64,000 nucleotides of DNA from Dokdonia pacifica (GTDB lineage: Bacteria; Bacteroidota; Bacteroidia; Flavobacteriales; Flavobacteriaceae), in NCBI RefSeq assembly GCF_900188275.1, contig NZ_FZNY01000005.1:124001-188000 (forward strand), given 5' to 3'. Below are positions 1 to 64,000 of the stretch, one piece after another; position 1 is the first letter of the stretch, and every line of letters starts with the position of its first letter. A program made the translations under genes and the position numbers. The notes below the pieces were generated by a model. That model was not told where the DNA came from, ran no database searches, and saw only the letters and a program-made list of their open reading frames with translations.

Positions 1-887
1 GTAATATCATTGTTGTTAAACTCTCCGTCTTCACTAGAGCTAAAACAAGCTTGCATTACTGAAGTTACATCTCTTCCAGTTGGTGTTCCTGCAACATGTA
101 CAGCACCATCAGAACCAGATCCTTCATTTCCTTGAGAAGAGGTTGGACAGCTTAAACGGTCAAACCAATCTGAGTGACGGAAACCAACTGCATGTCCAAT
201 CTCATGAGTAATTACATGCTCATTTACATTTGTAGAGAATCCATCAAGATTATATATCTGTATAAATTTATGTGGACGTCCTGCGCTTGTTGGGAATCCA
301 GCTACACCTCCAGAACCACTATTATTAGTAGAGTTGTCATATACAACCATATCTGCAGCGTTAAAATTTGTACCATACGTTAAATTAAACTGTAATGTTA
401 CTCCACTTAAACGGTTGTAGTTGTTTACAGCCCATTGTAGTGCCGTTTGCCCTCTGTTAGAAAGTCCAAACTGATCATTTCCTGTGTACCCTAAAATATC
501 AATAGTACGATTATTTCCAGTTACTAAATTAAATGTACGATACTGACGACTTTGTGCATCTATAGCTTGCATCGCATTTAATTCTGCCTCTGTAACAACA
601 ATATCATCTCCGATATAAATACGTTGCTCAATAGTTCCATCTGGTAAATGGAAATCACCTTTAGTAACAGCACCAGCATCTATATCTAAATTATTGATAA
701 GGTCTAGTACTTTTTGGTCGGTAACAGGCTCTCTAGTGGTGACATCAGAGTTTACAATATCTGCTGCAGAAACTTCAGTTACAAGATTTGCATCATCTTC
801 AATAGTAACTTCGTCACGTTCACAACTTGAGAACAATAACATCGTTCCTGCCATTAAAAGAAAAACTGATTTAAGATTTGTCTTCAT
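1..887 (-). CDS. Exported M57-type (HEIGH) zinc metalloprotease, C-terminus cut by window edge
   Basis: The reading frame is open from an ATG at 887 to the window edge, about 295 codons. Its paralogue at 8647-9555 ends six residues after the aligned point, so only a few residues are missing. The N-terminus is a lipoprotein-like signal (MKTNLKS, hydrophobic stretch, FSSC). The zinc-binding motif HEIGHAVGFRH lies near residues 228-238 and fits the dual-action HEIGH metallopeptidase family (M57). The protein is probably exported, lipid-anchored and degrades extracellular or periplasmic protein. The substrate is unknown. Its leader and 5' region resemble those of the second copy about 8 kb away, so the two are dispersed duplicates. 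Family assignment is fairly secure; cellular role is inference. Confidence 0.85.
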   Translation of the reverse strand, partial: MKTNLKSVFLLMAGTMLLFSSCERDEVTIEDDANLVTEVSAADIVNSDVTTREPVTDQKVLDLINNLDIDAGAVTKGDFHLPDGTIEQRIYIGDDIVVTEAELNAMQAIDAQSRQYRTFNLVTGNNRTIDILGYTGNDQFGLSNRGQTALQWAVNNYNRLSGVTLQFNLTYGTNFNAADMVVYDNSTNNSGSGGVAGFPTSAGRPHKFIQIYNLDGFSTNVNEHVITHEIGHAVGFRHSDWFDRLSCPTSSQGNEGSGSDGAVHVAGTPTGRDVTSVMQACFSSSEDGEFNNNDI

Positions 888-1187
888 TTTGATAAATATT
901 TTGATTAGTAATGGTATAAATATACTAACAAAATGCTAAAACAATGAGGATTATTTAAAAAATTAACATAAATTATATTAAAATTTACGGTAAAACCATA
1001 AAAAAGACTGTTTTTAAGGTTTTTCCTTAAAGCGATTTTACAAGTAAATAAATGAATATTAAGTTGCTTACTGGCAACTATATGGAAGGGTTGTATTTAA
1101 TATACGCTAGAAAAAGAAAAATAGATCATCAAAAAAAATATTTTTTTTTAAACGAACATTTTATAGGATATGTCAGTTAGGTACGAC
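888..1187. other. Intergenic region, 300 bp, no gene
   Basis: This very AT-rich stretch lies upstream of the minus-strand M57 gene and downstream of the minus-strand LON-domain gene. The part next to the M57 start (about 888-910) resembles the matching part upstream of the paralogue at 9555, including a shared TTTTGATTAGTAA. A weak stem (AGTTGC/GCAACT, 1072-1089) has no T-run. I see no coding potential. Confidence 0.5.
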
Positions 1188-1826
1188 CTAGAGATTTTCA
1201 AAATCTAATGGATCAAAATTTTTAAAATGACCATTCATTTTTATAACTTCTTTTGTCCTATTTACAGATCGTATGGTTGGTAATACTATAGTAAGGTGTT
1301 GAATCAAATACTCATATCGTTCTTTTTCTGAAGAGATTTGGAGTAATTCATATTCTTGTGTTATAGTAAGTCCCATTTTATGAGATAATGTATACGAAGT
1401 TATTGTTTCCGGATCAACCACTGGAGTTGGTATCTCTAATTCTTTATAGAATGAGGTAAGTAACTGTACGAATTGTTTTCTTAATGCTTCAGTACCGTCT
1501 TTGATCTCATTATAAAATTGTACGGTACCGCCAGCATATAATCTATCATCCAATCTATTATAAAAATCGACCAATTTAAAAACACGAATTCCTTTACAAA
1601 TAATATCACTTGCTCCTGTGGGATACCGCTTCACAACTTTTAGCAGTTCCATCTCTGTGCCATATTCAAGGCGTTTATTAATATAAGTAGGTATTCCAAA
1701 TGTCACTTTTTCTTCTTCACAATCCTCTAGTAGTTGTTGATACCGTAGTTCAAAAATATGAAGCGGAAGCTCTTCTCCAGGAAAGGCAACTAATTCAAGA
1801 GGAAACATAGGCAATGTAGCGATCAT
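1188..1826 (-). CDS. LON substrate-binding domain protein
   Basis: The 212-residue product opens with a stretch (LPMFPLELVAFPGEELPLHIFE) typical of the Lon protease N-terminal domain (PF02190). There is no AAA+ ATPase and no Ser-Lys protease domain, so this is the stand-alone LON-domain family common in Bacteroidota and many other bacteria. No signal peptide is visible, so it should be cytoplasmic. Its biochemical role is unknown; peptide or substrate binding is inferred from the domain. It is divergent from lysA, with about 150 bp between the starts. Confidence 0.85.
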   Translation of the reverse strand: MIATLPMFPLELVAFPGEELPLHIFELRYQQLLEDCEEEKVTFGIPTYINKRLEYGTEMELLKVVKRYPTGASDIICKGIRVFKLVDFYNRLDDRLYAGGTVQFYNEIKDGTEALRKQFVQLLTSFYKELEIPTPVVDPETITSYTLSHKMGLTITQEYELLQISSEKERYEYLIQHLTIVLPTIRSVNRTKEVIKMNGHFKNFDPLDFENL

Positions 1827-1973
1827 TTCTTGTGGTTTTTATATGAAATTTACAAAAGAAGCTTATAATTGTTATCGAAATCCTAAATTTTAACCTTCTT
1901 GTTGAACTTTTTATGTTTTAGGCATTGTCCATTAAGAATAGTCTACTAATTTCGTAGGCAAAAAAATGTTGTT

Positions 1974-3197
1974 ATGACAAACAAAGATCTTTTACGAGTA
2001 GTTCAGGAACATGACAGTCCTGTATATGTGTATAATGCCGAAACTATTACTAGGCAATATAAACGTTTGACTTCTGCTTTTAAAAAGGTCAAACAATTAC
2101 GATTAAACTATGCTGTAAAGGCGTTAAGCAACATTTCTGTCTTGCAACACATACATGGTTTAGGGGCAGGATTGGATACTGTTTCTATACAAGAAGTACG
2201 TCTTGGTTTAGCATCTGGATGCCCAGCAGATCGTATTATTTTTACCCCTAATGGAGTCTCTCTAGAAGAGATTGAATCTGTGTCAAAAATGGGGGTTCAA
2301 ATCAATATTGACAATTTATCAATACTTGAACAATTTGGAACCAAATATCCTAATATTCCAGTATGTATTCGTATAAATCCGCATGTGATGGCTGGAGGAA
2401 ATACTAATATTTCTGTAGGACATATTGATAGTAAATTTGGTATTAGTATTCATCAAGTACCTCATATTTTACGTATTGTCGAGAATACCAATATGAACAT
2501 TAATGGTATTCATATGCACACGGGAAGTGATATCCTAGATATTGATGTATTCTTATATGCTTCTGAAATTCTTTTTGACACAGCAAAAAACTTTCCAAAT
2601 TTAGATTTTATAGATTTTGGTAGTGGTTTTAAAGTACCCTACAAGACTGGTGATATTGAGACCAACATAGAAGAGTTAGGTGATAAATTGGGAACGCGTT
2701 TTAACGCTTTCGCGAAAGCGTATGGAAAACCTTTAACATTAACCTTTGAGCCTGGAAAATTTCTAGTAAGTGAAGCAGGGAAATTCTTGGTAAATGTAAA
2801 TGTGGTTAAGCAAACCACCTCAACCGTTTTTGCGCAAGTAGATAGTGGTTTTAACCATTTAATACGCCCAATGCTCTACGGAAGTCGTCATGAAATTCAT
2901 AACATTAGCAATCCAAATGGCCGTGAACGCTTTTATAGTGTGGTAGGATACATTTGTGAGACAGATACATTTGCAAATAATAGACGTATTGCTGAGATAA
3001 GTGAAGGTGATATTCTTGCTTTTAGTAACGCAGGGGCTTATTGTTTTACAATGGCTAGTAACTATAATAGTCGCTACCGCCCTGCTGAAGTACTCTGGAA
3101 GGATGGAGAAGCGCATTTAATACGTAAACGAGAAACTTTTGAAGACCTTCTACATAATCAAATTCCATTAAAGGAACTTGCAGAGGTCACCCAATAA
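1974..3197 (+). CDS. lysA: Diaminopimelate decarboxylase LysA
   Basis: LysA catalyses the PLP-dependent decarboxylation of meso-diaminopimelate to L-lysine, the last step of lysine synthesis, in the cytoplasm. The 407-residue protein shows the fold III decarboxylase pattern: NYAVKALSN with PLP-lysine K49, the HMHTGSD segment near 180-186, EPGK at 259-262 and the CETD active-site motif at 328-331. It has a normal length for the family. Residues 245-249 read AFAKA and are encoded by an exact copy of the iterated palindrome. The M23 gene follows 52 bp downstream on the same strand and may be co-transcribed, though the roles are unrelated. Confidence 0.95.
   Translation: MTNKDLLRVVQEHDSPVYVYNAETITRQYKRLTSAFKKVKQLRLNYAVKALSNISVLQHIHGLGAGLDTVSIQEVRLGLASGCPADRIIFTPNGVSLEEIESVSKMGVQINIDNLSILEQFGTKYPNIPVCIRINPHVMAGGNTNISVGHIDSKFGISIHQVPHILRIVENTNMNINGIHMHTGSDILDIDVFLYASEILFDTAKNFPNLDFIDFGSGFKVPYKTGDIETNIEELGDKLGTRFNAFAKAYGKPLTLTFEPGKFLVSEAGKFLVNVNVVKQTTSTVFAQVDSGFNHLIRPMLYGSRHEIHNISNPNGRERFYSVVGYICETDTFANNRRIAEISEGDILAFSNAGAYCFTMASNYNSRYRPAEVLWKDGEAHLIRKRETFEDLLHNQIPLKELAEVTQ
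2705..2720. repeat. Iterated palindrome inside lysA
   Basis: Exact core GCTTTCGCGAAAGC at 2706-2719, flanked by C and G. It is read in frame as AFAKA in LysA. Confidence 0.9.
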
Positions 3198-3249
3198 ATA
3201 ACACATCGTATAAACGTAACAAAGCGTATATTAGTTCGTCTTTTAAAAA

Positions 3250-4056
3250 ATGACTCGTATGCGCTTTGTTATAATATTATGCTTATTTCCACTTTATTGC
3301 TTTGGGCAAATACAATTAGACTTCACCAAAGAATATAAAGAAGATTCTCTTTACCTAGGAATTAAAAACAATTCTATTATTCCAATTTGGTATAAAGAAT
3401 TAAAAAGAGATACTATTGATTATAGTACACATCGCTATAAGCTTGCAGTCATGCAACCTAAGGACTCTCTATTTCCTATTGCCATTATTCCAATAAATGC
3501 TATAAAGGATACATCTGATATTGCTATCAAAGATTTCATTAATTATAGACTTGTGAAAGCAAATCCTGATGCAGTTCACGATGATTCATTTTTGTATGAG
3601 TTACCCTATGCAAAAGGAGCCCAATATGAGGTTATTCAGACATTTGGAAATTCGTTTAGTCATAACAAACCTACATCAAGATATGCCGTAGATTTTAAAA
3701 TGCCAATTGGTACTCCCCTATTTGCAATAAGAGGAGGTATTGTAATGGGTGTCGTAGAAAAATATAAAGAACATGGTGGTGAAGACTTTATAGATAAAGG
3801 CAATAATATTCTCATCTTGCATGATGATGGCACCTATGCACAATATTCACATTTAGATTATAATGGCGCCGATGTAGAGATAGGTGACGTTGTAGAACAA
3901 GGAGATTATATAGGAAAATCTGGACATACTGGTTATTCTACAAGGCCACATCTGCATCTTGTCATTAAAAATGGTGATGGTATTTCCCTTCCATTTTATT
4001 TTAAAGTACGTCCAAAGAAAAAACTTAAAAACGGAAAGAAATACATAAGAAGGTAA
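3250..4056 (+). CDS. Exported M23 family metallopeptidase (LytM-like)
   Basis: The 268-residue protein has an N-terminal signal peptide ending near CFGQ (residue 20). Its C-terminal half is an M23/lysostaphin-type domain. The zinc and catalytic residues appear as the RYAVDF segment (D148), YSHL (H201) and HLHL (H234, H236). Such enzymes cut peptide cross-links of peptidoglycan, or act as activators of amidases when degenerate; here the residues look intact. Residues 21-120 are a family-specific N-terminal region I do not recognise. It sits between lysA and a penicillin-interacting-type lipoprotein on the same strand. Confidence 0.85.
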   Translation: MTRMRFVIILCLFPLYCFGQIQLDFTKEYKEDSLYLGIKNNSIIPIWYKELKRDTIDYSTHRYKLAVMQPKDSLFPIAIIPINAIKDTSDIAIKDFINYRLVKANPDAVHDDSFLYELPYAKGAQYEVIQTFGNSFSHNKPTSRYAVDFKMPIGTPLFAIRGGIVMGVVEKYKEHGGEDFIDKGNNILILHDDGTYAQYSHLDYNGADVEIGDVVEQGDYIGKSGHTGYSTRPHLHLVIKNGDGISLPFYFKVRPKKKLKNGKKYIRR

Positions 4057-4094
4057 ATAGGTACATTGCATTTTAAAAATTAGTATTTTTAAGA

Positions 4095-5231
4095 ATGCGT
4101 ATTTCTCTTTTTATGCTCATTGCTAGTAGTTTATTTTTAGGTTCTTGTACGACACCTATAGACACTGTTTTAGAATCATCAGATCATCCAGCTATACAAA
4201 AAGTAATGGATAGCTTGGAAAACCATGAGATTCAAATCCTATATACACAGATAGATACTACAGATAAAGGTCTTATTGAGTTTACAGATTATACATTTCA
4301 AGAAAATAGAAAGCAATATTTCTATCCAGCTAGTACTGTCAAACTTCCTATTGCATTACTTGCTGCAGAATATGTAAATGAGCACCCTGAACTTCATTTA
4401 GACACACCATATATTTCTACTAGAGACTCTATATTACATAGTGTTGCAGACGATATACGGCAAATTTTCGCCGTGAGCGATAATGAAGCATATAATAGAT
4501 TATATGATATGTTAGGGAGAGATTATATAAACAAACGTCTTAAAGAACTAGACCTCTCCCCTACACGTATTGCACATCGTCTTTCTACAGGTAATGCAGC
4601 TATTCCTGAAAGAGGTACTATCAAGTTTTTCCCGTCTTATGAAGGAGAAGTTGTTGCCTTAAAAGGGCTCACTGACCAACCTATTAAGAACGTATCTATT
4701 AAAAATCAACAGAAAGGAAAAGGATATATAAAGGATGGAAATCTGATTCAAACACCTTTTGACTTTACAGAGAAGAATTATTTTCCTCTCAAATCACAAC
4801 ACACATTGATGAAACGTTTCTTTTTTGAAGATCAATTTGATCCAGATGAACGTTTTGATATCTCCTATACCGATAAAGTACGTATTCAAAAATCAATGTA
4901 TACGCTTCCGCGAAATGCAAAGTATGATGCTGAGACATATGATGATAGTTATGTAAAGTTCTTTATGTATGGAGATTCTAAAGATACAATTCCTGATCAT
5001 ATCAAAATATATAATAAAGTAGGGTATGCCTATGGCACTCTTACTGAAACTGCTTATGTCGTTGATGAAAAAGAAGAAATACAGTTTTTACTTTCTGCAA
5101 CCATACTTGTAAATGAGAATGGTATTTTTAATGATGACACCTATGAATATGATACTATAGGCATTCCATTTTTAGCGCAATTAGGTAGAGAAATTTATGA
5201 TTTAGAGAAAAGTAGAAAACAAGAAAAATGA
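4095..5231 (+). CDS. Class A beta-lactamase-like serine hydrolase lipoprotein
   Basis: The 378-residue protein has a lipoprotein signal (SLFLGSC, Cys18). The serine-hydrolase pattern is clear: STVK with nucleophile S80 and K83, then SDN at 128-130, then a KVG segment near residue 310 in the place of the usual KTG. This is the beta-lactamase-2 family (PF13354). True class A beta-lactamases are about 290 residues, so this is larger and is more likely a membrane-anchored serine hydrolase of unknown substrate than a resistance enzyme. It follows the M23 gene by 38 bp on the same strand, which makes a cell-wall role plausible. Confidence 0.75.
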   Translation: MRISLFMLIASSLFLGSCTTPIDTVLESSDHPAIQKVMDSLENHEIQILYTQIDTTDKGLIEFTDYTFQENRKQYFYPASTVKLPIALLAAEYVNEHPELHLDTPYISTRDSILHSVADDIRQIFAVSDNEAYNRLYDMLGRDYINKRLKELDLSPTRIAHRLSTGNAAIPERGTIKFFPSYEGEVVALKGLTDQPIKNVSIKNQQKGKGYIKDGNLIQTPFDFTEKNYFPLKSQHTLMKRFFFEDQFDPDERFDISYTDKVRIQKSMYTLPRNAKYDAETYDDSYVKFFMYGDSKDTIPDHIKIYNKVGYAYGTLTETAYVVDEKEEIQFLLSATILVNENGIFNDDTYEYDTIGIPFLAQLGREIYDLEKSRKQEK

Positions 5232-5299
5232 GTGCTTTCGGTAAAGAGTTTAATTCCACTTTTTTTTGTTTCTTCGCGATCAGAACAACCTAAGGCACT

Positions 5300-5866
5300 A
5301 TGAGTAATTTAAGAGAACTCCAAAAAAGAAGTACTGTATGTGAATTATGCGCTAGCGATGAAGGACTACAAGCGTATACAGTGACTCCAAAAGAAGCACA
5401 AATTCTTATCTGTGCTAATTGCGTTGGTCAAATAGAAGACTCAGAAACAATAGACTCCAATCACTGGAGGTGTCTTAATGATAGTATGTGGAGTGAAGTA
5501 GATACTGTAAAGGTTATTGCTTGGCGTATGCTACATCGTCTTAAAAAAGAAGGGTGGCCACAGGACTTACTAGATATGATGTATCTAGAAGAAGATGTCC
5601 AATCATGGGCAGAGGCTACAGGAGATCATATTGAAGAAGATGAGAACACCATTATCCATAAAGATTCCAATGGTGCACGCCTGTCACATGGTGATAGTGT
5701 CGTTCTTATAAAAGATCTAGATGTTAAGGGTGCTAACTTTACTGCAAAACGAGGTGCTTTTATGCGTAATATTACACTCGTACACGATAATGCTGAGCAT
5801 ATTGAAGGTAAAATCAATGGTCAACAAGTGGTGATTGTTACTAAGTATGTAAAAAAGAGTAATTAG
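5300..5866 (+). CDS. PhnA-domain zinc-ribbon protein (YjdM-like)
   Basis: The 188-residue protein has an N-terminal zinc ribbon (C14xxC17 and C38xxC41) and a C-terminal PhnA domain (GDSVVLIKDLDVKG onward, about residues 127-188). E. coli YjdM, formerly PhnA, has the same C-terminal domain, but its link to phosphonate use was withdrawn, so the function is unknown. Residues 45-120 form a longer middle region than in the short family members. The stop codon TAG overlaps the stop of the convergent gene at 5863 (shared TTAG). Confidence 0.85.
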   Translation: MSNLRELQKRSTVCELCASDEGLQAYTVTPKEAQILICANCVGQIEDSETIDSNHWRCLNDSMWSEVDTVKVIAWRMLHRLKKEGWPQDLLDMMYLEEDVQSWAEATGDHIEEDENTIIHKDSNGARLSHGDSVVLIKDLDVKGANFTAKRGAFMRNITLVHDNAEHIEGKINGQQVVIVTKYVKKSN

Positions 5867-6849
5867 TTCTTTATTATTTTATGAGTTTTGCCATTCAACT
5901 TTAAAAAGTATACACCTACTGATAAGCTGGAAATATCAATTTTAGTATCTTCAAGCCTAATGTAAGATGTATAATCCTGACCAAATATCGTATACAATTT
6001 AATGTCTTGAACTATTAATCCATTTGTTTCGATTTGAATGTATGTACTACTTGGATTTGGATATACTTTCAAATTTTCTGATTCAAAATTTTCGACACTC
6101 AACGCAGAGTCAAATGGATATAGATCAAAACCAATAGCATCAAAATAACTTAACCTGTTTGGAATTGTTTGAGTAATGGTATTATAATCTTGACTGGAAA
6201 TCACATCAGCACGATACCTGGCAGCCAACCATGTCAAAAAACTCTCAGCTATATCTTCTGTGGTTGGGTTTGCTTCCGCATAGGTAGAAATAAATTCATC
6301 ATCTAAATTTTGAGCACTTATCCATCCGTTAGATGCTGCATGTGTTGCATCTAGTGATGTATGACTAGCCTCATGTATTAATGTTTCTTCAAGGATTCCA
6401 TCGTTTTCATATAGAACAGTTTGTCCAGTATGAATGAGTATAGAATTATTTCCTCCTCCAAAAAGTTCTGTTCCTTGATGAATCCATATTTCATCTACAT
6501 CTACTCTCAAAGCTGTAGGTAATTGTCCAATTAAAAATGCATATTTTTCTGCTTCAATAGTAGCATTATCGACACTACCAAACTCACTATTAACTTGAGC
6601 AACACTTGTTAATCCATCATCCCAAACAACATCAAACAAAAAAGCATTCACGGTTACCCAATCGTTTACTCTTCTATCAAACATCACCACAACATCTTGT
6701 CCTATATATGTAGTACTTAAAATTGCAGAGGGATCTTCTGAAGTAATAATATCTGGATCAAAAAAAATAGTCCCATTATAAGGTGCTTGAGCCTTTAAGC
6801 AATTCGTAGAGATTACTATTAGAAAAAATATAAGTAGTTGTCTTACCAT
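5863..6849 (-). CDS. T9SS-secreted protein with HEASH zinc-peptidase-like motif
   Basis: The 328-residue product has a signal peptide (cleavage near LKAQ, residue 21) and a C-terminal type A T9SS sorting domain of about 75 residues, starting near YPNPSS at 262. The middle holds HEASH at 159-163, a fit to HExxH, followed about 40 residues later by AESF (E202), which could be the third zinc ligand of a gluzincin-type site. I do not recognise a named peptidase family, so protease activity is inferred only from these residues. It is likely released at the cell surface. Confidence 0.7.
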   Translation of the reverse strand: MVRQLLIFFLIVISTNCLKAQAPYNGTIFFDPDIITSEDPSAILSTTYIGQDVVVMFDRRVNDWVTVNAFLFDVVWDDGLTSVAQVNSEFGSVDNATIEAEKYAFLIGQLPTALRVDVDEIWIHQGTELFGGGNNSILIHTGQTVLYENDGILEETLIHEASHTSLDATHAASNGWISAQNLDDEFISTYAEANPTTEDIAESFLTWLAARYRADVISSQDYNTITQTIPNRLSYFDAIGFDLYPFDSALSVENFESENLKVYPNPSSTYIQIETNGLIVQDIKLYTIFGQDYTSYIRLEDTKIDISSLSVGVYFLKLNGKTHKIIKN

Positions 6850-7301
6850 TTTATTAAATTATAGATATGAATAAAGGTAATTTATCCTTTAATAAAATGG
6901 AAAATGATATATGCTCATTTCTCTTAAAATAAAATGGATATAACGGTATTATGTATAATAAAAAATTGAATGTACTTTTCAAAGTAATTTACCTCACGAT
7001 CATGCGTGTAACAAATTCTGTACAATAAATAGTCAAAATATCTATTGTATCTATTATACTTTTAGCATGTTATTTTCATTTTAATTGAAATCATAGTTTT
7101 TTAAGTAAAAAACCTCTTTTTCAATTGTTCTATATGAATTATTCCGCATAAACACTTTCACGACAGTAAATTTCTTATCTAATTTTGATTACATAGTATA
7201 CTATATGTTTTTAAAAAATAATTTCTAGGCTTACAATTCTAAAACTAAAAAATCAAAGAGCCTAACAATCATTTATAATATCCTACAAATAAACTACAAT
7301 T
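6850..7301. other. Intergenic region between divergent T9SS genes
   Basis: These 452 bp separate two divergently transcribed secreted-protein genes and are very AT-rich. I see no open frame that looks real and no RNA gene. It must hold both promoters; one possible -7 box is listed separately. Confidence 0.5.
7180..7187 (+). promoter_or_regulatory. Possible Bacteroidota -7 box upstream of 7302 gene
   Basis: TAATTTTG fits TAnnTTTG. It lies about 115 bp before the ATG, so a long leader would be needed. No convincing -33 TTTG is seen. Confidence 0.3.
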
Positions 7302-8252
7302 ATGAAAAAAATTACACTTTTGGCATCTTTAACTGCCTTAACAGCATTTGGACAACAACCAACAACAGCATCTGAGTACGTACAAATAAATTTAGACAAT
7401 ACGCAATTACAGACAACTTCGATTAGATCTCACACTAGTGCTTCTAGATTTCAGACAGAAAATATAACATTATTTGAAACTAGAGAAGCATTTTTAGACA
7501 ACTGTGCTGATGGTGAATTTCTAACTTTTGAGGATTTTGAAGGGTTTACAGGAGGTCCAGATGACTCTGTAGAAGCATGCAGTACTATAATTGATTCTTC
7601 TGGAGATAATTGTTTCCTTGAAGGAGAAATACAAGAAGGAGTTTCTTTTACTAGCAGTGCTGGCAATATGGTATTTTTTAATGAGGGATCATTTGGAGTA
7701 GAAAACCCAGGTGTAGGTGCAGATGTTTTCTCATCATTCACTATTATAAACTTTACTGCAGCTAGTTCTATTACTAGTGTAGGTTTTGATTTATACTCTC
7801 CTTTAGGAGATGGAGGACCTATTGAAGCTAGAGTATTTGGAGAAACTGGACTTATAGAAGCGGTTACCTTTGATGTTGGATCTACTGCATTTTTTGTAGG
7901 TATTGTTGCAGATGAACCGATTGTACAAATAGAATTAGAAAATCCTGAAGGTGTCATTATAGAGCTTGTTACTCAATTCTATTTTGGAAATTGTGAAGCT
8001 CTTAATATAGAAGAAAATACTTTTGGAAATTTTAATTTCTTTCCTAATCCAACTCAAAATGAAGTAACGATTAGTTCAACAATAGCAGTAGAAAAGATTT
8101 CCATCTATAACCTTTTAGGACAAAAGGTTAAATCACAAACGGTTAATTCAACCACCTCAAATATAGATGTTTCTAATTTAAAAACAGGAGTTTACATTCT
8201 TGAAGTGACTTCAAATGGCCAAATAGGTGCATTTAAAATGATTAAAGAATAA
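7302..8252 (+). CDS. T9SS-secreted protein of unknown function
   Basis: The 316-residue protein has a short signal peptide (MKKITLLASL, cleavage near FGQ at 18). A central acidic region of about 180 residues is followed by a type A T9SS sorting domain (FFPNPTQNEV onward, about residues 243-316), ending in a hydrophobic-basic tail. The central region may be a beta-sandwich of the kind found in environmental lipid- or sugar-binding domains, but I recognise no catalytic motif. It is a monocistronic unit with its own terminator at 8315-8352. Confidence 0.75.
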   Translation: MKKITLLASLTALTAFGQQPTTASEYVQINLDNTQLQTTSIRSHTSASRFQTENITLFETREAFLDNCADGEFLTFEDFEGFTGGPDDSVEACSTIIDSSGDNCFLEGEIQEGVSFTSSAGNMVFFNEGSFGVENPGVGADVFSSFTIINFTAASSITSVGFDLYSPLGDGGPIEARVFGETGLIEAVTFDVGSTAFFVGIVADEPIVQIELENPEGVIIELVTQFYFGNCEALNIEENTFGNFNFFPNPTQNEVTISSTIAVEKISIYNLLGQKVKSQTVNSTTSNIDVSNLKTGVYILEVTSNGQIGAFKMIKE

Positions 8253-8314
8253 TCATAGAAATTATTGATTCTTAAAAAAAAGAATTATTAAGGAAATAAA
8301 AATTATTTCAATAT

Positions 8315-8352
8315 AAAAAGTGACTATCTAGACTTTTAGATAGTCACTTTTT
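8315..8352. terminator. Strong bidirectional hairpin terminator
   Basis: Perfect 16-bp stem (AAAAAGTGACTATCTA and its complement) with a 6-base loop. Terminal A-run and T-run suit both strands. It ends the 7302-8252 gene. Confidence 0.85.
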
Positions 8353-8563
8353 ATTTGAATACATACTTATTATTATTCTAACATATTTATTTTAAAGAGG
8401 AATCGTTTAAACAAAAATAAACTGACACCAAAATAAGTGTAAACTAATAGTTATAGAATAGTAACTTTTAATGACTTATTATTTATAGATTAGTGTAACT
8501 ACAAAGTATACTGCCTGATATTATAATTCTAATATTGATCCCTAAGTTCAATAATTGTTTTAA

Positions 8564-8580
8564 CGCTTTCGCGAAAGCAT
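8564..8580. repeat. Iterated palindrome, intergenic
   Basis: Exact core GCTTTCGCGAAAGC at 8565-8578, in the gap between the 7302 gene and the M57 gene, just beyond the M57 terminator. Confidence 0.9.
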
Positions 8581-8586
8581 ATACAA

Positions 8587-8617
8587 AAAACGCTTCCTTA
8601 ATAGCAGAAAGCGTTTT
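8587..8617 (-). terminator. Terminator of the second M57 gene
   Basis: Stem AAAACGCTT/AAGCGTTTT with a T-run on the minus strand, 30 bp past the stop of the gene at 8647-9555. Confidence 0.7.
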
Positions 8618-8646
8618 ATTATAACTTTTAAAAATACTAAACTGGC

Positions 8647-9555
8647 CTAGTAAATATTTCTAAGTGCGGTAATATCATTCCCATTAAACTCTCCATCAGT
8701 ACCAGCTCTAACACACGCATTCATTACAGATGTAAAATCATTTCCAGTTGGTGTTCCTGAAATATGTACAGCACCATCAGATCCTGAACCTTCATTTCCT
8801 CTAAGAGGTCCCACTGGACAACTAATTCTATTAAAGAAGTCTGTATGTCTAAAGCCTACTGAATGCCCTATTTCATGTGCAATTACATGCTCTATGGTAT
8901 TTAAAGGTGCATTTCCTATACCAAATATTTGTACCCACTTAAATGCACGTCCTGAGCTATCTGGAAAACCAGCTACACCACCTGATTCACCAGGTCTATT
9001 TGCTGTTATATCATACACTACCATATCTGCTGCTTGAAAATTAGATCCATACGTTAGATTAAATTGTAATGACACACCACTTAATCTATTATAATTATCA
9101 ACTGCCCATTGCAATGCTGTTCTTTCATTATTATTAAGCGAAAATTGATCATTATTTACATATCCTAAAATATCAATAGTTCGATTATTACCTGTTACTA
9201 AGTTAAAAGTTCGATATTGACGACTTTGATCTTCTATAAACTGCATTGCTTGTAATTCAGCTTCAGTAATAGTAATATCATGACCAATGTAAATACGTTG
9301 TTCTACAGTCCCATCCGGTAAATGGAAATCTCCTTTTGTTACATCGCCTGAATCGATTTCAAGAGTTCTAATAAGGTCTAGTATTTTTTGATCTGTTACG
9401 GGTTCTTGAGGTATGAATTTGTCTACTACTTCTTGTGAAGATTCTGTTACAAGATTTGCATCTTCTTCAATAGAAATTTCATCTTGCTCACAGCTAAATA
9501 AAAAGAATGTAACACCTGTCAATAAAAGAAAAATTGATTTTAAATTTGTTTTCAT
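8647..9555 (-). CDS. Exported M57-type (HEIGH) zinc metalloprotease, paralogue 2
   Basis: The 302-residue lipoprotein-like protein (LFSC near residue 22) is a close paralogue of the gene at 1-887. Long stretches are nearly identical, for example SRQYRTFNLVTGNNRTIDIL. The zinc motif HEIGHSVGFRH begins at about residue 227, and a conserved C-terminal block (GSGSDGAVHISGTPTGNDFT) precedes the end. It belongs to the dual-action HEIGH metallopeptidase family (M57). It is probably surface or periplasmic; no T9SS sorting domain is present. Its terminator lies at 8587-8617. Substrate unknown. Confidence 0.85.
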   Translation of the reverse strand: MKTNLKSIFLLLTGVTFFLFSCEQDEISIEEDANLVTESSQEVVDKFIPQEPVTDQKILDLIRTLEIDSGDVTKGDFHLPDGTVEQRIYIGHDITITEAELQAMQFIEDQSRQYRTFNLVTGNNRTIDILGYVNNDQFSLNNNERTALQWAVDNYNRLSGVSLQFNLTYGSNFQAADMVVYDITANRPGESGGVAGFPDSSGRAFKWVQIFGIGNAPLNTIEHVIAHEIGHSVGFRHTDFFNRISCPVGPLRGNEGSGSDGAVHISGTPTGNDFTSVMNACVRAGTDGEFNGNDITALRNIY

Positions 9556-9846
9556 TTTAATAAAGTTTTGATTAGTAAAAAATTAAGTTTATTAAAACTA
9601 CATACTCTTAAATTTTTCTTAAAATAGAATCTTTGGTTTTTGTTCTATTTTAAAATTGAAACAAGTTTTTAATTATGAAAATAAAATCGATTTAACATTT
9701 TTAATTAATAATTGTTAATAAATCTAAAAAAAACATGTATGATTACTTATAATTTAACCATTTAAAACACCACTAAATAAAAGAGGATTGGGAATAGCAA
9801 AATCACACAATTCATTCAAGATAAACTAATTAACAATCTTCAAAAA

Positions 9847-12105
9847 CTATGAGAGTAATATTTCATCTAGGACATGTATGACTGCATCTACATTTTCTTT
9901 GGTAAAACATAACGGAGGTTTTGATTTTAATACATTATTGTAAGGACCGTCCGTACTTATTAAAATGCCTTGATCACGTAATGTATTCTTAATCTCACTT
10001 GCTAATTCTGTGTTTGGTTTTGTTGTATTCTCAAATACAATTTCAATACCTAAAAACAATCCTGATCCTCGTACATCCCCTATACATTTATGCTTTTTTT
10101 GTAATTCTTCAATACAATTTTTATAATATGTTCCTACTTCTTTTGCATTTTCTTGTAACCCTTCTTCTTCTATGACATCTAAGACAGCTGTTCCTATAGC
10201 ACAAGAAACGGGATTTCCTCCAAATGAACTAAAAAACTCTACTCCAGTGGCAAAAGATGCCGCAATTTCATCTGTACAGATTACAGCACCCATCGGGTGA
10301 CCATTTGCAATAGGCTTTCCCATAATCACAATGTCTGGTACTACCGCTTGTGCTTCATATCCCCAAAAATGGTTTCCTAAACGTCCAAATCCTGTTTGCA
10401 CCTCATCACTTATACAAACGCCTCCTTGCGCTCTAATAGCCTTATAAACTGGTTTTAAATAGCCCTTTGCTAAAGGAATCTGCCCAGCACAACCTACAAT
10501 AGGTTCACATACAAAAGCAGCTATCATATTATCTGATTCTTCTATTTGATGTATGGCTTCTTCTGCATATCGCTCACCTACATTTTTAACTGCATTTGTA
10601 TATTTTCCATTATACACATTGGGAATTTGCGTTTTAATAATGTATTCTTTCTGACCTTGCCCTTTTGGGTTATTAAATTTATAATCACTAATATCAATAG
10701 AGGCTTGCGTATTCCCATGATAACCAGATTCCATCACCATGATTTTTTCGCGTTTTGTATGTGCCTTTGCTAATCGAATAGCAAGATCACTCGCAGCGCT
10801 TCCAGAGTTTACAAGAAATACTTTATTTAAAGATGTAGGGAATTTAGCAGCTAATCGTTCTGCATATTGAGAAAGCCCATCATAAAGGTATCTTGTATTT
10901 GTATTTAGGGTAGCCATTTGTTTTTGACCAGCTATTACTACGTTAGGATGTGAATGCCCTACATGCGGAATATTATTATAGGCATCTAAAAAAGTGTTCC
11001 CATAGGCATCATACATATATTGAAAAGCGGATTTCACCATGTATATGGGTTTGTTATAGCTAACTGATACTATAGAACTTATGTGTTTATTTCGGTGAGC
11101 TAACACCTCACTACTCGTTAACACTTCTTTTATTGGAATTCCTATCGCTTTTCTAAATTCATTTTCAGCATAGATGGGGTTGATCTCTAATAAATGGTAT
11201 AGCATTTGCCATGCATACTTCTCACTTACAGAAGCATAGGCGTTGTCTGGGTTTACTATTTTTGAATGTGCAGAATTACATACACTTATGCATAATCTTG
11301 AAGCAATGAGATAATATAAAACGGCTACTTCAATTTCTTGAATAGGTAATATATGATGATAGCTTTCTAGAACATAACAAGCCCATTGTATAGGATCGTC
11401 TTTATCATAACATGCATAGGTAATAGCAACAGCCAATTCATTGATAAGATAGGAATAGGCTACGTCACCAAAATCAATAATACCAGACACCTCGTTCTTT
11501 TGTACTAACACATTCCATTCATTAGCATCATTATGAATGATCTGTTTTCTTAATTTTTGAGAGAGAGGCCTCACATTCACTTCATATTGCTGAAAAAAAT
11601 AATTTACAAGACTTCGATCTTTAGCATTTGGAATGTCTTGTATGTATTTTGTATTTAAATCCAGAGATGCAATATCCCATTCCCATTTTCTTGATTTAAT
11701 CGTATAATTTGAAAAATTTTGAAGTGATAGATTTAGTCTTGCTAGAAAAGTTCCAAGTGATCTATATACTGTTTCAGAAGGGTTTGCATCTCCTAAAAAA
11801 TCACCTTCTAAAAAAGATAACATTCTACAGATATGATCTTTTCCATTAAGTTGCAGCACCTTTACATATGACGTGTCTTTAAAAGGTATAGGTTGTGGGT
11901 AGCTTTCATTATTAATAGACTGAAGATGTCCCAACAATGCGTTTTCTGCCAAGACAAAATGATATATTTCTTCTTCCTTAGGATACGTTTTAAAAATATA
12001 TTTTCCTAGTTTGCTTTTAACCAGATAATTTGAATTATCATATCCATCCAATCTTACTATATCTACATCTTCTAATTCGAACTCATCATTGAGTACTTCT
12101 TCCAT
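9847..12105 (-). CDS. Kinase-aminotransferase fusion, likely phospholyase of hydroxylysine or ethanolamine type
   Basis: The 752-residue protein joins two enzymes. Residues 1-320 are an aminoglycoside-phosphotransferase/choline-kinase-type kinase, with HNDANEWN (H191, D193) and IIDFGD (D211). Residues 335-752 are a class III PLP enzyme, with SGSAASD near 434-440, DEVQTG (D567) and GKPIANG carrying PLP-lysine K597. In animals, hydroxylysine kinase and the AGXT2L phospholyases act in sequence: a hydroxy-amine is phosphorylated, then phosphate and ammonia are eliminated to give an aldehyde. The K597 context (GKPIANGHP) resembles those phospholyases more than ordinary aminotransferases. The fusion thus probably makes and consumes a phosphorylated amino alcohol in one polypeptide. 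Exact substrate is inference. Some bacterial homologues carry a peptidase domain between the two; it is absent here. Confidence 0.75.
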
Positions 12106-12138
12106 AACTATATCAAAACATTTCTTTCAAATATAAGA

Positions 12139-12996
12139 TTATTGCAAGTAAGGCCTCTCGGTATTTAACACGTCTATCATTTTTTCTACTTGTCCATCAG
12201 AAAATCTACGTCTACATAGTAATCCATTAGTATCTGTTCCTGCCCATTGTGTCATAAAATTAAATGTATCTGGTGTGTACAAATCACCATTACTATCTGT
12301 TTCAGTACCCACATAATTACATGTAGGTTCATTTATATTAGAATCATTTAAATCTGGCGATGCTGGAGTATCACATATAAAGTCTCCAGCAGTTTCACAA
12401 TTTGAACCATTAACGAGTTCTAAATTACCATTAGCATCTGTAAAATCATCACTTGTATGGTATAATCCAAAATAATGACCCACTTCATGAGTAAGTGTTG
12501 CGGTATTTTCAGTAACAAATGCAGAAGTACTCAACTTAACATTATTTCCTTGATCAGGAAACAATGCAGTAGCACCAAGTGTTCCTGTAATTACACCATT
12601 TACCCTATTCCCTATTTCATTAAAGTAGAAAATATTTAAACTATTTGGATCTTCAAAAGGTTCTAGAACACGTTGCTCTATAAAATCATCTTGTTTGACA
12701 AATTGTATATTCCATTCAGTATTATCAAGAAAATTTATTTCTTTTGTTATAAAACGTATACCCCAAGCGTTAAAATTAGTATTCAAATAACTCATCATAA
12801 GGGCTACTCTCTCATTATTTATTACTGCATTTCCTCCATTGTCATCTCTTGATATATGATGAACTACAGCTATTTCTATAAAATTACTTGTATCTTCCAT
12901 CTCAATATCAGTAGACGCATTCGTGTCATCATTACAACTAGGAAATGATATCATTAATATTAATGATATTAGCATATATTTTTTAATTAGTTTCAT
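12139..12996 (-). CDS. M43 pappalysin/cytophagalysin-like metalloprotease lipoprotein
   Basis: The 285-residue product starts with a lipoprotein signal (SFPSC, Cys21). The long zinc motif HEVGHYFGLYH at 170-180 and the following Cys-rich segment (NCETAGDFICDTPASPD) with the Met-turn region (NFMTQW) match M43 metallopeptidases of the cytophagalysin type. It should act at the cell surface or in the periplasm. It is 33 bp downstream of the fused kinase/phospholyase start region on the same strand but transcribed before it, so the two may share a transcript. Confidence 0.85.
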   Translation of the reverse strand: MKLIKKYMLISLILMISFPSCNDDTNASTDIEMEDTSNFIEIAVVHHISRDDNGGNAVINNERVALMMSYLNTNFNAWGIRFITKEINFLDNTEWNIQFVKQDDFIEQRVLEPFEDPNSLNIFYFNEIGNRVNGVITGTLGATALFPDQGNNVKLSTSAFVTENTATLTHEVGHYFGLYHTSDDFTDANGNLELVNGSNCETAGDFICDTPASPDLNDSNINEPTCNYVGTETDSNGDLYTPDTFNFMTQWAGTDTNGLLCRRRFSDGQVEKMIDVLNTERPYLQ

Positions 12997-13117
12997 GTTT
13001 TTTTTAAAAATAATTAGTAAAAAATTTCTTTTGAGTGTGTAATTTTTTTTAACTCCAAAGAATTTTATTAAAGTTTAATGTGAATATAATTTATGTGATT
13101 TATTATATACTGCCATA

Positions 13118-13588
13118 CTATTTAGCAGCAATAGCCTCAATTTCTAACAACCAATCTTGATTATAGATTCCAGTTATTATGATAGTCATAGCTGGTTTTA
13201 TTTTCAGGAGCTTTTGTTCTCTTAATTGGCCTATTGCATGTAGATATTTTCTGTCAGATACAAAAAACGTAACTTTAACGAGATTTTCCGAAGTCATATC
13301 TGCCTTTTTTAACTGAGCTTCAATGTTTGACCAGGCAACATCACATTGATCTTTAATATTATCAGGCACTTTATCGTCAATAGTAACTGGAACTTGTCCG
13401 CTTATAAATAATAATTCAGAATAATCAGATATTTTTACTGCTTCCGAGTAATTCCAATTAGTCCCACCTCCAATATTTTGCTTTTTTAAAGTTTTAACTT
13501 CAGAGGTTTGGCTAAAAATTAAATTAGGCAACATTATAAAAGCGACTATGAACACGTAAACACGATAAATTTTTGTGTTATTTTTCAT
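13118..13588 (-). CDS. Exported RidA-family protein
   Basis: The 156-residue protein is a RidA (YjgF/YER057c/UK114) domain preceded by a signal peptide (about 26 residues, ending near IFSQ). Cytoplasmic RidA enzymes hydrolyse reactive enamines and imines made by PLP enzymes. A conserved ending (LLEIEAIAAK) matches the family. Export is unusual for RidA and makes the classical cytosolic role unlikely. It is 33 bp downstream of a second exported RidA-domain gene on the same strand. Confidence 0.8.
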   Translation of the reverse strand: MKNNTKIYRVYVFIVAFIMLPNLIFSQTSEVKTLKKQNIGGGTNWNYSEAVKISDYSELLFISGQVPVTIDDKVPDNIKDQCDVAWSNIEAQLKKADMTSENLVKVTFFVSDRKYLHAIGQLREQKLLKIKPAMTIIITGIYNQDWLLEIEAIAAK

Positions 13589-13621
13589 CTTACTATACTA
13601 ATTAATAATGAGGTATTTTTT

Positions 13622-14521
13622 TTATTTGATAAGTACTGCTGTTCCCGATAATTCAATCAATTTCTCCCTGCTATAAAGTGAAGAGATTCCAATAAATACA
13701 TTTGGTGGCATTTTCATGTCTCCATAGAGTCTTTCTCTTACTCTAAAAAACATATCCAAATCTTTATCTGGATCATAATCAACAATATAAATTTTCATTT
13801 CTACCAAATCAGAAAAGGAAGCACCAGCTTGTGCTAACCGCTTTTCAATGGCTTTATAAGCTGTTTCAAGCTGTGCTTCTTTAGTATCTCCAGTACCTAC
13901 TTGACCAGCTATGTATATGCTTTTAAAATTTTCATATTCTACAGAAACTACATTTGTTAATGCAGTAATTGGATCTATATATTCTTTTGTGATTTTTTCT
14001 TTTTTTGCAGAAAAAAAATAATTAGAAGGAACTGGTTGTAAAATATCTTCAAAATATTTTTCCCAAACACCATCTTTCAATCTTTCTCCATATTCATGAA
14101 ATTCACCATTTTTTGTCTTCTCAAAAGTGAGTCGACCTTTAGCATTAAATTGAACTACAAATTTACCATCTACATAATACCCTTTTGACTTCTTATAACT
14201 TTCGGTTTTACTTGTAGGTTGATAATAATAACAACTATCTTCTAAATTATATGTTATAAGTGTATGAAGTTGAACAGCTGAAGAGGTTACATCTAAAGTA
14301 ATCGCATTTCCATCTAAAATATAATTTACACTTTCGTTAACTTTAATTTTTGTGGTGTCGCTTTTTTTTAATGAATAAGAAGCACCAGACCAATTTCCAA
14401 TTAAGAAAGATAGCTTAGCCATATGTTGTTTTTCGGTTTCTTGACTATATATTAAGCTAGTTAAAGTTTGAAATACTAAGAAAACTATTATCACGTTGGT
14501 TTTCATTAATCTATTTATCAT
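13622..14521 (-). CDS. Exported two-domain protein: N-terminal unknown domain plus RidA domain
   Basis: The 299-residue product has a signal peptide. Met6 gives the more typical start (MKTNVIIVFLVF), while Met1 adds five residues. Residues 25-165 form a beta-rich domain resembling DUF1579/lipocalin-like proteins (LSFLIGNWSGASY). Residues 180-299 are a RidA domain (IYIAGQVGTGDTKEAQ and an ALV-like end). The pairing of an exported lipocalin-like domain with RidA is unusual. It lies directly upstream of the single-domain exported RidA gene and probably forms an operon with it. Confidence 0.7.
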   Translation of the reverse strand: MINRLMKTNVIIVFLVFQTLTSLIYSQETEKQHMAKLSFLIGNWSGASYSLKKSDTTKIKVNESVNYILDGNAITLDVTSSAVQLHTLITYNLEDSCYYYQPTSKTESYKKSKGYYVDGKFVVQFNAKGRLTFEKTKNGEFHEYGERLKDGVWEKYFEDILQPVPSNYFFSAKKEKITKEYIDPITALTNVVSVEYENFKSIYIAGQVGTGDTKEAQLETAYKAIEKRLAQAGASFSDLVEMKIYIVDYDPDKDLDMFFRVRERLYGDMKMPPNVFIGISSLYSREKLIELSGTAVLIK

Positions 14522-14691
14522 AATATTTATAATTATATTCTTGGTTTGTGTATAAGTGTTATATAAAAGCTAGCTTACAAACTATATCTATCCTATAAAT
14601 CACATAAGGTATATGCTATTAATATAATTAAGAAATAGAAAAGAGATTAGTAAATTAACAGCTTAAGCCTTTGATTTTAAATGAATTTAAT

Positions 14692-15108
14692 TCAATTAGC
14701 AAAAATTTCTTTTGAGTACTTATAACTTTTAAACTCTAAAGGATTATCGCTAAAATCTAATACAAACATGGTTTGCTGTTCTCCACTTAATCCTTTATAT
14801 CTATCTTGAGGTTTTATAATAAAATCTAAACCATTATTTTGTAATCGTTCTTTTATAATTTCAAAATCCTTATGTTCTAAAACACATCCAAAATGAGGGA
14901 TAGGAACTTTAAGCTTTTCTACAAAACCACAAAAGTCTAATGGAGGTCTATTGTTGGATACGTGAGCTGAAAGTTGATGTCCAAAGAAATTAAAATCTAC
15001 CCAATTTTCTGTTTCTCTTCCTTTTTCACATCCCAATATATCTTGATAAAACTGTATAGTGCTTTGGATGTCTTTTACCTTAAATGCAAAGTGAAATGCA
15101 GTTTTCAT
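14692..15108 (-). CDS. VOC (glyoxalase/bleomycin-resistance) superfamily protein
   Basis: The 138-residue protein opens with FHFAFKVKDIQSTIQFYQDIL, the typical first beta-alpha unit of the VOC fold, and carries a late conserved D-N-P-L-E-F segment that supplies a metal-ligand Glu. There is no signal peptide, so it is cytoplasmic. Substrate unknown. It is divergent from the Lrp/AsnC gene and shares a 167-bp intergenic region that holds a paired palindromic site, so it is the best candidate target of that regulator. Confidence 0.8.
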   Translation of the reverse strand: MKTAFHFAFKVKDIQSTIQFYQDILGCEKGRETENWVDFNFFGHQLSAHVSNNRPPLDFCGFVEKLKVPIPHFGCVLEHKDFEIIKERLQNNGLDFIIKPQDRYKGLSGEQQTMFVLDFSDNPLEFKSYKYSKEIFAN

Positions 15109-15204
15109 TATATGTATTTACGTTTAAATTATTAAATTTTCTATGTGTTCAGTTATCCAAATCTGAATATTTTAAAATTACATGTAGTATATTGCATATA
15201 GAAA

Positions 15205-15244
15205 TTGATTCATTAGATTTATTTAATCTTGACAAATGAATCAA
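15205..15244. promoter_or_regulatory. Paired operator in the VOC/Lrp divergent region
   Basis: TTGATTCATT (15205-15214) and its exact inverse AATGAATCAA (15235-15244) have centres 30 bp apart, close to three helical turns. Each arm is itself a TGAWTCA near-palindrome. The position between divergent genes, one encoding an Lrp/AsnC regulator, suggests an autoregulatory site. The pattern is seen; the binding protein is inferred. Confidence 0.65.
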
Positions 15245-15275
15245 CTTTAATTTAACAATTTAAGTATAAAAACAA

Positions 15276-15686
15276 ATGATAGATTCTATTGACAACAAGC
15301 TTTTAGCTATTTTAAAAGATAATTCACGATTATCTTTTGCAGATCTTGGTAGAAAGATAAATTTATCACCTTCAGCGGTTCGTGAGCGAGTTCAAAAAAT
15401 GGAGGATAATGAAGTGATTGAAAAGTATAGCATACAGATAAATCAACGAAAACTAGGGTACGACATTGAAGCTTTTATTCTTCTCAAGGTATTTCAAGGA
15501 CAATTAAAACATGTTATTCAACAAGTAGCAACACTTCCAGAAGTAGTTGAAGCACATAGAATTACGGGAAGTCAAAATATTCATTTAAAAGTACTGCTTA
15601 AAAGTCAACTTGATCTTCAAAAGTTAATAGATAAATTAATGAATTTTGGCGATACCAATACATTTCTTATTCTATCAAAAATTTAA
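15276..15686 (+). CDS. Lrp/AsnC family transcriptional regulator
   Basis: The 136-residue protein has an N-terminal winged helix-turn-helix (DNKLLAILKDNSRLSFADLGRKINLSPSAVRERVQKM, about residues 5-45) and a C-terminal RAM/AsnC ligand-binding domain (about 65-136). The length is a little short for the family (usually about 150). The likely effector is an amino acid or related metabolite. Divergent orientation to the VOC gene and nearness to the exported RidA pair suggest local control of that block. Confidence 0.9.
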   Translation: MIDSIDNKLLAILKDNSRLSFADLGRKINLSPSAVRERVQKMEDNEVIEKYSIQINQRKLGYDIEAFILLKVFQGQLKHVIQQVATLPEVVEAHRITGSQNIHLKVLLKSQLDLQKLIDKLMNFGDTNTFLILSKI

Positions 15687-15728
15687 TAGTAATCAAGTGT
15701 TGCTTCATACAATGGGAGTTCTCTTTTG

Positions 15729-15748
15729 TACGCTTTCGCGAAAGCGTA
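15729..15748. repeat. Iterated palindrome, intergenic (full 20-mer)
   Basis: Exact TACGCTTTCGCGAAAGCGTA between lrp and the convergent M36 gene. The surrounding 70 bp resemble 18812-18897 beyond the second M36 gene. Confidence 0.9.
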
Positions 15749-15794
15749 TACTCTAAAAATCAATACGTAATATGTTAGAACTTATAAAACTGAA

Positions 15795-15847
15795 AATAAT
15801 TGCATAAAAAACTAGTTAATTAAAACTAGCTTTTTTATGCAATTATT
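15795..15847. terminator. Long bidirectional hairpin between convergent lrp and M36 genes
   Basis: Arms 15795-15817 and 15824-15847 pair almost perfectly, with one bulge and a 6-base loop. Internal A- and T-runs could serve both strands. Confidence 0.7.
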
Positions 15848-15855
15848 TCTCTTAA

Positions 15856-18537
15856 TTACTCAATAATGAGTTTAGATGTATAATTACTTACATCATTTTT
15901 AATATTCATGATATAAACTCCTTTAGCCAGACCTGTTGCATTTACAGAAATATTTCCTTCTAGATTAACGAAAGTATTGTATACCTCTCTTCCATTAATG
16001 TCATAAATCTGTATTTGCCCTTCTCCAAAGGTACCAGCAATCTGTACTGTAATGTCTCCATTTGACGGATTTGGGAACACACTAAAAACAGTATCTAAGT
16101 CGTTTTCATTTACACTAAGAGACGATCTAGATTCTTGACAAGAAATATCGCTAGGTAGATCAAATGCTTCTACATTATCAAATGGCGTGAAAGTATCATT
16201 TTGTTGCGCACTGAAACCTAAGCCTCGATTTGCAAATGCATTCCAGATAATACAAGACACAGCATCTCTCTGATTATCAGAAATCAATCTATTTATTTCT
16301 ACTGCTGCTAAAATAGCGTCTCTTCCATCTACAAATCCAGGTCGGCACGGTTGTAATTTTAACCCATCTACCACCAATTGTAATGCTATATTATTACCAC
16401 CTGTACCGTTATATAAATCTGAATCAAACCCATATTCATCTATAAGATCCCAAGTCATATCCCATAACATCGTTGTCCACACACTCCCAACATCATGTGT
16501 AATTATTAGGTTCTGAAGATCCCCGTGTGTTAAATCATTAACCGCAAAATCAGTACTATACTGTCTGGTTCTTCGTATTCCAGGTCCATCAACAGGCTGT
16601 CCTAAAATATAAGTCCCAACGCCTCTTGCATCTTCAGGAGCATCATTTGCTGTCATCGTCATCATTAAACCAAAATAATCAGACCATCCTTCATTCATAT
16701 TTTCTCTATTACCAGAACATGCTATAGTGCTGGGACCTCCTGTTAATCTTACAGTTATTCCATGCCCATATTCATGAGCAACAACGCCATTATCTAAAGC
16801 GCTATCTCTCAAATAAGGACCTCTATTCTGTAGCTTGGCAATCATTGGGTTCCCATCTCCTAATAAGGATATAATATCTTCTCCATTAGCCTGTGAGATC
16901 ATAATACTAGGTATCGTTATTGAATCTACATAGATAGCACCTGTAGGAGGAAAGGGATCTCCGGGCACATTATTCACTATTATAACAGCAGTAGCTCCAG
17001 CATTTTGAGCTGCAAATACTTTACTATCAAAAGTACAAGTCCCTCGCCTAATAACAGCTATATTCCCTTCTAAATCATCACTATTCATTAGAGAATCACA
17101 GGCATCATTAGCATCTGTAGAGCTACCTGAATTATCGTCTTCCACTACAACTAAAGAGCCTACGATTGGAGTTTCTAGAAGTGTAGGTAATCCTGGACCA
17201 AATGCTGCTTCTCTAGCGAGGTATGAACCTTCAAATGGTTCGTTTACAATATTTAGATGGAGTCTTGAAGCATTAGGGTCTCCCCATAAATTCATTCTCA
17301 TGGTTGGGCTGGTACCATCTGGACTTATAAATATCCTTGCATCATTTACATCATTTCTACCACCTCGTTGAGCTTGCACTTCTACAGCGTCTTCTCCTAG
17401 GCCTGCGTTTCCATAGTTATTTACTTGAAAATTACCACTTTCTTCATCAAAGCCATATTGATAAAAAACATCATGCATGATATTATTCCAATAAAAAAGA
17501 TTGGTCATATTTGCGTCAAGCGAATTTATTGGAGGCGCATTGAAATTATAATTTGAATAAAAAGATAAATCTTCTCCCCCATCTGCTGAAGCTCCTGGGA
17601 TTGAATTACCATCACGATCTTCATATACGTATGTATTATTACCTCTAGTAATTGTAAATTCAGCACCTGCAATACCATCTGTATCATGCCAGCCTAATGG
17701 AGATGCAATTGGATCGTGAGGATTCATTACTAATCTGTTAATACCATGATTTGGGCTTTCAATAGGCATGGGAAATACGTTATACACCCCACCTCCTGAA
17801 ATTTCGTTTACTCGCATAGGATTGTGAACTTGATCCAATTGTGAAGGCATTTTTGCGATATTATGGTTTGATAGTTCTACTGTTTGATCATGATGACTGT
17901 CAAATGTGCAATGCATAACTCCATCATATTGATCAAGAAGTTCACCTGTGATAGCATCTACACGAACACTGTACCAATGTTCTTCATCTAATGTATAGAT
18001 ACTTAAATCCCAAGCTAATTTAAGACTATTATCTTTTGTAACTTGATACACCAATTTAACAGGTACTTCTTCTAAAGAAACCCCTCCATTAGAAAGGGTA
18101 AACTCTTTTGTAGAAACTTTTTTATCTATAATAAAATTAGATCTTCCTAAACCTAGAGAAATTGATGCATTACTAGCAGCTTGTAAAGGAGTAATTCTTG
18201 GAGATACTTTAGCAGTTCTTGATGTAATACCCGTCTCTAAATTATGTGACAAATAAATAATCTCACCATCTTTAAAAGTAGCATTTACCATACTATTATA
18301 GATTTCTATATCATTTATTTTTTGAAACGCATATACATGTGTTACTCCTGTTTGCTTTGAGTAAACAATATCTTTAATTACTAAGTCAGAAATATCATCA
18401 CTTTGAATATTTTGTAATGATTTATTCTTATTAGTGTTAATATAATCTTTAATAATCTTACTGTAGTCTTGTCCATTTACAAGTGTAGTAAAAGATAATA
18501 CACATGCAAATACAATGATTCTGTATAATTTAAACAT
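15856..18537 (-). CDS. M36 (fungalysin-like) metalloprotease with PA domain and T9SS sorting domain, copy 1
   Basis: The 893-residue protein has a signal peptide (about 22 residues), an FTP/PepSY-like propeptide, an M36 catalytic domain with HEYGH at about 588-592 and a downstream EGWSDYFG glutamate segment, a PA domain inserted before the zinc motif (CDSLMNSDDLEGNIAVIRRG onward, about 470-560) and a type A T9SS sorting domain (FPNPSNGDI onward, about 822-893). It is a secreted endopeptidase with a removable prodomain. The copy at 19225-21879 shares the same layout, so this is a tandem duplication. The downstream flank carries the iterated palindrome. Confidence 0.92.
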   Translation of the reverse strand: MFKLYRIIVFACVLSFTTLVNGQDYSKIIKDYINTNKNKSLQNIQSDDISDLVIKDIVYSKQTGVTHVYAFQKINDIEIYNSMVNATFKDGEIIYLSHNLETGITSRTAKVSPRITPLQAASNASISLGLGRSNFIIDKKVSTKEFTLSNGGVSLEEVPVKLVYQVTKDNSLKLAWDLSIYTLDEEHWYSVRVDAITGELLDQYDGVMHCTFDSHHDQTVELSNHNIAKMPSQLDQVHNPMRVNEISGGGVYNVFPMPIESPNHGINRLVMNPHDPIASPLGWHDTDGIAGAEFTITRGNNTYVYEDRDGNSIPGASADGGEDLSFYSNYNFNAPPINSLDANMTNLFYWNNIMHDVFYQYGFDEESGNFQVNNYGNAGLGEDAVEVQAQRGGRNDVNDARIFISPDGTSPTMRMNLWGDPNASRLHLNIVNEPFEGSYLAREAAFGPGLPTLLETPIVGSLVVVEDDNSGSSTDANDACDSLMNSDDLEGNIAVIRRGTCTFDSKVFAAQNAGATAVIIVNNVPGDPFPPTGAIYVDSITIPSIMISQANGEDIISLLGDGNPMIAKLQNRGPYLRDSALDNGVVAHEYGHGITVRLTGGPSTIACSGNRENMNEGWSDYFGLMMTMTANDAPEDARGVGTYILGQPVDGPGIRRTRQYSTDFAVNDLTHGDLQNLIITHDVGSVWTTMLWDMTWDLIDEYGFDSDLYNGTGGNNIALQLVVDGLKLQPCRPGFVDGRDAILAAVEINRLISDNQRDAVSCIIWNAFANRGLGFSAQQNDTFTPFDNVEAFDLPSDISCQESRSSLSVNENDLDTVFSVFPNPSNGDITVQIAGTFGEGQIQIYDINGREVYNTFVNLEGNISVNATGLAKGVYIMNIKNDVSNYTSKLIIE

Positions 18538-18821
18538 TTTGTAGTTTTTAGATTTTATTTGATTTTATTTTGAAAATTCAATAAAAAACGTTGCAACATT
18601 TTATATGGATATCTCTTTTCAAAGAGATGTCAAAACTACTTTCAATTCACACAAATAAAAAGTTTTTTCAATCAAAAAATGTTTATTTTTCAATTGAAAA
18701 AACTTACTAAACGCTAAAATTAAATTTTATCAATTCCAATACTAATAAAAAACAAATTATTCAACTTAATAAATTAATAATTACATAAAATACTGATATA
18801 ATGAATAATAAGCTCTTTTAT

Positions 18822-18839
18822 GCGCTTTCGTGAAAGCAC
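18822..18839. repeat. Degenerate iterated palindrome
   Basis: CGCTTTCGTGAAAGCA at 18823-18838 differs from the consensus at one core base. It is the counterpart of the copy at 15729 in the duplicated flank. Confidence 0.75.
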
Positions 18840-18897
18840 ATATTTTACAAATTTTAATATATACTACTATATATCAGAACTTATATAACTAAAAATA

Positions 18898-19080
18898 AAA
18901 GGTATTAAATCTCATGGCAAATTCTGGACTAAAAAGGAATCGACTCAAGGGTCGAGATATCAAACCAAGATTCCTCTAGATATTGAAAAGAGTTCAATAA
19001 ACAGCTGGGTTAGCCTACCTACCAGCAGAGTCAGGTTTAATTATCTATTTTAGATGCGTCTTATAGACTTTACGGAATAA
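18898..19080. other. Unexplained structured block, possible RNA or gene remnant
   Basis: This stretch is clearly less AT-rich than its surroundings. It contains a 7-bp stem AGGAATC (18935-18941) / GATTCCT (18969-18975) enclosing a small CGAC/GTCG hairpin. A second stem GCTGG/CCAGC lies near 19003-19026. A plus-strand frame without an ATG stays open from 18889 for about 50 codons. I cannot identify it as a known RNA or a known protein fragment. It is absent from the matching flank of M36 copy 1. Confidence 0.35.
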
Positions 19081-19166
19081 GGGTCACTAATAATAATACA
19101 ATACACAATCTTTTTTTAATAAGACAATTATAAAATTCAATCAACTTAAACTTCATTATGAATATA

Positions 19167-19204
19167 AAAAAGAGGGTTTCGACAATGTTGAAACCCTCTT
19201 TTCT
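19167..19204 (-). terminator. Terminator of M36 copy 2
   Basis: Stem AAAAGAGGGTTTC/GAAACCCTCTTTT with a 9-base loop and a T-run on the minus strand, about 20 bp past the M36 copy 2 stop. Confidence 0.8.
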
Positions 19205-19224
19205 TTTAAAATAATATACTTCTT

Positions 19225-21879
19225 TTATTGTATGATAATTTTAGAAGTATACGTAGTGCTATCATTTACGATGTTCATAATATATACACCCCTGGCAAGT
19301 CCTGTAGCGTTTACAGATACCCTCCCTTGAAGCGTTGCAGGCTTATTATATACCTCTCTACCATTGATATCATAAATGCGAATGTTTCCTTCTCCGAATG
19401 TACCAGCTACATTCACAGTAATTTCACCATTTGAAGGATTAGGGAATATGTTAAATACAGTGTCTAAATCATTTTCATTGACACTTAATAAATCTTCGCA
19501 ACTTTCAATAACATCACTAGGAAGATCAAAAGCCTCCGTTTGATCAAATCTGTTATTAGAACTTCCTTGCTCAGCACTAAAACCAACACCACGTGTAGCA
19601 AACACATTCCATATGGTACATGTTGCGAAATCTTTCTCATCTTCTGGAATTATTGTATTGATTTCTACTGCTGCTAAAATACCATCTCTACCATCAACAA
19701 AACCAGGGCTACACGATTGTAATTTCATACCATCTATTACTAATTGAAGAGCGATGTTATTACCACCTGTTCCATTATAAAAGTCGTCATCAAAACCATA
19801 CTCATCTATAAAAGCCCAGGTCATGTCCCATAATATAGTAGACCAAATAGTACCTACGCCATGAGGTACTGAAATGTTAGCAGCATCAGACACATCTCCA
19901 TATGTCAAATCATTAACTGCAAAATCTGTACTATAAGGTCTTGGTCTAATACCAGGACCATCTGCTGATTGTCCGAAGGCATATGTCCCTATTCCTCTTG
20001 CTTCCTCTGCAAAATCATCTGCTGTCATGGTTAAAACCATTCCAAAGTAATCAGACCATCCTTCTCCCATTTGTTCTTCATTTTGCAAACAACTTACATT
20101 TGTACCTCCACCAGTTAATCTATTAGATATACCATGAGCATACTCATGAGCTACTACAGCATTATCCAAACTCCCATCTATCTGAAAGCTTCCTGAATTT
20201 ATTAAAGAACCATTTATAACCTCTCCTCCTTGAAGTGCCGCTATGATAGCTTCGCCATCACTTTGACTTACCATAATACTAGGTATAGAAACTTGATTAC
20301 CTACAGCTCCAGGTCCCATTATCGTAGGAGGACCTTCTACATTATTTACCATAATAACAGCAATAGCACCTTCGTTTTCTGCTGCTAAAACTTTTACTCC
20401 AAACTCACATTCTCCTCTTCTAATAATCGCAATATTACCAGCTAAATCTGCCCCATTTATAATTGTATCACAAGCATCTATCGAGTCTGTTGAATTTCCA
20501 GCATTATCATCTTCAGTTAAAGCTAATTCACCTTCTAATGGTATATCATCTGGTAATGGATCACCAAAATTAGCTGGAGTACCTATATAGCCTCCATCTA
20601 AAGAACCCCCATCAATCGTAAGTACTTCTGTTGGGGCTGTAGAAGGATTAAAAAGGCCCACTCGCATTCTAGGATTTGCCCCATCTGGAGGTGTTCCAAA
20701 AAAAGCGCCCCCAAATGAATTTCCTTCTTGAGATTCAGCATTTACAGAATCACCCTGTCCGCCTCCGTTTCCATAATTATTTTCTTGAAAATTTCCACTT
20801 GCTTCATCAAAACCATATTGATATGTAATATCATGTAAAATATTATTCCAATAAAATAAATTTGTTGTCGTAGCGTCAACCATGTTCACAGGCTCTGTAT
20901 TAAAATTGTACGCAAAATTAAAATCCAACGCGTCACCTCCATCTGGAGAAGCTCCAGGAGCATTATCTGGATTTATATCTTCATAGGCATACACATTATT
21001 TCCTCTAGTGATGGTAAATTCTGCACCTTCTACCCCATTAGTATCATGCCAACCAAAAGGAGATGCTATTGTATTTTGAGGATCTACTACTAATTGATTT
21101 ATGCCATGATTTGGGCTTTCTACTGGAAGCGGGAATACATTATATTGTTCACCTGCTAAAAGTTCATTAGCAATAATTTCTTCTCGAACACCAAAGCCAG
21201 AAATAAATGTATTAGTAGTTACAGATGAACTTTCATGATCATGATTTTCGAATTTACAATTAACTACCCAGTCATGTTGTTGAAGAAGCGTTCCATTAAG
21301 TGCATCTACACGAACGCTGTACCAATGCTTAGCATCTGTAGTATGAATACTTAAGTCCCAAGCAAGTCTAATTGTATGATCTTCCATAGATTGATACACC
21401 AATTTTACAGGAACTTTTTCTAAAGACACACCACCTTGTGTTAAAACAAATTCTTGTGAAGAAATGGTTTGATCTAACGAGAAATTAGCATTTCCCAAAC
21501 CTAAAGAAGTCGCTGCATTAGAAGCTGCTTGAATAGGCGACAATACCGGAGAGACTACATTTACTCTAGAAGCAATATCACTTTGCAAGTTATTTGCTAC
21601 ATGAATAATTATACCATCTTTGAAAGCAACATTTATAACACCATTAAAAATTTCGATGTTATTTATTTTTTGGATAGCATACACATGTGTTGTATTGCTT
21701 TTCTTGCTAAACACTTCATTTTGGATAGTTAACCCTGAAATATCTTGATCCGTAATTCCAAAGACATTTTTGTTGGTCTCTAAATGATTTTTAATAAGTA
21801 TACCATAGTCTTGCGCACTTAAGGCAGAGGTAAAAATAACCACACACAAGGCAAGAAGTAGTTTGTAGGATTTTAACAT
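19225..21879 (-). CDS. M36 (fungalysin-like) metalloprotease with PA domain and T9SS sorting domain, copy 2
   Basis: The 884-residue protein repeats the domain order of the neighbour: signal peptide, FTP/PepSY-like propeptide, M36 catalytic region interrupted by a PA domain, and a C-terminal type A T9SS sorting domain that is nearly the same sequence as in copy 1 (FNIFPNPSNGEITVNVAGTF). The zinc motif is HEYAH at about 578-582, with EGWSDYFG following. It is secreted and presumably activated by prodomain removal. The sequences have diverged mostly in the propeptide and around the PA domain, so the duplication is not recent. Confidence 0.92.
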   Translation of the reverse strand: MLKSYKLLLALCVVIFTSALSAQDYGILIKNHLETNKNVFGITDQDISGLTIQNEVFSKKSNTTHVYAIQKINNIEIFNGVINVAFKDGIIIHVANNLQSDIASRVNVVSPVLSPIQAASNAATSLGLGNANFSLDQTISSQEFVLTQGGVSLEKVPVKLVYQSMEDHTIRLAWDLSIHTTDAKHWYSVRVDALNGTLLQQHDWVVNCKFENHDHESSSVTTNTFISGFGVREEIIANELLAGEQYNVFPLPVESPNHGINQLVVDPQNTIASPFGWHDTNGVEGAEFTITRGNNVYAYEDINPDNAPGASPDGGDALDFNFAYNFNTEPVNMVDATTTNLFYWNNILHDITYQYGFDEASGNFQENNYGNGGGQGDSVNAESQEGNSFGGAFFGTPPDGANPRMRVGLFNPSTAPTEVLTIDGGSLDGGYIGTPANFGDPLPDDIPLEGELALTEDDNAGNSTDSIDACDTIINGADLAGNIAIIRRGECEFGVKVLAAENEGAIAVIMVNNVEGPPTIMGPGAVGNQVSIPSIMVSQSDGEAIIAALQGGEVINGSLINSGSFQIDGSLDNAVVAHEYAHGISNRLTGGGTNVSCLQNEEQMGEGWSDYFGMVLTMTADDFAEEARGIGTYAFGQSADGPGIRPRPYSTDFAVNDLTYGDVSDAANISVPHGVGTIWSTILWDMTWAFIDEYGFDDDFYNGTGGNNIALQLVIDGMKLQSCSPGFVDGRDGILAAVEINTIIPEDEKDFATCTIWNVFATRGVGFSAEQGSSNNRFDQTEAFDLPSDVIESCEDLLSVNENDLDTVFNIFPNPSNGEITVNVAGTFGEGNIRIYDINGREVYNKPATLQGRVSVNATGLARGVYIMNIVNDSTTYTSKIIIQ

Positions 21880-22169
21880 TTTATTTACATTTTAAATTAA
21901 CTATAAAAGTAATTTCCTATACATTGTTATTAAAATTGAATCAATTGTTTTTAAAGTGCATTTCAGAAGAAAGGTGTATTTAAATTCTAAAAAAAACACG
22001 AATACATAGTTATGTTTTTTTGTTGTCCAATACTTACTTCACAAGAGATTAATGAATAATTAAGTAATTTCTAGTTATTGATATAACAGTAAATAGTATA
22101 CTAGTAAAGATGTTTGTGAACCTCTTTCTGAAAGTTATCTATCAAAATACTATTGGTGAACATAATTTA

Positions 22170-22235
22170 TACGCTTTAACGCTATGCTCTCCCTTTTGGT
22201 CGTGAATCTCGCAAGCTCGATTTCGCGAAAGCGTA
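22170..22235 (-). repeat. Long composite form of the iterated palindrome
   Basis: Read on the minus strand this 66-bp copy starts TACGCTTTCGCGAAA, has the shared middle TTCACGACCAAAAGGGAGA and ends TTAAAGCGTA. It aligns with 58433-58499 and 60297-60361. Confidence 0.85.
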
Positions 22236-22261
22236 CTTCTACATACATCAAAGTAAAAATA

Positions 22262-22289
22262 AAAAGCCAATCGAAATTGATTGGCTTTT
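22262..22289 (-). terminator. Orphan hairpin terminator
   Basis: Perfect 11-bp stem AAAAGCCAATC/GATTGGCTTTT with a 6-base loop. The better T-run is on the minus strand. No annotated gene ends here. Confidence 0.6.
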
Positions 22290-22429
22290 AGTATCACTCA
22301 CCTATAAAAAAGGAAACCTTTATCATTATGGCTAGAGTATCTGATTATATTTTTTGAAAGGGAAAGCGGTTAATTTCATTTTAACATTTTTTTAGTAAAT
22401 TTAACATTCCTCAATATAAATTTCTAATT

Positions 22430-22633
22430 ATGAAAAAATTAACCAATTTTTTAATTATTGCGCTTTTAATAGGAATTTTTTCTTGTACAAACAAGAAGAA
22501 AGAAAAAGCTGAAACGAAAGCAGCAGTAGAACAAATTGAAGCTGTAGAAAGTGAAATTGAAAACGTTTCTAAAGAAATAGAATCTAAAGCTGAAGAACTA
22601 GAAGATTCTTTAAAAGAACTGGACGACATTTAA
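22430..22633 (+). CDS. Small acidic coiled-coil lipoprotein
   Basis: The 67-residue protein has a lipoprotein signal (IGIFSC, Cys19). The mature part is Lys/Glu-rich with a heptad-like pattern (EQIEAVESEIENVSKEIES), so it probably forms one coiled-coil helix on a membrane anchor. I do not recognise the family. It is 62 bp upstream of the exported Lys/Glu repeat protein, on the same strand, and likely in one operon with it; both look like low-complexity helical proteins of the envelope. Confidence 0.7.
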   Translation: MKKLTNFLIIALLIGIFSCTNKKKEKAETKAAVEQIEAVESEIENVSKEIESKAEELEDSLKELDDI

Positions 22634-22695
22634 TTAAAAAACCTAACTACTCCTGTTTTACATTCTATTATTTAAATACATACACAAAATAAATT

Positions 22696-23364
22696 ATGAA
22701 ATATATTAAATTCATATTTATAGCATTATTCATATGTGCTATAAGCAATCAAGAGATCATTGCACAAGGAAAATCAAATGTTGCTAAAGAAAAAGCGCAA
22801 CAATTAAAGAAGGAAGGTAAAGATAAAGCTGAAGAAGCAAAACAAAAAGCAAAGGATAAAGCAGAAGAGGCAAAACAAAAAGGACTAGGCAAAGCCGAAG
22901 AAGCAAAACAGAAAGGAAAGGACAAAGCCGAAGAAGTTAAAGATAAAGGCAAAGAGAAATTATCTGATGCCAAAGATGAAGGAAAAGAAAAGGCAAAAAA
23001 GGCTAAAGATAAAGGAAACGCTTATGGTAAAGATAAAAATGGTTTGTCTGGAAAAGAATTTGGATTAGCAAGAGCAGAAGAAGCTAAAAACAAAATAAAA
23101 GAAAAAGAGGAAATGCTAACCAAAGAAAGAGCGAGAATATCTAAGGGACGAGAGAAAATTGCAGCTGCTAAAGAAAGACTTATAAAATTAAAAGAAAAAA
23201 CTGGAGAAGATGCATTAACTCCTGAGGAAATTGCTAAGAAAGAAGCTAAAATTGCAAAAGCAGAGGAAAAACTAAGTGCATTAGAAGCTTCTATACAAAA
23301 TGGAAAAGAAAAGTTGCAAAGTGAAAAGCAAAAGTTGCAAAGTGTCTATAAAAAAGAAGAATAA
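22696..23364 (+). CDS. Exported LEA-like Lys/Glu-rich repeat protein
   Basis: The 222-residue protein has a signal peptide ending near IIAQ (residue 24). Residues 34-107 are about seven 11-residue units, such as AEEAKQKAKDK, AEEAKQKGLGK and AEEAKQKGKDK. That period is the hallmark of group 3 LEA proteins, which are disordered in water and helical when dried, and protect proteins and membranes. Residues 125-222 are a longer coiled-coil region without exact repeats. Export of such a protein is unusual. Role in envelope stress protection is inference from the repeat type. Terminator at 23395-23424. Confidence 0.75.
   Translation: MKYIKFIFIALFICAISNQEIIAQGKSNVAKEKAQQLKKEGKDKAEEAKQKAKDKAEEAKQKGLGKAEEAKQKGKDKAEEVKDKGKEKLSDAKDEGKEKAKKAKDKGNAYGKDKNGLSGKEFGLARAEEAKNKIKEKEEMLTKERARISKGREKIAAAKERLIKLKEKTGEDALTPEEIAKKEAKIAKAEEKLSALEASIQNGKEKLQSEKQKLQSVYKKEE
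22795..23016 (+). repeat. 33-bp coding minisatellite in the LEA-like gene
   Basis: About seven imperfect 33-bp units encode the 11-residue repeats at residues 34-107. Lysine, Glu and Ala codons dominate. Confidence 0.8.
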
Positions 23365-23394
23365 GCACTTAAATATTACATATAGTTTACAATA

Positions 23395-23424
23395 AAAAAC
23401 AGATAAGAATACTTATCTGTTTTT
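23395..23424. terminator. Bidirectional hairpin terminator
   Basis: Stem AAAAACAGATAAG/CTTATCTGTTTTT with a 4-base loop, between the convergent LEA-like and VOC genes. Confidence 0.85.
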
Positions 23425-23439
23425 TATTATTTATTATAA

Positions 23440-23814
23440 TTAAACATCCACATAAAACGTCAAGCCATTCATATCTGGATCATAAAAGGCAAACTCGCGT
23501 GTACCCCAAGATGTTTCTTTTAGGGAAGTTTGTTTATGGAAGACATCCTTTGTCTTATACTCATCATACAAAGCTTCTATATCTTGAATGACAAATCGTA
23601 GTGAAGAAGCATTCATTTGCTTCCAGTTAGAAGCATCATGCCATTGTATATGAATCTCGATACCATCACGCGTAATACCAGCATACATGGGGTTGTGTTG
23701 ATCATCAGCAAAGGCAATCTGAAATCCTAGTTTTTCTACATAATACCGCAATGAGGCTACTACATCTCTTACAGGAAGTACAGGATGAATCGTTTTTATG
23801 TAGCCTTTTGTCAT
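23440..23814 (-). CDS. VOC superfamily (bleomycin-resistance-like) protein
   Basis: The 124-residue protein shows two VOC half-folds (HPVLPVRDVVASLRYYVEKL at the start and FAFYDPDMNGLTFYVDV at the end). The C-terminal D-x-N-G-L-T-F segment is typical of the bleomycin-resistance/ glyoxalase subgroup. No signal peptide. Substrate unknown. It starts 3 bp after the stop of the NMO-type flavoprotein, so they are translated from one message. Confidence 0.85.
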   Translation of the reverse strand: MTKGYIKTIHPVLPVRDVVASLRYYVEKLGFQIAFADDQHNPMYAGITRDGIEIHIQWHDASNWKQMNASSLRFVIQDIEALYDEYKTKDVFHKQTSLKETSWGTREFAFYDPDMNGLTFYVDV

Positions 23815-23817
23815 CGT

Positions 23818-24765
23818 TTATAAATTAGGAAGCGTACTAAGTTCAGTTTTCGCTTGATTATATTCGGTGATCATTTCTGAAACAATCTGACCAGCTGGTT
23901 TGATATCGTGAATCAATCCTGAAATCTGACCAATTTCTAATTCGCCATCTTCTAGATCTCCTTCAAACATTCCTCGTTTTGCACGTGCACGCCCTAAGAG
24001 TTCTTTCAATTGTTCTGGTGTAGGCGATGTTTGATATAACTGAGCCACTTGCTCATAAAATTTATTCTTGATTAAACGCACAGGAGCCAATTCTTTCAAA
24101 GTCAATACGGTATCTCCTTCTTTGGCATCTACAATCGCTTGTTTAAATAACTGATGTGCACTCGATTCTTCACTTGCGGCAAAACGACTTCCCACTTGCA
24201 CCCCATCGGCACCTAGCACCATTGCTGCTAGCATCCCTCTTCCAGTACCTATTCCTCCCGCAGCAATCAACGGAATACCAAGTTGTTCTTTTACCATTGG
24301 AATTAAGGTAAGTGTAGTGGTTTCTTCACGTCCATTATGTCCTCCAGCTTCAAAACCTTCGGCAACTATAGCATCTACACCAGCATCTTGTGCCTTTAAT
24401 GCAAACTTGACACTACTTACCACATGCACTACTTTAATATTATGCTTCTTGAGATGCGCTGTCCACAGTTTTGGATTACCTGCACTTGTAAATACAATAG
24501 GCACTTTATAATCCACAATAGTCTTCATATGCTCTTCAATATTTGGATAGAGCATTGGAATATTTACTCCAAAAGGCTTGTCGGTTGCTTTTTTGCATTT
24601 CTCTACGTGTTCTACTAACACTTCTGGATACATAGAAGCCGCTCCTATTAATCCTAATCCTCCTGCATTACTCACGGCACTTGCAAGGCGCCATCCACTA
24701 TTCCATATCATTCCGCCTTGGATAAGCGGATATTCTATTCCAAATAAATCTGTGATTTTTCCCAC
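23818..24765 (-). CDS. Nitronate monooxygenase (2-nitropropane dioxygenase) family flavoprotein
   Basis: The 315-residue TIM-barrel FMN protein contains the family segments IQGGMIWNSG, AGGHNG (near 142-147), AAGGIGTGRG and LGADGVQVGSRF, which form the flavin phosphate site. Members oxidise alkyl nitronates or act as enoyl reductases in lipid metabolism; bacterial substrates are often unknown. The start is a GTG at 24765 whose first base is the last base read with the TAG stop of the subtilisin gene (TAGTG), so coupling of translation is likely. No in-frame ATG gives a complete first strand. Confidence 0.85.
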   Translation of the reverse strand: MGKITDLFGIEYPLIQGGMIWNSGWRLASAVSNAGGLGLIGAASMYPEVLVEHVEKCKKATDKPFGVNIPMLYPNIEEHMKTIVDYKVPIVFTSAGNPKLWTAHLKKHNIKVVHVVSSVKFALKAQDAGVDAIVAEGFEAGGHNGREETTTLTLIPMVKEQLGIPLIAAGGIGTGRGMLAAMVLGADGVQVGSRFAASEESSAHQLFKQAIVDAKEGDTVLTLKELAPVRLIKNKFYEQVAQLYQTSPTPEQLKELLGRARAKRGMFEGDLEDGELEIGQISGLIHDIKPAGQIVSEMITEYNQAKTELSTLPNL

Positions 24766-26381
24766 TATTGTTTTATCAGCTTTTGTGTTGTAGATCGTTC
24801 TGAATCTTGTATCTGTATAATGTATACTCCTGAAGTAAGTGTGTGTACATCAATGCTATTATTAGTTTTAGATATTTCTTTTGATAGCACGCGTTTCCCT
24901 AATAAATCATAGACCAATATTCTTGCCTGTGAGCTTCCTTCTGGAAACTGTACTTGAAAAATACTATTGGCAGGATTAGGTGATACGGTATACGCTTTCG
25001 CGAAAGCGGACTCCTCTACACTTAATACAAATGCATTAAATGCATCTTCAAAATTAGGGATCCCATATCCCATCTGTGGTGTAGGAGCATTAAATAAATG
25101 TGCCGACTCACGTACAAATTGCATAATCTCTGCATTGGTACGTTCTGGAAAAGCTTGCCATAAACTGGTTACAGCACCAGCCATAATAGGCGAACTAAAG
25201 CTTGTACCATTACTAGTATCTATATTTCCGTTAGGTGTAATTACAGCACTACTCTGTCCTTTTGCCATCACATCTGGCTTTACACGGCCATCACTAGAAG
25301 GGCCAATACTGCTAAAACTTACATAGTTTCCATTACTGTTTACAGCCCCTACGGTAAGAACCCCTGGAGCATCAGCTGGAGCACCAATCATACCTGTACC
25401 TGAATTTCCTGCACTGGTTACGAGTAGCATTCCTTTTTCAAAAGCAATATTAGAGCCTCTAGAAATAAAAGCAGTTTGCCCATTCATATCCTCATACGTA
25501 TAACTATATGCTGGATTATCATAACCTCGATAGCCTAATGATGTATTAATCACATCTACACCTAAACTATCGGCACGTTCGGCGGCTTCTACCCAGTACG
25601 ATTCTTCTACAGGGTTTTCACTGTTAACATCTTCTGTTCGGAAACAGTATAAAAAAGCATCTGGAGCTGTTCCCACAAATTGATCTTCAATAAAACCAAC
25701 AATATCACTAGCGGTACGTGTACCATGACTACTACTAGAAAATGCAAATTCATCATCTACACGATCTACAAAATCGTATCCATCTAATAAACGTCCATTA
25801 TCACGTACTCTTGCAAAACCTGCATTGGTATCTATACCTGGAAAACCAGAATCTAATACTGCAACAATCATCCCTGCACCCGTAAAATCTTGTTGGTGTA
25901 AAAAATCTGCACTCAGCATAGTCACTTGATTTTCGGTAGCACCATAGGTATAATCTACACGTTGTTGATTAACATCTTCAGGATCACCTTTTACAAAACC
26001 AAACCCCTCTGAGGATCTAGTAAGACTATCATCTGCAAACTCAATACTATCTACAAATTGTAGCGCTTCTAATGCATCTATCGCTTCTTGTGAACCTCGT
26101 ACATGTACACAATTAAACCATTTTGATTTGGCTAATACGATAATACCTGTTTGCGCTTTTACTTGAGAGATATACGATTCGTTTACAGGAACATCACGCT
26201 CATCTATTGCTACGCCATGCATTTCTTTTCTATCGATTGCTTCTTGTGTAAGAATGCTTATAGGATTTGCAATACTTTCGGATACGTTTTCTTTATCGAC
26301 AAAAAATACCCACGCATCTTCGTCTTGTGCAAACGTAATAAAGGGAATTAGTAGGAATACCCAGTGTAGTCGTTTTTTCAT
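24765..26381 (-). CDS. Secreted subtilisin-like (S8) serine protease with T9SS sorting domain
   Basis: The 538-residue protein has a signal peptide (cleavage near FAQ, 19), an I9-like prodomain up to about residue 150, and an S8 domain with the triad D177 (AVLDSG), H219 (SHGTR) and S394 (GTSFSSP), plus oxyanion N326 (AGNSG). A type A T9SS sorting domain follows (VSPNPANS onward, about 466-538). The linker between protease and sorting domain carries AFAKA at 459-463, encoded by an exact iterated palindrome. Secreted broad protease is a safe inference; substrate is not known. Confidence 0.92.
   Translation of the reverse strand: MKKRLHWVFLLIPFITFAQDEDAWVFFVDKENVSESIANPISILTQEAIDRKEMHGVAIDERDVPVNESYISQVKAQTGIIVLAKSKWFNCVHVRGSQEAIDALEALQFVDSIEFADDSLTRSSEGFGFVKGDPEDVNQQRVDYTYGATENQVTMLSADFLHQQDFTGAGMIVAVLDSGFPGIDTNAGFARVRDNGRLLDGYDFVDRVDDEFAFSSSSHGTRTASDIVGFIEDQFVGTAPDAFLYCFRTEDVNSENPVEESYWVEAAERADSLGVDVINTSLGYRGYDNPAYSYTYEDMNGQTAFISRGSNIAFEKGMLLVTSAGNSGTGMIGAPADAPGVLTVGAVNSNGNYVSFSSIGPSSDGRVKPDVMAKGQSSAVITPNGNIDTSNGTSFSSPIMAGAVTSLWQAFPERTNAEIMQFVRESAHLFNAPTPQMGYGIPNFEDAFNAFVLSVEESAFAKAYTVSPNPANSIFQVQFPEGSSQARILVYDLLGKRVLSKEISKTNNSIDVHTLTSGVYIIQIQDSERSTTQKLIKQ
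24992..25008. repeat. Iterated palindrome inside the S8 protease gene
   Basis: Exact core GCTTTCGCGAAAGC at 24994-25007, read as AFAKA in the linker before the T9SS sorting domain. Confidence 0.9.
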
Positions 26382-26461
26382 AAGTTATGTTCTTTTTCAT
26401 TTCCACACTTTGGCTATGCTCAGCATAAACTCTAGTGGAAATCTTGTAGTTTTCTATAAAG

Positions 26462-27655
26462 TTACGAAATAACTCCGGAACCTAAACAAGAATCTCCATC
26501 ATACCAAGCTACAAATTGTCCTTCGGCGATAGCTGTTTGTGGATGATCAAAAATCACATACAGACCTCCTTCTACTCGATATAAAGTTGCCTTTTCTAGA
26601 GGTTGTCTATAACGTATACGCGCTTCAACCTCCATGGTTTCGTCTACCGCGAGTGTTAAATCTTCTCGTATCCAGTGGATTTCTTCTTCTCTCACAAAGA
26701 GTCCTTTACGATATAACCCAGGATGGCTTTTCCCTTGGCCTGTATAAATTACATTTTCTTTTACATCGGTTTCAATGACAAATAAAGGCTCAGCAGTTCC
26801 TCCTACAGCAAGTCCTTTACGTTGTCCTTTTGTGAAGTAATGGGCGCCTTGATGTTTTGCAACAACTTTACCATCTGTAATCGTATACACTGGTTTTTCT
26901 GCAAGTTGAGCTAAATCTGCTTTCGCGAAAGCATTGCTAGCTACATCTTCACCTACCATCTGTGGGACAGCTTCTTTAGGAATTTCAACAATTACCCCTT
27001 CTTTAGGGCGTAATTGCTGTTGTAAAAAATCAGGAAGACGCACTTTACCAATAAAACAAAGCCCTTGTGAATCTTTCTTTCCTGCCGTCACTAGGTCTTG
27101 CGCTAATGCAATCTCACGTACCTGCGGTTTTTGAAGGTGTCCAATAGGGAATAGTGTTTTTGCCAATTGATCTTGCGATAATTGACATAAGAAGTACGAC
27201 TGATCTTTATTAGGGTCGGCTCCTGCTAGTAATTGATGTATTTCTTTACCATCTTTAGTAATGGTTTCTTTCTGGCAATAATGCCCCGTAGCCACATAAT
27301 CTGCTCCTAAGCTTAAGGCAATTTTCATAAATACATCAAACTTAATCTCACGATTACAAAGCACATCGGGATTAGGTGTACGTCCCATTTCGTACTCCTT
27401 AAACATATAATTGACAATACGTTCTTTATACTCTTCACTTAGATCTACTGTTTGAAAAGGAATCCCTAGTTTATTAGCAACAAGCATCGCATCATTACTG
27501 TCATCTAGCCATGGACACTCATCTGAAATGGTCACTGAATCATCATGCCAATTTTTCATAAAAAGACCAATAACACGATACCCCTGCTCTTTTAATAAAT
27601 AAGCGGCAACACTACTATCTACACCTCCACTAAGACCTACAACTACTGTTTTCAT
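26462..27655 (-). CDS. mnmA: tRNA 2-thiouridylase MnmA
   Basis: MnmA uses ATP and persulfide sulfur to thiolate U34 of tRNA-Lys, -Glu and -Gln. The PP-loop SGGVDSS follows the start directly ([15 protein letters not shown]). The catalytic cysteines are in NPDVLCN and GLCFIGK. The length, 397 residues, is normal. I chose ATG 27655; an upstream in-frame ATG at 27724 would add 23 residues with no family similarity. An exact iterated palindrome encodes AFAKA at residues 242-246, and another copy lies 71 bp upstream of the start. Confidence 0.95.
26919..26932. repeat. Iterated palindrome inside mnmA
   Basis: Exact core GCTTTCGCGAAAGC, read as AFAKA (residues 242-246 of MnmA). Confidence 0.9.
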
Positions 27656-27725
27656 AATTCTCACCCGTAATTCACTTCCAAGAAGAGAACGTTTTAGGGT
27701 GTTCGTTTTATTATTATACATCATT

Positions 27726-27749
27726 TATACGCTTTCGCGAAAGCGTATA
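27726..27749. repeat. Iterated palindrome, intergenic, perfect over 24 bp
   Basis: The 20-mer TACGCTTTCGCGAAAGCGTA is extended by TA on both sides. It lies 71 bp before the mnmA ATG. Confidence 0.9.
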
Positions 27750-27806
27750 AACATTACTTTTAAATAGCCTACAAAATTACGCAATTATTTGAGGCAGAAC
27801 TATTCC

Positions 27807-29192
27807 TTATTTAACAAGTTTTGTATCAGGGTATGCAGCTTGCCATCCAAACCAAAATGCATTAAATGTATGTATTCTAGGTCGTACTTCTCCTGATGCA
27901 TTTTCTATACGATCTTCATACAGTGTCCAAGTTTCCCCACGTGCATCTGTAGCGGTACTTTGTTGATTGTATTTTTTGAAGTTCAAATTGGTTGCATCAT
28001 ACACTCTATTGGCGCCTGTTTTATCTGTAAATACTACAAATCGAGTATCCTCTATCGTAGATTGATATATAGGGTGTTTTTTGAGATATTTTACAGAAAT
28101 CGCTAAGGGTTGCTCTGGATACTCTGGAAGTCGGATTGCGAGTATGGATTGTTTGTTTTTTAATTTCCCGTCTACAGATGGCACATTAAACATCAAATTG
28201 TCATCTGCAAAATAGGCTTGATACGCAACCCCTTCTCCATAATCACGTTGATACCCTGTATTTAATGAAAGCACTTGGGTTTCTGGGTGACGTTTTTTCC
28301 ATTCGCCCCAAGTAGTTGTAACTACACTTAAATAATCCATTTGGATTCCTTTCCCAACGAGTGGTCCGACTACAGGTTTTCCTTCTAATGTACTCCACAA
28401 TGACTGGGTAGCTTGATCATACATTAATTTATTAGATCGATATAAGAATCCGCTTGTTCCCATTTGATGTACTATTCCATTTACCTCGCTCTTATAGAGT
28501 ATTACAGTACCACATAATGTACAATAAACGCCTGTCACAGGAATACCGCCTACTTCGTCTACAAACATTTCATGCCATGCTAATATTCGTTTGGGATAAG
28601 CTCTCGCATCTCCATTTACTTCAATTCCAAATACCACATGATCATCTTCAAGATACGAAGCTTGTTTTGCTGGAATCATCGCTGGATCTCTCAAAGGAGG
28701 AATTCCATCTTGTTGCACACCACCCCATCGTATTTCATCCATACGGATTAAGCTCGTTTCTTGCCTTCCTTGGAAATAATTCTCGAACTTGGCATCTAAT
28801 GATTTGTGTAATTGTGATTTAAAATAGGCATATTCAGGAAGTATTTTTTGCTCTTTACTCCAAATATATTCATACCATTTATTGAAATCTAGCCCAAAAT
28901 TCTGGCCCGTTTTTTTCTGTAGCAACAGTGCCATTTTTAAGCCCACATCTGTAGAATAGCCAAAATACATGACTTCCAGAGCCATAATTTCATATTCAGG
29001 CTTCCATTTTTTTTCAATAGTCTTTAACGCTTTTTCTTGCGTTGTTCTACTGGATGTAGTTACGATATCTAAAAAGTAATGTATATCACTATTGGGTGAA
29101 ACTTCTTGTGCTCGCAATGGTAGATGGGTAGGAAGTACAACTAACACTCCTACAAAGAGCATCAGCGTAGCTTTTTTTATACTTTGCAACAT
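27807..29192 (-). CDS. Exported DUF3179 protein
   Basis: The 461-residue protein has an N-terminal hydrophobic signal segment. Residues about 150-440 are a DUF3179 domain (PF11376), with the conserved pieces ARAYPKRILAWHEMFVDEVG, VTGVYCTLCGTVILY, SGFLYRSNKLMYD and SLWSTLEG. The family has a conserved Cys pair (CTLC) but no known activity. It is common in marine bacteria. Its gene stands alone, followed by the mnmA leader region with an iterated palindrome. Confidence 0.8.
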   Translation of the reverse strand: MLQSIKKATLMLFVGVLVVLPTHLPLRAQEVSPNSDIHYFLDIVTTSSRTTQEKALKTIEKKWKPEYEIMALEVMYFGYSTDVGLKMALLLQKKTGQNFGLDFNKWYEYIWSKEQKILPEYAYFKSQLHKSLDAKFENYFQGRQETSLIRMDEIRWGGVQQDGIPPLRDPAMIPAKQASYLEDDHVVFGIEVNGDARAYPKRILAWHEMFVDEVGGIPVTGVYCTLCGTVILYKSEVNGIVHQMGTSGFLYRSNKLMYDQATQSLWSTLEGKPVVGPLVGKGIQMDYLSVVTTTWGEWKKRHPETQVLSLNTGYQRDYGEGVAYQAYFADDNLMFNVPSVDGKLKNKQSILAIRLPEYPEQPLAISVKYLKKHPIYQSTIEDTRFVVFTDKTGANRVYDATNLNFKKYNQQSTATDARGETWTLYEDRIENASGEVRPRIHTFNAFWFGWQAAYPDTKLVK

Positions 29193-29258
29193 AACTTTTC
29201 TTTTAAAAGTCGTTACAAATGTTAAGTTCTAACGTTTACTAACAGAATTTTAAGGAAT

Positions 29259-29954
29259 TTAATGAACGCCGCCTAGTTTGTTAAGTGGAAATTTTAGTGT
29301 TTTATCTAGTTTTCCATTTTTATAGTATTTCCAAACACCATCTTTCTTATTGTCTTTATAATTTCCTTCACGCATGATGACTCCATTAAGCTCATATAGT
29401 TTTACAGGTCCATGTAACTTTCCATCTACATGAGTATATGTTTTAAGGACAACTCCTTTTTTTGAATAATGTGTTTCTACACCATTTTCTTTTCCTTGTG
29501 TATATGACATACGTTGTGCAACTGCACCTCCTTCATAATAAACAATGCGCTCTCCATCTAAGAGATTATTTTTATACATCTCTTCTGTCATAATAGTAGT
29601 TCCATCTTGATGATAGTATACCCACTTCCCTTCACGAGAACGCTGCTTCATCTTCCCTTCACTCACTTTTTTCCCATCTGTTGTATAAAAAATCACTTCA
29701 AAAAACTCTTCACCATCTGTATACTTTTTGATGGCTGTAGGGTGACCTCCTTTTTTATCATAAAATTTAAATTCACCTATTTCTTTACCATGATCAAAAG
29801 TCCCTTCATACCGCAGTTGTTTCGTCCCCTCGTAGAACTTATGCCAATTTCCGTGCTTTTTATTATTTGCATCTACACTGTTAAACTCTTGCGCATTTCC
29901 TAAAAAATAAATGAAAAAGCAGCATAGATAAAAAATTAAATTACGTTTGCTCAT
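29259..29954 (-). CDS. Exported YwqK-like MORN-repeat protein
   Basis: The product is built of MORN-variant repeats (for example KHGNWHKFYEGTKQLRYEGTFDHGKEIGEF), about eight units over residues 25-225. I chose ATG 29954 because it gives a clean signal peptide (MSKRNLIFYLCCFFIYFLG); an in-frame ATG at 30020 adds 22 residues with no signal-like start. Automatic annotations often call these YwqK-family antitoxins, which is not supported here. Protein binding or surface role is inference. It is divergent from the first FAS1 gene. Confidence 0.75.
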   Translation of the reverse strand: MSKRNLIFYLCCFFIYFLGNAQEFNSVDANNKKHGNWHKFYEGTKQLRYEGTFDHGKEIGEFKFYDKKGGHPTAIKKYTDGEEFFEVIFYTTDGKKVSEGKMKQRSREGKWVYYHQDGTTIMTEEMYKNNLLDGERIVYYEGGAVAQRMSYTQGKENGVETHYSKKGVVLKTYTHVDGKLHGPVKLYELNGVIMREGNYKDNKKDGVWKYYKNGKLDKTLKFPLNKLGGVH

Positions 29955-29993
29955 TTTATGAAAATTAAAACGTTTATTTATTGTTGATACACA

Positions 29994-30001
29994 TATATTT
30001 G
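29994..30001 (+). promoter_or_regulatory. Bacteroidota -7 box of the first FAS1 gene
   Basis: TATATTTG is a full match to TAnnTTTG, 22 bp before the ATG at 30023. The -33 region shows TTG near 29980-29985 only weakly. Confidence 0.6.
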
Positions 30002-30022
30002 CAAAAACAATGAGTATCAATT

Positions 30023-31423
30023 ATGAAAAAAATTTTACTAAATACTAAGATAATAATCCTAGTTATAACGGCAATAGGAATTATTTCTTGTGCAGATGAT
30101 GATGATAATGGAAACATTATTGATAACACACCTAGTAATACTATTTTAGATATTGTTATTAGTAATCCAGATTATAGTTCTTTTCTTGCTGCGTTAAATC
30201 AAACAGGTGTAAATGCTACGGTTGCTGGTAATGGTAACTTTACCGTGTTTGCTCCAAACAACGCTGCTTTTGATGCATTATTAGGTGGTACGGCTATAGA
30301 AGATGTAGATAATGCAGTATTGACACAATTAGTATTAAATCATGTTATTAACGCAGAACTTTTTGCTGCCGACCTTACAACTGGATATCAAAAAACCCTT
30401 GCTACAGAAGATGCATCAAATGCAACTATAGATATGTATATCGATACAACAAATGGAGTTGTTATCAATAATCAGTCTACAGTGATTGCAACAGATACAG
30501 ATGCAGATAATGGTGTATTACACGAAGTCGATACGGTTATTGATCTTCCTACTATTGCAACATTTGCAGTTATAGATCCTTCATTAGATTCACTTGAAGC
30601 TGCCTTAACAGATGAAGGAAATACAACATTCACAGATTTATTTTCGGATACAACATTAGATTTTACTGTATTTGCACCTACAAATGATGCGTTTACTACT
30701 TTTCTAGATGGCGCTACTATAGGTGATATTGATAATGATGTACTTGCACAAGTTCTTTCTAATCATGTACTACCTGAAACGGTAGCAATATCTACAGCGC
30801 TAACAAGTACCTATGTAAATACAGCTGCTGTATTTAATGGCGATGCAAACGCTCCTATTACTATGTATGTAAATACTGATAATGGCGTACAACTTAATGG
30901 AGCTTCTTCAGTAACCCTAGCAGATATTGTTACTTCAAACGGAGTTATTCACATTGTTGATACTGTAGTGCCTCTTCCAGATGTTACAACATTTATATTT
31001 GCAGATCCTAACTTCTCTACTTTATTAGAAGCCATTTTAGCAGATCCAAATGTAGATTATATTACTGCTTTACAAACTCCTTTTGGAGATGGTGCTACAC
31101 CATTTACAGGTTTTGCACCTACAAATGATGCATTTACAAACTTATTTACTGACTTAAATGTGACAGGAATTTCTGAAATACCGCTTATGGATTTATCTAC
31201 TATTGTAGAGTTACATAATATCGTAAATATGAATATTAGAGCAGAAGAGTTAACGACTATGGACGGAATGAGTTTTACAACTTTTTCTGGACTTGATATT
31301 ACAATAGATGCTATGACACCTGCTGTAATAGGACCTGATGGAGAGCCAAGCCTTTTACTTATGACCGATTTACAAACTACAAATGGTGTCGTTCATACTA
31401 TAGACAGAGTCTTAAGAAACTAA
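30023..31423 (+). CDS. Lipoprotein with three fasciclin (FAS1) domains, copy 1
   Basis: The 466-residue protein has a lipoprotein signal (GIISC, Cys23) followed by an Asp-rich linker. Three FAS1 units follow (about 35-170, 175-310 and 315-465), each with the TVFAPNNAAF/TVFAPTNDAF H1 motif and an H2-type end (NGVVHTIDRVL). In the third unit the H1 motif reads TGFAPTNDAF, a change from the usual V. FAS1 proteins mediate adhesion or protein binding outside the cell. A second copy follows, also triple-FAS1, so the pair came from duplication. Confidence 0.9.
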   Translation: MKKILLNTKIIILVITAIGIISCADDDDNGNIIDNTPSNTILDIVISNPDYSSFLAALNQTGVNATVAGNGNFTVFAPNNAAFDALLGGTAIEDVDNAVLTQLVLNHVINAELFAADLTTGYQKTLATEDASNATIDMYIDTTNGVVINNQSTVIATDTDADNGVLHEVDTVIDLPTIATFAVIDPSLDSLEAALTDEGNTTFTDLFSDTTLDFTVFAPTNDAFTTFLDGATIGDIDNDVLAQVLSNHVLPETVAISTALTSTYVNTAAVFNGDANAPITMYVNTDNGVQLNGASSVTLADIVTSNGVIHIVDTVVPLPDVTTFIFADPNFSTLLEAILADPNVDYITALQTPFGDGATPFTGFAPTNDAFTNLFTDLNVTGISEIPLMDLSTIVELHNIVNMNIRAEELTTMDGMSFTTFSGLDITIDAMTPAVIGPDGEPSLLLMTDLQTTNGVVHTIDRVLRN

Positions 31424-31488
31424 ATAGACACAAATACCAATATTTTAAAGCCTTAATATGTAAAAACATACTGAGGATTTAATTACTA

Positions 31489-31521
31489 AAAATGAGTACG
31501 CTTTCTTAAGCGTACTCATTT
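31489..31521 (+). terminator. Terminator built from a degenerate iterated palindrome
   Basis: AATGAGTACGCTT/AAGCGTACTCATT stem with a 4-base loop, followed by a T-run. Within it TACGCTTTC-TTA-AGCGTA (31497-31514) equals the iterated palindrome with a short central change. It ends the first FAS1 gene. Confidence 0.8.
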
Positions 31522-31689
31522 TTTTTTATAAAAACATCCAAAAACATATTCCTGAACGTATGTATTATAAAGTAGAGAATTGTATAAATAATTTGACGCT
31601 TTTATTTCCAAATCACATTAATACTGATTTGCAAGTCCTAATACTCCATTATTAAAATATTGTCAAGTTTATTGTGAAAATTTTACATT

Positions 31690-31742
31690 TTGTTTAACGA
31701 TTTTAACTTTATTTTAAACATTAAAATTGTTTAACGATTTTA
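31690..31742. promoter_or_regulatory. Tandem 16-bp direct repeats upstream of the second FAS1 gene
   Basis: TTGTTTAACGATTTTA occurs at 31690-31705 and 31727-31742, 37 bp apart. An inverted TTAAACA (31714-31720) with TGTTTAA (31728-31734) overlaps the second. The second repeat runs into the -7 box. Likely a regulator site; the regulator is unknown. Confidence 0.5.
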
Positions 31743-31748
31743 TATTTG
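31741..31748 (+). promoter_or_regulatory. Bacteroidota -7 box of the second FAS1 gene
   Basis: TATATTTG, a full TAnnTTTG match, 26 bp before the ATG at 31774. The same octamer is used for the first FAS1 gene. Confidence 0.65.
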
Positions 31749-31773
31749 CATTAAACAAACAAACACAATTTCT

Positions 31774-33174
31774 ATGAAAACACTAAGTAAGTATTTAAAA
31801 ATAGCGGTATTCGCTATAGCTTTTACAGGTATTATTTCTTGTGGTGACGACGATGATAGCGGAGTTATTATTGGAAGTACACCAAACACAATTGCCGATA
31901 TTGTAACTAACAATCCTGATTTTAGTTCATTATTAGCTGCCTTACAACAAACTGGTCTTGATGCTACATTAGCAGGAACTGGTAATTTTACAGTATTTGC
32001 TCCTACCAATGCAGCTTTCGAAACATTTTTAAATGGTACTCCCCTAGAAGATGTAGATAATGACGCATTAACACAGATTTTATTAAATCATGTTCTTAAT
32101 GTAGAGTTAGCATCTACAGATCTTTCTACTGGATATCAAAAAAATCTAGCAACAGAACCATCAAGTGGGGCTAATATAGATATGTACATAGACACTACCA
32201 GTGGCGTTGTTATTAATGGTCAATCTACAGTAACCACACCAGACGTAGATGCCGATAATGGTATTGTTCATATAGTGGATACTGTCATTGAACTTCCAAC
32301 TATTGTAACATTTGCAACTACAAATCCTGCACTTAGCTCATTAGTTGCTGCACTTACAGACGATGGAAATACAACTTTTGTAAACTTGCTATCTGATACA
32401 AGTGGAGATTTCACAGTATTTGCGCCTACCAATGATGCTTTTACAACATTTTTAGATGGTGCTATGCTTAGTGACATCGATAATGATGTATTAGCTCAAG
32501 TATTATCTAATCACGTAATTCCAGGAACAGTAGCTATTTCTAGTGCTTTAAGTAACTCATATGTAAATACAGCTGCTGTATTTAATGGGGAAGCAGATGC
32601 ACCTATCAATATGTATATCAATACAGATGATGGCGTAACACTTAATGGAGCATCAAATGTTGCGATAGCTGATATCGTAGCTGTAAATGGAGTTGTTCAT
32701 GTAGTAGATGCCGTAATAGGTTTACCAGATGTGACAACATTTGCTACTGCAGATCCAACATTTTCATCATTAGTAGCTGCCTTAACAGCTGATGCTTCTT
32801 TTGGTTATGTAGCCGCTCTACAAACACCTAATGGAACTGATCCTGCACCTTTTACAGTATTTGCGCCTACCAATGATGCTTTCGGAGATTTATTAACCGA
32901 TCTAGGGCTTATGACACTAAGCGAAGTACCTGTAGATGTTCTTGCAGCAACTCTAGAATTACACGTAGTTACAGGTGCAAATGTTAGAGCTGAAGATCTC
33001 TCAGGAATTGACGGTAATGCCGTAGAAACATTTGGAGGCGGCGATATTACTATAGATGCAGCAACGCCAGCTATTATAGATCCTGATGGAGGTTCTAATG
33101 GTATTGTCGTTACAAATGTACAAGCAGCAAACGGAGTTATTCATGCAATAAGCCGTGTAATAAGAGATTTATAA
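31774..33174 (+). CDS. Lipoprotein with three fasciclin (FAS1) domains, copy 2
   Basis: The 466-residue protein is the same length as copy 1 and has the same plan: lipoprotein signal (GIISC, Cys23), Asp-rich linker (GDDDDSG) and three FAS1 domains, all with intact TVFAPTNAAF/TVFAPTNDAF motifs. Many stretches are identical to copy 1 (DIVTNNPDFSSLLAALQQTG compared with the first). Outer-surface adhesion or matrix role is inferred from the family. In other flavobacteria FAS1 genes are often stress- or light-controlled, and the direct repeats before this gene may be the control site. Confidence 0.9.
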   Translation: MKTLSKYLKIAVFAIAFTGIISCGDDDDSGVIIGSTPNTIADIVTNNPDFSSLLAALQQTGLDATLAGTGNFTVFAPTNAAFETFLNGTPLEDVDNDALTQILLNHVLNVELASTDLSTGYQKNLATEPSSGANIDMYIDTTSGVVINGQSTVTTPDVDADNGIVHIVDTVIELPTIVTFATTNPALSSLVAALTDDGNTTFVNLLSDTSGDFTVFAPTNDAFTTFLDGAMLSDIDNDVLAQVLSNHVIPGTVAISSALSNSYVNTAAVFNGEADAPINMYINTDDGVTLNGASNVAIADIVAVNGVVHVVDAVIGLPDVTTFATADPTFSSLVAALTADASFGYVAALQTPNGTDPAPFTVFAPTNDAFGDLLTDLGLMTLSEVPVDVLAATLELHVVTGANVRAEDLSGIDGNAVETFGGGDITIDAATPAIIDPDGGSNGIVVTNVQAANGVIHAISRVIRDL

Positions 33175-33235
33175 TCCATAATTAGTCCCTTACTGGTACC
33201 CAACTTACACGATTAATGACCCACACCAGTACGGT

Positions 33236-33271
33236 AAAAGCTTCGATATTTTCAGTTATATCGAAGCTTTT
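33236..33271 (+). terminator. Terminator of the second FAS1 gene
   Basis: 14-bp stem AAAAGCTTCGATAT/ATATCGAAGCTTTT with an 8-base loop and T-run. Confidence 0.85.
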
Positions 33272-33397
33272 TTAGTTTATATAACTATTACCAATAGAGG
33301 AAAATTTGTCTATAAAACAATACACACATAATCTCTAAATAACATTATAGAAACAAGTACGATCTACTTTTAGGTACTTCATTTAAAAGTAGTGTAC

Positions 33398-33892
33398 ATG
33401 AGGTATCAATTAATAATTAGCTATGCCGTTATATGCATCACATTGATCATTATAGTAGGTTTTCCTTCTCATCATATAGTAAACACTGGTGCCATTACGT
33501 TTAAAAATATGAATGCCTCTAAAGATGCATTTACCATAAAAACGCAATCTATATTACCCCCAAACACGCGTATATTCTTTACAGATACCGAATGGAATGG
33601 TTCACATTTTGGAATCGATGAACATACCTTACTTTGGAATTCTGGAAAAGATAGTATTCCTATAGGTAGTATTATTCACTTTAAGAGTTTAAAGTCACAT
33701 ACAATACCTTCTATTGGGCATGCCAAAGGAATACTAAAAATAGCATCTAAAAAGGAAGCCATTTTTGCATATCAAGGTACAGAAAGAATGCCTACGCATT
33801 TTATTGCAGGCATTGCATATCAACTATCAGATTATGGGACATTGGATCATACAGGGCTTATTATAGATAGTACAGCAGTAGTTTTACATTAA
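33398..33892 (+). CDS. Small exported protein with a stand-alone NucH-type N-domain
   Basis: The 164-residue product starts at ATG 33398 (an in-frame GTG lies 6 bp earlier) with a hydrophobic N-terminal segment. The remainder resembles the N-terminal beta-domain of secreted nucleases and lamin-tail proteins, with a pattern like GAITFKNMNASKDAFTIKT, IPP(N)TRIFFTDTEWNG and SIPIGSIIHF. Here it stands alone, with no nuclease domain and no T9SS sorting domain. A single membrane anchor or signal peptide is likely. Function unknown. Confidence 0.6.
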   Translation: MRYQLIISYAVICITLIIIVGFPSHHIVNTGAITFKNMNASKDAFTIKTQSILPPNTRIFFTDTEWNGSHFGIDEHTLLWNSGKDSIPIGSIIHFKSLKSHTIPSIGHAKGILKIASKKEAIFAYQGTERMPTHFIAGIAYQLSDYGTLDHTGLIIDSTAVVLH

Positions 33893-33916
33893 AATCATGC
33901 AAATCAAATAAGCATA

Positions 33917-33948
33917 AAAAAAGTGGTACATCCCTGTACCACTTTTTT
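33917..33948. terminator. Bidirectional hairpin terminator
   Basis: 14-bp stem AAAAAAGTGGTACA/TGTACCACTTTTTT with a 4-base loop, between the convergent small exported gene and yidC. Confidence 0.9.
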
Positions 33949-33967
33949 AATATAATATTGTAAAGGA

Positions 33968-35872
33968 TTATTTTCCTTTAGCATTTTTTTGTTTCTCAGC
34001 TTGCTCCATGATCTCGGCCATTTTCTTTTGAAAACGCCCTTGTTTTTTAGGTCTAGCTTTCTTTACTTCTATTTTAGCTTTGATTTTTTCTTCATCAATA
34101 ATATATCCTTTAATTACTAAAATAATTCCAATAGTAATTAAGTTAGAAATAAAGTAGTATAAACTCAATCCACTAGCATAATTATTAAAGAAGAATAACA
34201 TTAATAATGGAGAGAAATACATCATATACTTCATCATTTTACCCATATCTGGCATTCCTTCTTGAGTAGGCTGTTGCATTGCTTGATTTCCTGTAGTAAG
34301 TCTCATAGAAAAGAAAATTGTCACTGCGGCAAGGATTGGGAAAAGACTCACGTGATCTCCATAAAACGGAATATTGAATGGAAGTTTTGCAATCTCATCA
34401 TAACTAGACAAATCATCAGCCCATAAAAAGCTTTCACCGCGTAGACCAAAAGCAGATGGGAAGAATGTAAATAATGCATAGAATACAGGAATTTGTAAAA
34501 AGGCCGGTAAACATCCAGCGGCGGGACTTGCCCCTGCTTTACTATATAACGCCATGGTCTCTTGTTGCTTCTTCATCGCATTATCCTTATACTTTTCTGA
34601 AATAGCAGCTATTTCAGGCTTCAATACTTTCATTTTTGCTTGAGATACATACTGTTTGTATTGTACAGGAGACAGCAATAACTTGATAGCTATAGTCATT
34701 AAGATAATAGCAATTCCTGCAGGTAAGAAACCTGATAAAAATCCAAAAAATGGAATTACTAAATACTTATTTAAGAATCCAAAGATTCCCCAACCTAATG
34801 GCATTGCTTCATCTAAGTTACGATCATATTCTTTTAGTATTTGATAGTCTGTAGGACCATAATACATATTCATTGCATAGTTTAACTCTCCATTTTTAGG
34901 AGTTAGTAAAAGATCTGCTTTATACTCTTTTGTAAACTCTGTATCCTGATCTGCATCTTGTGCTTTTTTCAAGAGGTCATTAGAGTATAATTTTGCTTCT
35001 TCAAATGGCGTATCTGTCAATAGCATAGAGCTAAAGAAATGCTGACGATAGTTCATCCAAGAAAGGTTTTCTCTAATTTCATCATCATCACCTACCTGTC
35101 CTAACTTATCTGTTTTTCCGTCTTCATATTCATAGGTAAGGCGTGTATAGCGATTTTCATACTCTTTACTTTTAGCATGGCGCATCCCTTTAAAATCCCA
35201 CTGTAAACGCATAGGTTGACTTGTATTAAACACACGAGAAAGTCCCTGTGATTTTAATCCAAAATCAAGCATATAGTCGCCTTGCTTTAACTCATAACGA
35301 TATTCTAAAAACTCATTAGGTGATACTTTAAGACGCATCGTTAGTACTTCATTATCCCCATTTTTAGAAAACTCAGGCTCAAAGAATAAATCTTTAGTAT
35401 TCAGATTACGATTATCTGTAGTATTAAATGAGATATTGAATGTACTATTCCCATCTTTTATTAAGTATACAGGAATAGAATCATAGGTTTTATGTTGTAA
35501 TAAGGTAGCTTTTACAATATGTCCTCCTTTATTACTTACCTCTAACTCTAAGACATCATTTTTTACAACAGTTACTCCTTCTCTTGCAGAAGGTAATGTT
35601 CCTGAATATCCAAAAGCTCCTAATTTACTATTTAAGAATTCACTTCTAAGAGAATCTGGTTGTTGAAGCGCTTCTTTTTGAAAATCAATAGCAGCCTCAA
35701 GACTCCCTTTATCAACCATTCCTTCTTCTGGTTTTTCACTATCAATTTGTTCTTGTTTTGCTTCTTCTCGAGCTTGAATCTCTTCTGGAGTAGGTCTCGT
35801 ATACATAATGTATATAATAATAAGCCCCATTAAGAGCATTCCTATCACTGAAGTTCTATCAAATTTTTTCAT
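33968..35872 (-). CDS. yidC: Membrane protein insertase YidC
   Basis: YidC inserts and folds proteins in the inner membrane, with or without Sec. The 634-residue protein has an N-terminal membrane anchor (about 7-25), a large periplasmic beta-domain (about 60-350) and the conserved C-terminal five-helix core, including IAIKLLLSPVQYKQYVSQAKM and the loop with KYKDNAMKKQQETMALY. The Lys-rich C-terminal tail is typical of Gram-negative YidC. It follows pyrG by 95 bp on the same strand, an arrangement common in flavobacteria. Confidence 0.96.
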   Translation of the reverse strand: MKKFDRTSVIGMLLMGLIIIYIMYTRPTPEEIQAREEAKQEQIDSEKPEEGMVDKGSLEAAIDFQKEALQQPDSLRSEFLNSKLGAFGYSGTLPSAREGVTVVKNDVLELEVSNKGGHIVKATLLQHKTYDSIPVYLIKDGNSTFNISFNTTDNRNLNTKDLFFEPEFSKNGDNEVLTMRLKVSPNEFLEYRYELKQGDYMLDFGLKSQGLSRVFNTSQPMRLQWDFKGMRHAKSKEYENRYTRLTYEYEDGKTDKLGQVGDDDEIRENLSWMNYRQHFFSSMLLTDTPFEEAKLYSNDLLKKAQDADQDTEFTKEYKADLLLTPKNGELNYAMNMYYGPTDYQILKEYDRNLDEAMPLGWGIFGFLNKYLVIPFFGFLSGFLPAGIAIILMTIAIKLLLSPVQYKQYVSQAKMKVLKPEIAAISEKYKDNAMKKQQETMALYSKAGASPAAGCLPAFLQIPVFYALFTFFPSAFGLRGESFLWADDLSSYDEIAKLPFNIPFYGDHVSLFPILAAVTIFFSMRLTTGNQAMQQPTQEGMPDMGKMMKYMMYFSPLLMLFFFNNYASGLSLYYFISNLITIGIILVIKGYIIDEEKIKAKIEVKKARPKKQGRFQKKMAEIMEQAEKQKNAKGK

Positions 35873-35890
35873 TAATTGGTGTTATATAAA

Positions 35891-35908
35891 TCGCTTTTGC
35901 GAAAGTAG
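35891..35908. repeat. Degenerate iterated palindrome between pyrG and yidC
   Basis: TCGCTTTTGCGAAAGTAG keeps most of the core with one C to T change and lost outer pairing. It lies just before the yidC start. Confidence 0.5.
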
Positions 35909-35967
35909 TATTTCTTATAAGAGATAGCAATTCTATCTCCAAACGTTTATTTTATGCCATAGTGACA

Positions 35968-37605
<1,638 letters not shown>

Positions 37606-37827
37606 TTACGGGGCGTAAAGGTACATAATTTTATAGGTAGTATCAGTATTTTTAAAGGGGATTTTTAATGAGTTTTATAAATAATAGCAAGCTTATTTGC
37701 TGTCGTTTGAATTTTGAAGCTATAAATCTTAATGCTTTTAAAACAAGAACAATGATTACATAATTGATTACTTTTTAAGTATATGTTGTATTATAGCAGT
37801 TAATTAACAAGTGTAAAAAGAAATACT

Positions 37828-38148
37828 ATGGACAGATTTGAAAATGGACCGTTGATTCAGAAACCATCATCCAACAGAGATATATTGATAATGATTGCCA
37901 TTATTTGGATGGTTTTTTCAAGACTTTTTTACTTTATACTTTCAAAGTTAAACATCGACTTTTTCACATCTGATCTTTTTAGATTTGCAAATGCTTTATT
38001 TTCTATTGTTTGGGGAATCATTCCTCTTCTACTGGTGTTTTCTGTAAAAGATAAAAACAAACAAATATTTCTTTTTATACTTGCGGGTATCTATTTGTTA
38101 ATGACAGTAGTTGACTTATTCGAAGAATTTATTGGAGCAATTATATAA
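37828..38148 (+). CDS. Small membrane protein of unknown function
   Basis: The 106-residue protein begins with a polar stretch (MDRFENGPLIQKPSSNRD), then three hydrophobic segments at about 20-38, 50-70 and 78-96. No motif is recognised. It is a single gene with its own terminator, in the gap between divergent pyrG and convergent ychF. Coding is supported by the membrane-protein pattern and by the terminator just past the stop. Confidence 0.65.
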   Translation: MDRFENGPLIQKPSSNRDILIMIAIIWMVFSRLFYFILSKLNIDFFTSDLFRFANALFSIVWGIIPLLLVFSVKDKNKQIFLFILAGIYLLMTVVDLFEEFIGAII

Positions 38149-38150
38149 TA

Positions 38151-38184
38151 ACAAAAAGCCTGAACAGATGTTCAGGCTTTTTGT
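38151..38184. terminator. Bidirectional hairpin terminator
   Basis: Stem ACAAAAAGCCTGAACA with its inverse, close to zero loop on paper (in practice a 4-6 base loop), with T- and A-runs for both strands. It serves the small membrane gene and ychF. Confidence 0.85.
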
Positions 38185-38209
38185 ATTGTTTTATGTAGTA
38201 AAGAAGTTA

Positions 38210-39304
38210 TTACACATTAAAAAGGAAATGCATCACATCACCATCGGCTACGATATACCCTTTTCCTTCTACACCCAATTTTCCAGCTTCTTTCACTTTT
38301 GCTTCACTTCCGTATGAAACAAAATCATCGTATTTAATAACCTCAGCTCGGATAAATCCTTTTTCAAAGTCAGTATGAATCACTCCAGCGGCTTGTGGCG
38401 CTGTAGATCCTATATTAATAGTCCAAGCTCTTACTTCTTTTACACCTGCTGTAAAATAGGTTTGTTGATTTAATAATTTATAAGCACTACGTATCAATTT
38501 TGCGCTTCCTGGTTCGTCAAGACCTATATCGGCAAGAAACATCTGACGCTCTTCGTAATCATCTAATTCTGTAATATCTGCCTCTGTTCCTACTGCAAGT
38601 ACTAATACTTCTGCATGTTCATCTTTTACAGTCTCACGTACCTGATCTACATATGCATTTCCATCTACAGCACTATTTTCATCTACATTACATACATACA
38701 TTACTGGTTTATCCGTAATAAACTGCAAAGGCTTTACGTATTCTTCACGAGCGTCTTCATCTATATCTATAGCACGTACAGAGATTCCGGCTTCCAAGCC
38801 TTCTTTTAGTTTAATAAGTACAGCCTCTTCTGCTTGCGCTTCTTTATTTCCTGTTCGTGCAGCACGTTTTACTTTATCTATTTTTTTCTCTACCGTTTCA
38901 AGATCTTTTAATTGTAGTTCTATATCAATAGTTTCTTTATCTCGTATAGGATCTACACTTCCATCTACGTGTACAATGTTATCATTATCAAAACAACGTA
39001 ATACGTGCAGAATCGCATCCGTCTCACGAATATTTCCTAAGAATTGATTTCCTAATCCTTCTCCTTTACTCGCCCCTTTTACAAGTCCAGCAATATCAAC
39101 AATCTCTACAGTAGCAGGAACAACACGCTCTGGATTTACCAATTCTTCTAATTTTTCAAGACGCGGATCTGGTACATTTACTACACCTATATTAGGTTCG
39201 ATCGTACAAAATGGAAAATTAGCACTTTGTGCTTTTGCATTAGATAAACAATTAAACAATGTTGATTTTCCAACATTAGGCAATCCTACGATTCCTGCTT
39301 TCAT
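38210..39304 (-). CDS. ychF: Redox-regulated ATPase YchF
   Basis: YchF (Ola1 family) is a P-loop protein related to Obg GTPases that prefers ATP and binds ribosomes. The 364-residue protein starts [18 protein letters not shown] (P-loop GLPNVGKST), has [20 protein letters not shown] (G3 region) and ends with the TGS-domain segment ([37 protein letters not shown]). Length and ends are standard. An iterated palindrome lies 25-45 bp upstream of the ATG, so it should be in the 5' untranslated region of the message. Confidence 0.96.
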
Positions 39305-39328
39305 AATAGATACTTCAAATGATTATGT

Positions 39329-39350
39329 ATACGCTTTCGCGAAAGCGGTA
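39329..39350. repeat. Iterated palindrome, intergenic, in the ychF leader
   Basis: Exact core GCTTTCGCGAAAGC at 39333-39346, extended on one side to TATAC. It is close to the ychF start codon. Confidence 0.9.
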
Positions 39351-39445
39351 TTAATCCGCCCTCTTTTTCAGCGTGCAAAGATACAAGGGAAGAATCAAAA
39401 TACCATCATTTTATAGCTTTATACCTAATAAACCTTAAAATCTTC

Positions 39446-40834
39446 TTATTTATGAGCCTCAAGTGTTTTCTCTCCTAGGCTACCATACCAACGAGCAATC
39501 GTATTTTCGGCAGGTTTAAAACGGGGAGTAAAGTCTACATTTGTTTTTGCCCCTTCTGGAGTAGTACGTGTATGCCATTGCCAAATATAACAACCAGCAA
39601 ACCAAGGCTCATTCCATAGTTTTTGAAACATTGCTTCAAAAGCGCGTTGTTGGGTTTGATCTGATTTTTTCTTAGTAAGTGCACCAGTTAAAGCACCCCA
39701 TTCCCATGGAGCTATGGTTGCAGCTTCATCACTACGGTACCCTATTTCTGTAAATAAAATAGGCATCTTATAATCTGTTGACGCTTTTCTTAATGCAGCT
39801 ATATGTGTATCCCAACCCATTTTGATTGTTTCTAAATCTGGGTTTGTAGCTGTAGTTAAAGGAAAATAAGCTTGCACTCCTATATAATCAAGCTCCTTCC
39901 AGAAAGGAATATCTTCTATAGGATCATCCCAATTTGAAGCATATGTTAACCTCCCTGAATAAATTGTTTTGATTTCTTTTATAAATGGAAGCCAAGCATC
40001 TGGTTGATGCTTAATGGCTGTTCGCAGTTCTGTACCTATACAAAATAAAGGTACGTCCATCTTTGCAGCCATACGTGCGTATTGTAGCATTCGTTCTTCA
40101 TAACTTTTAAACCATGTTTCCCAATCTTCTTGAGAAAGTTGGAGATTAGAACGCCATCCTTCTCTCAACCAAATATGTGGTTTTAAATGCACACGTATAT
40201 CACGTTCCAGTAATCTTTGTATGTAACGCATTGTTACAGAATCTCGACGAGACCAAACACCCGGAATCACTGTTCCTTCTATACGATTGGAGGTTTCATT
40301 TTCCTGATCTATAAAGGGAATCACAGTAGCCCATTCTATATTATCTTTTATAAGATCTTTAGTAGCCTTTTGATGATCTTCTTTATCATAAGACCAAAAC
40401 ACACTCATCCCTCTATGTTTTCCATCTATATCATAAAGGTTTGTAGCTTTTTCAGAAGTGTTCTCAATACTATAATCCCAGTCATAATTAAAAAACTCTG
40501 TACTATTAAAAGTAATCATCCCTTGAATACTTATATAGATGACAAAAAGAGGAATGACCAAAGAAAAACTAAATCGTTTTAATGCTAAACTCCATCCTTT
40601 TTTCTTAAAACCACGTACAGCATATCGTATAATAATAAACAGCCCATAAACAAGTAGAAATAAAACGTGAAAGGCTATAAGAAAACGTTGTGTAGGCACA
40701 AAGACTCCTAGCATTTTAATAGCCTCTACAAACGAGACTTCTGCTCTCCAAATACCAATACAATACAACACAAAAAAAAGCCCCCAAGTACTTAGATACA
40801 GTTTTAAAAGGGTACGAAGTGTTTTAGTATTCAT
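39446..40834 (-). CDS. Membrane-anchored GH113-like glycoside hydrolase
   Basis: The 462-residue protein has three N-terminal membrane segments (about 10-30, 48-68, 88-108), then a TIM-barrel domain with the GH113 beta-mannanase pattern: RGMSVFWSY at the first strand, LKPHIWLREGW, the acid/base region FCIGTELR and the nucleophile region FTEIGYR (both Glu present), and a final WQWHTR. GH113 enzymes cut beta-1,4-mannan. Multiple membrane anchors are not typical of secreted mannanases, so the substrate may be an envelope polymer. No sugar-use genes are adjacent. The family call is good, the substrate is not shown. Confidence 0.75.
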   Translation of the reverse strand: MNTKTLRTLLKLYLSTWGLFFVLYCIGIWRAEVSFVEAIKMLGVFVPTQRFLIAFHVLFLLVYGLFIIIRYAVRGFKKKGWSLALKRFSFSLVIPLFVIYISIQGMITFNSTEFFNYDWDYSIENTSEKATNLYDIDGKHRGMSVFWSYDKEDHQKATKDLIKDNIEWATVIPFIDQENETSNRIEGTVIPGVWSRRDSVTMRYIQRLLERDIRVHLKPHIWLREGWRSNLQLSQEDWETWFKSYEERMLQYARMAAKMDVPLFCIGTELRTAIKHQPDAWLPFIKEIKTIYSGRLTYASNWDDPIEDIPFWKELDYIGVQAYFPLTTATNPDLETIKMGWDTHIAALRKASTDYKMPILFTEIGYRSDEAATIAPWEWGALTGALTKKKSDQTQQRAFEAMFQKLWNEPWFAGCYIWQWHTRTTPEGAKTNVDFTPRFKPAENTIARWYGSLGEKTLEAHK

Positions 40835-40896
40835 GGGTGTTTTCTAAAAAAGACCTATTACTTCTTAGAAGCTTATTCTCTATAATTGTTACACAA

Positions 40897-41727
40897 TTAT
40901 TCTTTTTTAAGAACTCGGTCTATGGCATCTGTATATGCTGGAAATATAACTAGGTCATTATGACCCCCTTCAGGAATCGTAATAAATTCTTTTGATGAAG
41001 TCGTCACTTTCTCAAATAGTTTCTGCCCGTGTTCATAAGCTACAACGGCATCTTCAGTTCCATGAAATACTGTAATAGGACAAGAAACGGATCCTATAAA
41101 TGTGTATGTCGGCATTTTATATTTTAATAACCGTTTTACAGGAAGCCATTTAAAACGCGAACTCGCCTCATCTTCTATACTGTAAAATGGGGTTTCTAAT
41201 GTAAGGTTTTTAGGATTGTTTTTACTGGCTACATAAGTGGCAAATGTGGTTCCTAAGCTTCTACCGTACACATGAATTTGTGATTCTGGATAGTTCGCTT
41301 TCGCGAAAGCATACCATACCTCACTATCGGTATATAAAGCCTGTTCTGGGCTCGGAACCTTTTCCTTAGCATCCCCACTTTTACCATAATTGCGATAATC
41401 CATCACAATCACCGAATATCCTTTTTTTGTAAAAAAACTGGTAATTTCTCCCCAACGTCTTACACTACCGGCATTACCGTGATAATATAAAATGACACCT
41501 TTGGCATCTACTACAGGAAAATGGAGCCCGTGTAGTTGAGCACCTCCTTCTCCTTCTTGATATACTTCTTCAAAAGGAGCATCAAATTCAAAAACATAAT
41601 CTTTAGGTAACTGCTCTGGGTGAAATAGCATACTCTCCTGAAAGAAGTAAAGACCACCACATAAAATTGCATAAATATTTCCCAAAACAAACAGCAGGAT
41701 TGCTCCCCTTTTTAGTGTACGCTTCAT
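40897..41727 (-). CDS. Membrane-anchored alpha/beta hydrolase, copy A
   Basis: The 276-residue protein has an N-terminal membrane segment (about 8-29) and an alpha/beta hydrolase domain of the ABHD13/17-like (BAAT-type serine aminopeptidase) group. The oxyanion motif YYHGNAGS (82-89), nucleophile elbow GRSLG (S157), acid region HGTEDAV and the late His in GGHNDL are present. Residues 140-144 read AFAKA, from an exact iterated palindrome. A paralogue at 42764-43633 aligns without gaps across this place. The two flank a pair of double-glycine-leader peptide genes. Substrate unknown. Confidence 0.85.
   Translation of the reverse strand: MKRTLKRGAILLFVLGNIYAILCGGLYFFQESMLFHPEQLPKDYVFEFDAPFEEVYQEGEGGAQLHGLHFPVVDAKGVILYYHGNAGSVRRWGEITSFFTKKGYSVIVMDYRNYGKSGDAKEKVPSPEQALYTDSEVWYAFAKANYPESQIHVYGRSLGTTFATYVASKNNPKNLTLETPFYSIEDEASSRFKWLPVKRLLKYKMPTYTFIGSVSCPITVFHGTEDAVVAYEHGQKLFEKVTTSSKEFITIPEGGHNDLVIFPAYTDAIDRVLKKE
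41296..41310. repeat. Iterated palindrome inside hydrolase A
   Basis: Exact core GCTTTCGCGAAAGC at 41297-41310, read as AFAKA at residues 140-144. Confidence 0.92.
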
Positions 41728-41882
41728 CGCATAAGTTTATAATACACAAAGTAACTGTTTTTAATAGGAATAAAAAAGAACACCTAAGTGTATACGTCTA
41801 TATACCTAAGTGTTTGTTTGGACAAAATAATAGAATTGGCAAACAGACTGTGGTGCTCGTCTATTTACCTTTTATTTAGAGT

Positions 41883-42101
41883 TTAGCCTCCAAAACCTCC
41901 AAAACAAGATCTATTATCATAAATGCACAGTTGTTGTCCGCTACTTGTGGTACCACAAGCAGAAATACAGAAAGGTGCTCCTGGAATTTGACAATCTGCA
42001 TCTGTATTACAGAAAATAGGAACAGAACCTCCACTTATTAATAACTGTTGTTCTTTGCTCAATTTTTGAGCTCCTTTTACACTTGAAATCTTTTTTAACA
42101 T
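41883..42101 (-). CDS. Double-glycine-leader Cys-rich peptide precursor 1
   Basis: The 72-residue product has a leader of about 25 residues ending in a double glycine (LSKEQQLLISGG), the processing signal used by bacteriocin-type and RiPP precursors exported by C39-peptidase ABC transporters. The mature part (about 47 residues) has six Cys and Gly-rich tail GGFGG, so disulfides or modification are likely. A second precursor (42194-42403) has a related leader. No modification enzyme, peptidase transporter or immunity gene is visible in the window. Bioactivity is not shown. Confidence 0.75.
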   Translation of the reverse strand: MLKKISSVKGAQKLSKEQQLLISGGSVPIFCNTDADCQIPGAPFCISACGTTSSGQQLCIYDNRSCFGGFGG

Positions 42102-42127
42102 AGTATTGTTTTTTAAAATTAATATGA

Positions 42128-42148
42128 CTCTGAACTAAAAACCCAGAG
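42128..42148 (-). promoter_or_regulatory. Leader hairpin upstream of peptide gene 1
   Basis: CTCTG/CAGAG arms with 11 bases between, about 27 bp before the ATG. The same arms occur upstream of peptide gene 2. Confidence 0.45.
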
Positions 42149-42158
42149 AATTTCTCGC

Positions 42159-42178
42159 ATCTAGTTCTAGAACTAGAT
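42159..42178. repeat. Perfect 20-bp palindrome between the two peptide genes
   Basis: ATCTAGTTCTAGAACTAGAT, 10-bp arms without a spacer. It could be an operator for peptide gene 1 or a weak terminator of gene 2; no T-run is present. Confidence 0.6.
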
Positions 42179-42193
42179 ACCTATGACTACTAT

Positions 42194-42403
42194 TTAATCT
42201 CCGATTCCGCCACCAAAAATTAGGCATTGATGGGTTTCATAACTGCCTTTACAGCATCCATTAGCAAGAGGACCACCACCACAAGCAATACATTCACTTG
42301 CTGGATATGTAGGACAATTTGCTCTAAATCCACCACTAACATCTCGTTGTTCTGATGTATTTAATTTTTTAATTCCTTTTAATTTTAAAATGTTTTTTAA
42401 CAT
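42194..42403 (-). CDS. Double-glycine-leader Cys-rich peptide precursor 2
   Basis: The 69-residue product has a related leader (MLKNILKLKGIKKLNTSEQRDV) ending in SGG at about residue 24-25. The mature part has six Cys, including an adjacent Cys pair (NGCCKG), and a Gly-rich end (FGGGIGD). The mature cores of the two peptides are dissimilar in sequence but share Cys-richness and length, as expected for leader-conserved, core-variable natural-product families. Processing and export genes must lie elsewhere. It is 92 bp upstream of precursor 1 on the same strand. Confidence 0.75.
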   Translation of the reverse strand: MLKNILKLKGIKKLNTSEQRDVSGGFRANCPTYPASECIACGGGPLANGCCKGSYETHQCLIFGGGIGD

Positions 42404-42763
42404 AGCTTATAAATTTAAATGATACATACTCTGATCAGTTTAAGACATCCAGAGTTTCTGTCTAACAAACTAGTATTGTATGATTTAAATGTAGATTCGT
42501 TTATCAGGTTTTGCAAAAAAACTATTCCATTTTTCATGAATAATGATAACATCTAAAAAGCTCCCTACAAAAGTTTACTCACAGCGCTGATTACATCTGC
42601 AATGCATTGTAAGCAAACAACTTACAGTTACCATGTGGATTTACAATTATTTAAGAATTTGAATAAGCATATTAGACTACTTTTAAGAAAAGTAATCTAT
42701 ATTAAAGAATGTAACTACAGAATATATGAATAAAGGAAATACAGCGTGTTGTATCTAAAATAC
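42404..42763. other. Intergenic region, 360 bp
   Basis: It holds the 5' region of peptide gene 2 with the leader hairpin CTCTG (42429-42433) / CAGAG (42450-42454), matching that before peptide gene 1. The rest is AT-rich with no gene seen. Confidence 0.5.
42429..42454 (-). promoter_or_regulatory. Leader hairpin upstream of peptide gene 2
   Basis: CTCTG/CAGAG arms with 16 bases between, about 26 bp before the ATG, matching the hairpin at 42128-42148. Confidence 0.45.
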
Positions 42764-43633
42764 CTAAGCATTTTTGCGTTTTGTATTATGGATTACCTTA
42801 AAGCTAGAACCTTCTAAGTCAACTTTTTTAGGTGTAGAATGAAGAATTTCAGTAAGCATTTTATGATAGCTCTCAAAATTATTAAGGTTTTTATGTCCTC
42901 CGTCTATCACCGTATATAACTTCGTAAGTTTAGGTTTAATTTTAGAGAGTTTTACACTCGTTTTATAAGGAATTAATTTATCGTCAGTTCCATGAATAAT
43001 ATGAATAGGACACTGTACGTATTTAAGCCATTTATAGGTTGGTAACGGGTACTTGATTAATAAAGACAATGGCATAAAAGGCGCATACCGTGCCGTTACT
43101 TTTGTAAGACTATAATAAGGGGCATCTAAGATTAACATCCTTGGATTATTTACAGAAGCAATCTTGGTAGCAAGTCCTGAACCCAAACTTCTTCCATATA
43201 AAATGATATGCTTCTCATCTACATGCTCACGTAGTTTATTATAAATCACTTGTAAATCACGTTTAAGCGCTTTTTGATTACGGCGTCCAGTACTTTTCCC
43301 AAACCCTCTATAATCCATCATTACAACATCATAACCATTACGGGTAAAATCTACTGCAAATTTTCCCCATCCTTTGATACTCTTAGAGTTCCCTTTGAGA
43401 TATAATACCACGCCTTTAGGTTTTTCAACTTTAAAATGAAGTCCGTTTAATTGAGCGCCATCTCTAGTTTCAATGGTGTATTCATCTACTTCTTGATTTT
43501 CATAAAAGAACTGAAAATCGGCAGGTAATTTTTCTGGCTTAAACAGGAAATAGTCTTGTAAGTAATACAGTAGTATACTTATAACCACATATATTACTAA
43601 GATAAATATTAAAGTTGAAACCCAATACGCCAT
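42764..43633 (-). CDS. Membrane-anchored alpha/beta hydrolase, copy B
   Basis: The 289-residue protein (first ATG at 43633; an in-frame GTG at 43672 would add 13 residues) has a membrane segment (about 3-24) and an alpha/beta hydrolase domain like copy A: GRSLG with nucleophile S149, HGTDDKL acid region and GGHKNL His. The oxyanion segment reads YLKGNSKS; the usual His of HGN is replaced by Lys, so activity may differ. A C-terminal extension of about 25 residues is Lys-rich. Across the stretch where copy A has AFAKA, this protein has NKLRE with the same spacing. Confidence 0.82.
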   Translation of the reverse strand: MAYWVSTLIFILVIYVVISILLYYLQDYFLFKPEKLPADFQFFYENQEVDEYTIETRDGAQLNGLHFKVEKPKGVVLYLKGNSKSIKGWGKFAVDFTRNGYDVVMMDYRGFGKSTGRRNQKALKRDLQVIYNKLREHVDEKHIILYGRSLGSGLATKIASVNNPRMLILDAPYYSLTKVTARYAPFMPLSLLIKYPLPTYKWLKYVQCPIHIIHGTDDKLIPYKTSVKLSKIKPKLTKLYTVIDGGHKNLNNFESYHKMLTEILHSTPKKVDLEGSSFKVIHNTKRKNA

Positions 43634-43690
43634 GCTTAAAGGTAGGGAAAAAGCATAAATTACATAATACACATAGTGAATTGTTCTTTA

Positions 43691-43710
43691 TACGCTTTCG
43701 CGAAAGCGTA
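43691..43710. repeat. Iterated palindrome, intergenic (full 20-mer)
   Basis: Exact TACGCTTTCGCGAAAGCGTA, about 58 bp before the hydrolase B ATG. Confidence 0.92.
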
Positions 43711-43850
43711 CTCAGTATCAATATCATTGCTATTTTAGAAAGACTAAAAAAGCTCGTAAACCCTTACAAACGTTAAATTCTTTAACATAAAAGCCCTTTT
43801 ATAGACACTGATAGTGTTGTACATTGTACCTTTCTAATAAACAAAAAACT

Positions 43851-46727
43851 ATGACTTTACAAAAATCTCTACAACTAGCGTTTATGGCCATCATATTCTC
43901 TGGTTTTTTTATTGCTTGTACAGAAGGTGGTATTTCAAGCGGTGGTGATGCCGAAGAAAGCTCTTCCTTATCTGTAGATTATGAAAAGTATGAACTTGAA
44001 AATGGACTTGATGTCATTTTACATCAAGATAAAAGTGATCCTATTGTTTCTTTAGCTATTCAATATGGTGTAGGGTCAAATCGTGAAAAAACTGGACGTA
44101 CAGGATTTGCGCATCTTTTTGAGCATATGTTATTCCAAGAATCTGAAAATGTACCTCAAGATCAGTTTTTTAAAAAAATACAAGATGCAGGAGGAACCCT
44201 TAATGGAGGAACATGGAAAGATGGGACTATCTACTATGAAGTAGTACCTAACAATGCTATGGAAATGGTTATGTGGTTAGAAAGTGACCGCATGGGATAC
44301 CTTATTAATACGGTAACTGAATCTGCTTTTTATAACCAACAAGAAGTAGTACAAAATGAAAAGCGTCAGCGTGTAGATAACAATCCATACGGACATACCA
44401 ATTGGGTGCTGGATAAAAACATCTATCCAGAAGGACATCCATACAACTGGCAAGTTATTGGAGAACTAGTAGATCTTCAAAATGCTACTATTGATGATGT
44501 AAAAGAATTTTATGCAAAATACTACGGTCCTAATAATGCAACACTTGTATTAGCTGGAGACTTCGAAAAGGAAGAAGCAAAAGCAATGATCGAAAAGTAT
44601 TTTGGAGAAATTAAAAGAGGTCAAGATGTTCCTAAATTAAAGCCTCAACGTGTTACGTTGGCTGAAACAAAGAAATTATATCATGAAGATAATTTTGCGC
44701 AAGCGCCACAATTACATATGGTATGGCCTACTCTAGAGCAATATACTGACGATGCATATGCGTTAGATTTCTTAGCAGAAATTCTTTCTGACGGAAAAGA
44801 GGCTCCTATTTATGAAGTACTTGTAAAAGAAAAAGAATTGACTTCAAATGCATTTGCCTATAGCAATGCGCAAGAGATTGCAGGTGAGTTCCATATTATT
44901 GTAACTGCTAGTGCAGGAAAAGATCTTGACGATGTAGAAGCTGGAATTTTTGAAGCGATGCAACGTTTTGAAACCAATGGAATTCCTGAAGGAGATGTAG
45001 ATCGTATCAAAGCTAGTCTTGAAACAGATTTCTATAATGGAATTAGCAGTGTATTAGGAAAGTCTTTCCAAATGGCACAATACAATGTATTTGCTGGAGA
45101 GCCTAGCTTTATTGAAAAAGATATTGAAAATATCAAGAAGGTGACAGAAGCAGATATCATGCGTGTGTATAATACTTACATCAAAGACAAGCCATATGTA
45201 TTAACTAGTTTTGTTCCTAAAGGACAACTAGATCTTATTGTTGAAAATTCTGAAAAAGCACCTATCGTAGAAGAAGCAATTACAGAAAATGTAGTTAAAG
45301 AAATAGAAGATGCAGCAACTGAAGTTGTAAAAACACCTTCAAACTTTGATCGCTCGGTAGAGCCTGCACAAGGACCTGCACCTGCACTTAACATTCCTGA
45401 TAGCTGGACAGCAGAATTAGGAAATGGAATGAAAGTATATGGTATTGAGCAAAACGAAATCCCTACCGTAAACTTCAACTTAGTAATTGAAGGAGGACAT
45501 TTATTAGATAGTAAAGACAAAAATGGTGTTGCCAACCTCATGACAGATATCATGATGGAAGGAACAGCTACCAAAACACCAGCTGAGCTAGAAAAAGCAA
45601 TTCAAAGCCTTGGTGCTAGTATCAATATGTTTACAGGACGTGAGTCTATCGTTATACAAGGAAACACGCTTACACGTAACTTTGAAGCTACTATGGATCT
45701 CATTGAAGAGATTTTATTAGAACCACGTTGGGATGAAGAAGAGTTTGGACGTATTAAAATTGCTACAATCAACGGGATTAAGCGTTCTAGCGCAAATCCA
45801 AATGTAATTGCAAATAGAATTTATACAAAAACACTATACGGAGAAGATCATATTTTCTCATACCCATCTAGTGGTACAGAAGCTTCTGTAAATGCACTTA
45901 CTATGGATGATTTAAAAGAGTTTTATAACAAAAACTTCTCTCCATCTATCAGTAGATTCCACATTGTAGGAAAGATCAAAAAAGAATCTGCATTAAATGC
46001 ACTAAAAGACCTAGAAGAAAAATGGGCAGCAAAAGATGTTGAAATTCCTACTTATGAAATTCCAGAACAAAGAGGAAACTCTTCTTTATTATTTGTAGAT
46101 GTGCCAAACGCAAAACAATCGGTGATTAATATTGGATACCTAGGTTTAGCACGTACAGATAAAGATTTTTATCCTGCTGAAGTAATGAATTATAAATTAG
46201 GAGGTACTTTTAATAGTGTTGTAAACTCTATACTTCGTGAAGAAAAAGGATACACCTATGGAGCGCGTACTAACTTTAGTGGTACAAAAATCCCAGGAAC
46301 ATTTACGGCTTCTTCTAGTGTACGTACAAATACAACAGGAGAATCTGTACAAATCTTTAAAGATGAAATTGCACGTTACAAAGAAGGTATCAATGCAGAA
46401 GACCTTGAGTTTACGAAAAATGCATTGATTAAATCAAATGCACGTCGTTTTGAAACGCAAGGAGCTCTTTTGGGAATGCTACGTGAGATGAGTGCCTATA
46501 ACTTAGCACCTAATTATATAGAGGGTGAAGAAGCGATAGTACGTAATATGACGCTAGAACAGCACAAAGCACTTGCAAACAAATATCTTGATGAGTCAAG
46601 AATGGCATATTTAGTTGTAGGAGATGCTGCTACACAATATGCTCAGTTTACAAAAATGGGATTTGACGAGGTAAAATTACTAGACAAAGATGGTAATGAA
46701 ACAGAATTAAAAGCTGTAAAACAGTAA
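43851..46727 (+). CDS. M16 zinc metallopeptidase lipoprotein (two-domain, pitrilysin type)
   Basis: The 958-residue protein has a lipoprotein signal (FFIAC, Cys23; ATG 43851 chosen, nine residues after an upstream frame start, because it begins the signal). Domain 1 has the inverted zinc motif HLFEH (H88, E91, H92) and the distal Glu region NEKRQR. A Glu/Ala-rich linker at about 480-500 leads to domain 2, which lacks HxxEH and ends with the family R/Y pair region (EEKGYTYGARTNF). One chain thus holds an active and an inactive M16 half. Periplasmic peptide degradation is inferred. Confidence 0.93.
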   Translation: MTLQKSLQLAFMAIIFSGFFIACTEGGISSGGDAEESSSLSVDYEKYELENGLDVILHQDKSDPIVSLAIQYGVGSNREKTGRTGFAHLFEHMLFQESENVPQDQFFKKIQDAGGTLNGGTWKDGTIYYEVVPNNAMEMVMWLESDRMGYLINTVTESAFYNQQEVVQNEKRQRVDNNPYGHTNWVLDKNIYPEGHPYNWQVIGELVDLQNATIDDVKEFYAKYYGPNNATLVLAGDFEKEEAKAMIEKYFGEIKRGQDVPKLKPQRVTLAETKKLYHEDNFAQAPQLHMVWPTLEQYTDDAYALDFLAEILSDGKEAPIYEVLVKEKELTSNAFAYSNAQEIAGEFHIIVTASAGKDLDDVEAGIFEAMQRFETNGIPEGDVDRIKASLETDFYNGISSVLGKSFQMAQYNVFAGEPSFIEKDIENIKKVTEADIMRVYNTYIKDKPYVLTSFVPKGQLDLIVENSEKAPIVEEAITENVVKEIEDAATEVVKTPSNFDRSVEPAQGPAPALNIPDSWTAELGNGMKVYGIEQNEIPTVNFNLVIEGGHLLDSKDKNGVANLMTDIMMEGTATKTPAELEKAIQSLGASINMFTGRESIVIQGNTLTRNFEATMDLIEEILLEPRWDEEEFGRIKIATINGIKRSSANPNVIANRIYTKTLYGEDHIFSYPSSGTEASVNALTMDDLKEFYNKNFSPSISRFHIVGKIKKESALNALKDLEEKWAAKDVEIPTYEIPEQRGNSSLLFVDVPNAKQSVINIGYLGLARTDKDFYPAEVMNYKLGGTFNSVVNSILREEKGYTYGARTNFSGTKIPGTFTASSSVRTNTTGESVQIFKDEIARYKEGINAEDLEFTKNALIKSNARRFETQGALLGMLREMSAYNLAPNYIEGEEAIVRNMTLEQHKALANKYLDESRMAYLVVGDAATQYAQFTKMGFDEVKLLDKDGNETELKAVKQ

Positions 46728-46747
46728 ACCGTTTATTAGAATTATAG

Positions 46748-46780
46748 AAAAGGGACATCACTATTGATGTCCTTTTTTTT
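46748..46780 (+). terminator. Terminator of the M16 gene
   Basis: Stem AAAAGGGACATCA/TGATGTCC-TTTT with one bulge, 4-base loop and eight T. Confidence 0.85.
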
Positions 46781-47039
46781 ATTCCCTTGAAGAAAGGAGT
46801 TTGTTTCTTTTTTTGGCGATGAAAAAAAGAAAAATTGGATATTGAGATCCTTATTTTTCGTTTTCCCGACCCTAAAGGGAGTGAAAAATAAACAGTCGTA
46901 CTAATAAAAATATGCTCATCCATTTTAGAAATAATGAAAAGCATATTCAGCTTAATAAAATTAAATAACCAGCTGCCTATCTCCATAGGAATAAAAACAT
47001 CTTTTTTAAGTACCTTAGTCTTTCCTATAAAAATCACCT
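46781..47039. other. Gap before the BCCT gene
   Basis: AT-rich with no convincing gene. A plus-strand ATG at 46933 opens a frame that ends at TGA 47055, just where the BCCT frame begins; see finding on the BCCT start. Confidence 0.4.
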
Positions 47040-48548
47040 ATTCTGAATCTTTTTGAACATATCAAAAAATACCCTGTTCTTACCATTTCAATAGGACTCT
47101 TACTACTTTTTGCAGGATTTGTTTTTATAGATACTGCTGGATTTTACAATCATATAGAAAGTGCATCACTTTGGGTTAGAAAATGGTTTGGTCATTTTTA
47201 TCTCTATTTAGGATTATTCTGTGTGCTTTTTATTCTAGGATTAGCACTCTCCCCTTTCGGGAAACAAAAATTAGGCAGTAAAGAAGATACGCCTGAATTT
47301 TCGCGTTGGGCATGGATTGCTATGTTATACAGTGCAGGAATGGGTGCAGGAATTTTACTCCGTGCTGTACAGGAGCCTGTATTTATGCAACAACATCCAC
47401 CTATTCAAACGGGTGCTTCGCCAGATATCATTGCATTAGAATATACCTTTTACCAATGGGGTTTTACTGCTTGGGCATTTTATGGTCTCTTTGCACTAAT
47501 TATAGGGTATTACCTATTTACACAAAAACGATCGGCGCTTGTAAGCGCTTCTATTCAAAGTATTACCAAACACAAACTTCCTAGGCACGGCATTGATATA
47601 CTAGCTACGTTTACCACTGTTTTTGGACTTGTAGGTGCTGTTGGACTGGGAACTACACAAATTAATGGAGGCCTTAATCATATTACCCAAGGTGATTTTG
47701 GACTTTGGACTACTATTGGTATTACACTGTGTATTGCTATTCTTGCCTTTGTATCTGTTTGGAAAGGGATGCATAAAGGAATCAAACGCATCTCTACACT
47801 TAATATTTGGATGACACTCGCTATTCTTATCTATGTGTTTGTACAAAGTGATATGGTAGCAGTTGTATACGCTTTCGCGAAAGCGGTCACACATTACATC
47901 AAAGATTTTGTCCAACTGAGTCTTGCCGTTGGAGCCTATGACCCTGAAGAGGCTTTCTTAACTGATTGGACGTATTATTATTGGGCATTTTGGCTCGCAT
48001 GGGCTCCGTTTACAGGGATTTTTATTGCTCGTATTTCTCGAGGACGCACCATACGCGAACTCTTACTGGGTGTCTTAATCATTCCGGCGATGGGTACATT
48101 TTTTTGGTTTAGTGTCTTTGGGGATAGTGCATTTACGATCATAGAAAATTGGGGCGCCTATAACAACGAGTTTGGGTATGTATTTTCTTCCATTTTTGTA
48201 TTTTTTGAAAACTATCCGTTTGCAAGTATACTCAATGTGATTACGATAATTTTACTAGTGAGTTTTTTAGTCACTTCGGTAGACTCGGCTGTATTTGTAT
48301 TAAGCATGTTTACCGATAAAGGAAACCCAAACCCTAAACGCAGACACCGATTGATTTGGTCTGTAGGCATTGCTTTATTTGCTATTGCAATGATTGTATT
48401 AGGTAATGCTCGTCCGGAAATCAATGTATTGGTAGCATTGCAAAAATTATTGATTATTACTTCCCTCCCATTTGCTTTATTTATGGTCGTGATGGTGATG
48501 GTGTTTGTGAGGGATATAGTTCGGAAGAAAAAAGTATCCTATCTTTAG
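47040..48548 (+). CDS. BCCT family (betaine/choline/carnitine) transporter, start uncertain
   Basis: The product is a 12-helix sodium-coupled transporter of compatible solutes. The signature is complete: AGMGAGILLRAVQEP in helix 3, and DWTYYYWAFWLAWAPFTGIFIARISRGRT in the conserved middle region. The frame is open from 47031 but has no ATG. The first GTG (47223) would remove helix 1, so translation must begin at a non-standard codon (ATT 47040 or CTG 47043) or a frameshift lies upstream. An exact iterated palindrome at 47871-47884 encodes AFAKA in a loop between helices. Function call strong; start weak. Confidence 0.85.
   Translation: MLNLFEHIKKYPVLTISIGLLLLFAGFVFIDTAGFYNHIESASLWVRKWFGHFYLYLGLFCVLFILGLALSPFGKQKLGSKEDTPEFSRWAWIAMLYSAGMGAGILLRAVQEPVFMQQHPPIQTGASPDIIALEYTFYQWGFTAWAFYGLFALIIGYYLFTQKRSALVSASIQSITKHKLPRHGIDILATFTTVFGLVGAVGLGTTQINGGLNHITQGDFGLWTTIGITLCIAILAFVSVWKGMHKGIKRISTLNIWMTLAILIYVFVQSDMVAVVYAFAKAVTHYIKDFVQLSLAVGAYDPEEAFLTDWTYYYWAFWLAWAPFTGIFIARISRGRTIRELLLGVLIIPAMGTFFWFSVFGDSAFTIIENWGAYNNEFGYVFSSIFVFFENYPFASILNVITIILLVSFLVTSVDSAVFVLSMFTDKGNPNPKRRHRLIWSVGIALFAIAMIVLGNARPEINVLVALQKLLIITSLPFALFMVVMVMVFVRDIVRKKKVSYL
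47868..47886. repeat. Iterated palindrome inside the BCCT gene
   Basis: Exact core GCTTTCGCGAAAGC at 47871-47884, read as AFAKA in a VVYAFAKAVTHY context. Confidence 0.92.
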
Positions 48549-48688
48549 AAAAACAAGTCATAACCTAGAGCATTACTTTCTATAATATAGAAACTAGTTA
48601 TCACTACAAATAATTACGTATGATAACTTTCTAGAAGTACATTCATAATATAATTAGTAATTTTAAGATTGAATCAAATTTCAGAAAA

Positions 48689-49114
48689 ATGAAAACAACG
48701 ACATTTCTAACATTTGTAGGTGATCAATGCGGAAAGGCTAAAGAGGCCATAGACTTCTACACTTCTATTTTTCCTAATTCAGAAATTAAAAGCATTGTGA
48801 AGTATCAAGAAGGAGAAGCCGGAGGAACACCAGAACTTATTAAATATGGGGTTTTTACATTAAATGGCACAGCATATATGGTTTCTGAAAGCAATTATAA
48901 TCACGCATGGTCATTTTCACCAGGAGTATCAATATTTGTTACGTGTACTTCTGAAGATGAGATAGATACTTTATTTGAAAAATTTGTGTCAAATGGAGGG
49001 CTAGTAATGGTCCCTCTTGACAATTATGAAACTGGTGATTATGGTTTTGGTAAAAAATTTGGATGGTGCCAAGATATGTTTGGTATTTCATGGCAATTTA
49101 ATCTTTCTGAATAA
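48689..49114 (+). CDS. VOC family PhnB-like protein
   Basis: The 141-residue protein is of the 3-demethylubiquinone-9 3-methyltransferase-like/PhnB subgroup of VOC proteins (PF06983): TFLTFVGDQCGKAKEAIDFYTSIF at the start, a GGLVMVPL segment and the final GWCQDMFGISWQ. No methyltransferase activity should be assumed. Cytoplasmic. It is a single gene before a small membrane protein on the same strand (57 bp). Confidence 0.88.
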   Translation: MKTTTFLTFVGDQCGKAKEAIDFYTSIFPNSEIKSIVKYQEGEAGGTPELIKYGVFTLNGTAYMVSESNYNHAWSFSPGVSIFVTCTSEDEIDTLFEKFVSNGGLVMVPLDNYETGDYGFGKKFGWCQDMFGISWQFNLSE

Positions 49115-49171
49115 ATACTAAATGGTAGCATCTCCTGTTCAATATAGAGGAATAGAAAAACAAAAAATAAC

Positions 49172-49543
49172 ATGAAATCAATCGTTTTAAAATCACCTGA
49201 ATATATAGTCTTGATCATGGTGTTTTTAGCTGGATATACTCCACCTTTTTATATCAACCCTATTTGTATTGGAATTATTGTTATGCTAATACTACAAATT
49301 CTATATAAAAATAGGATTCTAGGACTACTCATAGGAACACTTTATTTCCTTATTAATTTATATTTCTTAGGGGCTTTACTTTCTGAATTCAATGAGTTTA
49401 CTACATTTAACCATAGTGCAAAACAGTTACTCATAGTTGGTGTATCTATTTGGATTATAAATATGATAGCCTCATCTCTCATGATCTATAAATACGCTAT
49501 TCAAAACATTAAAAAAAAGCCATCCATAGCATTCAAAAACTGA
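49172..49543 (+). CDS. Small four-helix membrane protein
   Basis: The 123-residue protein has about four hydrophobic segments (roughly 10-28, 30-45, 48-70, 86-108) and a short basic tail. No family is recognised. It precedes the Crp-like regulator by 41 bp on the same strand, so it may share its transcript. Confidence 0.6.
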   Translation: MKSIVLKSPEYIVLIMVFLAGYTPPFYINPICIGIIVMLILQILYKNRILGLLIGTLYFLINLYFLGALLSEFNEFTTFNHSAKQLLIVGVSIWIINMIASSLMIYKYAIQNIKKKPSIAFKN

Positions 49544-49584
49544 AACGTATAAACGATTCTATAAAATCTCTAAGCACACTAAAT

Positions 49585-50148
49585 ATGACACATCCATTAA
49601 GGCAACATATTGAAGAAATAATTGACCTTACCGATGAAGAATTCGAGTACATTTTTAGCCATTTTGAAACTGTAAAAAAACGCAAACATCAATACCTAAT
49701 TCAAGAAGGAGAAATTGCTCAAAAAGAATATTGGATTCTAAAAGGATGTGTAAAAAGTTATTTTTTAGATGAAAATGGCAAAGAACACATACTGCGATTT
49801 GCAATGGAGCATTGGTGGATTACTGATTATGAATCTTTTGTAATACAAACTCCCTCTAACATCTATATTGATTGTTTAGAAGATTGTGAGCTATTGTACA
49901 TATCTTATGAAAATCGTGACAAGCTTACTTCAGAAATGCATAAAATGGAACGCTTCTGGGCTAAAAAAAGTAAACTAGGTCGTATTGCACTACAAAAAAG
50001 AATTCTTTCATTATTAAAAAATTCAGCTAAAGAGCGCTATGATTTACTTTTAGAGCAATACCCAAAACTTTTTCAACGTGTTCCTAAAAAAATGATTGCT
50101 TCTTACTTAGGTGTATCTAGAGAAACATTAAGTAGATTAAACTCATAA
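49585..50148 (+). CDS. Crp/Fnr family transcriptional regulator
   Basis: The 187-residue protein has an N-terminal cyclic-nucleotide-binding-like beta-barrel (about 20-115, with QEGEIAQKEYWILKGCVKSYF) and a C-terminal helix-turn-helix (RVPKKMIASYLGVSRETLSRL, at the very end). No Fe-S cysteine cluster like that of FNR is present. The helix-turn-helix is near complete but the protein ends directly after it. A CRP-like palindrome lies 28 bp downstream of the gene and upstream of the tautomerase/SDR/NTF2 genes, so those genes are its most likely target. Confidence 0.88.
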   Translation: MTHPLRQHIEEIIDLTDEEFEYIFSHFETVKKRKHQYLIQEGEIAQKEYWILKGCVKSYFLDENGKEHILRFAMEHWWITDYESFVIQTPSNIYIDCLEDCELLYISYENRDKLTSEMHKMERFWAKKSKLGRIALQKRILSLLKNSAKERYDLLLEQYPKLFQRVPKKMIASYLGVSRETLSRLNS

Positions 50149-50176
50149 CACCCTCTATTCCAACACATATTCTTAT

Positions 50177-50200
50177 ATAAAGTGATCTAGGTCACTTTAT
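50177..50200. promoter_or_regulatory. CRP-like palindromic operator
   Basis: Arms ATAAAGTGA and TCACTTTAT around a 6-base centre fit the TGTGA-N6-TCACA pattern with one change per half (AGTGA-N6-TCACT). It lies between the Crp-family gene and the 50456-51783 operon, 256 bp before the first start. A possible promoter is 3' of it (TTG near 50220 and ACTTTG near 50245). Confidence 0.75.
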
Positions 50201-50455
50201 CTTAGTGATATATGTCCTGTTGAAAGGCATATATATACCACAACTTTGCATCATAAATTAATTACAAACAAAAGATTAAGACATGAATGCTCAAAGTAAA
50301 GAACAAAATAGTACTGCCCGATTACTAATATACTTTTTAGGTATCACTTAGATATCCTTGCCATGTATGTATCCAGAATCACAATACTAGTTTCCATAGA
50401 TTCTAAAACGGATATCATTTCATACACAAACAATTATCAATTTAAACATGAAAAC

Positions 50456-50659
50456 ATGCCATATATCAATATTAAAATCACTGATGAACAAGTGACAAAA
50501 GAACAAAAACATCAATTAATTATTGGAGCCACTCAATTGGTCATTGATGTATTAAATAAAAATGCTAAAACCACACATGTGGTCATAGAAGAAATCCCTA
50601 TTGATAATTGGGGAGTAGACGCAAAACAATATTCAAATTCAAACAAATTTAAATCATGA
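50456..50659 (+). CDS. 4-oxalocrotonate tautomerase-family protein
   Basis: The 67-residue protein starts MPYINIKITDEQ; after Met removal Pro1 is the catalytic base of the tautomerase superfamily. I chose this ATG for that reason, although the frame is open 31 codons further upstream. The length matches small 4-OT enzymes (62-70 residues). Substrate unknown. Its TGA overlaps the ATG of the SDR gene (ATGA), so translation is coupled. Part of the putative Crp-controlled operon. Confidence 0.85.
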   Translation: MPYINIKITDEQVTKEQKHQLIIGATQLVIDVLNKNAKTTHVVIEEIPIDNWGVDAKQYSNSNKFKS

Positions 50660-51399
50660 AAAACAAAACCGTAATTATTACTGGAGCCTCAACAGGAATA
50701 GGGAAAGCGATAGCCGCTTATTTTATTGAAAGAGGGAGCAATGTCGTTATGAATTCATCCAATAAGGAAAATTTACAAAAGACATATGAAGCACTCGGTG
50801 CTCCTAGCAATGCTGCCTATGTAGTAGGAGACATTAGCCAGCCAGAAACAGGACAGAAACTAGTAGAGACCGCTTTAGAAAAATTTACCTCTATAGACGT
50901 ATTAATAAACAATGCTGGTATCTTTTCTCCAAAACCGTTCCTAGAAGTCGAGGCAGAAGACCTAGATCTATTTTGGAATGTAAATCTTAAAGGAACCTAT
51001 TTTACAACACAAGCAGTCATCCCTCAAATGATACAACAAGAAGGTGGTGCTATTATAAACATAGGAACTGTACTCGTAGACCATGCGATTGATGGATTTC
51101 CAGCTACTGCTCCATTAACCAGTAAAGGAGCTATCCATGCATTAACGAGACAATTAGCTGCAGAATTTGGTAAAAAAAATATAAAAGTAAATACAATAGC
51201 TCCAGGAATAATTAGAAGTCCGCTACAAGGTAAAATGGGAATCCAAGATGCAGATAGTCTTGCAGGATTGCATTTATTAAACCGTATTGGAGAAGCAAAT
51301 GAAATTGCCGAAGCTGCTTATTATCTAGCAACTTCAAATTTTATTACAGGAGAAACCATTAACGTAGCTGGTGGACACACCGTAGGCCATGCAATTTAA
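50656..51399 (+). CDS. Short-chain dehydrogenase/reductase-like protein lacking the catalytic Tyr
   Basis: The 247-residue protein has the Rossmann motif TGASTGIG (9-16), NNAG (85-88) and the downstream lysine of TSK (K157). In classical SDRs a Tyr sits four residues before this Lys (YxxxK); here that residue is Pro153. The usual Ser in the NISS segment reads NIGT. The NAD(P) fold looks intact, so either another residue does the acid-base step or it has lost redox activity. It lies between a tautomerase and an NTF2-like gene, all tightly packed. Confidence 0.85.
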   Translation: MKNKTVIITGASTGIGKAIAAYFIERGSNVVMNSSNKENLQKTYEALGAPSNAAYVVGDISQPETGQKLVETALEKFTSIDVLINNAGIFSPKPFLEVEAEDLDLFWNVNLKGTYFTTQAVIPQMIQQEGGAIINIGTVLVDHAIDGFPATAPLTSKGAIHALTRQLAAEFGKKNIKVNTIAPGIIRSPLQGKMGIQDADSLAGLHLLNRIGEANEIAEAAYYLATSNFITGETINVAGGHTVGHAI

Positions 51400-51411
51400 A
51401 ACCTAAAGATC

Positions 51412-51783
51412 ATGTATAAAGAAAATATCAAAGCAATAGAGAATCTTATAACCCATTATTTTGAAGGCATCTTCTATGGAGATATTGATACGCTTGAATC
51501 ATGCTTTCACAATGATGTATATATCTATGGAGATATCAATGGTGATGCCTATATGAAAAGTATTCAAGCCTATTTGAATGGAGTAAAAGAAAGAAAAAGT
51601 CCTAAAGATTTAACTGAAAACTTTAAAATGGAAACCATTGGTATTGATATCATGGGAAACATTGCCATGGTAAAATTACACGTACCCATGTTAGGCTATA
51701 ACTACTATGACTATTTATCACTCACCAAGATCAATGATGACTGGAAAATTGTAAATAAGATTTTTACGCACATCGCTTCGTAG
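51412..51783 (+). CDS. NTF2-like (lumazine-binding-type) protein
   Basis: The 123-residue protein fits the putative lumazine-binding subgroup of the NTF2-like/SnoaL fold (PF12893): opening helix AIENLITHYFEGIFYGDIDTLESCFH, and a closing DDWKIVNKIFTH strand. Such proteins are small cones that bind or isomerise small molecules. It lies 12 bp after the SDR gene and closes the likely operon. Confidence 0.82.
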   Translation: MYKENIKAIENLITHYFEGIFYGDIDTLESCFHNDVYIYGDINGDAYMKSIQAYLNGVKERKSPKDLTENFKMETIGIDIMGNIAMVKLHVPMLGYNYYDYLSLTKINDDWKIVNKIFTHIAS

Positions 51784-51849
51784 TTACTAAAAAAACGAGT
51801 TACATTTTCTTATGTAAAACGTCATTATTGATAACGTACTCCAATTGCA

Positions 51850-53412
51850 ATGAAAAAGAAACTATTTAAATTTCTAAAAATAATAGCAAGTCTATTATGC
51901 CTTCTAATACTATTAATTACTATAGGTATTTTTTGGCCTATGCCGACATTACAACCACCGCTAAAACACGATACAGTGATCATAGAGTCCATTAATATAA
52001 TTGACGTGAAATCTGGTCATATTTTAGAAAAAAGAAATGTACTCATAAAAGGAAATACCATATCGGCTATTGATAGCATAGAAATTTTAAATAGAGACCC
52101 TAATTCATTAATAATTGATGGTACAGATAAATATTTAGTTCCCGGTTTTTGGGATATGCATACACATTCAAATCAGCATTCTGAATGGCTTCACCATCCG
52201 CTTTATATTGCAAATGGTGTCACCGGTATAAGAGATATGTCGGGACAACTAGATCGTAGAGATAGCTATTGGGCGGGTAGCAAAGAACGCTTAGTATGGA
52301 ATGCTGAATTGAATGAAAATAAAAGAGTAATGCCTCGATACGTATTACAAAGCAGTTATCAAATAGATGGAGCTGCCAGTGTACCTGATGGTTTTCCAGA
52401 GTTTTTCAAACTTCAGAAACCAGAACATATTGATTCGCTGTTACTATTTTATAAAAATGAAAAGGTAGATTTTATCAAAGTATATCAGCAAATCATACCT
52501 GAATCCTATCAACAACTGGCAAAAAAAGCTCCAAAATATGGCCTCCATTTAGCAGGGCATAAGCCCGTATTCACAAGTCTTGAGGAAGCAATCTTATTAG
52601 GTCAAAGAAGTTTTGAACATGGGCGTGTTTTTATGTTTGAATCTTTTCCTGGTGCCGATAGTTTGCGTACCGCTACAGATTGGAAAAGCTTTTACTCTAA
52701 ATCAAAAAAATCCATGATCGATGATTTTGATCCCGTAAAAGCTAAAAGATTGATGACGCTCATGAGTAAACATGATGCACATTGGGTCCCAACGCTTCAA
52801 ACATTAAAATTTGAGGCATATGCACATGAAACTACATTTACAGAAAATCCGCATCTAAAATACATCACAGGCGTCAGAAAAAAACTATGGTGGAATATTG
52901 ACCGTTCAAATAATGCAAAAAGAAATACCGCTGCATCTACAAAAGGGGTGAGTAAAGATTTTTATGAAGCATCAAAAAAACAAGTGCAAATGGCAAATCA
53001 ATTGGGCGTACCAATTATGACGGGCACAGATGTTACAGACTCGTATACATTTGCTGGGTTTAGTATTCATCAAGAATTAGAAGAACTCACCAAAAGTGGA
53101 CTTTCTAATCTAGAAGCTATCCAAAGCGCAACAATTATTCCTGCAAAGTATAGTAAAAAGGAACATAAGTATGGAAGTATTCAAGAAGGAAAAATAGCAG
53201 ACCTACTTATTTTAAACCAGAATCCGCTTATGGATATTACACATACCAAAGACATTAATGGAGTGCTAATGAATGGCATTTATTATGATACTGATAAAAT
53301 AAATGAATTAAAAAAGTTTACAGAATCAGTAGCGTCAAGTTATCACATGAACGTTAAAGTATTCTTCAGTCTTATAAACAGCCCATTAATCAGAGTTCAA
53401 TTTGCCGATTAA
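51850..53412 (+). CDS. Membrane-anchored amidohydrolase
   Basis: The 520-residue protein has one N-terminal membrane segment (about 9-30), then an amidohydrolase barrel with MHTHS (metal ligands H104, H106), a His-rich mid segment (LAGHKPVF, FEHGRVF) and the late GTDVT Asp. A HisKA-type composite end (KYGSIQEGKIADLLILN) is typical of imidazolonepropionase/ prolidase-like enzymes. The active site should face the periplasm. It starts 66 bp after the NTF2-like gene, so it might be the last gene of that transcript. Substrate unknown. Confidence 0.85.
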   Translation: MKKKLFKFLKIIASLLCLLILLITIGIFWPMPTLQPPLKHDTVIIESINIIDVKSGHILEKRNVLIKGNTISAIDSIEILNRDPNSLIIDGTDKYLVPGFWDMHTHSNQHSEWLHHPLYIANGVTGIRDMSGQLDRRDSYWAGSKERLVWNAELNENKRVMPRYVLQSSYQIDGAASVPDGFPEFFKLQKPEHIDSLLLFYKNEKVDFIKVYQQIIPESYQQLAKKAPKYGLHLAGHKPVFTSLEEAILLGQRSFEHGRVFMFESFPGADSLRTATDWKSFYSKSKKSMIDDFDPVKAKRLMTLMSKHDAHWVPTLQTLKFEAYAHETTFTENPHLKYITGVRKKLWWNIDRSNNAKRNTAASTKGVSKDFYEASKKQVQMANQLGVPIMTGTDVTDSYTFAGFSIHQELEELTKSGLSNLEAIQSATIIPAKYSKKEHKYGSIQEGKIADLLILNQNPLMDITHTKDINGVLMNGIYYDTDKINELKKFTESVASSYHMNVKVFFSLINSPLIRVQFAD

Positions 53413-53464
53413 TCCTAGCGTATCGAGTACAATAATCTTTAGAATCCTACTGGTTAGAATGTGT

Positions 53465-53488
53465 TATACGCTTTCGCGAAAGCGTATA
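53465..53488. repeat. Iterated palindrome, intergenic, perfect over 24 bp
   Basis: The 20-mer TACGCTTTCGCGAAAGCGTA extended by TA on both sides, between the amidohydrolase and CPBP genes. Confidence 0.92.
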
Positions 53489-53587
53489 CATTAAAAAACG
53501 AAACAGCATTCATGATTGAGATCATTGAGGTGTGTAACCAAACCTTCTTATGTGCCGTCTTAATAGAAATCAATCAAATAATCAATC

Positions 53588-54544
53588 ATGACTTCTATTT
53601 TTTTAAATGCCAGTGAAAGCAGGCTCAAAACGGGTTGGCGCCTACTCATTTTCTTATGTGTTTTCTGGATATGTGCCTCTCTTATTTTTCTAATTAAACC
53701 TTTACTAGGCGACATCGGGAAAAAAGAGTTTTTACAAGATTACAGCCTGCTTATTGTTACTATACTTGCCTTTGCAGCAACTCTTTCTATATATTTTGCT
53801 AGAAAACATTTAGATAAAAAAACGTTTACTTCTCTTGGACTAAAAATGAATAAAAGAACGTTTCAAGATATCATATTTGGTTTTTTATTAAGCGGATTGA
53901 TGGCAGGACTATTTTTTATGATATTAATAAGCTGTAATCTCATAGAATACAATGGTATTCAGATAGGAGCTTCAGATCTAAGCACTACAGATGGTTTTAA
54001 TTTTGTAAGGTATATGAAAGTTATTTCCATAGGTTCATTATTATTACTCTTATTAGAGCATATTTTAGTAGGTTATTGGGAAGAAATCTTTTTTAGAGGA
54101 TATCTATTTCAAAATATGATAGATGGGCTAGGATTAAAAGTAGCAATCATTATTTCCTGTATTTTATACGGTCTTATACATGCTATGAATCCTAATGCGG
54201 GTATTCTTTCTTCTTTGATTATACTACTTTTTGGGTTTCTAAGAATTTATGGATACCTCTCTACAAAACTATTATGGCTATCGATAGGAATGCACATAGG
54301 GTGGAACTTTTTTCAAGGGCCTATTTTTGGTTTTGCCGCAAGTGGACATCAGAAGGCAACATTATTGAATAGTACGTTTATCTCAGAGAAAGATTGGCTT
54401 ACCGGTGGCGCCTTTGGTCCTGAAGGAAGTATCATTATCATTCCAATACTTATGCTAGCCTTATGGATAATGAGATGGTATTCAAAAAAGTATCACTCAG
54501 AAACAAGGAACCCGAATCGTGAACTGGTCATTACTAGTAATTAA
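53588..54544 (+). CDS. CPBP (CAAX/Abi) family intramembrane metalloprotease
   Basis: The 318-residue protein has about eight membrane segments and the CPBP motifs EEIFFRG (motif 1, Glu-Glu and Arg), HAMNPN (motif 2 His) and MHIGWNF (motif 3, His and Asn). These residues bind the catalytic metal in relatives of Rce1. In bacteria such proteases act in bacteriocin self-immunity, peptide processing or unknown roles; nothing in the surroundings settles which. It is possibly transcribed with the small membrane gene that follows 34 bp later. Confidence 0.9.
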   Translation: MTSIFLNASESRLKTGWRLLIFLCVFWICASLIFLIKPLLGDIGKKEFLQDYSLLIVTILAFAATLSIYFARKHLDKKTFTSLGLKMNKRTFQDIIFGFLLSGLMAGLFFMILISCNLIEYNGIQIGASDLSTTDGFNFVRYMKVISIGSLLLLLLEHILVGYWEEIFFRGYLFQNMIDGLGLKVAIIISCILYGLIHAMNPNAGILSSLIILLFGFLRIYGYLSTKLLWLSIGMHIGWNFFQGPIFGFAASGHQKATLLNSTFISEKDWLTGGAFGPEGSIIIIPILMLALWIMRWYSKKYHSETRNPNRELVITSN

Positions 54545-54578
54545 TTAGTATCTTTAAGTAGCCTTGATACTTATAAAC

Positions 54579-54869
54579 ATGGAAACTAAACATAAAAGAA
54601 GGTTAGGGATACTTGCTATTATAGGAACGATTTTACTCATTCCGCTTATTGCTATGCAGTTTACAAATGAAGTCCGTTGGACATTAGCAGATTTTGTGGT
54701 AGCAGGCGTATTATTGTTAGGAGTAGGAAGTATTGTAGAAGTCATTATTCTGAAAATACAAAACCGTAACTACAAAACACTTCTTTACATCGCTCTTATT
54801 ATCGTATTTCTTTTGCTATGGGCAGAGCTTGCTGTTGGTATTTTTGACTCACCACTGGCAGGTAGTTAA
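54579..54869 (+). CDS. Small three-helix membrane protein
   Basis: The 96-residue protein starts METKHKRRLG at ATG 54579 (a TTG five codons earlier is in frame but less likely). Three hydrophobic segments follow (about 9-27, 36-55, 64-84). I recognise no family. It follows the CPBP protease by 34 bp. Confidence 0.7.
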   Translation: METKHKRRLGILAIIGTILLIPLIAMQFTNEVRWTLADFVVAGVLLLGVGSIVEVIILKIQNRNYKTLLYIALIIVFLLLWAELAVGIFDSPLAGS

Positions 54870-54947
54870 AATTCAACCAATTAACAAAATATTGATTTTT
54901 TCAATCTTTTTTAAAAGCTACTTTAGGCGCTAGCTAAAACCAATCTC

Positions 54948-55895
54948 ATGACCAAAGAACTATTGCTAAGTTATACGGTATACCTTCTTGTCATTACTTT
55001 TTCATTCGGTCAATCTAAGAATGATTATACCACATATCATCAAAGTGTATTAGACATAGAACAAGAAATCATTACTGAAAAATACAGTGACGCCCTTTTC
55101 ATGTACGAACAATTATTTGAAACATATGACTTCATATTTTTGAGAGACTATAAGATTGCAAGTCAGCTAGCAGCGTACACAAAAAACAAAGAGAAAACAC
55201 TTGCATATATTGAATTAGGGATACAAGGAGGATGGTCTTTAAAATCTATTAAGAAACATACACTTTTTAAAGAATACCTTTCAAAAGAAGATTGGAAAAT
55301 CATCAAAAGGAAATCCCCTTCTCTTGTAGCTATATATGAACATAAACTCAACAAAGAAGTACAAGCGCAAGTCAAAAAAATGTCTGCTAAAGATCAGTGG
55401 AAAGCGTTGAAAGCGCTGTTTCGATTTAGTGACAAAGCGCAAACCCGATATTCCGAAAATAAATTTGCGCCTCATAGCGAGCAACAAATGGCAAAACTTA
55501 TGGATATCATAGCTAATCATGGGTATCCTGGAGAAAAACTAGTTGGTAAAGGATATTGGATGTCTACAATTATTAGTCACCATAACTCTATATCTACTAC
55601 TTATAATCAAAAGGATACACTGTATCTATCGTTAATTCCAAAACTTAAAGAAGCCATTCAAGATGGGAGTCTCTCTCCATATCAATTTGCTATTATAGAT
55701 GATTGGTACTTGACATCTTTAAATGATGATTCAAAACCAAATTATGGAATTATAAGACCGCCTTCTCCAGAACATGTATCTAAGACAAATGCTCCAAGAG
55801 CTGCTATTGGTATACGTACAATAGCGCTAAGAGACTCATTACTAACTGTTGAAGATAAAACAGGAATTCGCCTATATATTACAGATATATGGTAA
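54948..55895 (+). CDS. Exported DUF6624-like protein
   Basis: The 315-residue protein has a signal peptide (cleavage near SFGQ, residue 22). The N-terminal half is helical and TPR-like (EKYSDALFMYEQLFETYDFI). The C-terminal half resembles DUF6624, with SLIPKLKEAIQDGSLSPYQF and AIIDDWYL. No catalytic motif. Function unknown; a role as a surface or periplasmic scaffold is possible. Confidence 0.65.
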   Translation: MTKELLLSYTVYLLVITFSFGQSKNDYTTYHQSVLDIEQEIITEKYSDALFMYEQLFETYDFIFLRDYKIASQLAAYTKNKEKTLAYIELGIQGGWSLKSIKKHTLFKEYLSKEDWKIIKRKSPSLVAIYEHKLNKEVQAQVKKMSAKDQWKALKALFRFSDKAQTRYSENKFAPHSEQQMAKLMDIIANHGYPGEKLVGKGYWMSTIISHHNSISTTYNQKDTLYLSLIPKLKEAIQDGSLSPYQFAIIDDWYLTSLNDDSKPNYGIIRPPSPEHVSKTNAPRAAIGIRTIALRDSLLTVEDKTGIRLYITDIW

Positions 55896-56008
55896 ACAAA
55901 ACATGCAAGACCTTGTTAATTATGTTAAATCAATCTAAATACGGCTCATAAAAGTTCATCTAGGCGCTATCTTTATAAGTAGAATTATAACGTAATAAAG
56001 TAATAGCT

Positions 56009-58420
56009 ATGATGAAAACTAACTACCTATTCGCCGCGTTTTTTTTACTTTCCCTCTCTTTAAGTTTTACTAGTTTTTCTCAAAACATAACACAAAGAGG
56101 TCCAAATAATCCAGGAGTTCCAACAATAGTACAGGTATCTGCAAAAGACTCTCTATATGTAATGAGAGAACATGTTGTATTACAACTAGCGAATGAACAA
56201 ATAAACAATGATCTCTTATTTTTCAAAGCATATCTTTTAACAGGGCCACAACAAAACAGATACAGTAACAGTCGTGTATTACATATTGAACTCCAAGATA
56301 CAGATGGAACTACGGTTAAAAAGCAATTTCATGAAATTGTAAACGGAATGGTAGCGGGTAATATCATAGTACCTAAACGAACAAAAGAAGGAAATTATAC
56401 GGTAAAAGCATACACACAGTGGATGAAGAATTATAGTGACACTCCGTATACCCAAAAGCACATACAAATTGGAGATGCATTTGATGATACTAACATTGCT
56501 CCCAAAAATACAATTACCATTCTTCCAGAGGGAGGGACCTTCTTACAAGGGTATAAAAATAAAATAGCATTTCAGATACCATCTCAACTTGTGAGCAATG
56601 ATGGTACACTTGGAACAATCATAGATAGTCAGGATAATACGATTATCAAAGTACAGGACTATGATGCTGGTTCAGGTATTGCATTTTTAGAACCTAAAAA
56701 TGGGGAACGCTATTTTTTAAAATTAGACAATGGCACCACCTATCCCTTACCTAACAGTGAAGACCAAGGTCATCTATTACGTATTAATAATATAGCACCT
56801 GCTATTGCTAGTATTCAAGTAGTACGTACTGAAAAAGCACAAAAAACACCACTCAAACTTGTGGGAACACTTCGAGGTGTACCCTATTTTGAGAAGAAAA
56901 TCAATTTCACTAAAAATAGTGCAGATATAAAACTAGATAAAGAAAAAATACCAAGAGGTATCTTACAACTTCAATTGATTGATTTAGAAGGAAATTTAAT
57001 AGCCAAAAGACCTATTTGGATAGAAGGACAATCCCTACAAATCACAATGGATCAAGTCGCTTCTACTGACAATGAAGTTACATATAAAGTAAAAGTGACC
57101 GATCAAAAAAATAAGCCTGTAAAAACTGAAGTAGCACTTAGTATTATTTCTGAAGGAGATAAAAGTACTAGCATAAAAGAAACCGATCTCTTTTCTTCAC
57201 TATCCCAAGAACGCAATGCTACCACAGAAAGGAATAGACGCTTTTTACAAGATATGAGAGTGCTTATTGCACATCAAGATAATGGCACAGAAGCTTCTAT
57301 AATGACAGATAATATAACATATCCTATTCAAAAAGGACTTCGTGTAATAGGATACGCTTATGATCTTAATAATAAACTATTAATCAATACACCCGTTCAA
57401 GTGATGTTTACCAATGAAAATGGTATTTCTATCGAAGAGACGACCACAGATGCAAACGGGGTTTTAAGAGTAGATAATATTCAGATTGATGGAGAAACAA
57501 CACTCGTATGTAGAACCAAAGCTGATGATACAAAATCCAGATTGGTACAATTAGAACGTATTGAAGATGCTTTTTATGTAGATCCTGAAAAAGAAAAGGC
57601 AAGAATAAAAGAAGCAAAAAGAGGTTCAAAGAAAGAACGTAATGTATCTCAAGAAGAAAAAGAACTTGCTGTAAAACCATTTGATACTTCAGGAACGCTT
57701 GTTTTATATGAAGTACCATTAACTGGGAAAAAAACAAAAGAAGCACCTCCAACAGAAACACCTTCTGTGTATGGCGTAAAGCCACCTAAGCACCGAATAA
57801 TATACCAAGATCCTGATAAACCAAAGCAAGTTGGCGAATTACTATTAAGAATTCCTGGCGTTATTGTTTCTGGCCTCGGTGATATATCTCCTACTGTTTC
57901 TATTCCTCGTGCATCTGGCTCTCCGTTATTTGTAGTAGACGGGTTTCCTATCACACAAGCAAGTAATGGTTTTGGCAATTCATTTACTGGCGGTATTTTA
58001 TCAAGTGCCCCAAGATCAAATTTAAATGACCTTCTAGCCGTGGTAAATTATTCGGATATCCAACGTATTGAAGTGTTGATTGGTCCAGACGCTGCTATTT
58101 ATGGCTCTAGAGGCGCTGGAGGAGTAATTGCTGTATATACGCGTTTTGCAGAAGATACTTTTATTCCTAGAAAAAATGCGCAACTTGAGTTTCAGGGATA
58201 TGAACCTGTAGTTGCTTTTGAAGAATACCAACAAAACCTTTCTAAAAGAGAACGTGAAAATGCTGCTGTACTTTACTGGAATCCATCTATAGAAACCAAT
58301 GAAAACGGCGAGGCAATGATTACCTTACCTATCACGGATACTACAAAACCACTGAAAGTAAAAGCCACCACCATTAATCAAAAAGGCAACGTGGGTATAC
58401 TACAGACCTCACTTAACTAA
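56009..58420 (+). CDS. Exported macroglobulin-like protein with C-terminal TonB plug domain, no barrel
   Basis: The 803-residue protein has a signal peptide (to about residue 25, SFSQ). Residues 40-560 contain MG2-like macroglobulin beta-domains (for example SKDSLYVMREHVVLQLANE, and the mid repeats). Residues about 610-710 are a TonB-dependent receptor plug (IPGVIVSGLGDISPTVSIP, SPLFVVDGFPI, IQRIEVLIGPDAAIYGSRGAGGVIAVYT). There is no beta-barrel after the plug; the protein ends with another macroglobulin-type strand (NGEAMITLPITD). This arrangement is known in Bacteroidota but its function is not established. It might gate or interact with an outer-membrane partner. Confidence 0.8.
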   Translation: MMKTNYLFAAFFLLSLSLSFTSFSQNITQRGPNNPGVPTIVQVSAKDSLYVMREHVVLQLANEQINNDLLFFKAYLLTGPQQNRYSNSRVLHIELQDTDGTTVKKQFHEIVNGMVAGNIIVPKRTKEGNYTVKAYTQWMKNYSDTPYTQKHIQIGDAFDDTNIAPKNTITILPEGGTFLQGYKNKIAFQIPSQLVSNDGTLGTIIDSQDNTIIKVQDYDAGSGIAFLEPKNGERYFLKLDNGTTYPLPNSEDQGHLLRINNIAPAIASIQVVRTEKAQKTPLKLVGTLRGVPYFEKKINFTKNSADIKLDKEKIPRGILQLQLIDLEGNLIAKRPIWIEGQSLQITMDQVASTDNEVTYKVKVTDQKNKPVKTEVALSIISEGDKSTSIKETDLFSSLSQERNATTERNRRFLQDMRVLIAHQDNGTEASIMTDNITYPIQKGLRVIGYAYDLNNKLLINTPVQVMFTNENGISIEETTTDANGVLRVDNIQIDGETTLVCRTKADDTKSRLVQLERIEDAFYVDPEKEKARIKEAKRGSKKERNVSQEEKELAVKPFDTSGTLVLYEVPLTGKKTKEAPPTETPSVYGVKPPKHRIIYQDPDKPKQVGELLLRIPGVIVSGLGDISPTVSIPRASGSPLFVVDGFPITQASNGFGNSFTGGILSSAPRSNLNDLLAVVNYSDIQRIEVLIGPDAAIYGSRGAGGVIAVYTRFAEDTFIPRKNAQLEFQGYEPVVAFEEYQQNLSKRERENAAVLYWNPSIETNENGEAMITLPITDTTKPLKVKATTINQKGNVGILQTSLN

Positions 58421-58432
58421 TATGTTTCTGGG

Positions 58433-58499
58433 TACGCTTTCGCGAAAGCGTAGATAGGAAATTCACGACCAAAAAGGGAGAATGAAATGGTAAAGCATA
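58433..58499 (+). repeat. Long composite form of the iterated palindrome
   Basis: The 20-mer palindrome at 58433-58452 is followed by a conserved half (TTCACGACCAAAAAGGGAG, then AATGAAATGGTAAAGC) ending 58499. It aligns with 60297-60361 and with the inverse of 22170-22235; all start TACGCTTT and end AAAGCRTA. It lies just past the TonB-plug gene. Confidence 0.9.
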
Positions 58500-58537
58500 C
58501 AGAAAAATCATAAATAAATAATATTATTTTTTTATTC

Positions 58538-58558
58538 CTAACCGATTGTTTAGTTTTG
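58538..58558 (+). promoter_or_regulatory. tetR operator overlapping its -7 box
   Basis: CTAACCGATTGTTTAG (58538-58553), inverse half-sites around GATT with one mismatch. TAGTTTTG (58551-58558) fits TAnnTTTG. The operator thus covers the -7 element, which fits autorepression. Confidence 0.78.
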
Positions 58559-58576
58559 TATTGTTTTTGAAACCCT

Positions 58577-59140
58577 ATGGCTAGAAAAAAAGAATATAAC
58601 GAAGACGAAGTTATTGAAAAAGCAATGCGCCTATTCTGGCGTAATGGCTATGAAACGACTTCTATGCAGATGCTTGAAAAAGAAATGGGTATTAATAAAT
58701 TTTCTATTTATTCTAGTTTCGGAAGTAAAAATGGAGTCTTTTTAGAGAGTATTAAATGCTACAAGAAAAAACTAAACGATATTTTAATTCCTTTAAAAAA
58801 TACAACCAATGGCGTAGAAGGTTTAAAGCAATACTTTTATGATTTCATAGCTTTTTCTAAAGATGAGCATTTTGGAAAAGGGTGTTTAATTACGAATGCT
58901 GCCAATGAACTACAGGAAGATGCAGATCCAGAAATCAAAGCTGAACTCAGAAAGTTTACAGCCGAAATTAGAAATCAGTTTGCGCTAGCGCTACAAAAAG
59001 AGAAAAACCAAGATCCTAACACCATTGAAAAAAAGGCAGACTATTTTATTATCTCCATGTTTGGACTTGCCTCGGCATCTAGAGTATTTCAAAAAAGCCA
59101 ATTAGACAACTATATCGAAAACATATTTACAAACAGTTAA
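58577..59140 (+). CDS. TetR/AcrR family transcriptional regulator
   Basis: The 187-residue protein has the N-terminal TetR helix-turn-helix (DEVIEKAMRLFWRNGYETTSMQMLEKEMGINKFSIYSSFGSKNGVF, about 7-52) and a C-terminal ligand domain of the kind found in YxaF/TetR_C-like regulators. It is a repressor with an unknown ligand. It should bind the palindromes at 58538 (its own promoter) and 59159 (before the AhpD-like gene), which share CTAAC/CTAAAC-GATT-GTTTAG. Confidence 0.92.
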   Translation: MARKKEYNEDEVIEKAMRLFWRNGYETTSMQMLEKEMGINKFSIYSSFGSKNGVFLESIKCYKKKLNDILIPLKNTTNGVEGLKQYFYDFIAFSKDEHFGKGCLITNAANELQEDADPEIKAELRKFTAEIRNQFALALQKEKNQDPNTIEKKADYFIISMFGLASASRVFQKSQLDNYIENIFTNS

Positions 59141-59158
59141 TATTTTTTTAACCCATAA

Positions 59159-59174
59159 CTAAACGATTGTTTAG
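59159..59174 (+). promoter_or_regulatory. TetR operator before the AhpD-like gene
   Basis: Perfect palindrome CTAAACGATTGTTTAG with a GATT centre (the centre itself is not symmetric), 15 of 16 bases equal to the operator at 58538. Confidence 0.8.
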
Positions 59175-59210
59175 CTATTTTACAAACATAAATTACAAAT
59201 AAAAAAAAGC

Positions 59211-59759
59211 ATGAGTACATTAACAATTCACACTATCGAAACCGCTCCAGAAGAGAGCAAAGAATCTTTAAAAAATTCGGTTAAATCATTTGGGATGCTT
59301 CCTAATTTACACGGAGTTTTATCAGGATCACCCGCATTACTAGAGGTGTATAAAACTACACATCAGTTATTTTCAAACTCTTCATTTAATGCCGAAGAAC
59401 TCACTGTAGTATGGCAAACCATAAATGTAGAACACGAATGTCATTACTGTGTTCCTGCACATACAGCTATCGCACATATGATGAAAGTAGACCCTGCCTT
59501 AACAGAAGCCTTACGTAATGGAGAGGCAATGCCTACCGAAAAATTACAGGTATTACAAGACACTGTATTGAGCATTGTTAGAAATCGCGGTCATATTAGC
59601 GATGCAGAATTAGAAACATTTTATGCGCAAGGGTATGGTCAAAGACAAGTATTAGATATCATTTTAGGTGTTTCTCAGAAGGTAATTAGTAATTACACCA
59701 ATCATATTGCTAATACCCCTGTAGATGAACCTTTCCAAAAGTTTGCATGGACTAAATAA
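59211..59759 (+). CDS. AhpD/carboxymuconolactone decarboxylase-family protein
   Basis: The 182-residue protein has the AhpD active-site pattern: EHECHYCVPAH with C77 and C80, and H84, in the position of the CxxC thiol pair of alkylhydroperoxidase AhpD. A C-terminal helix bundle follows. Expected activity is peroxide reduction or a related thiol reaction. It is controlled by the adjacent TetR regulator judging from the shared operator, 51 bp before the start. A toxic organic compound or peroxide response is likely but not shown. Terminator at 59785-59820. Confidence 0.88.
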   Translation: MSTLTIHTIETAPEESKESLKNSVKSFGMLPNLHGVLSGSPALLEVYKTTHQLFSNSSFNAEELTVVWQTINVEHECHYCVPAHTAIAHMMKVDPALTEALRNGEAMPTEKLQVLQDTVLSIVRNRGHISDAELETFYAQGYGQRQVLDIILGVSQKVISNYTNHIANTPVDEPFQKFAWTK

Positions 59760-59784
59760 TTTCCTCAAGTCATATTTTATATAC

Positions 59785-59820
59785 AAAAGCAGTTGAAGAA
59801 ATAATCTTCAACTGCTTTTT
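59785..59820 (+). terminator. Terminator of the AhpD-like gene
   Basis: 15-bp stem AAAAGCAGTTGAAGA/TCTTCAACTGCTTTT with a 5-base loop and T-run. Confidence 0.9.
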
Positions 59821-59863
59821 CTTTTAAATGTTTATCTTGAAAATGAATTAATAACTTTAGACT

Positions 59864-60280
59864 TTGTTGAAAGCCATATTTTTTACTTTATTGCTAGTGC
59901 TTTTTTTTAGTTGTCAATCAAGTGACACTAAGGGATTAAAATTCGTCGCATTAGAGGCTTCAGGTAAATCAATTAATACCAGTTATGACTTCTGTTCTGT
60001 CGTAGCGATAAAACATGAATACTCTTACAGAATAAATACATGGGAATTTATAGTCAATGATTCTATCAAAATAGCAGAAGGTCCTTATATAAATACATTA
60101 GTTACTATTGATGATCATGGCGGATGTCCATATTCTTTTTTCACAGATTCAATAGCTATCGAAAAATGGTCGTTTTGGGATTTAAAAGGAAATCGTATTC
60201 CACCTAATCAAAGACTAAAAAATATCATTACCTCTAAAGACACGCTATGGGCTATGATAGATTTAAGTGACTCGCTTTGA
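59864..60280 (+). CDS. Small lipoprotein of unknown function
   Basis: The 138-residue product has a lipoprotein signal (LLVLFFSC, Cys17). The start is a TTG (59864, directly followed by a second TTG); no in-frame ATG would give the signal peptide. The mature part has no recognised domain and contains two further Cys (DFCSV and GGCPY), which may pair in the periplasm. It is followed by a long copy of the iterated palindrome. Confidence 0.6.
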   Translation: MLKAIFFTLLLVLFFSCQSSDTKGLKFVALEASGKSINTSYDFCSVVAIKHEYSYRINTWEFIVNDSIKIAEGPYINTLVTIDDHGGCPYSFFTDSIAIEKWSFWDLKGNRIPPNQRLKNIITSKDTLWAMIDLSDSL

Positions 60281-60296
60281 ATAAAACTTTTCTGGG

Positions 60297-60361
60297 TACG
60301 CTTTCGCGAAAGCGTACTTACAAGACTCACAACTGGAGAGAGAATGAAATGGTAAAGCGTA
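60297..60361 (+). repeat. Long composite form of the iterated palindrome
   Basis: The 20-mer at 60297-60316, then a partly conserved half (CTCACAACTGGAGAGAGAAT, GAAATGGTAAAGCG) ending at 60361. It aligns with 58433-58499 including a short shared flank (TTTCTGGG) on the left. Confidence 0.9.
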
Positions 60362-60434
60362 CTCAGTCTAAAAAAAATACAATCTGCTTATTTTAAAACC
60401 TCATATGCATAGAGTTACTATCTTGTGATCTCTT

Positions 60435-60824
60435 ATGAAAAAAGAAATTACATCCAGAGAAGATATTCATCTTCTAGTCACTACGTTTTATAGTCGCATT
60501 CGTAAAGATGTATACCTCGCTCCTATTTTTGAACGTCATATCCATGATTGGAAAGAACACTTTGTACACCTTACCGATTTTTGGGAGGCACAGCTCTTTT
60601 TCAAGAAAAAATTTACTGGGAATCCATTAGCAAAACATCAACAAGTGGATGCTGCAGAAGGATACACTATTCATGAACAGCACTTTGGTATCTGGATCAA
60701 TTACTGGATACAAACCATAGATGATTTATTTATAGGAGAGAAAGCGGCAACACTTAAAAACAGAGCAAGAAAAATAGGAACCTTCTTGCATGTGGGTATG
60801 TTTAATGCAAGACCAAAACAATAG
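60435..60824 (+). CDS. Group III truncated haemoglobin
   Basis: The 129-residue protein is a group III (P-type) truncated globin: FYSRIRKDVYLAPIFERHI in the B-helix region, TDFWEAQLFFKKKFTGNPL with the W and F residues, and the proximal His region HEQHFGIWINYW. The expected role is binding or chemistry of O2, NO or related ligands; group III members have been linked to redox and nitric oxide defence. Its stop is 2 bp from the convergent stop of the histidine kinase gene, with no terminator between them. Confidence 0.88.
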   Translation: MKKEITSREDIHLLVTTFYSRIRKDVYLAPIFERHIHDWKEHFVHLTDFWEAQLFFKKKFTGNPLAKHQQVDAAEGYTIHEQHFGIWINYWIQTIDDLFIGEKAATLKNRARKIGTFLHVGMFNARPKQ

Positions 60825-60826
60825 AT

Positions 60827-62992
60827 TTATACAATCTCTGTTGTAGCAATGGTATCATAGATTTTTTCAATAAAATCTGCAGTGACAAAGGGCTTTAAAA
60901 TATACCCATCCATTAATTGTCTATTGATTTTATCTTCGATCTCTTCTGTAGAGGCGGCCGTTAAAGCAATGATAGGCGTTCTATTTCCATTATCTCTAAT
61001 GATTTTTGTAGTTTCATATCCATCTAACTCAGGCATATGAATATCCATTAGGATACAGTCAAATGAGGTGTCTTCCAGTAGAGTGATTGCTTTCTCACCA
61101 GAATCTACTACTTGAGAAGTAATATCATACTGATCTAAAATCTTTTTAGTTACTAGTAAGTTAATTTTATTATCATCTACCACCAAAACCTTCTTATGCG
61201 CTAATCCTTTGGTCAAATCTTTAAGATCTTCATCTTTTATAATTGCTTTACTACTCTTAGATACTTTTAATTCAAAACTAAAGGTTGCTCCTTTGCCTTC
61301 TGCACTATCTATCGCAATCTCACTTTCCATAGCATCTAACATCCGCTTTACTATAGAAAGTCCTAAACCTGTCCCTTTAAAAGAATTTCCTGTTTTAGAA
61401 TGTTCTTGATAAAACTCTTCAAATATTTTTTCCTGACCTTCTTTAGAAATACCAACTCCATCATCTTGAATAGCAAAATATAGGGTTACCTCATCCCCTA
61501 TGGTTTCTACTAATTTTACACGAATTATAATCGTACCATTACTTGTAAACTTAATAGAATTAGAAATAAGATTGATTAATATTTGGGAAAGCTTTAGAGA
61601 ATCTCCTACTAAGACTTCTGGAATAGTGGCATCATATACTAACTGTACTTTATTATTGCTATCGCGAATGGCATACTCTAAACTTTCTACAATATCTAAA
61701 ATTAAAATCTTTGGTTTAAATTCTAAAAACTCTACGGTCATTTTTCCCGCTTCAACTTTATTTAATTGAAGGACATTATTAATGAGTGATAATAGATGAT
61801 TTCCTGAAAAATTGAGAGACTCAAGATATTCTTTATGACTACTATTCACGTTTTCTTTTAGTAATAGTTTAGAGAGTTCAATCACGGCATATAATGGCGT
61901 ACGAAGTTCATGACTAATTTCTGAGTAGAATTTACTCTTTACATTAGATAAGTATTCTGCTTCTTCTTTTGCTATTTTGAGTTGTTTGTTTTTATTAAAT
62001 ATTACATACACCGCTAGTAAAAGGATAACACTCACGATAATAAATATAATATTAGACACACGTGATTTCTTAAAAGCAATGGCTTGCTTTTCTTTTTCTT
62101 GATTTGCTAGAAATAACTTTTCTTCATTGTCTTTATTACGAAATTTCGTTTCTATTTCTTTAGCAATTTCTAATTCTCTAAACGTATAGATCGTATCGGC
62201 TACTTGCGTATATGACCGTAAGGCTAGAAAAGCATCTTGATAGTTTTCATCTTCAGAATAACGCTCGGATTGGGTTCTATAGAGCGTAGCTAGAATTCCA
62301 TAAAAATCATATTGCTTTGCGTAAGCGACACTCTCATCAAAATAGAACATATAATTTTCAACATCACCTTTTTCAAAGTACACATCGCTCAACCTCATGT
62401 ACAAATACCCAACAATAGATCTTCCTTTTACAAGTGTCGATTCTTTAGAGAGTCTATATGCTTCATTATAATAGATGAGCGCATTGTCATAATCCTTTTC
62501 AACATTATGTAAATACCTTGCATAATTATAGAGTGGATATATAAGTTCATCTTTATTCTGAGAAGCTCTTCCCAAACTTATCGCTTCTTTAAAATACACA
62601 TTTGATGTTGAGATACTATCCAATTCCCGATAAGTGACACCAATATCACTGGTTACTTTGATAGCATTTCCTACATCATCAGATTTAAGAAAATAGTCTC
62701 TTGATTTAAATAAGAAATCAAAACACAAGTTGATATTACCCGTATTGTAATATGAGTTCCCAATAACATTATATGCTTTGGCTCTTAAATGATCATTTTC
62801 AGTTGCTGATGCATAGGCAATGACTTGATCTGAAATTTTTATCGCTTCTCCGTAATCAAATTGATCAAACAATTTATAAGCGCGTTCTACCTCTTTGTAC
62901 ATAGAATCTACGATAACACTGTCTTGCACTTGAGCATAGCTAAAGCTATAAATGCTCATAAGTAAAGTACAGAGTACATACGTATATTTCAT
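60827..62992 (-). CDS. TPR-containing hybrid histidine kinase
   Basis: The 721-residue protein has a signal peptide (about 20), periplasmic TPR repeats (about 30-290), one membrane segment (313-332), a coiled linker, HisKA with the phospho-His H361 (SEISHELRTPL), HATPase_c (DDGVGISKEG, GTGLGLSIVK) and a C-terminal receiver domain with D650 (ILMDIHMPE) and K700. No separate response regulator lies nearby. Phosphorelay output is therefore through another protein. The periplasmic TPR sensor is a frequent Bacteroidota design; the signal is unknown. Confidence 0.94.
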   Translation of the reverse strand: MKYTYVLCTLLMSIYSFSYAQVQDSVIVDSMYKEVERAYKLFDQFDYGEAIKISDQVIAYASATENDHLRAKAYNVIGNSYYNTGNINLCFDFLFKSRDYFLKSDDVGNAIKVTSDIGVTYRELDSISTSNVYFKEAISLGRASQNKDELIYPLYNYARYLHNVEKDYDNALIYYNEAYRLSKESTLVKGRSIVGYLYMRLSDVYFEKGDVENYMFYFDESVAYAKQYDFYGILATLYRTQSERYSEDENYQDAFLALRSYTQVADTIYTFRELEIAKEIETKFRNKDNEEKLFLANQEKEKQAIAFKKSRVSNIIFIIVSVILLLAVYVIFNKNKQLKIAKEEAEYLSNVKSKFYSEISHELRTPLYAVIELSKLLLKENVNSSHKEYLESLNFSGNHLLSLINNVLQLNKVEAGKMTVEFLEFKPKILILDIVESLEYAIRDSNNKVQLVYDATIPEVLVGDSLKLSQILINLISNSIKFTSNGTIIIRVKLVETIGDEVTLYFAIQDDGVGISKEGQEKIFEEFYQEHSKTGNSFKGTGLGLSIVKRMLDAMESEIAIDSAEGKGATFSFELKVSKSSKAIIKDEDLKDLTKGLAHKKVLVVDDNKINLLVTKKILDQYDITSQVVDSGEKAITLLEDTSFDCILMDIHMPELDGYETTKIIRDNGNRTPIIALTAASTEEIEDKINRQLMDGYILKPFVTADFIEKIYDTIATTEIV

Positions 62993-63122
62993 TAATCAAG
63001 TTGGTTATAAGTCACTGTAATTTAAGTAAAAAACATTAGAAACCTTTTTTACTCCTTAAAATTATTACTTAATAAAAGAATGACGTTAACATTCGTTAAC
63101 CCTTTTTTATTGCATTCTTAGT

Positions 63123-63130
63123 TACTTTTG
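63123..63130 (+). promoter_or_regulatory. Bacteroidota -7 box for the retropepsin-like gene
   Basis: TACTTTTG fits TAnnTTTG, 14 bp before the ATG at 63145. Confidence 0.5.
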
Positions 63131-63144
63131 AAAAAAACAATTTC

Positions 63145-64000
63145 ATGAGAAGTTACCTTTTTCTACTCTTTTTAAGTAGTACAATACTCGCCAATAGTCA
63201 AGTCACAAGTATCCCATTTGAAAAAAGAGGTTTAGTGTATATACCTGTACAAGTACCTGGAAAAGACACGGCACTCACATTTGTTTTTGATACTGGAGCT
63301 TCTACGGCCGTTATGGATAAAGCAGTTGCAACACGTTTAGGAATAAAAGCAGATACCAAACAATATGCGACTGGAGCATCAGGTTCTCAAGAGTATGAAA
63401 TTGCGATCAATAGAACACTTACCATTGCCGATGTAGATTTTAATAGATTAAACCTAGTACTGGTCGATCTTCAAGAATTAAGTAATCGTTCTGGTATGCA
63501 AATAGACGGTATTATAGGATATGATGTGATTAACGAGTTTGTGACTCAGTTTGATTTCGCTGAAAAGCAAATACACCTTTATAAGAACGCAAAAGATATT
63601 AAAGATACGACTGGATATACTGCTCATTCTATAAAAATGGATAGTTCCATTCCTAGAGTAACACTAGATTGCACTTTTAAAGATGGTTCTACAGTCTCTG
63701 GAAATTTTCTCTTTGATAGCGGTGCCAATCTAGGGATTCTTTTTAATACTCCTTTTGCAAAAAAACATCAACTAGAAGAGAAATTAGATAAAAAAATAAC
63801 CATTTCTTCTCGAGGACTCACAGCAACATCTACCTCTATAGTAGGATTGACAAAACAGGTTTCTTTATTAGGAAATACCTTTTCTGATGTCCCTATTAGT
63901 CTTTCTCAATCCACACAAGGTGTAAGCTCTCAAAAAGGTTTTGCAGGCATCCTTGGCGCTGATATTATTAATCGTTTTGATATGATTTTAGACTACAATA
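63145..64000 (+). CDS. Exported retropepsin-like aspartyl protease, C-terminus cut by window edge
   Basis: The open frame begins MRSYLFLLFLSSTILANSQ (signal peptide) and runs off the window end after about 285 codons. It has two aspartyl protease half-sites, FDTGAS (about residue 49-54) and FDSGAN (about 191-196), so one chain can form the two-Asp active site, as in pepsin-like and two-lobed retropepsin-type proteins. A PDZ domain may follow in the missing part, as is common in this Bacteroidota family. It is divergent from the histidine kinase. Substrate unknown. Confidence 0.85.
   Translation, partial: MRSYLFLLFLSSTILANSQVTSIPFEKRGLVYIPVQVPGKDTALTFVFDTGASTAVMDKAVATRLGIKADTKQYATGASGSQEYEIAINRTLTIADVDFNRLNLVLVDLQELSNRSGMQIDGIIGYDVINEFVTQFDFAEKQIHLYKNAKDIKDTTGYTAHSIKMDSSIPRVTLDCTFKDGSTVSGNFLFDSGANLGILFNTPFAKKHQLEEKLDKKITISSRGLTATSTSIVGLTKQVSLLGNTFSDVPISLSQSTQGVSSQKGFAGILGADIINRFDMILDYN

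Follow-up and report, generated by a model that had tools for sequence, protein, structure and literature searches.

The 14-letter palindrome GCTTTCGCGAAAGC occurs 903 times in the 5.52 Mb genome of Dokdonia pacifica—the reversed control occurs 0 times—and 14 exact copies lie within the window, the whole stretch of 64,000 nt analyzed here. We assign a probability of roughly 0.55 to the reading that it belongs to a new genome-wide punctuation system of Bacteroidota. Such a system would have a dimeric reader that is specific to the clade and covers about 60 bp, an exact 14-bp palindrome at near-regular steps of 4–5 kb, and genus dialects. Its sites would either serve self-recognition in DNA uptake without a type IV pilus, as the first palindromic sequence to do so, or meter chromosome folding or recombination. 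The sequence-only reading knew of no described family with this sequence, and the literature search found none: the 14-mer was not found, and the 10-mer TTTCGCGAAA appears only in texts of no apparent relevance as judged by their titles and abstract openings. The genome-wide occurrence that it expected is borne out, the count being neither near random nor confined to the window, and the copies lie within and between genes, not bound to one operon.

All 14 positions reported for the window were confirmed, and the count is, as claimed, far above chance: 17 copies at up to two mismatches compared with a mean of 0.05 in dinucleotide shuffles (Table 1). Four degenerate copies had also been proposed, three of which are real, with corrected starts. 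The fourth, at 31497, is rejected, because the best match there has six mismatches; the hairpin followed by a T run at this position is probably a terminator. Depending on the copy, the palindrome stays perfect over 14–28 bp in all, and the 20-mer palindrome named earlier occurs six times in the window.

Table 1. Copies of the palindrome in the window (no strand assigned)
Position	Copy	Context	Orthologous loci
2706..2719	exact core	inside lysA (1974-3197 +)	exact in G008, one base off in G006
8565..8578	exact core	between convergent ORFs 7302-8252 and 8647-9555	
15732..15745	exact core, 20-bp palindrome	between convergent ORFs	
18824..18837	one mismatch	intergenic	
22219..22232	one mismatch	intergenic	
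24994..25007	exact core	in T9SS-sorted subtilase-like protease ORF (24765-26381 -)	same-place core in 8/16 aligned
26919..26932	exact core	in mnmA (26462-27724 -), variable stretch	exact in 12/16 aligned Dokdonia orthologues
27731..27744	exact core, 28-bp palindrome	6 bp upstream of mnmA ORF as called	
35893..35906	two mismatches	intergenic	
36374..36387	exact core	in pyrG (35968-37584 -)	
39333..39346	exact core	intergenic, upstream of YchF-type GTPase ORF (38210-39304 -)	
41297..41310	exact core	in alpha/beta hydrolase ORF (40897-41727 -)	
43694..43707	exact core, 20-bp palindrome	between divergent ORFs	
47871..47884	exact core	in BCCT transporter ORF (47223-48548 +)	
53470..53483	exact core, 24-bp palindrome	past stop of ORF 51850-53412	
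58436..58449	exact core, 20-bp palindrome	15 bp past stop of ORF 56009-58420	
60300..60313	exact core, 22-bp palindrome	19 bp past stop of ORF 59864-60280	

All 18 Dokdonia genomes carry the palindrome (369–905 copies each), and two further genera, here called g26 and g206, carry hundreds of copies, bringing the carrier genomes identified to 22. In nearly all related genera sampled, it is absent or rare: 317 of the 397 family genomes counted have zero copies, and 74 have 1–19. The low-copy clusters examined outside the carrier genera look like transferred metal-efflux cassettes; as a watermark, the palindrome may trace such cassettes moving between genera. A scan of IMG/VR yielded at least 80 loci with the palindrome, 76 of the matches listed having a single copy, and one Nonlabens phage, a test of little weight, lacks the palindrome even with two mismatches allowed. 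A screen of 79 named non-Dokdonia loci of relatives (4.7–21 kb) for 10- and 12-mers with at least three copies and at least two G/C gave no comparable iterated palindrome: four loci feature one repeated word each, the highest being CAATATATTG with six copies. This clade restriction, together with the site avoidance, the extended flanks, and the dialects described below, goes beyond what the sequence-only reading had noted.

In one relative, a 400 kb stretch contains 116 exact copies, 13 with one mismatch, and 13 with two; shuffled palindromes (up to 30) give means of 0, 0, and 0.7. The whole genome of G016 contains 899 exact copies and 1112 at up to two mismatches; in g206 (408 exact and 732 at up to two mismatches), the scarcity of near misses is less marked than elsewhere. 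Between species whose overall identity is 91–94%, the core is 99.5–100% identical, and close species keep it at 25/26, 25/29, 21/21, and 21/23 aligned sites; the survival expected for 14 unconstrained bases, computed from the species-pair identities, is about 25% and 40%. Divergence as a function of nearness to a site gives a mixed picture with no clear drop near sites. The tight hold on each of approximately 900 redundant sites is more in keeping with a transmission drive than with a need at the level of the organism. The half-site GCGAAAGC, a stable DNA mini-hairpin, was rejected as the unit: it is hardly enriched alone (23 compared with 17.7 expected outside the core in the G016 samples).

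As judged from the alignments, the palindrome sites are selected and not inserted. Repeated insertion of a mobile palindromic element, either REP/RAYT-like or of the Rickettsia type, would account for the many near-identical copies and for their enrichment between genes (117 of 207 sites lie in ORFs, although ORF coverage is 90%); the 117 copies within ORFs in turn speak against it. REP/BIME and Rickettsia palindromic elements, the parallel drawn earlier, are likewise interspersed palindromes. The present sites differ from them in being exact, in changing by substitution instead of insertion, and in having no constant arms, the flank profile featuring no constant sequence outside the 14-bp core. 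All seven site differences in two close species pairs are ungapped substitutions of one or two bases, the site-free alleles having no gap, so that insertion as a mobile element, and with it the earlier parallel, is not supported. Gapped alignments at 3 of 12 alignable sites (G006 versus G016) and 1 of 3 (G000 versus G016) in distant pairs decide neither way. The mobile-element explanation is largely refuted, and we give it next to no weight.

Biased flanks with symmetric preferences extend to about 25 bp on each side of the core, and the symmetric footprint is near 60 bp overall. On both strands, the 5′ flank is poor in C and rich in G and T as far as about −25. Intergenic flanks favor T at −4, −7, −10, and −13 with a period-3 component above background, and periods 5, 6, 7, and 10.5 are raised too for some bases. 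The dialect is visible in the commonest triplet before the core: TAC in Dokdonia and TCC in g26, with g206 being mixed. All five palindrome RNAs that were folded form a hairpin. A long-armed hairpin or cruciform is rejected, as left–right complementarity matches what base composition gives, with z of 2.0–2.4, positive or negative, at single positions. An intrinsic terminator is disfavored as well: the 3′ side is A/C-rich by flank profile and not a stem with a U tract, and terminator-like calls at palindrome sites within 45000–64000 number 0/4.

The sites avoid one another within 1–2 kb in three genomes (G016, G273, and G222). Under a null model of one site per gene, 28 intervals shorter than 1 kb are expected in G016, G006, and the window pooled, and 8 are found; the corresponding numbers are 1 compared with 12.2 in g26 and 0 compared with 5.2 in g206. 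The spacing in g26 has a CV of 0.44 compared with 0.89 expected. In the window's own genome, a stretch of 400 kb shows no avoidance (7 short intervals compared with 7.8; CV 0.92 compared with 0.89) and includes a site-free gap of 33 kb.

In its behavior, the palindrome is most like a DNA-uptake sequence, yet palindromic and longer. It may mark self-DNA throughout the genome, in the way that uptake sequences do in Neisseriaceae and Pasteurellaceae—a reading that we hold tentatively, at somewhat less than even odds. Shared with these DUS/USS are hundreds to thousands of near-exact copies in coding and intergenic DNA, gain and loss by point change, genus dialects, a flank preference, and strong over-representation with few near-miss variants (weaker in g206). 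Whereas DUS/USS have a short nonpalindromic core of 9–12 bp, the present core is palindromic and invariant over 14 bp, with about 60 bp in all, and its hosts are Flavobacteriaceae. Since the copies are letter-perfect and often near-evenly spaced, a protein reader is probable. A putative dedicated receptor, probably dimeric, would favor DNA fragments bearing the site; homologous recombination of the favored fragments would repair mutated sites and would likewise spread new ones where protein or regulatory sequence tolerates them. A single site per incoming fragment would suffice, which would lead to spacing between sites. The lack of avoidance in the 400 kb stretch described above and the mixed divergence pattern around sites count against this reading.

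The ComEC and DprA families, which the uptake reading calls for, are present in 24/24 genomes, but in the 16 carriers and 8 noncarriers alike. PF00482 (T2SSF), which marks type IV pilus or type II machinery, is missing in 7/12 Dokdonia, 2/3 g26, and 1/1 g206, that is, in 10/16 carriers tested—a further difference from DUS/USS. A ComP-like pilin reader is therefore unlikely in those genomes, and the type IV pilus as the uptake route across all carriers is rejected. In published work, the kingDUS count of Neisseriaceae grows by 21% once one mismatch is allowed (PMC3630211), and uptake sequences are, like the present sites, over-represented in noncoding DNA compared with expectation, originate by change of pre-existing sequence, and have no orientation bias (PMC1939737). 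Riemerella columbina, of the same family, prefers its own DNA; the k-mers listed in that study are all A/T-rich and at most 10 bp long, with no such palindrome among them (PMC7965970).

The main rival to the uptake reading is a nucleoid or chromosome-organizing site, on which a clade-specific dimeric DNA-binding protein would sit every 4–5 kb and fold, anchor, or insulate the chromosome; this appears somewhat less likely than uptake. It is consistent with a palindrome of symmetric footprint, with the near-regular spacing in g26, with the preference of the sites for intergenic and convergent regions, and with the result of the replichore check suggested earlier, in which no trend is visible along one complete genome (20 samples). 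However, the restriction to few genera, the strong constraint on each of hundreds of redundant sites, and the irregular spacing, gap included, in the 400 kb stretch of D. pacifica would not be expected. ParB, a known candidate, is no different in carriers. The parS/NBS sites are palindromes with a TTTC..GAAA arrangement, which the Dokdonia palindrome shares; it differs from them in its hundreds of sites, in an inner gap that is 2 bp shorter, and in an unchanged ParB in Dokdonia and g206. A ParB/Noc reader is rejected, as neither a dedicated ParB paralogue nor an altered HTH marks the carriers: TIGR00180 has one match in 14/16 carriers and two in 2/16 (22/24 and 2/24 in noncarriers), and the HTH region is alike by eye in the 11 carriers and 13 noncarriers aligned; in g26, two residues differ, with GKSRSA in place of GKNRST or GKKRST.

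It is improbable that the palindrome is a bidirectional Chi-like signal, to which an end-processing enzyme would respond from either side and leave a G/T-rich 3′ strand for RecA. Chi has about one site per 4–5 kb, a density that is matched here; the copy number is within the range for E. coli Chi, and the C-poor, G/T-rich 5′ flanks with their T positions and period-3 component would fit. Known Chi sites, in contrast, are short and asymmetric, the Dokdonia site being palindromic and much longer, and regular spacing would be unexpected. Even less credible is that the palindrome, in the manner of HIP1, is a by-product of DNA methyltransferase activity at an inner word, for example, TCGCGA or CGCG. 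HIP1 of cyanobacteria (GCGATCGC) is a fair parallel in kind, being a highly iterated palindrome, lineage-wide and far above expectation; the present palindrome has another sequence, is longer, and features site avoidance in three genomes. Orphan methylases have been linked to HIP1 (PMC4390886), and outside the core, TCGCGA reaches 1.04–1.32 times and TTCGCGAA 1.2–4.5 times expectation (three genomes, counts 4–39). However, CGCG outside the core is at 0.76–0.83 of expectation, the unit spans 14 bp and has long flanks, and the carriers have no consistent methylase of the two families tested: PF00145 (C5 methylases) is absent in 7/12 Dokdonia, and PF01555 is over the cut-off in 0/12 Dokdonia, 1/3 g26, and 1/1 g206. 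Both are rejected as the reader, not being universal in carriers, and the methylation signal considered earlier is unsupported for them. The sequence-only interpretation is borne out in part: it is right as to a genome-wide repeat comparable in kind to HIP1, and unsupported as to REP/Rickettsia insertion and these methylases.

Few genome-wide iterated motifs have, to our knowledge, a known reader; because this palindrome is exact, clade-restricted, and dialect-bearing, its reader should be findable. We know of no bacterial precedent for near-regular spacing of specific chromosomal sites, which, if the palindrome meters the chromosome, would apparently be new for bacteria. If it marks self-DNA for uptake, it would show how DNA is chosen by Bacteroidota that lack pili.

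The palindrome GCTTTCGCGAAAGC occurs 903 times in the genome of the window, in which a reversed control word is absent. The 14 exact copies that the sequence-only reading had reported for the window are all found where it had placed them. Its degenerate copies are real in three instances, with corrected starts, and the remaining one—at 31497—is a different hairpin (see table). The genus was recognized through mnmA, whose coordinates in genome G011 (C1:174376–175590) coincide with those of the mnmA match on the Dokdonia sinensis contig NZ_REFV01000001.1 (L182). Every one of 18 Dokdonia genomes carries 369 to 905 copies, and none is found in 21 comparison genomes outside Dokdonia. A sample of 397 genomes of the family features hundreds of copies in 6, 1 to 19 in 74, and none in 317. 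The six are two Dokdonia genomes, three of a second genus, g26 (578, 664, and 609 copies), and one of a third, g206. The latter genome has 408 exact copies and 732 at up to two mismatches; near-copies are more frequent here, as if the system were weaker or decaying. Of 395 genomes drawn from the phylum as a whole, the window's own is the sole one with more than six copies.

The core is sharply defined: 400 kb of the Dokdonia genome G016 hold 116 exact sites and 13 with one mismatch, and shuffled palindromes average zero for both. In 86% of half-sites, the base directly before the core is C. The triplet before the core bears a dialect—most commonly TAC in Dokdonia and TCC in g26, with g206 mixed. 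In the flanks, C but not G or T is scarce as far out as about −25; past −30, base composition is close to normal. Intergenic flanks of Dokdonia favor T at −4, −7, −10, and −13, a preference that is stronger in g26. A period of 3 is above background there for A and T in both genera and for G in g26; since periods of 5, 6, 7, and 10.5 are also raised for some bases, no single period is relied on. Left and right flanks are no more complementary than composition predicts. From the sequence, we infer a symmetric protein complex that would cover about 60 bp of double-stranded DNA.

Placement was judged on 764 kb (G016, the window, and orthologous stretches of G006 and G008) with mechanically called ORFs. 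ORFs make up 90% of the sample yet contain only 117 of the 207 sites; intergenic DNA is approximately sevenfold denser in sites than ORFs, and convergent gaps are approximately twice as dense as other gaps. Between codirectional genes, 27 of 47 sites start no more than 22 bp from a stop codon. No intrinsic terminator signature was seen at the sites, though the RNA would fold. Within genes, the reading frame AFAKA prevails (71/117).

The sites avoid each other, with a 400 kb stretch of the genome of the window counting against this. The first 100 sites of G016 have a coefficient of variation (CV) of 0.74 versus 0.98 expected, with 4 intervals below 1 kb versus 23. Pooling G016, G006, and the window under a one-site-per-gene-or-gap null (1000 simulations) yields 8 such intervals versus 28, the simulated minimum being 14. 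In 400 kb of g26, the values are 1 versus 12.2, with a CV of 0.44 versus 0.89 and a largest gap of 10.4 kb; in g206, 0 versus 5.2 (CV 0.71 versus 0.90); and in 120 kb of G006 alone, 1 versus 3.7 (p 0.07). The 400 kb from the genome of the window show no avoidance (7 versus 7.8; CV 0.92 versus 0.89). Even spacing is also a trait of uptake sequences.

Locations of individual features (window positions unless a genome is named)
Location	Feature	Reading
18824	Start of degenerate copy	Real
22219	Start of degenerate copy	Real
35893	Start of degenerate copy	Real
31490–31530	Hairpin GAGTACGCTTTCTTAAGCGTACTC, then A and T9	Probably a terminator, no palindrome copy
G016:C1:300001–320000 (L006)	Open reading frame of 4957 codons or more; one site only in this 20 kb sample, which lies at the two largest gaps within the first 100 G016 sites	Probably a giant surface protein
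G000:C21:1–400000 (L378–L397), window's own genome	Site-free gaps of 33, 16, and 15 kb	Possibly acquired islands

Sites turn over by point mutation. Among sites that align in species pairs 91% and 94% identical, 25/26, 25/29, 21/21, and 21/23 have the exact core; one more did not align. Each of the seven that differ does so by one or two ungapped substitutions. Core identity is 0.995 and 1.000 versus 0.92 and 0.94 for flanks 4 to 26 bp away. Of 16 Dokdonia mnmA orthologues aligned, 12 have the internal site exact, with varying bases on either side; the other four carry a stretch of equal length (two) or a longer one (two). In distant pairs, most sites fail to align, and four lie in gapped alignments, which carry no weight either way.

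A dedicated reader seems needed: the motif has a length and exactness that would be unusual in a methylase by-product, and neither of the two methylase families examined (PF00145 and PF01555) is universal in carriers. ParB is unlikely to be this reader: its copy number is the same and its HTH much alike in carriers and noncarriers. The argument weighed most is the strong upkeep of each of approximately 900 redundant sites, which favors transmission bias, since this explains the upkeep without each site being needed for survival. The exact core, turnover by point change, placement driven by tolerance, enrichment between genes, and dialect match published traits of uptake sequences (PMC1939737 and PMC3630211), and a member of the Flavobacteriaceae prefers its own DNA (PMC7965970). 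Unlike known uptake sequences, the Dokdonia motif is a palindrome. T2SSF (PF00482), a marker of type IV pilus/type II machinery, is missing from 7 of 12 Dokdonia genomes tested, so that the known uptake route is unavailable in these; T2SSF genes have a patchy distribution among Dokdonia and g26 genomes (G000, G004, G013, G015, G017, and G273). All 24 genomes tested have the ComEC and DprA families, which hence do not discriminate carriers. The palindrome may instead serve the nucleoid or recombination.

In a single-gene ParB tree, g26 stands apart from Dokdonia, and the branches with good support require the carrier label to change at least twice; a single-gene ComEC tree places palindrome-free genera between them with moderate support only. 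Given this apparent separation, the reader may have moved between lineages or been lost, and transfer or loss may have shaped the palindrome's history. Clusters taken from six low-copy genomes, each of a different genus (L286–L294), cover 24 of the 35 copies in these genomes. Six of eight site-bearing ORFs scanned score above cut-off for heavy-metal efflux families (RND pumps, P-type ATPases, and an adaptor); the others are one TolC-like below cut-off and one weak Fur-like match. The ATPases are of copper and zinc/cadmium type. One stretch, in which two copies are separated by 933 bp, is 94 to 97% identical across three low-copy genomes of three genera. Across the clusters, the commonest outer triplet is TCC, like in g26. 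By sequence, the clusters look like transferred cassettes bearing their source's watermark, apparently moved recently. Intermediate genomes—G108 and G318 (g92), G176 (g160), G083 (g67), and G085 (g69)—have up to 19 exact copies and 38 to 86 at up to two mismatches versus 5 to 20 for a control; transfers, relics, or a weak system are suggested alternatives.

A literature search found nothing on GCTTTCGCGAAAGC. Iterated genome motifs are already known as a kind; what is new here is that a palindrome of such length and exactness, spaced near-regularly and showing a dialect, occurs in a few genera of Flavobacteriaceae. It may be categorically new if its reader proves unrelated to uptake or methylation.
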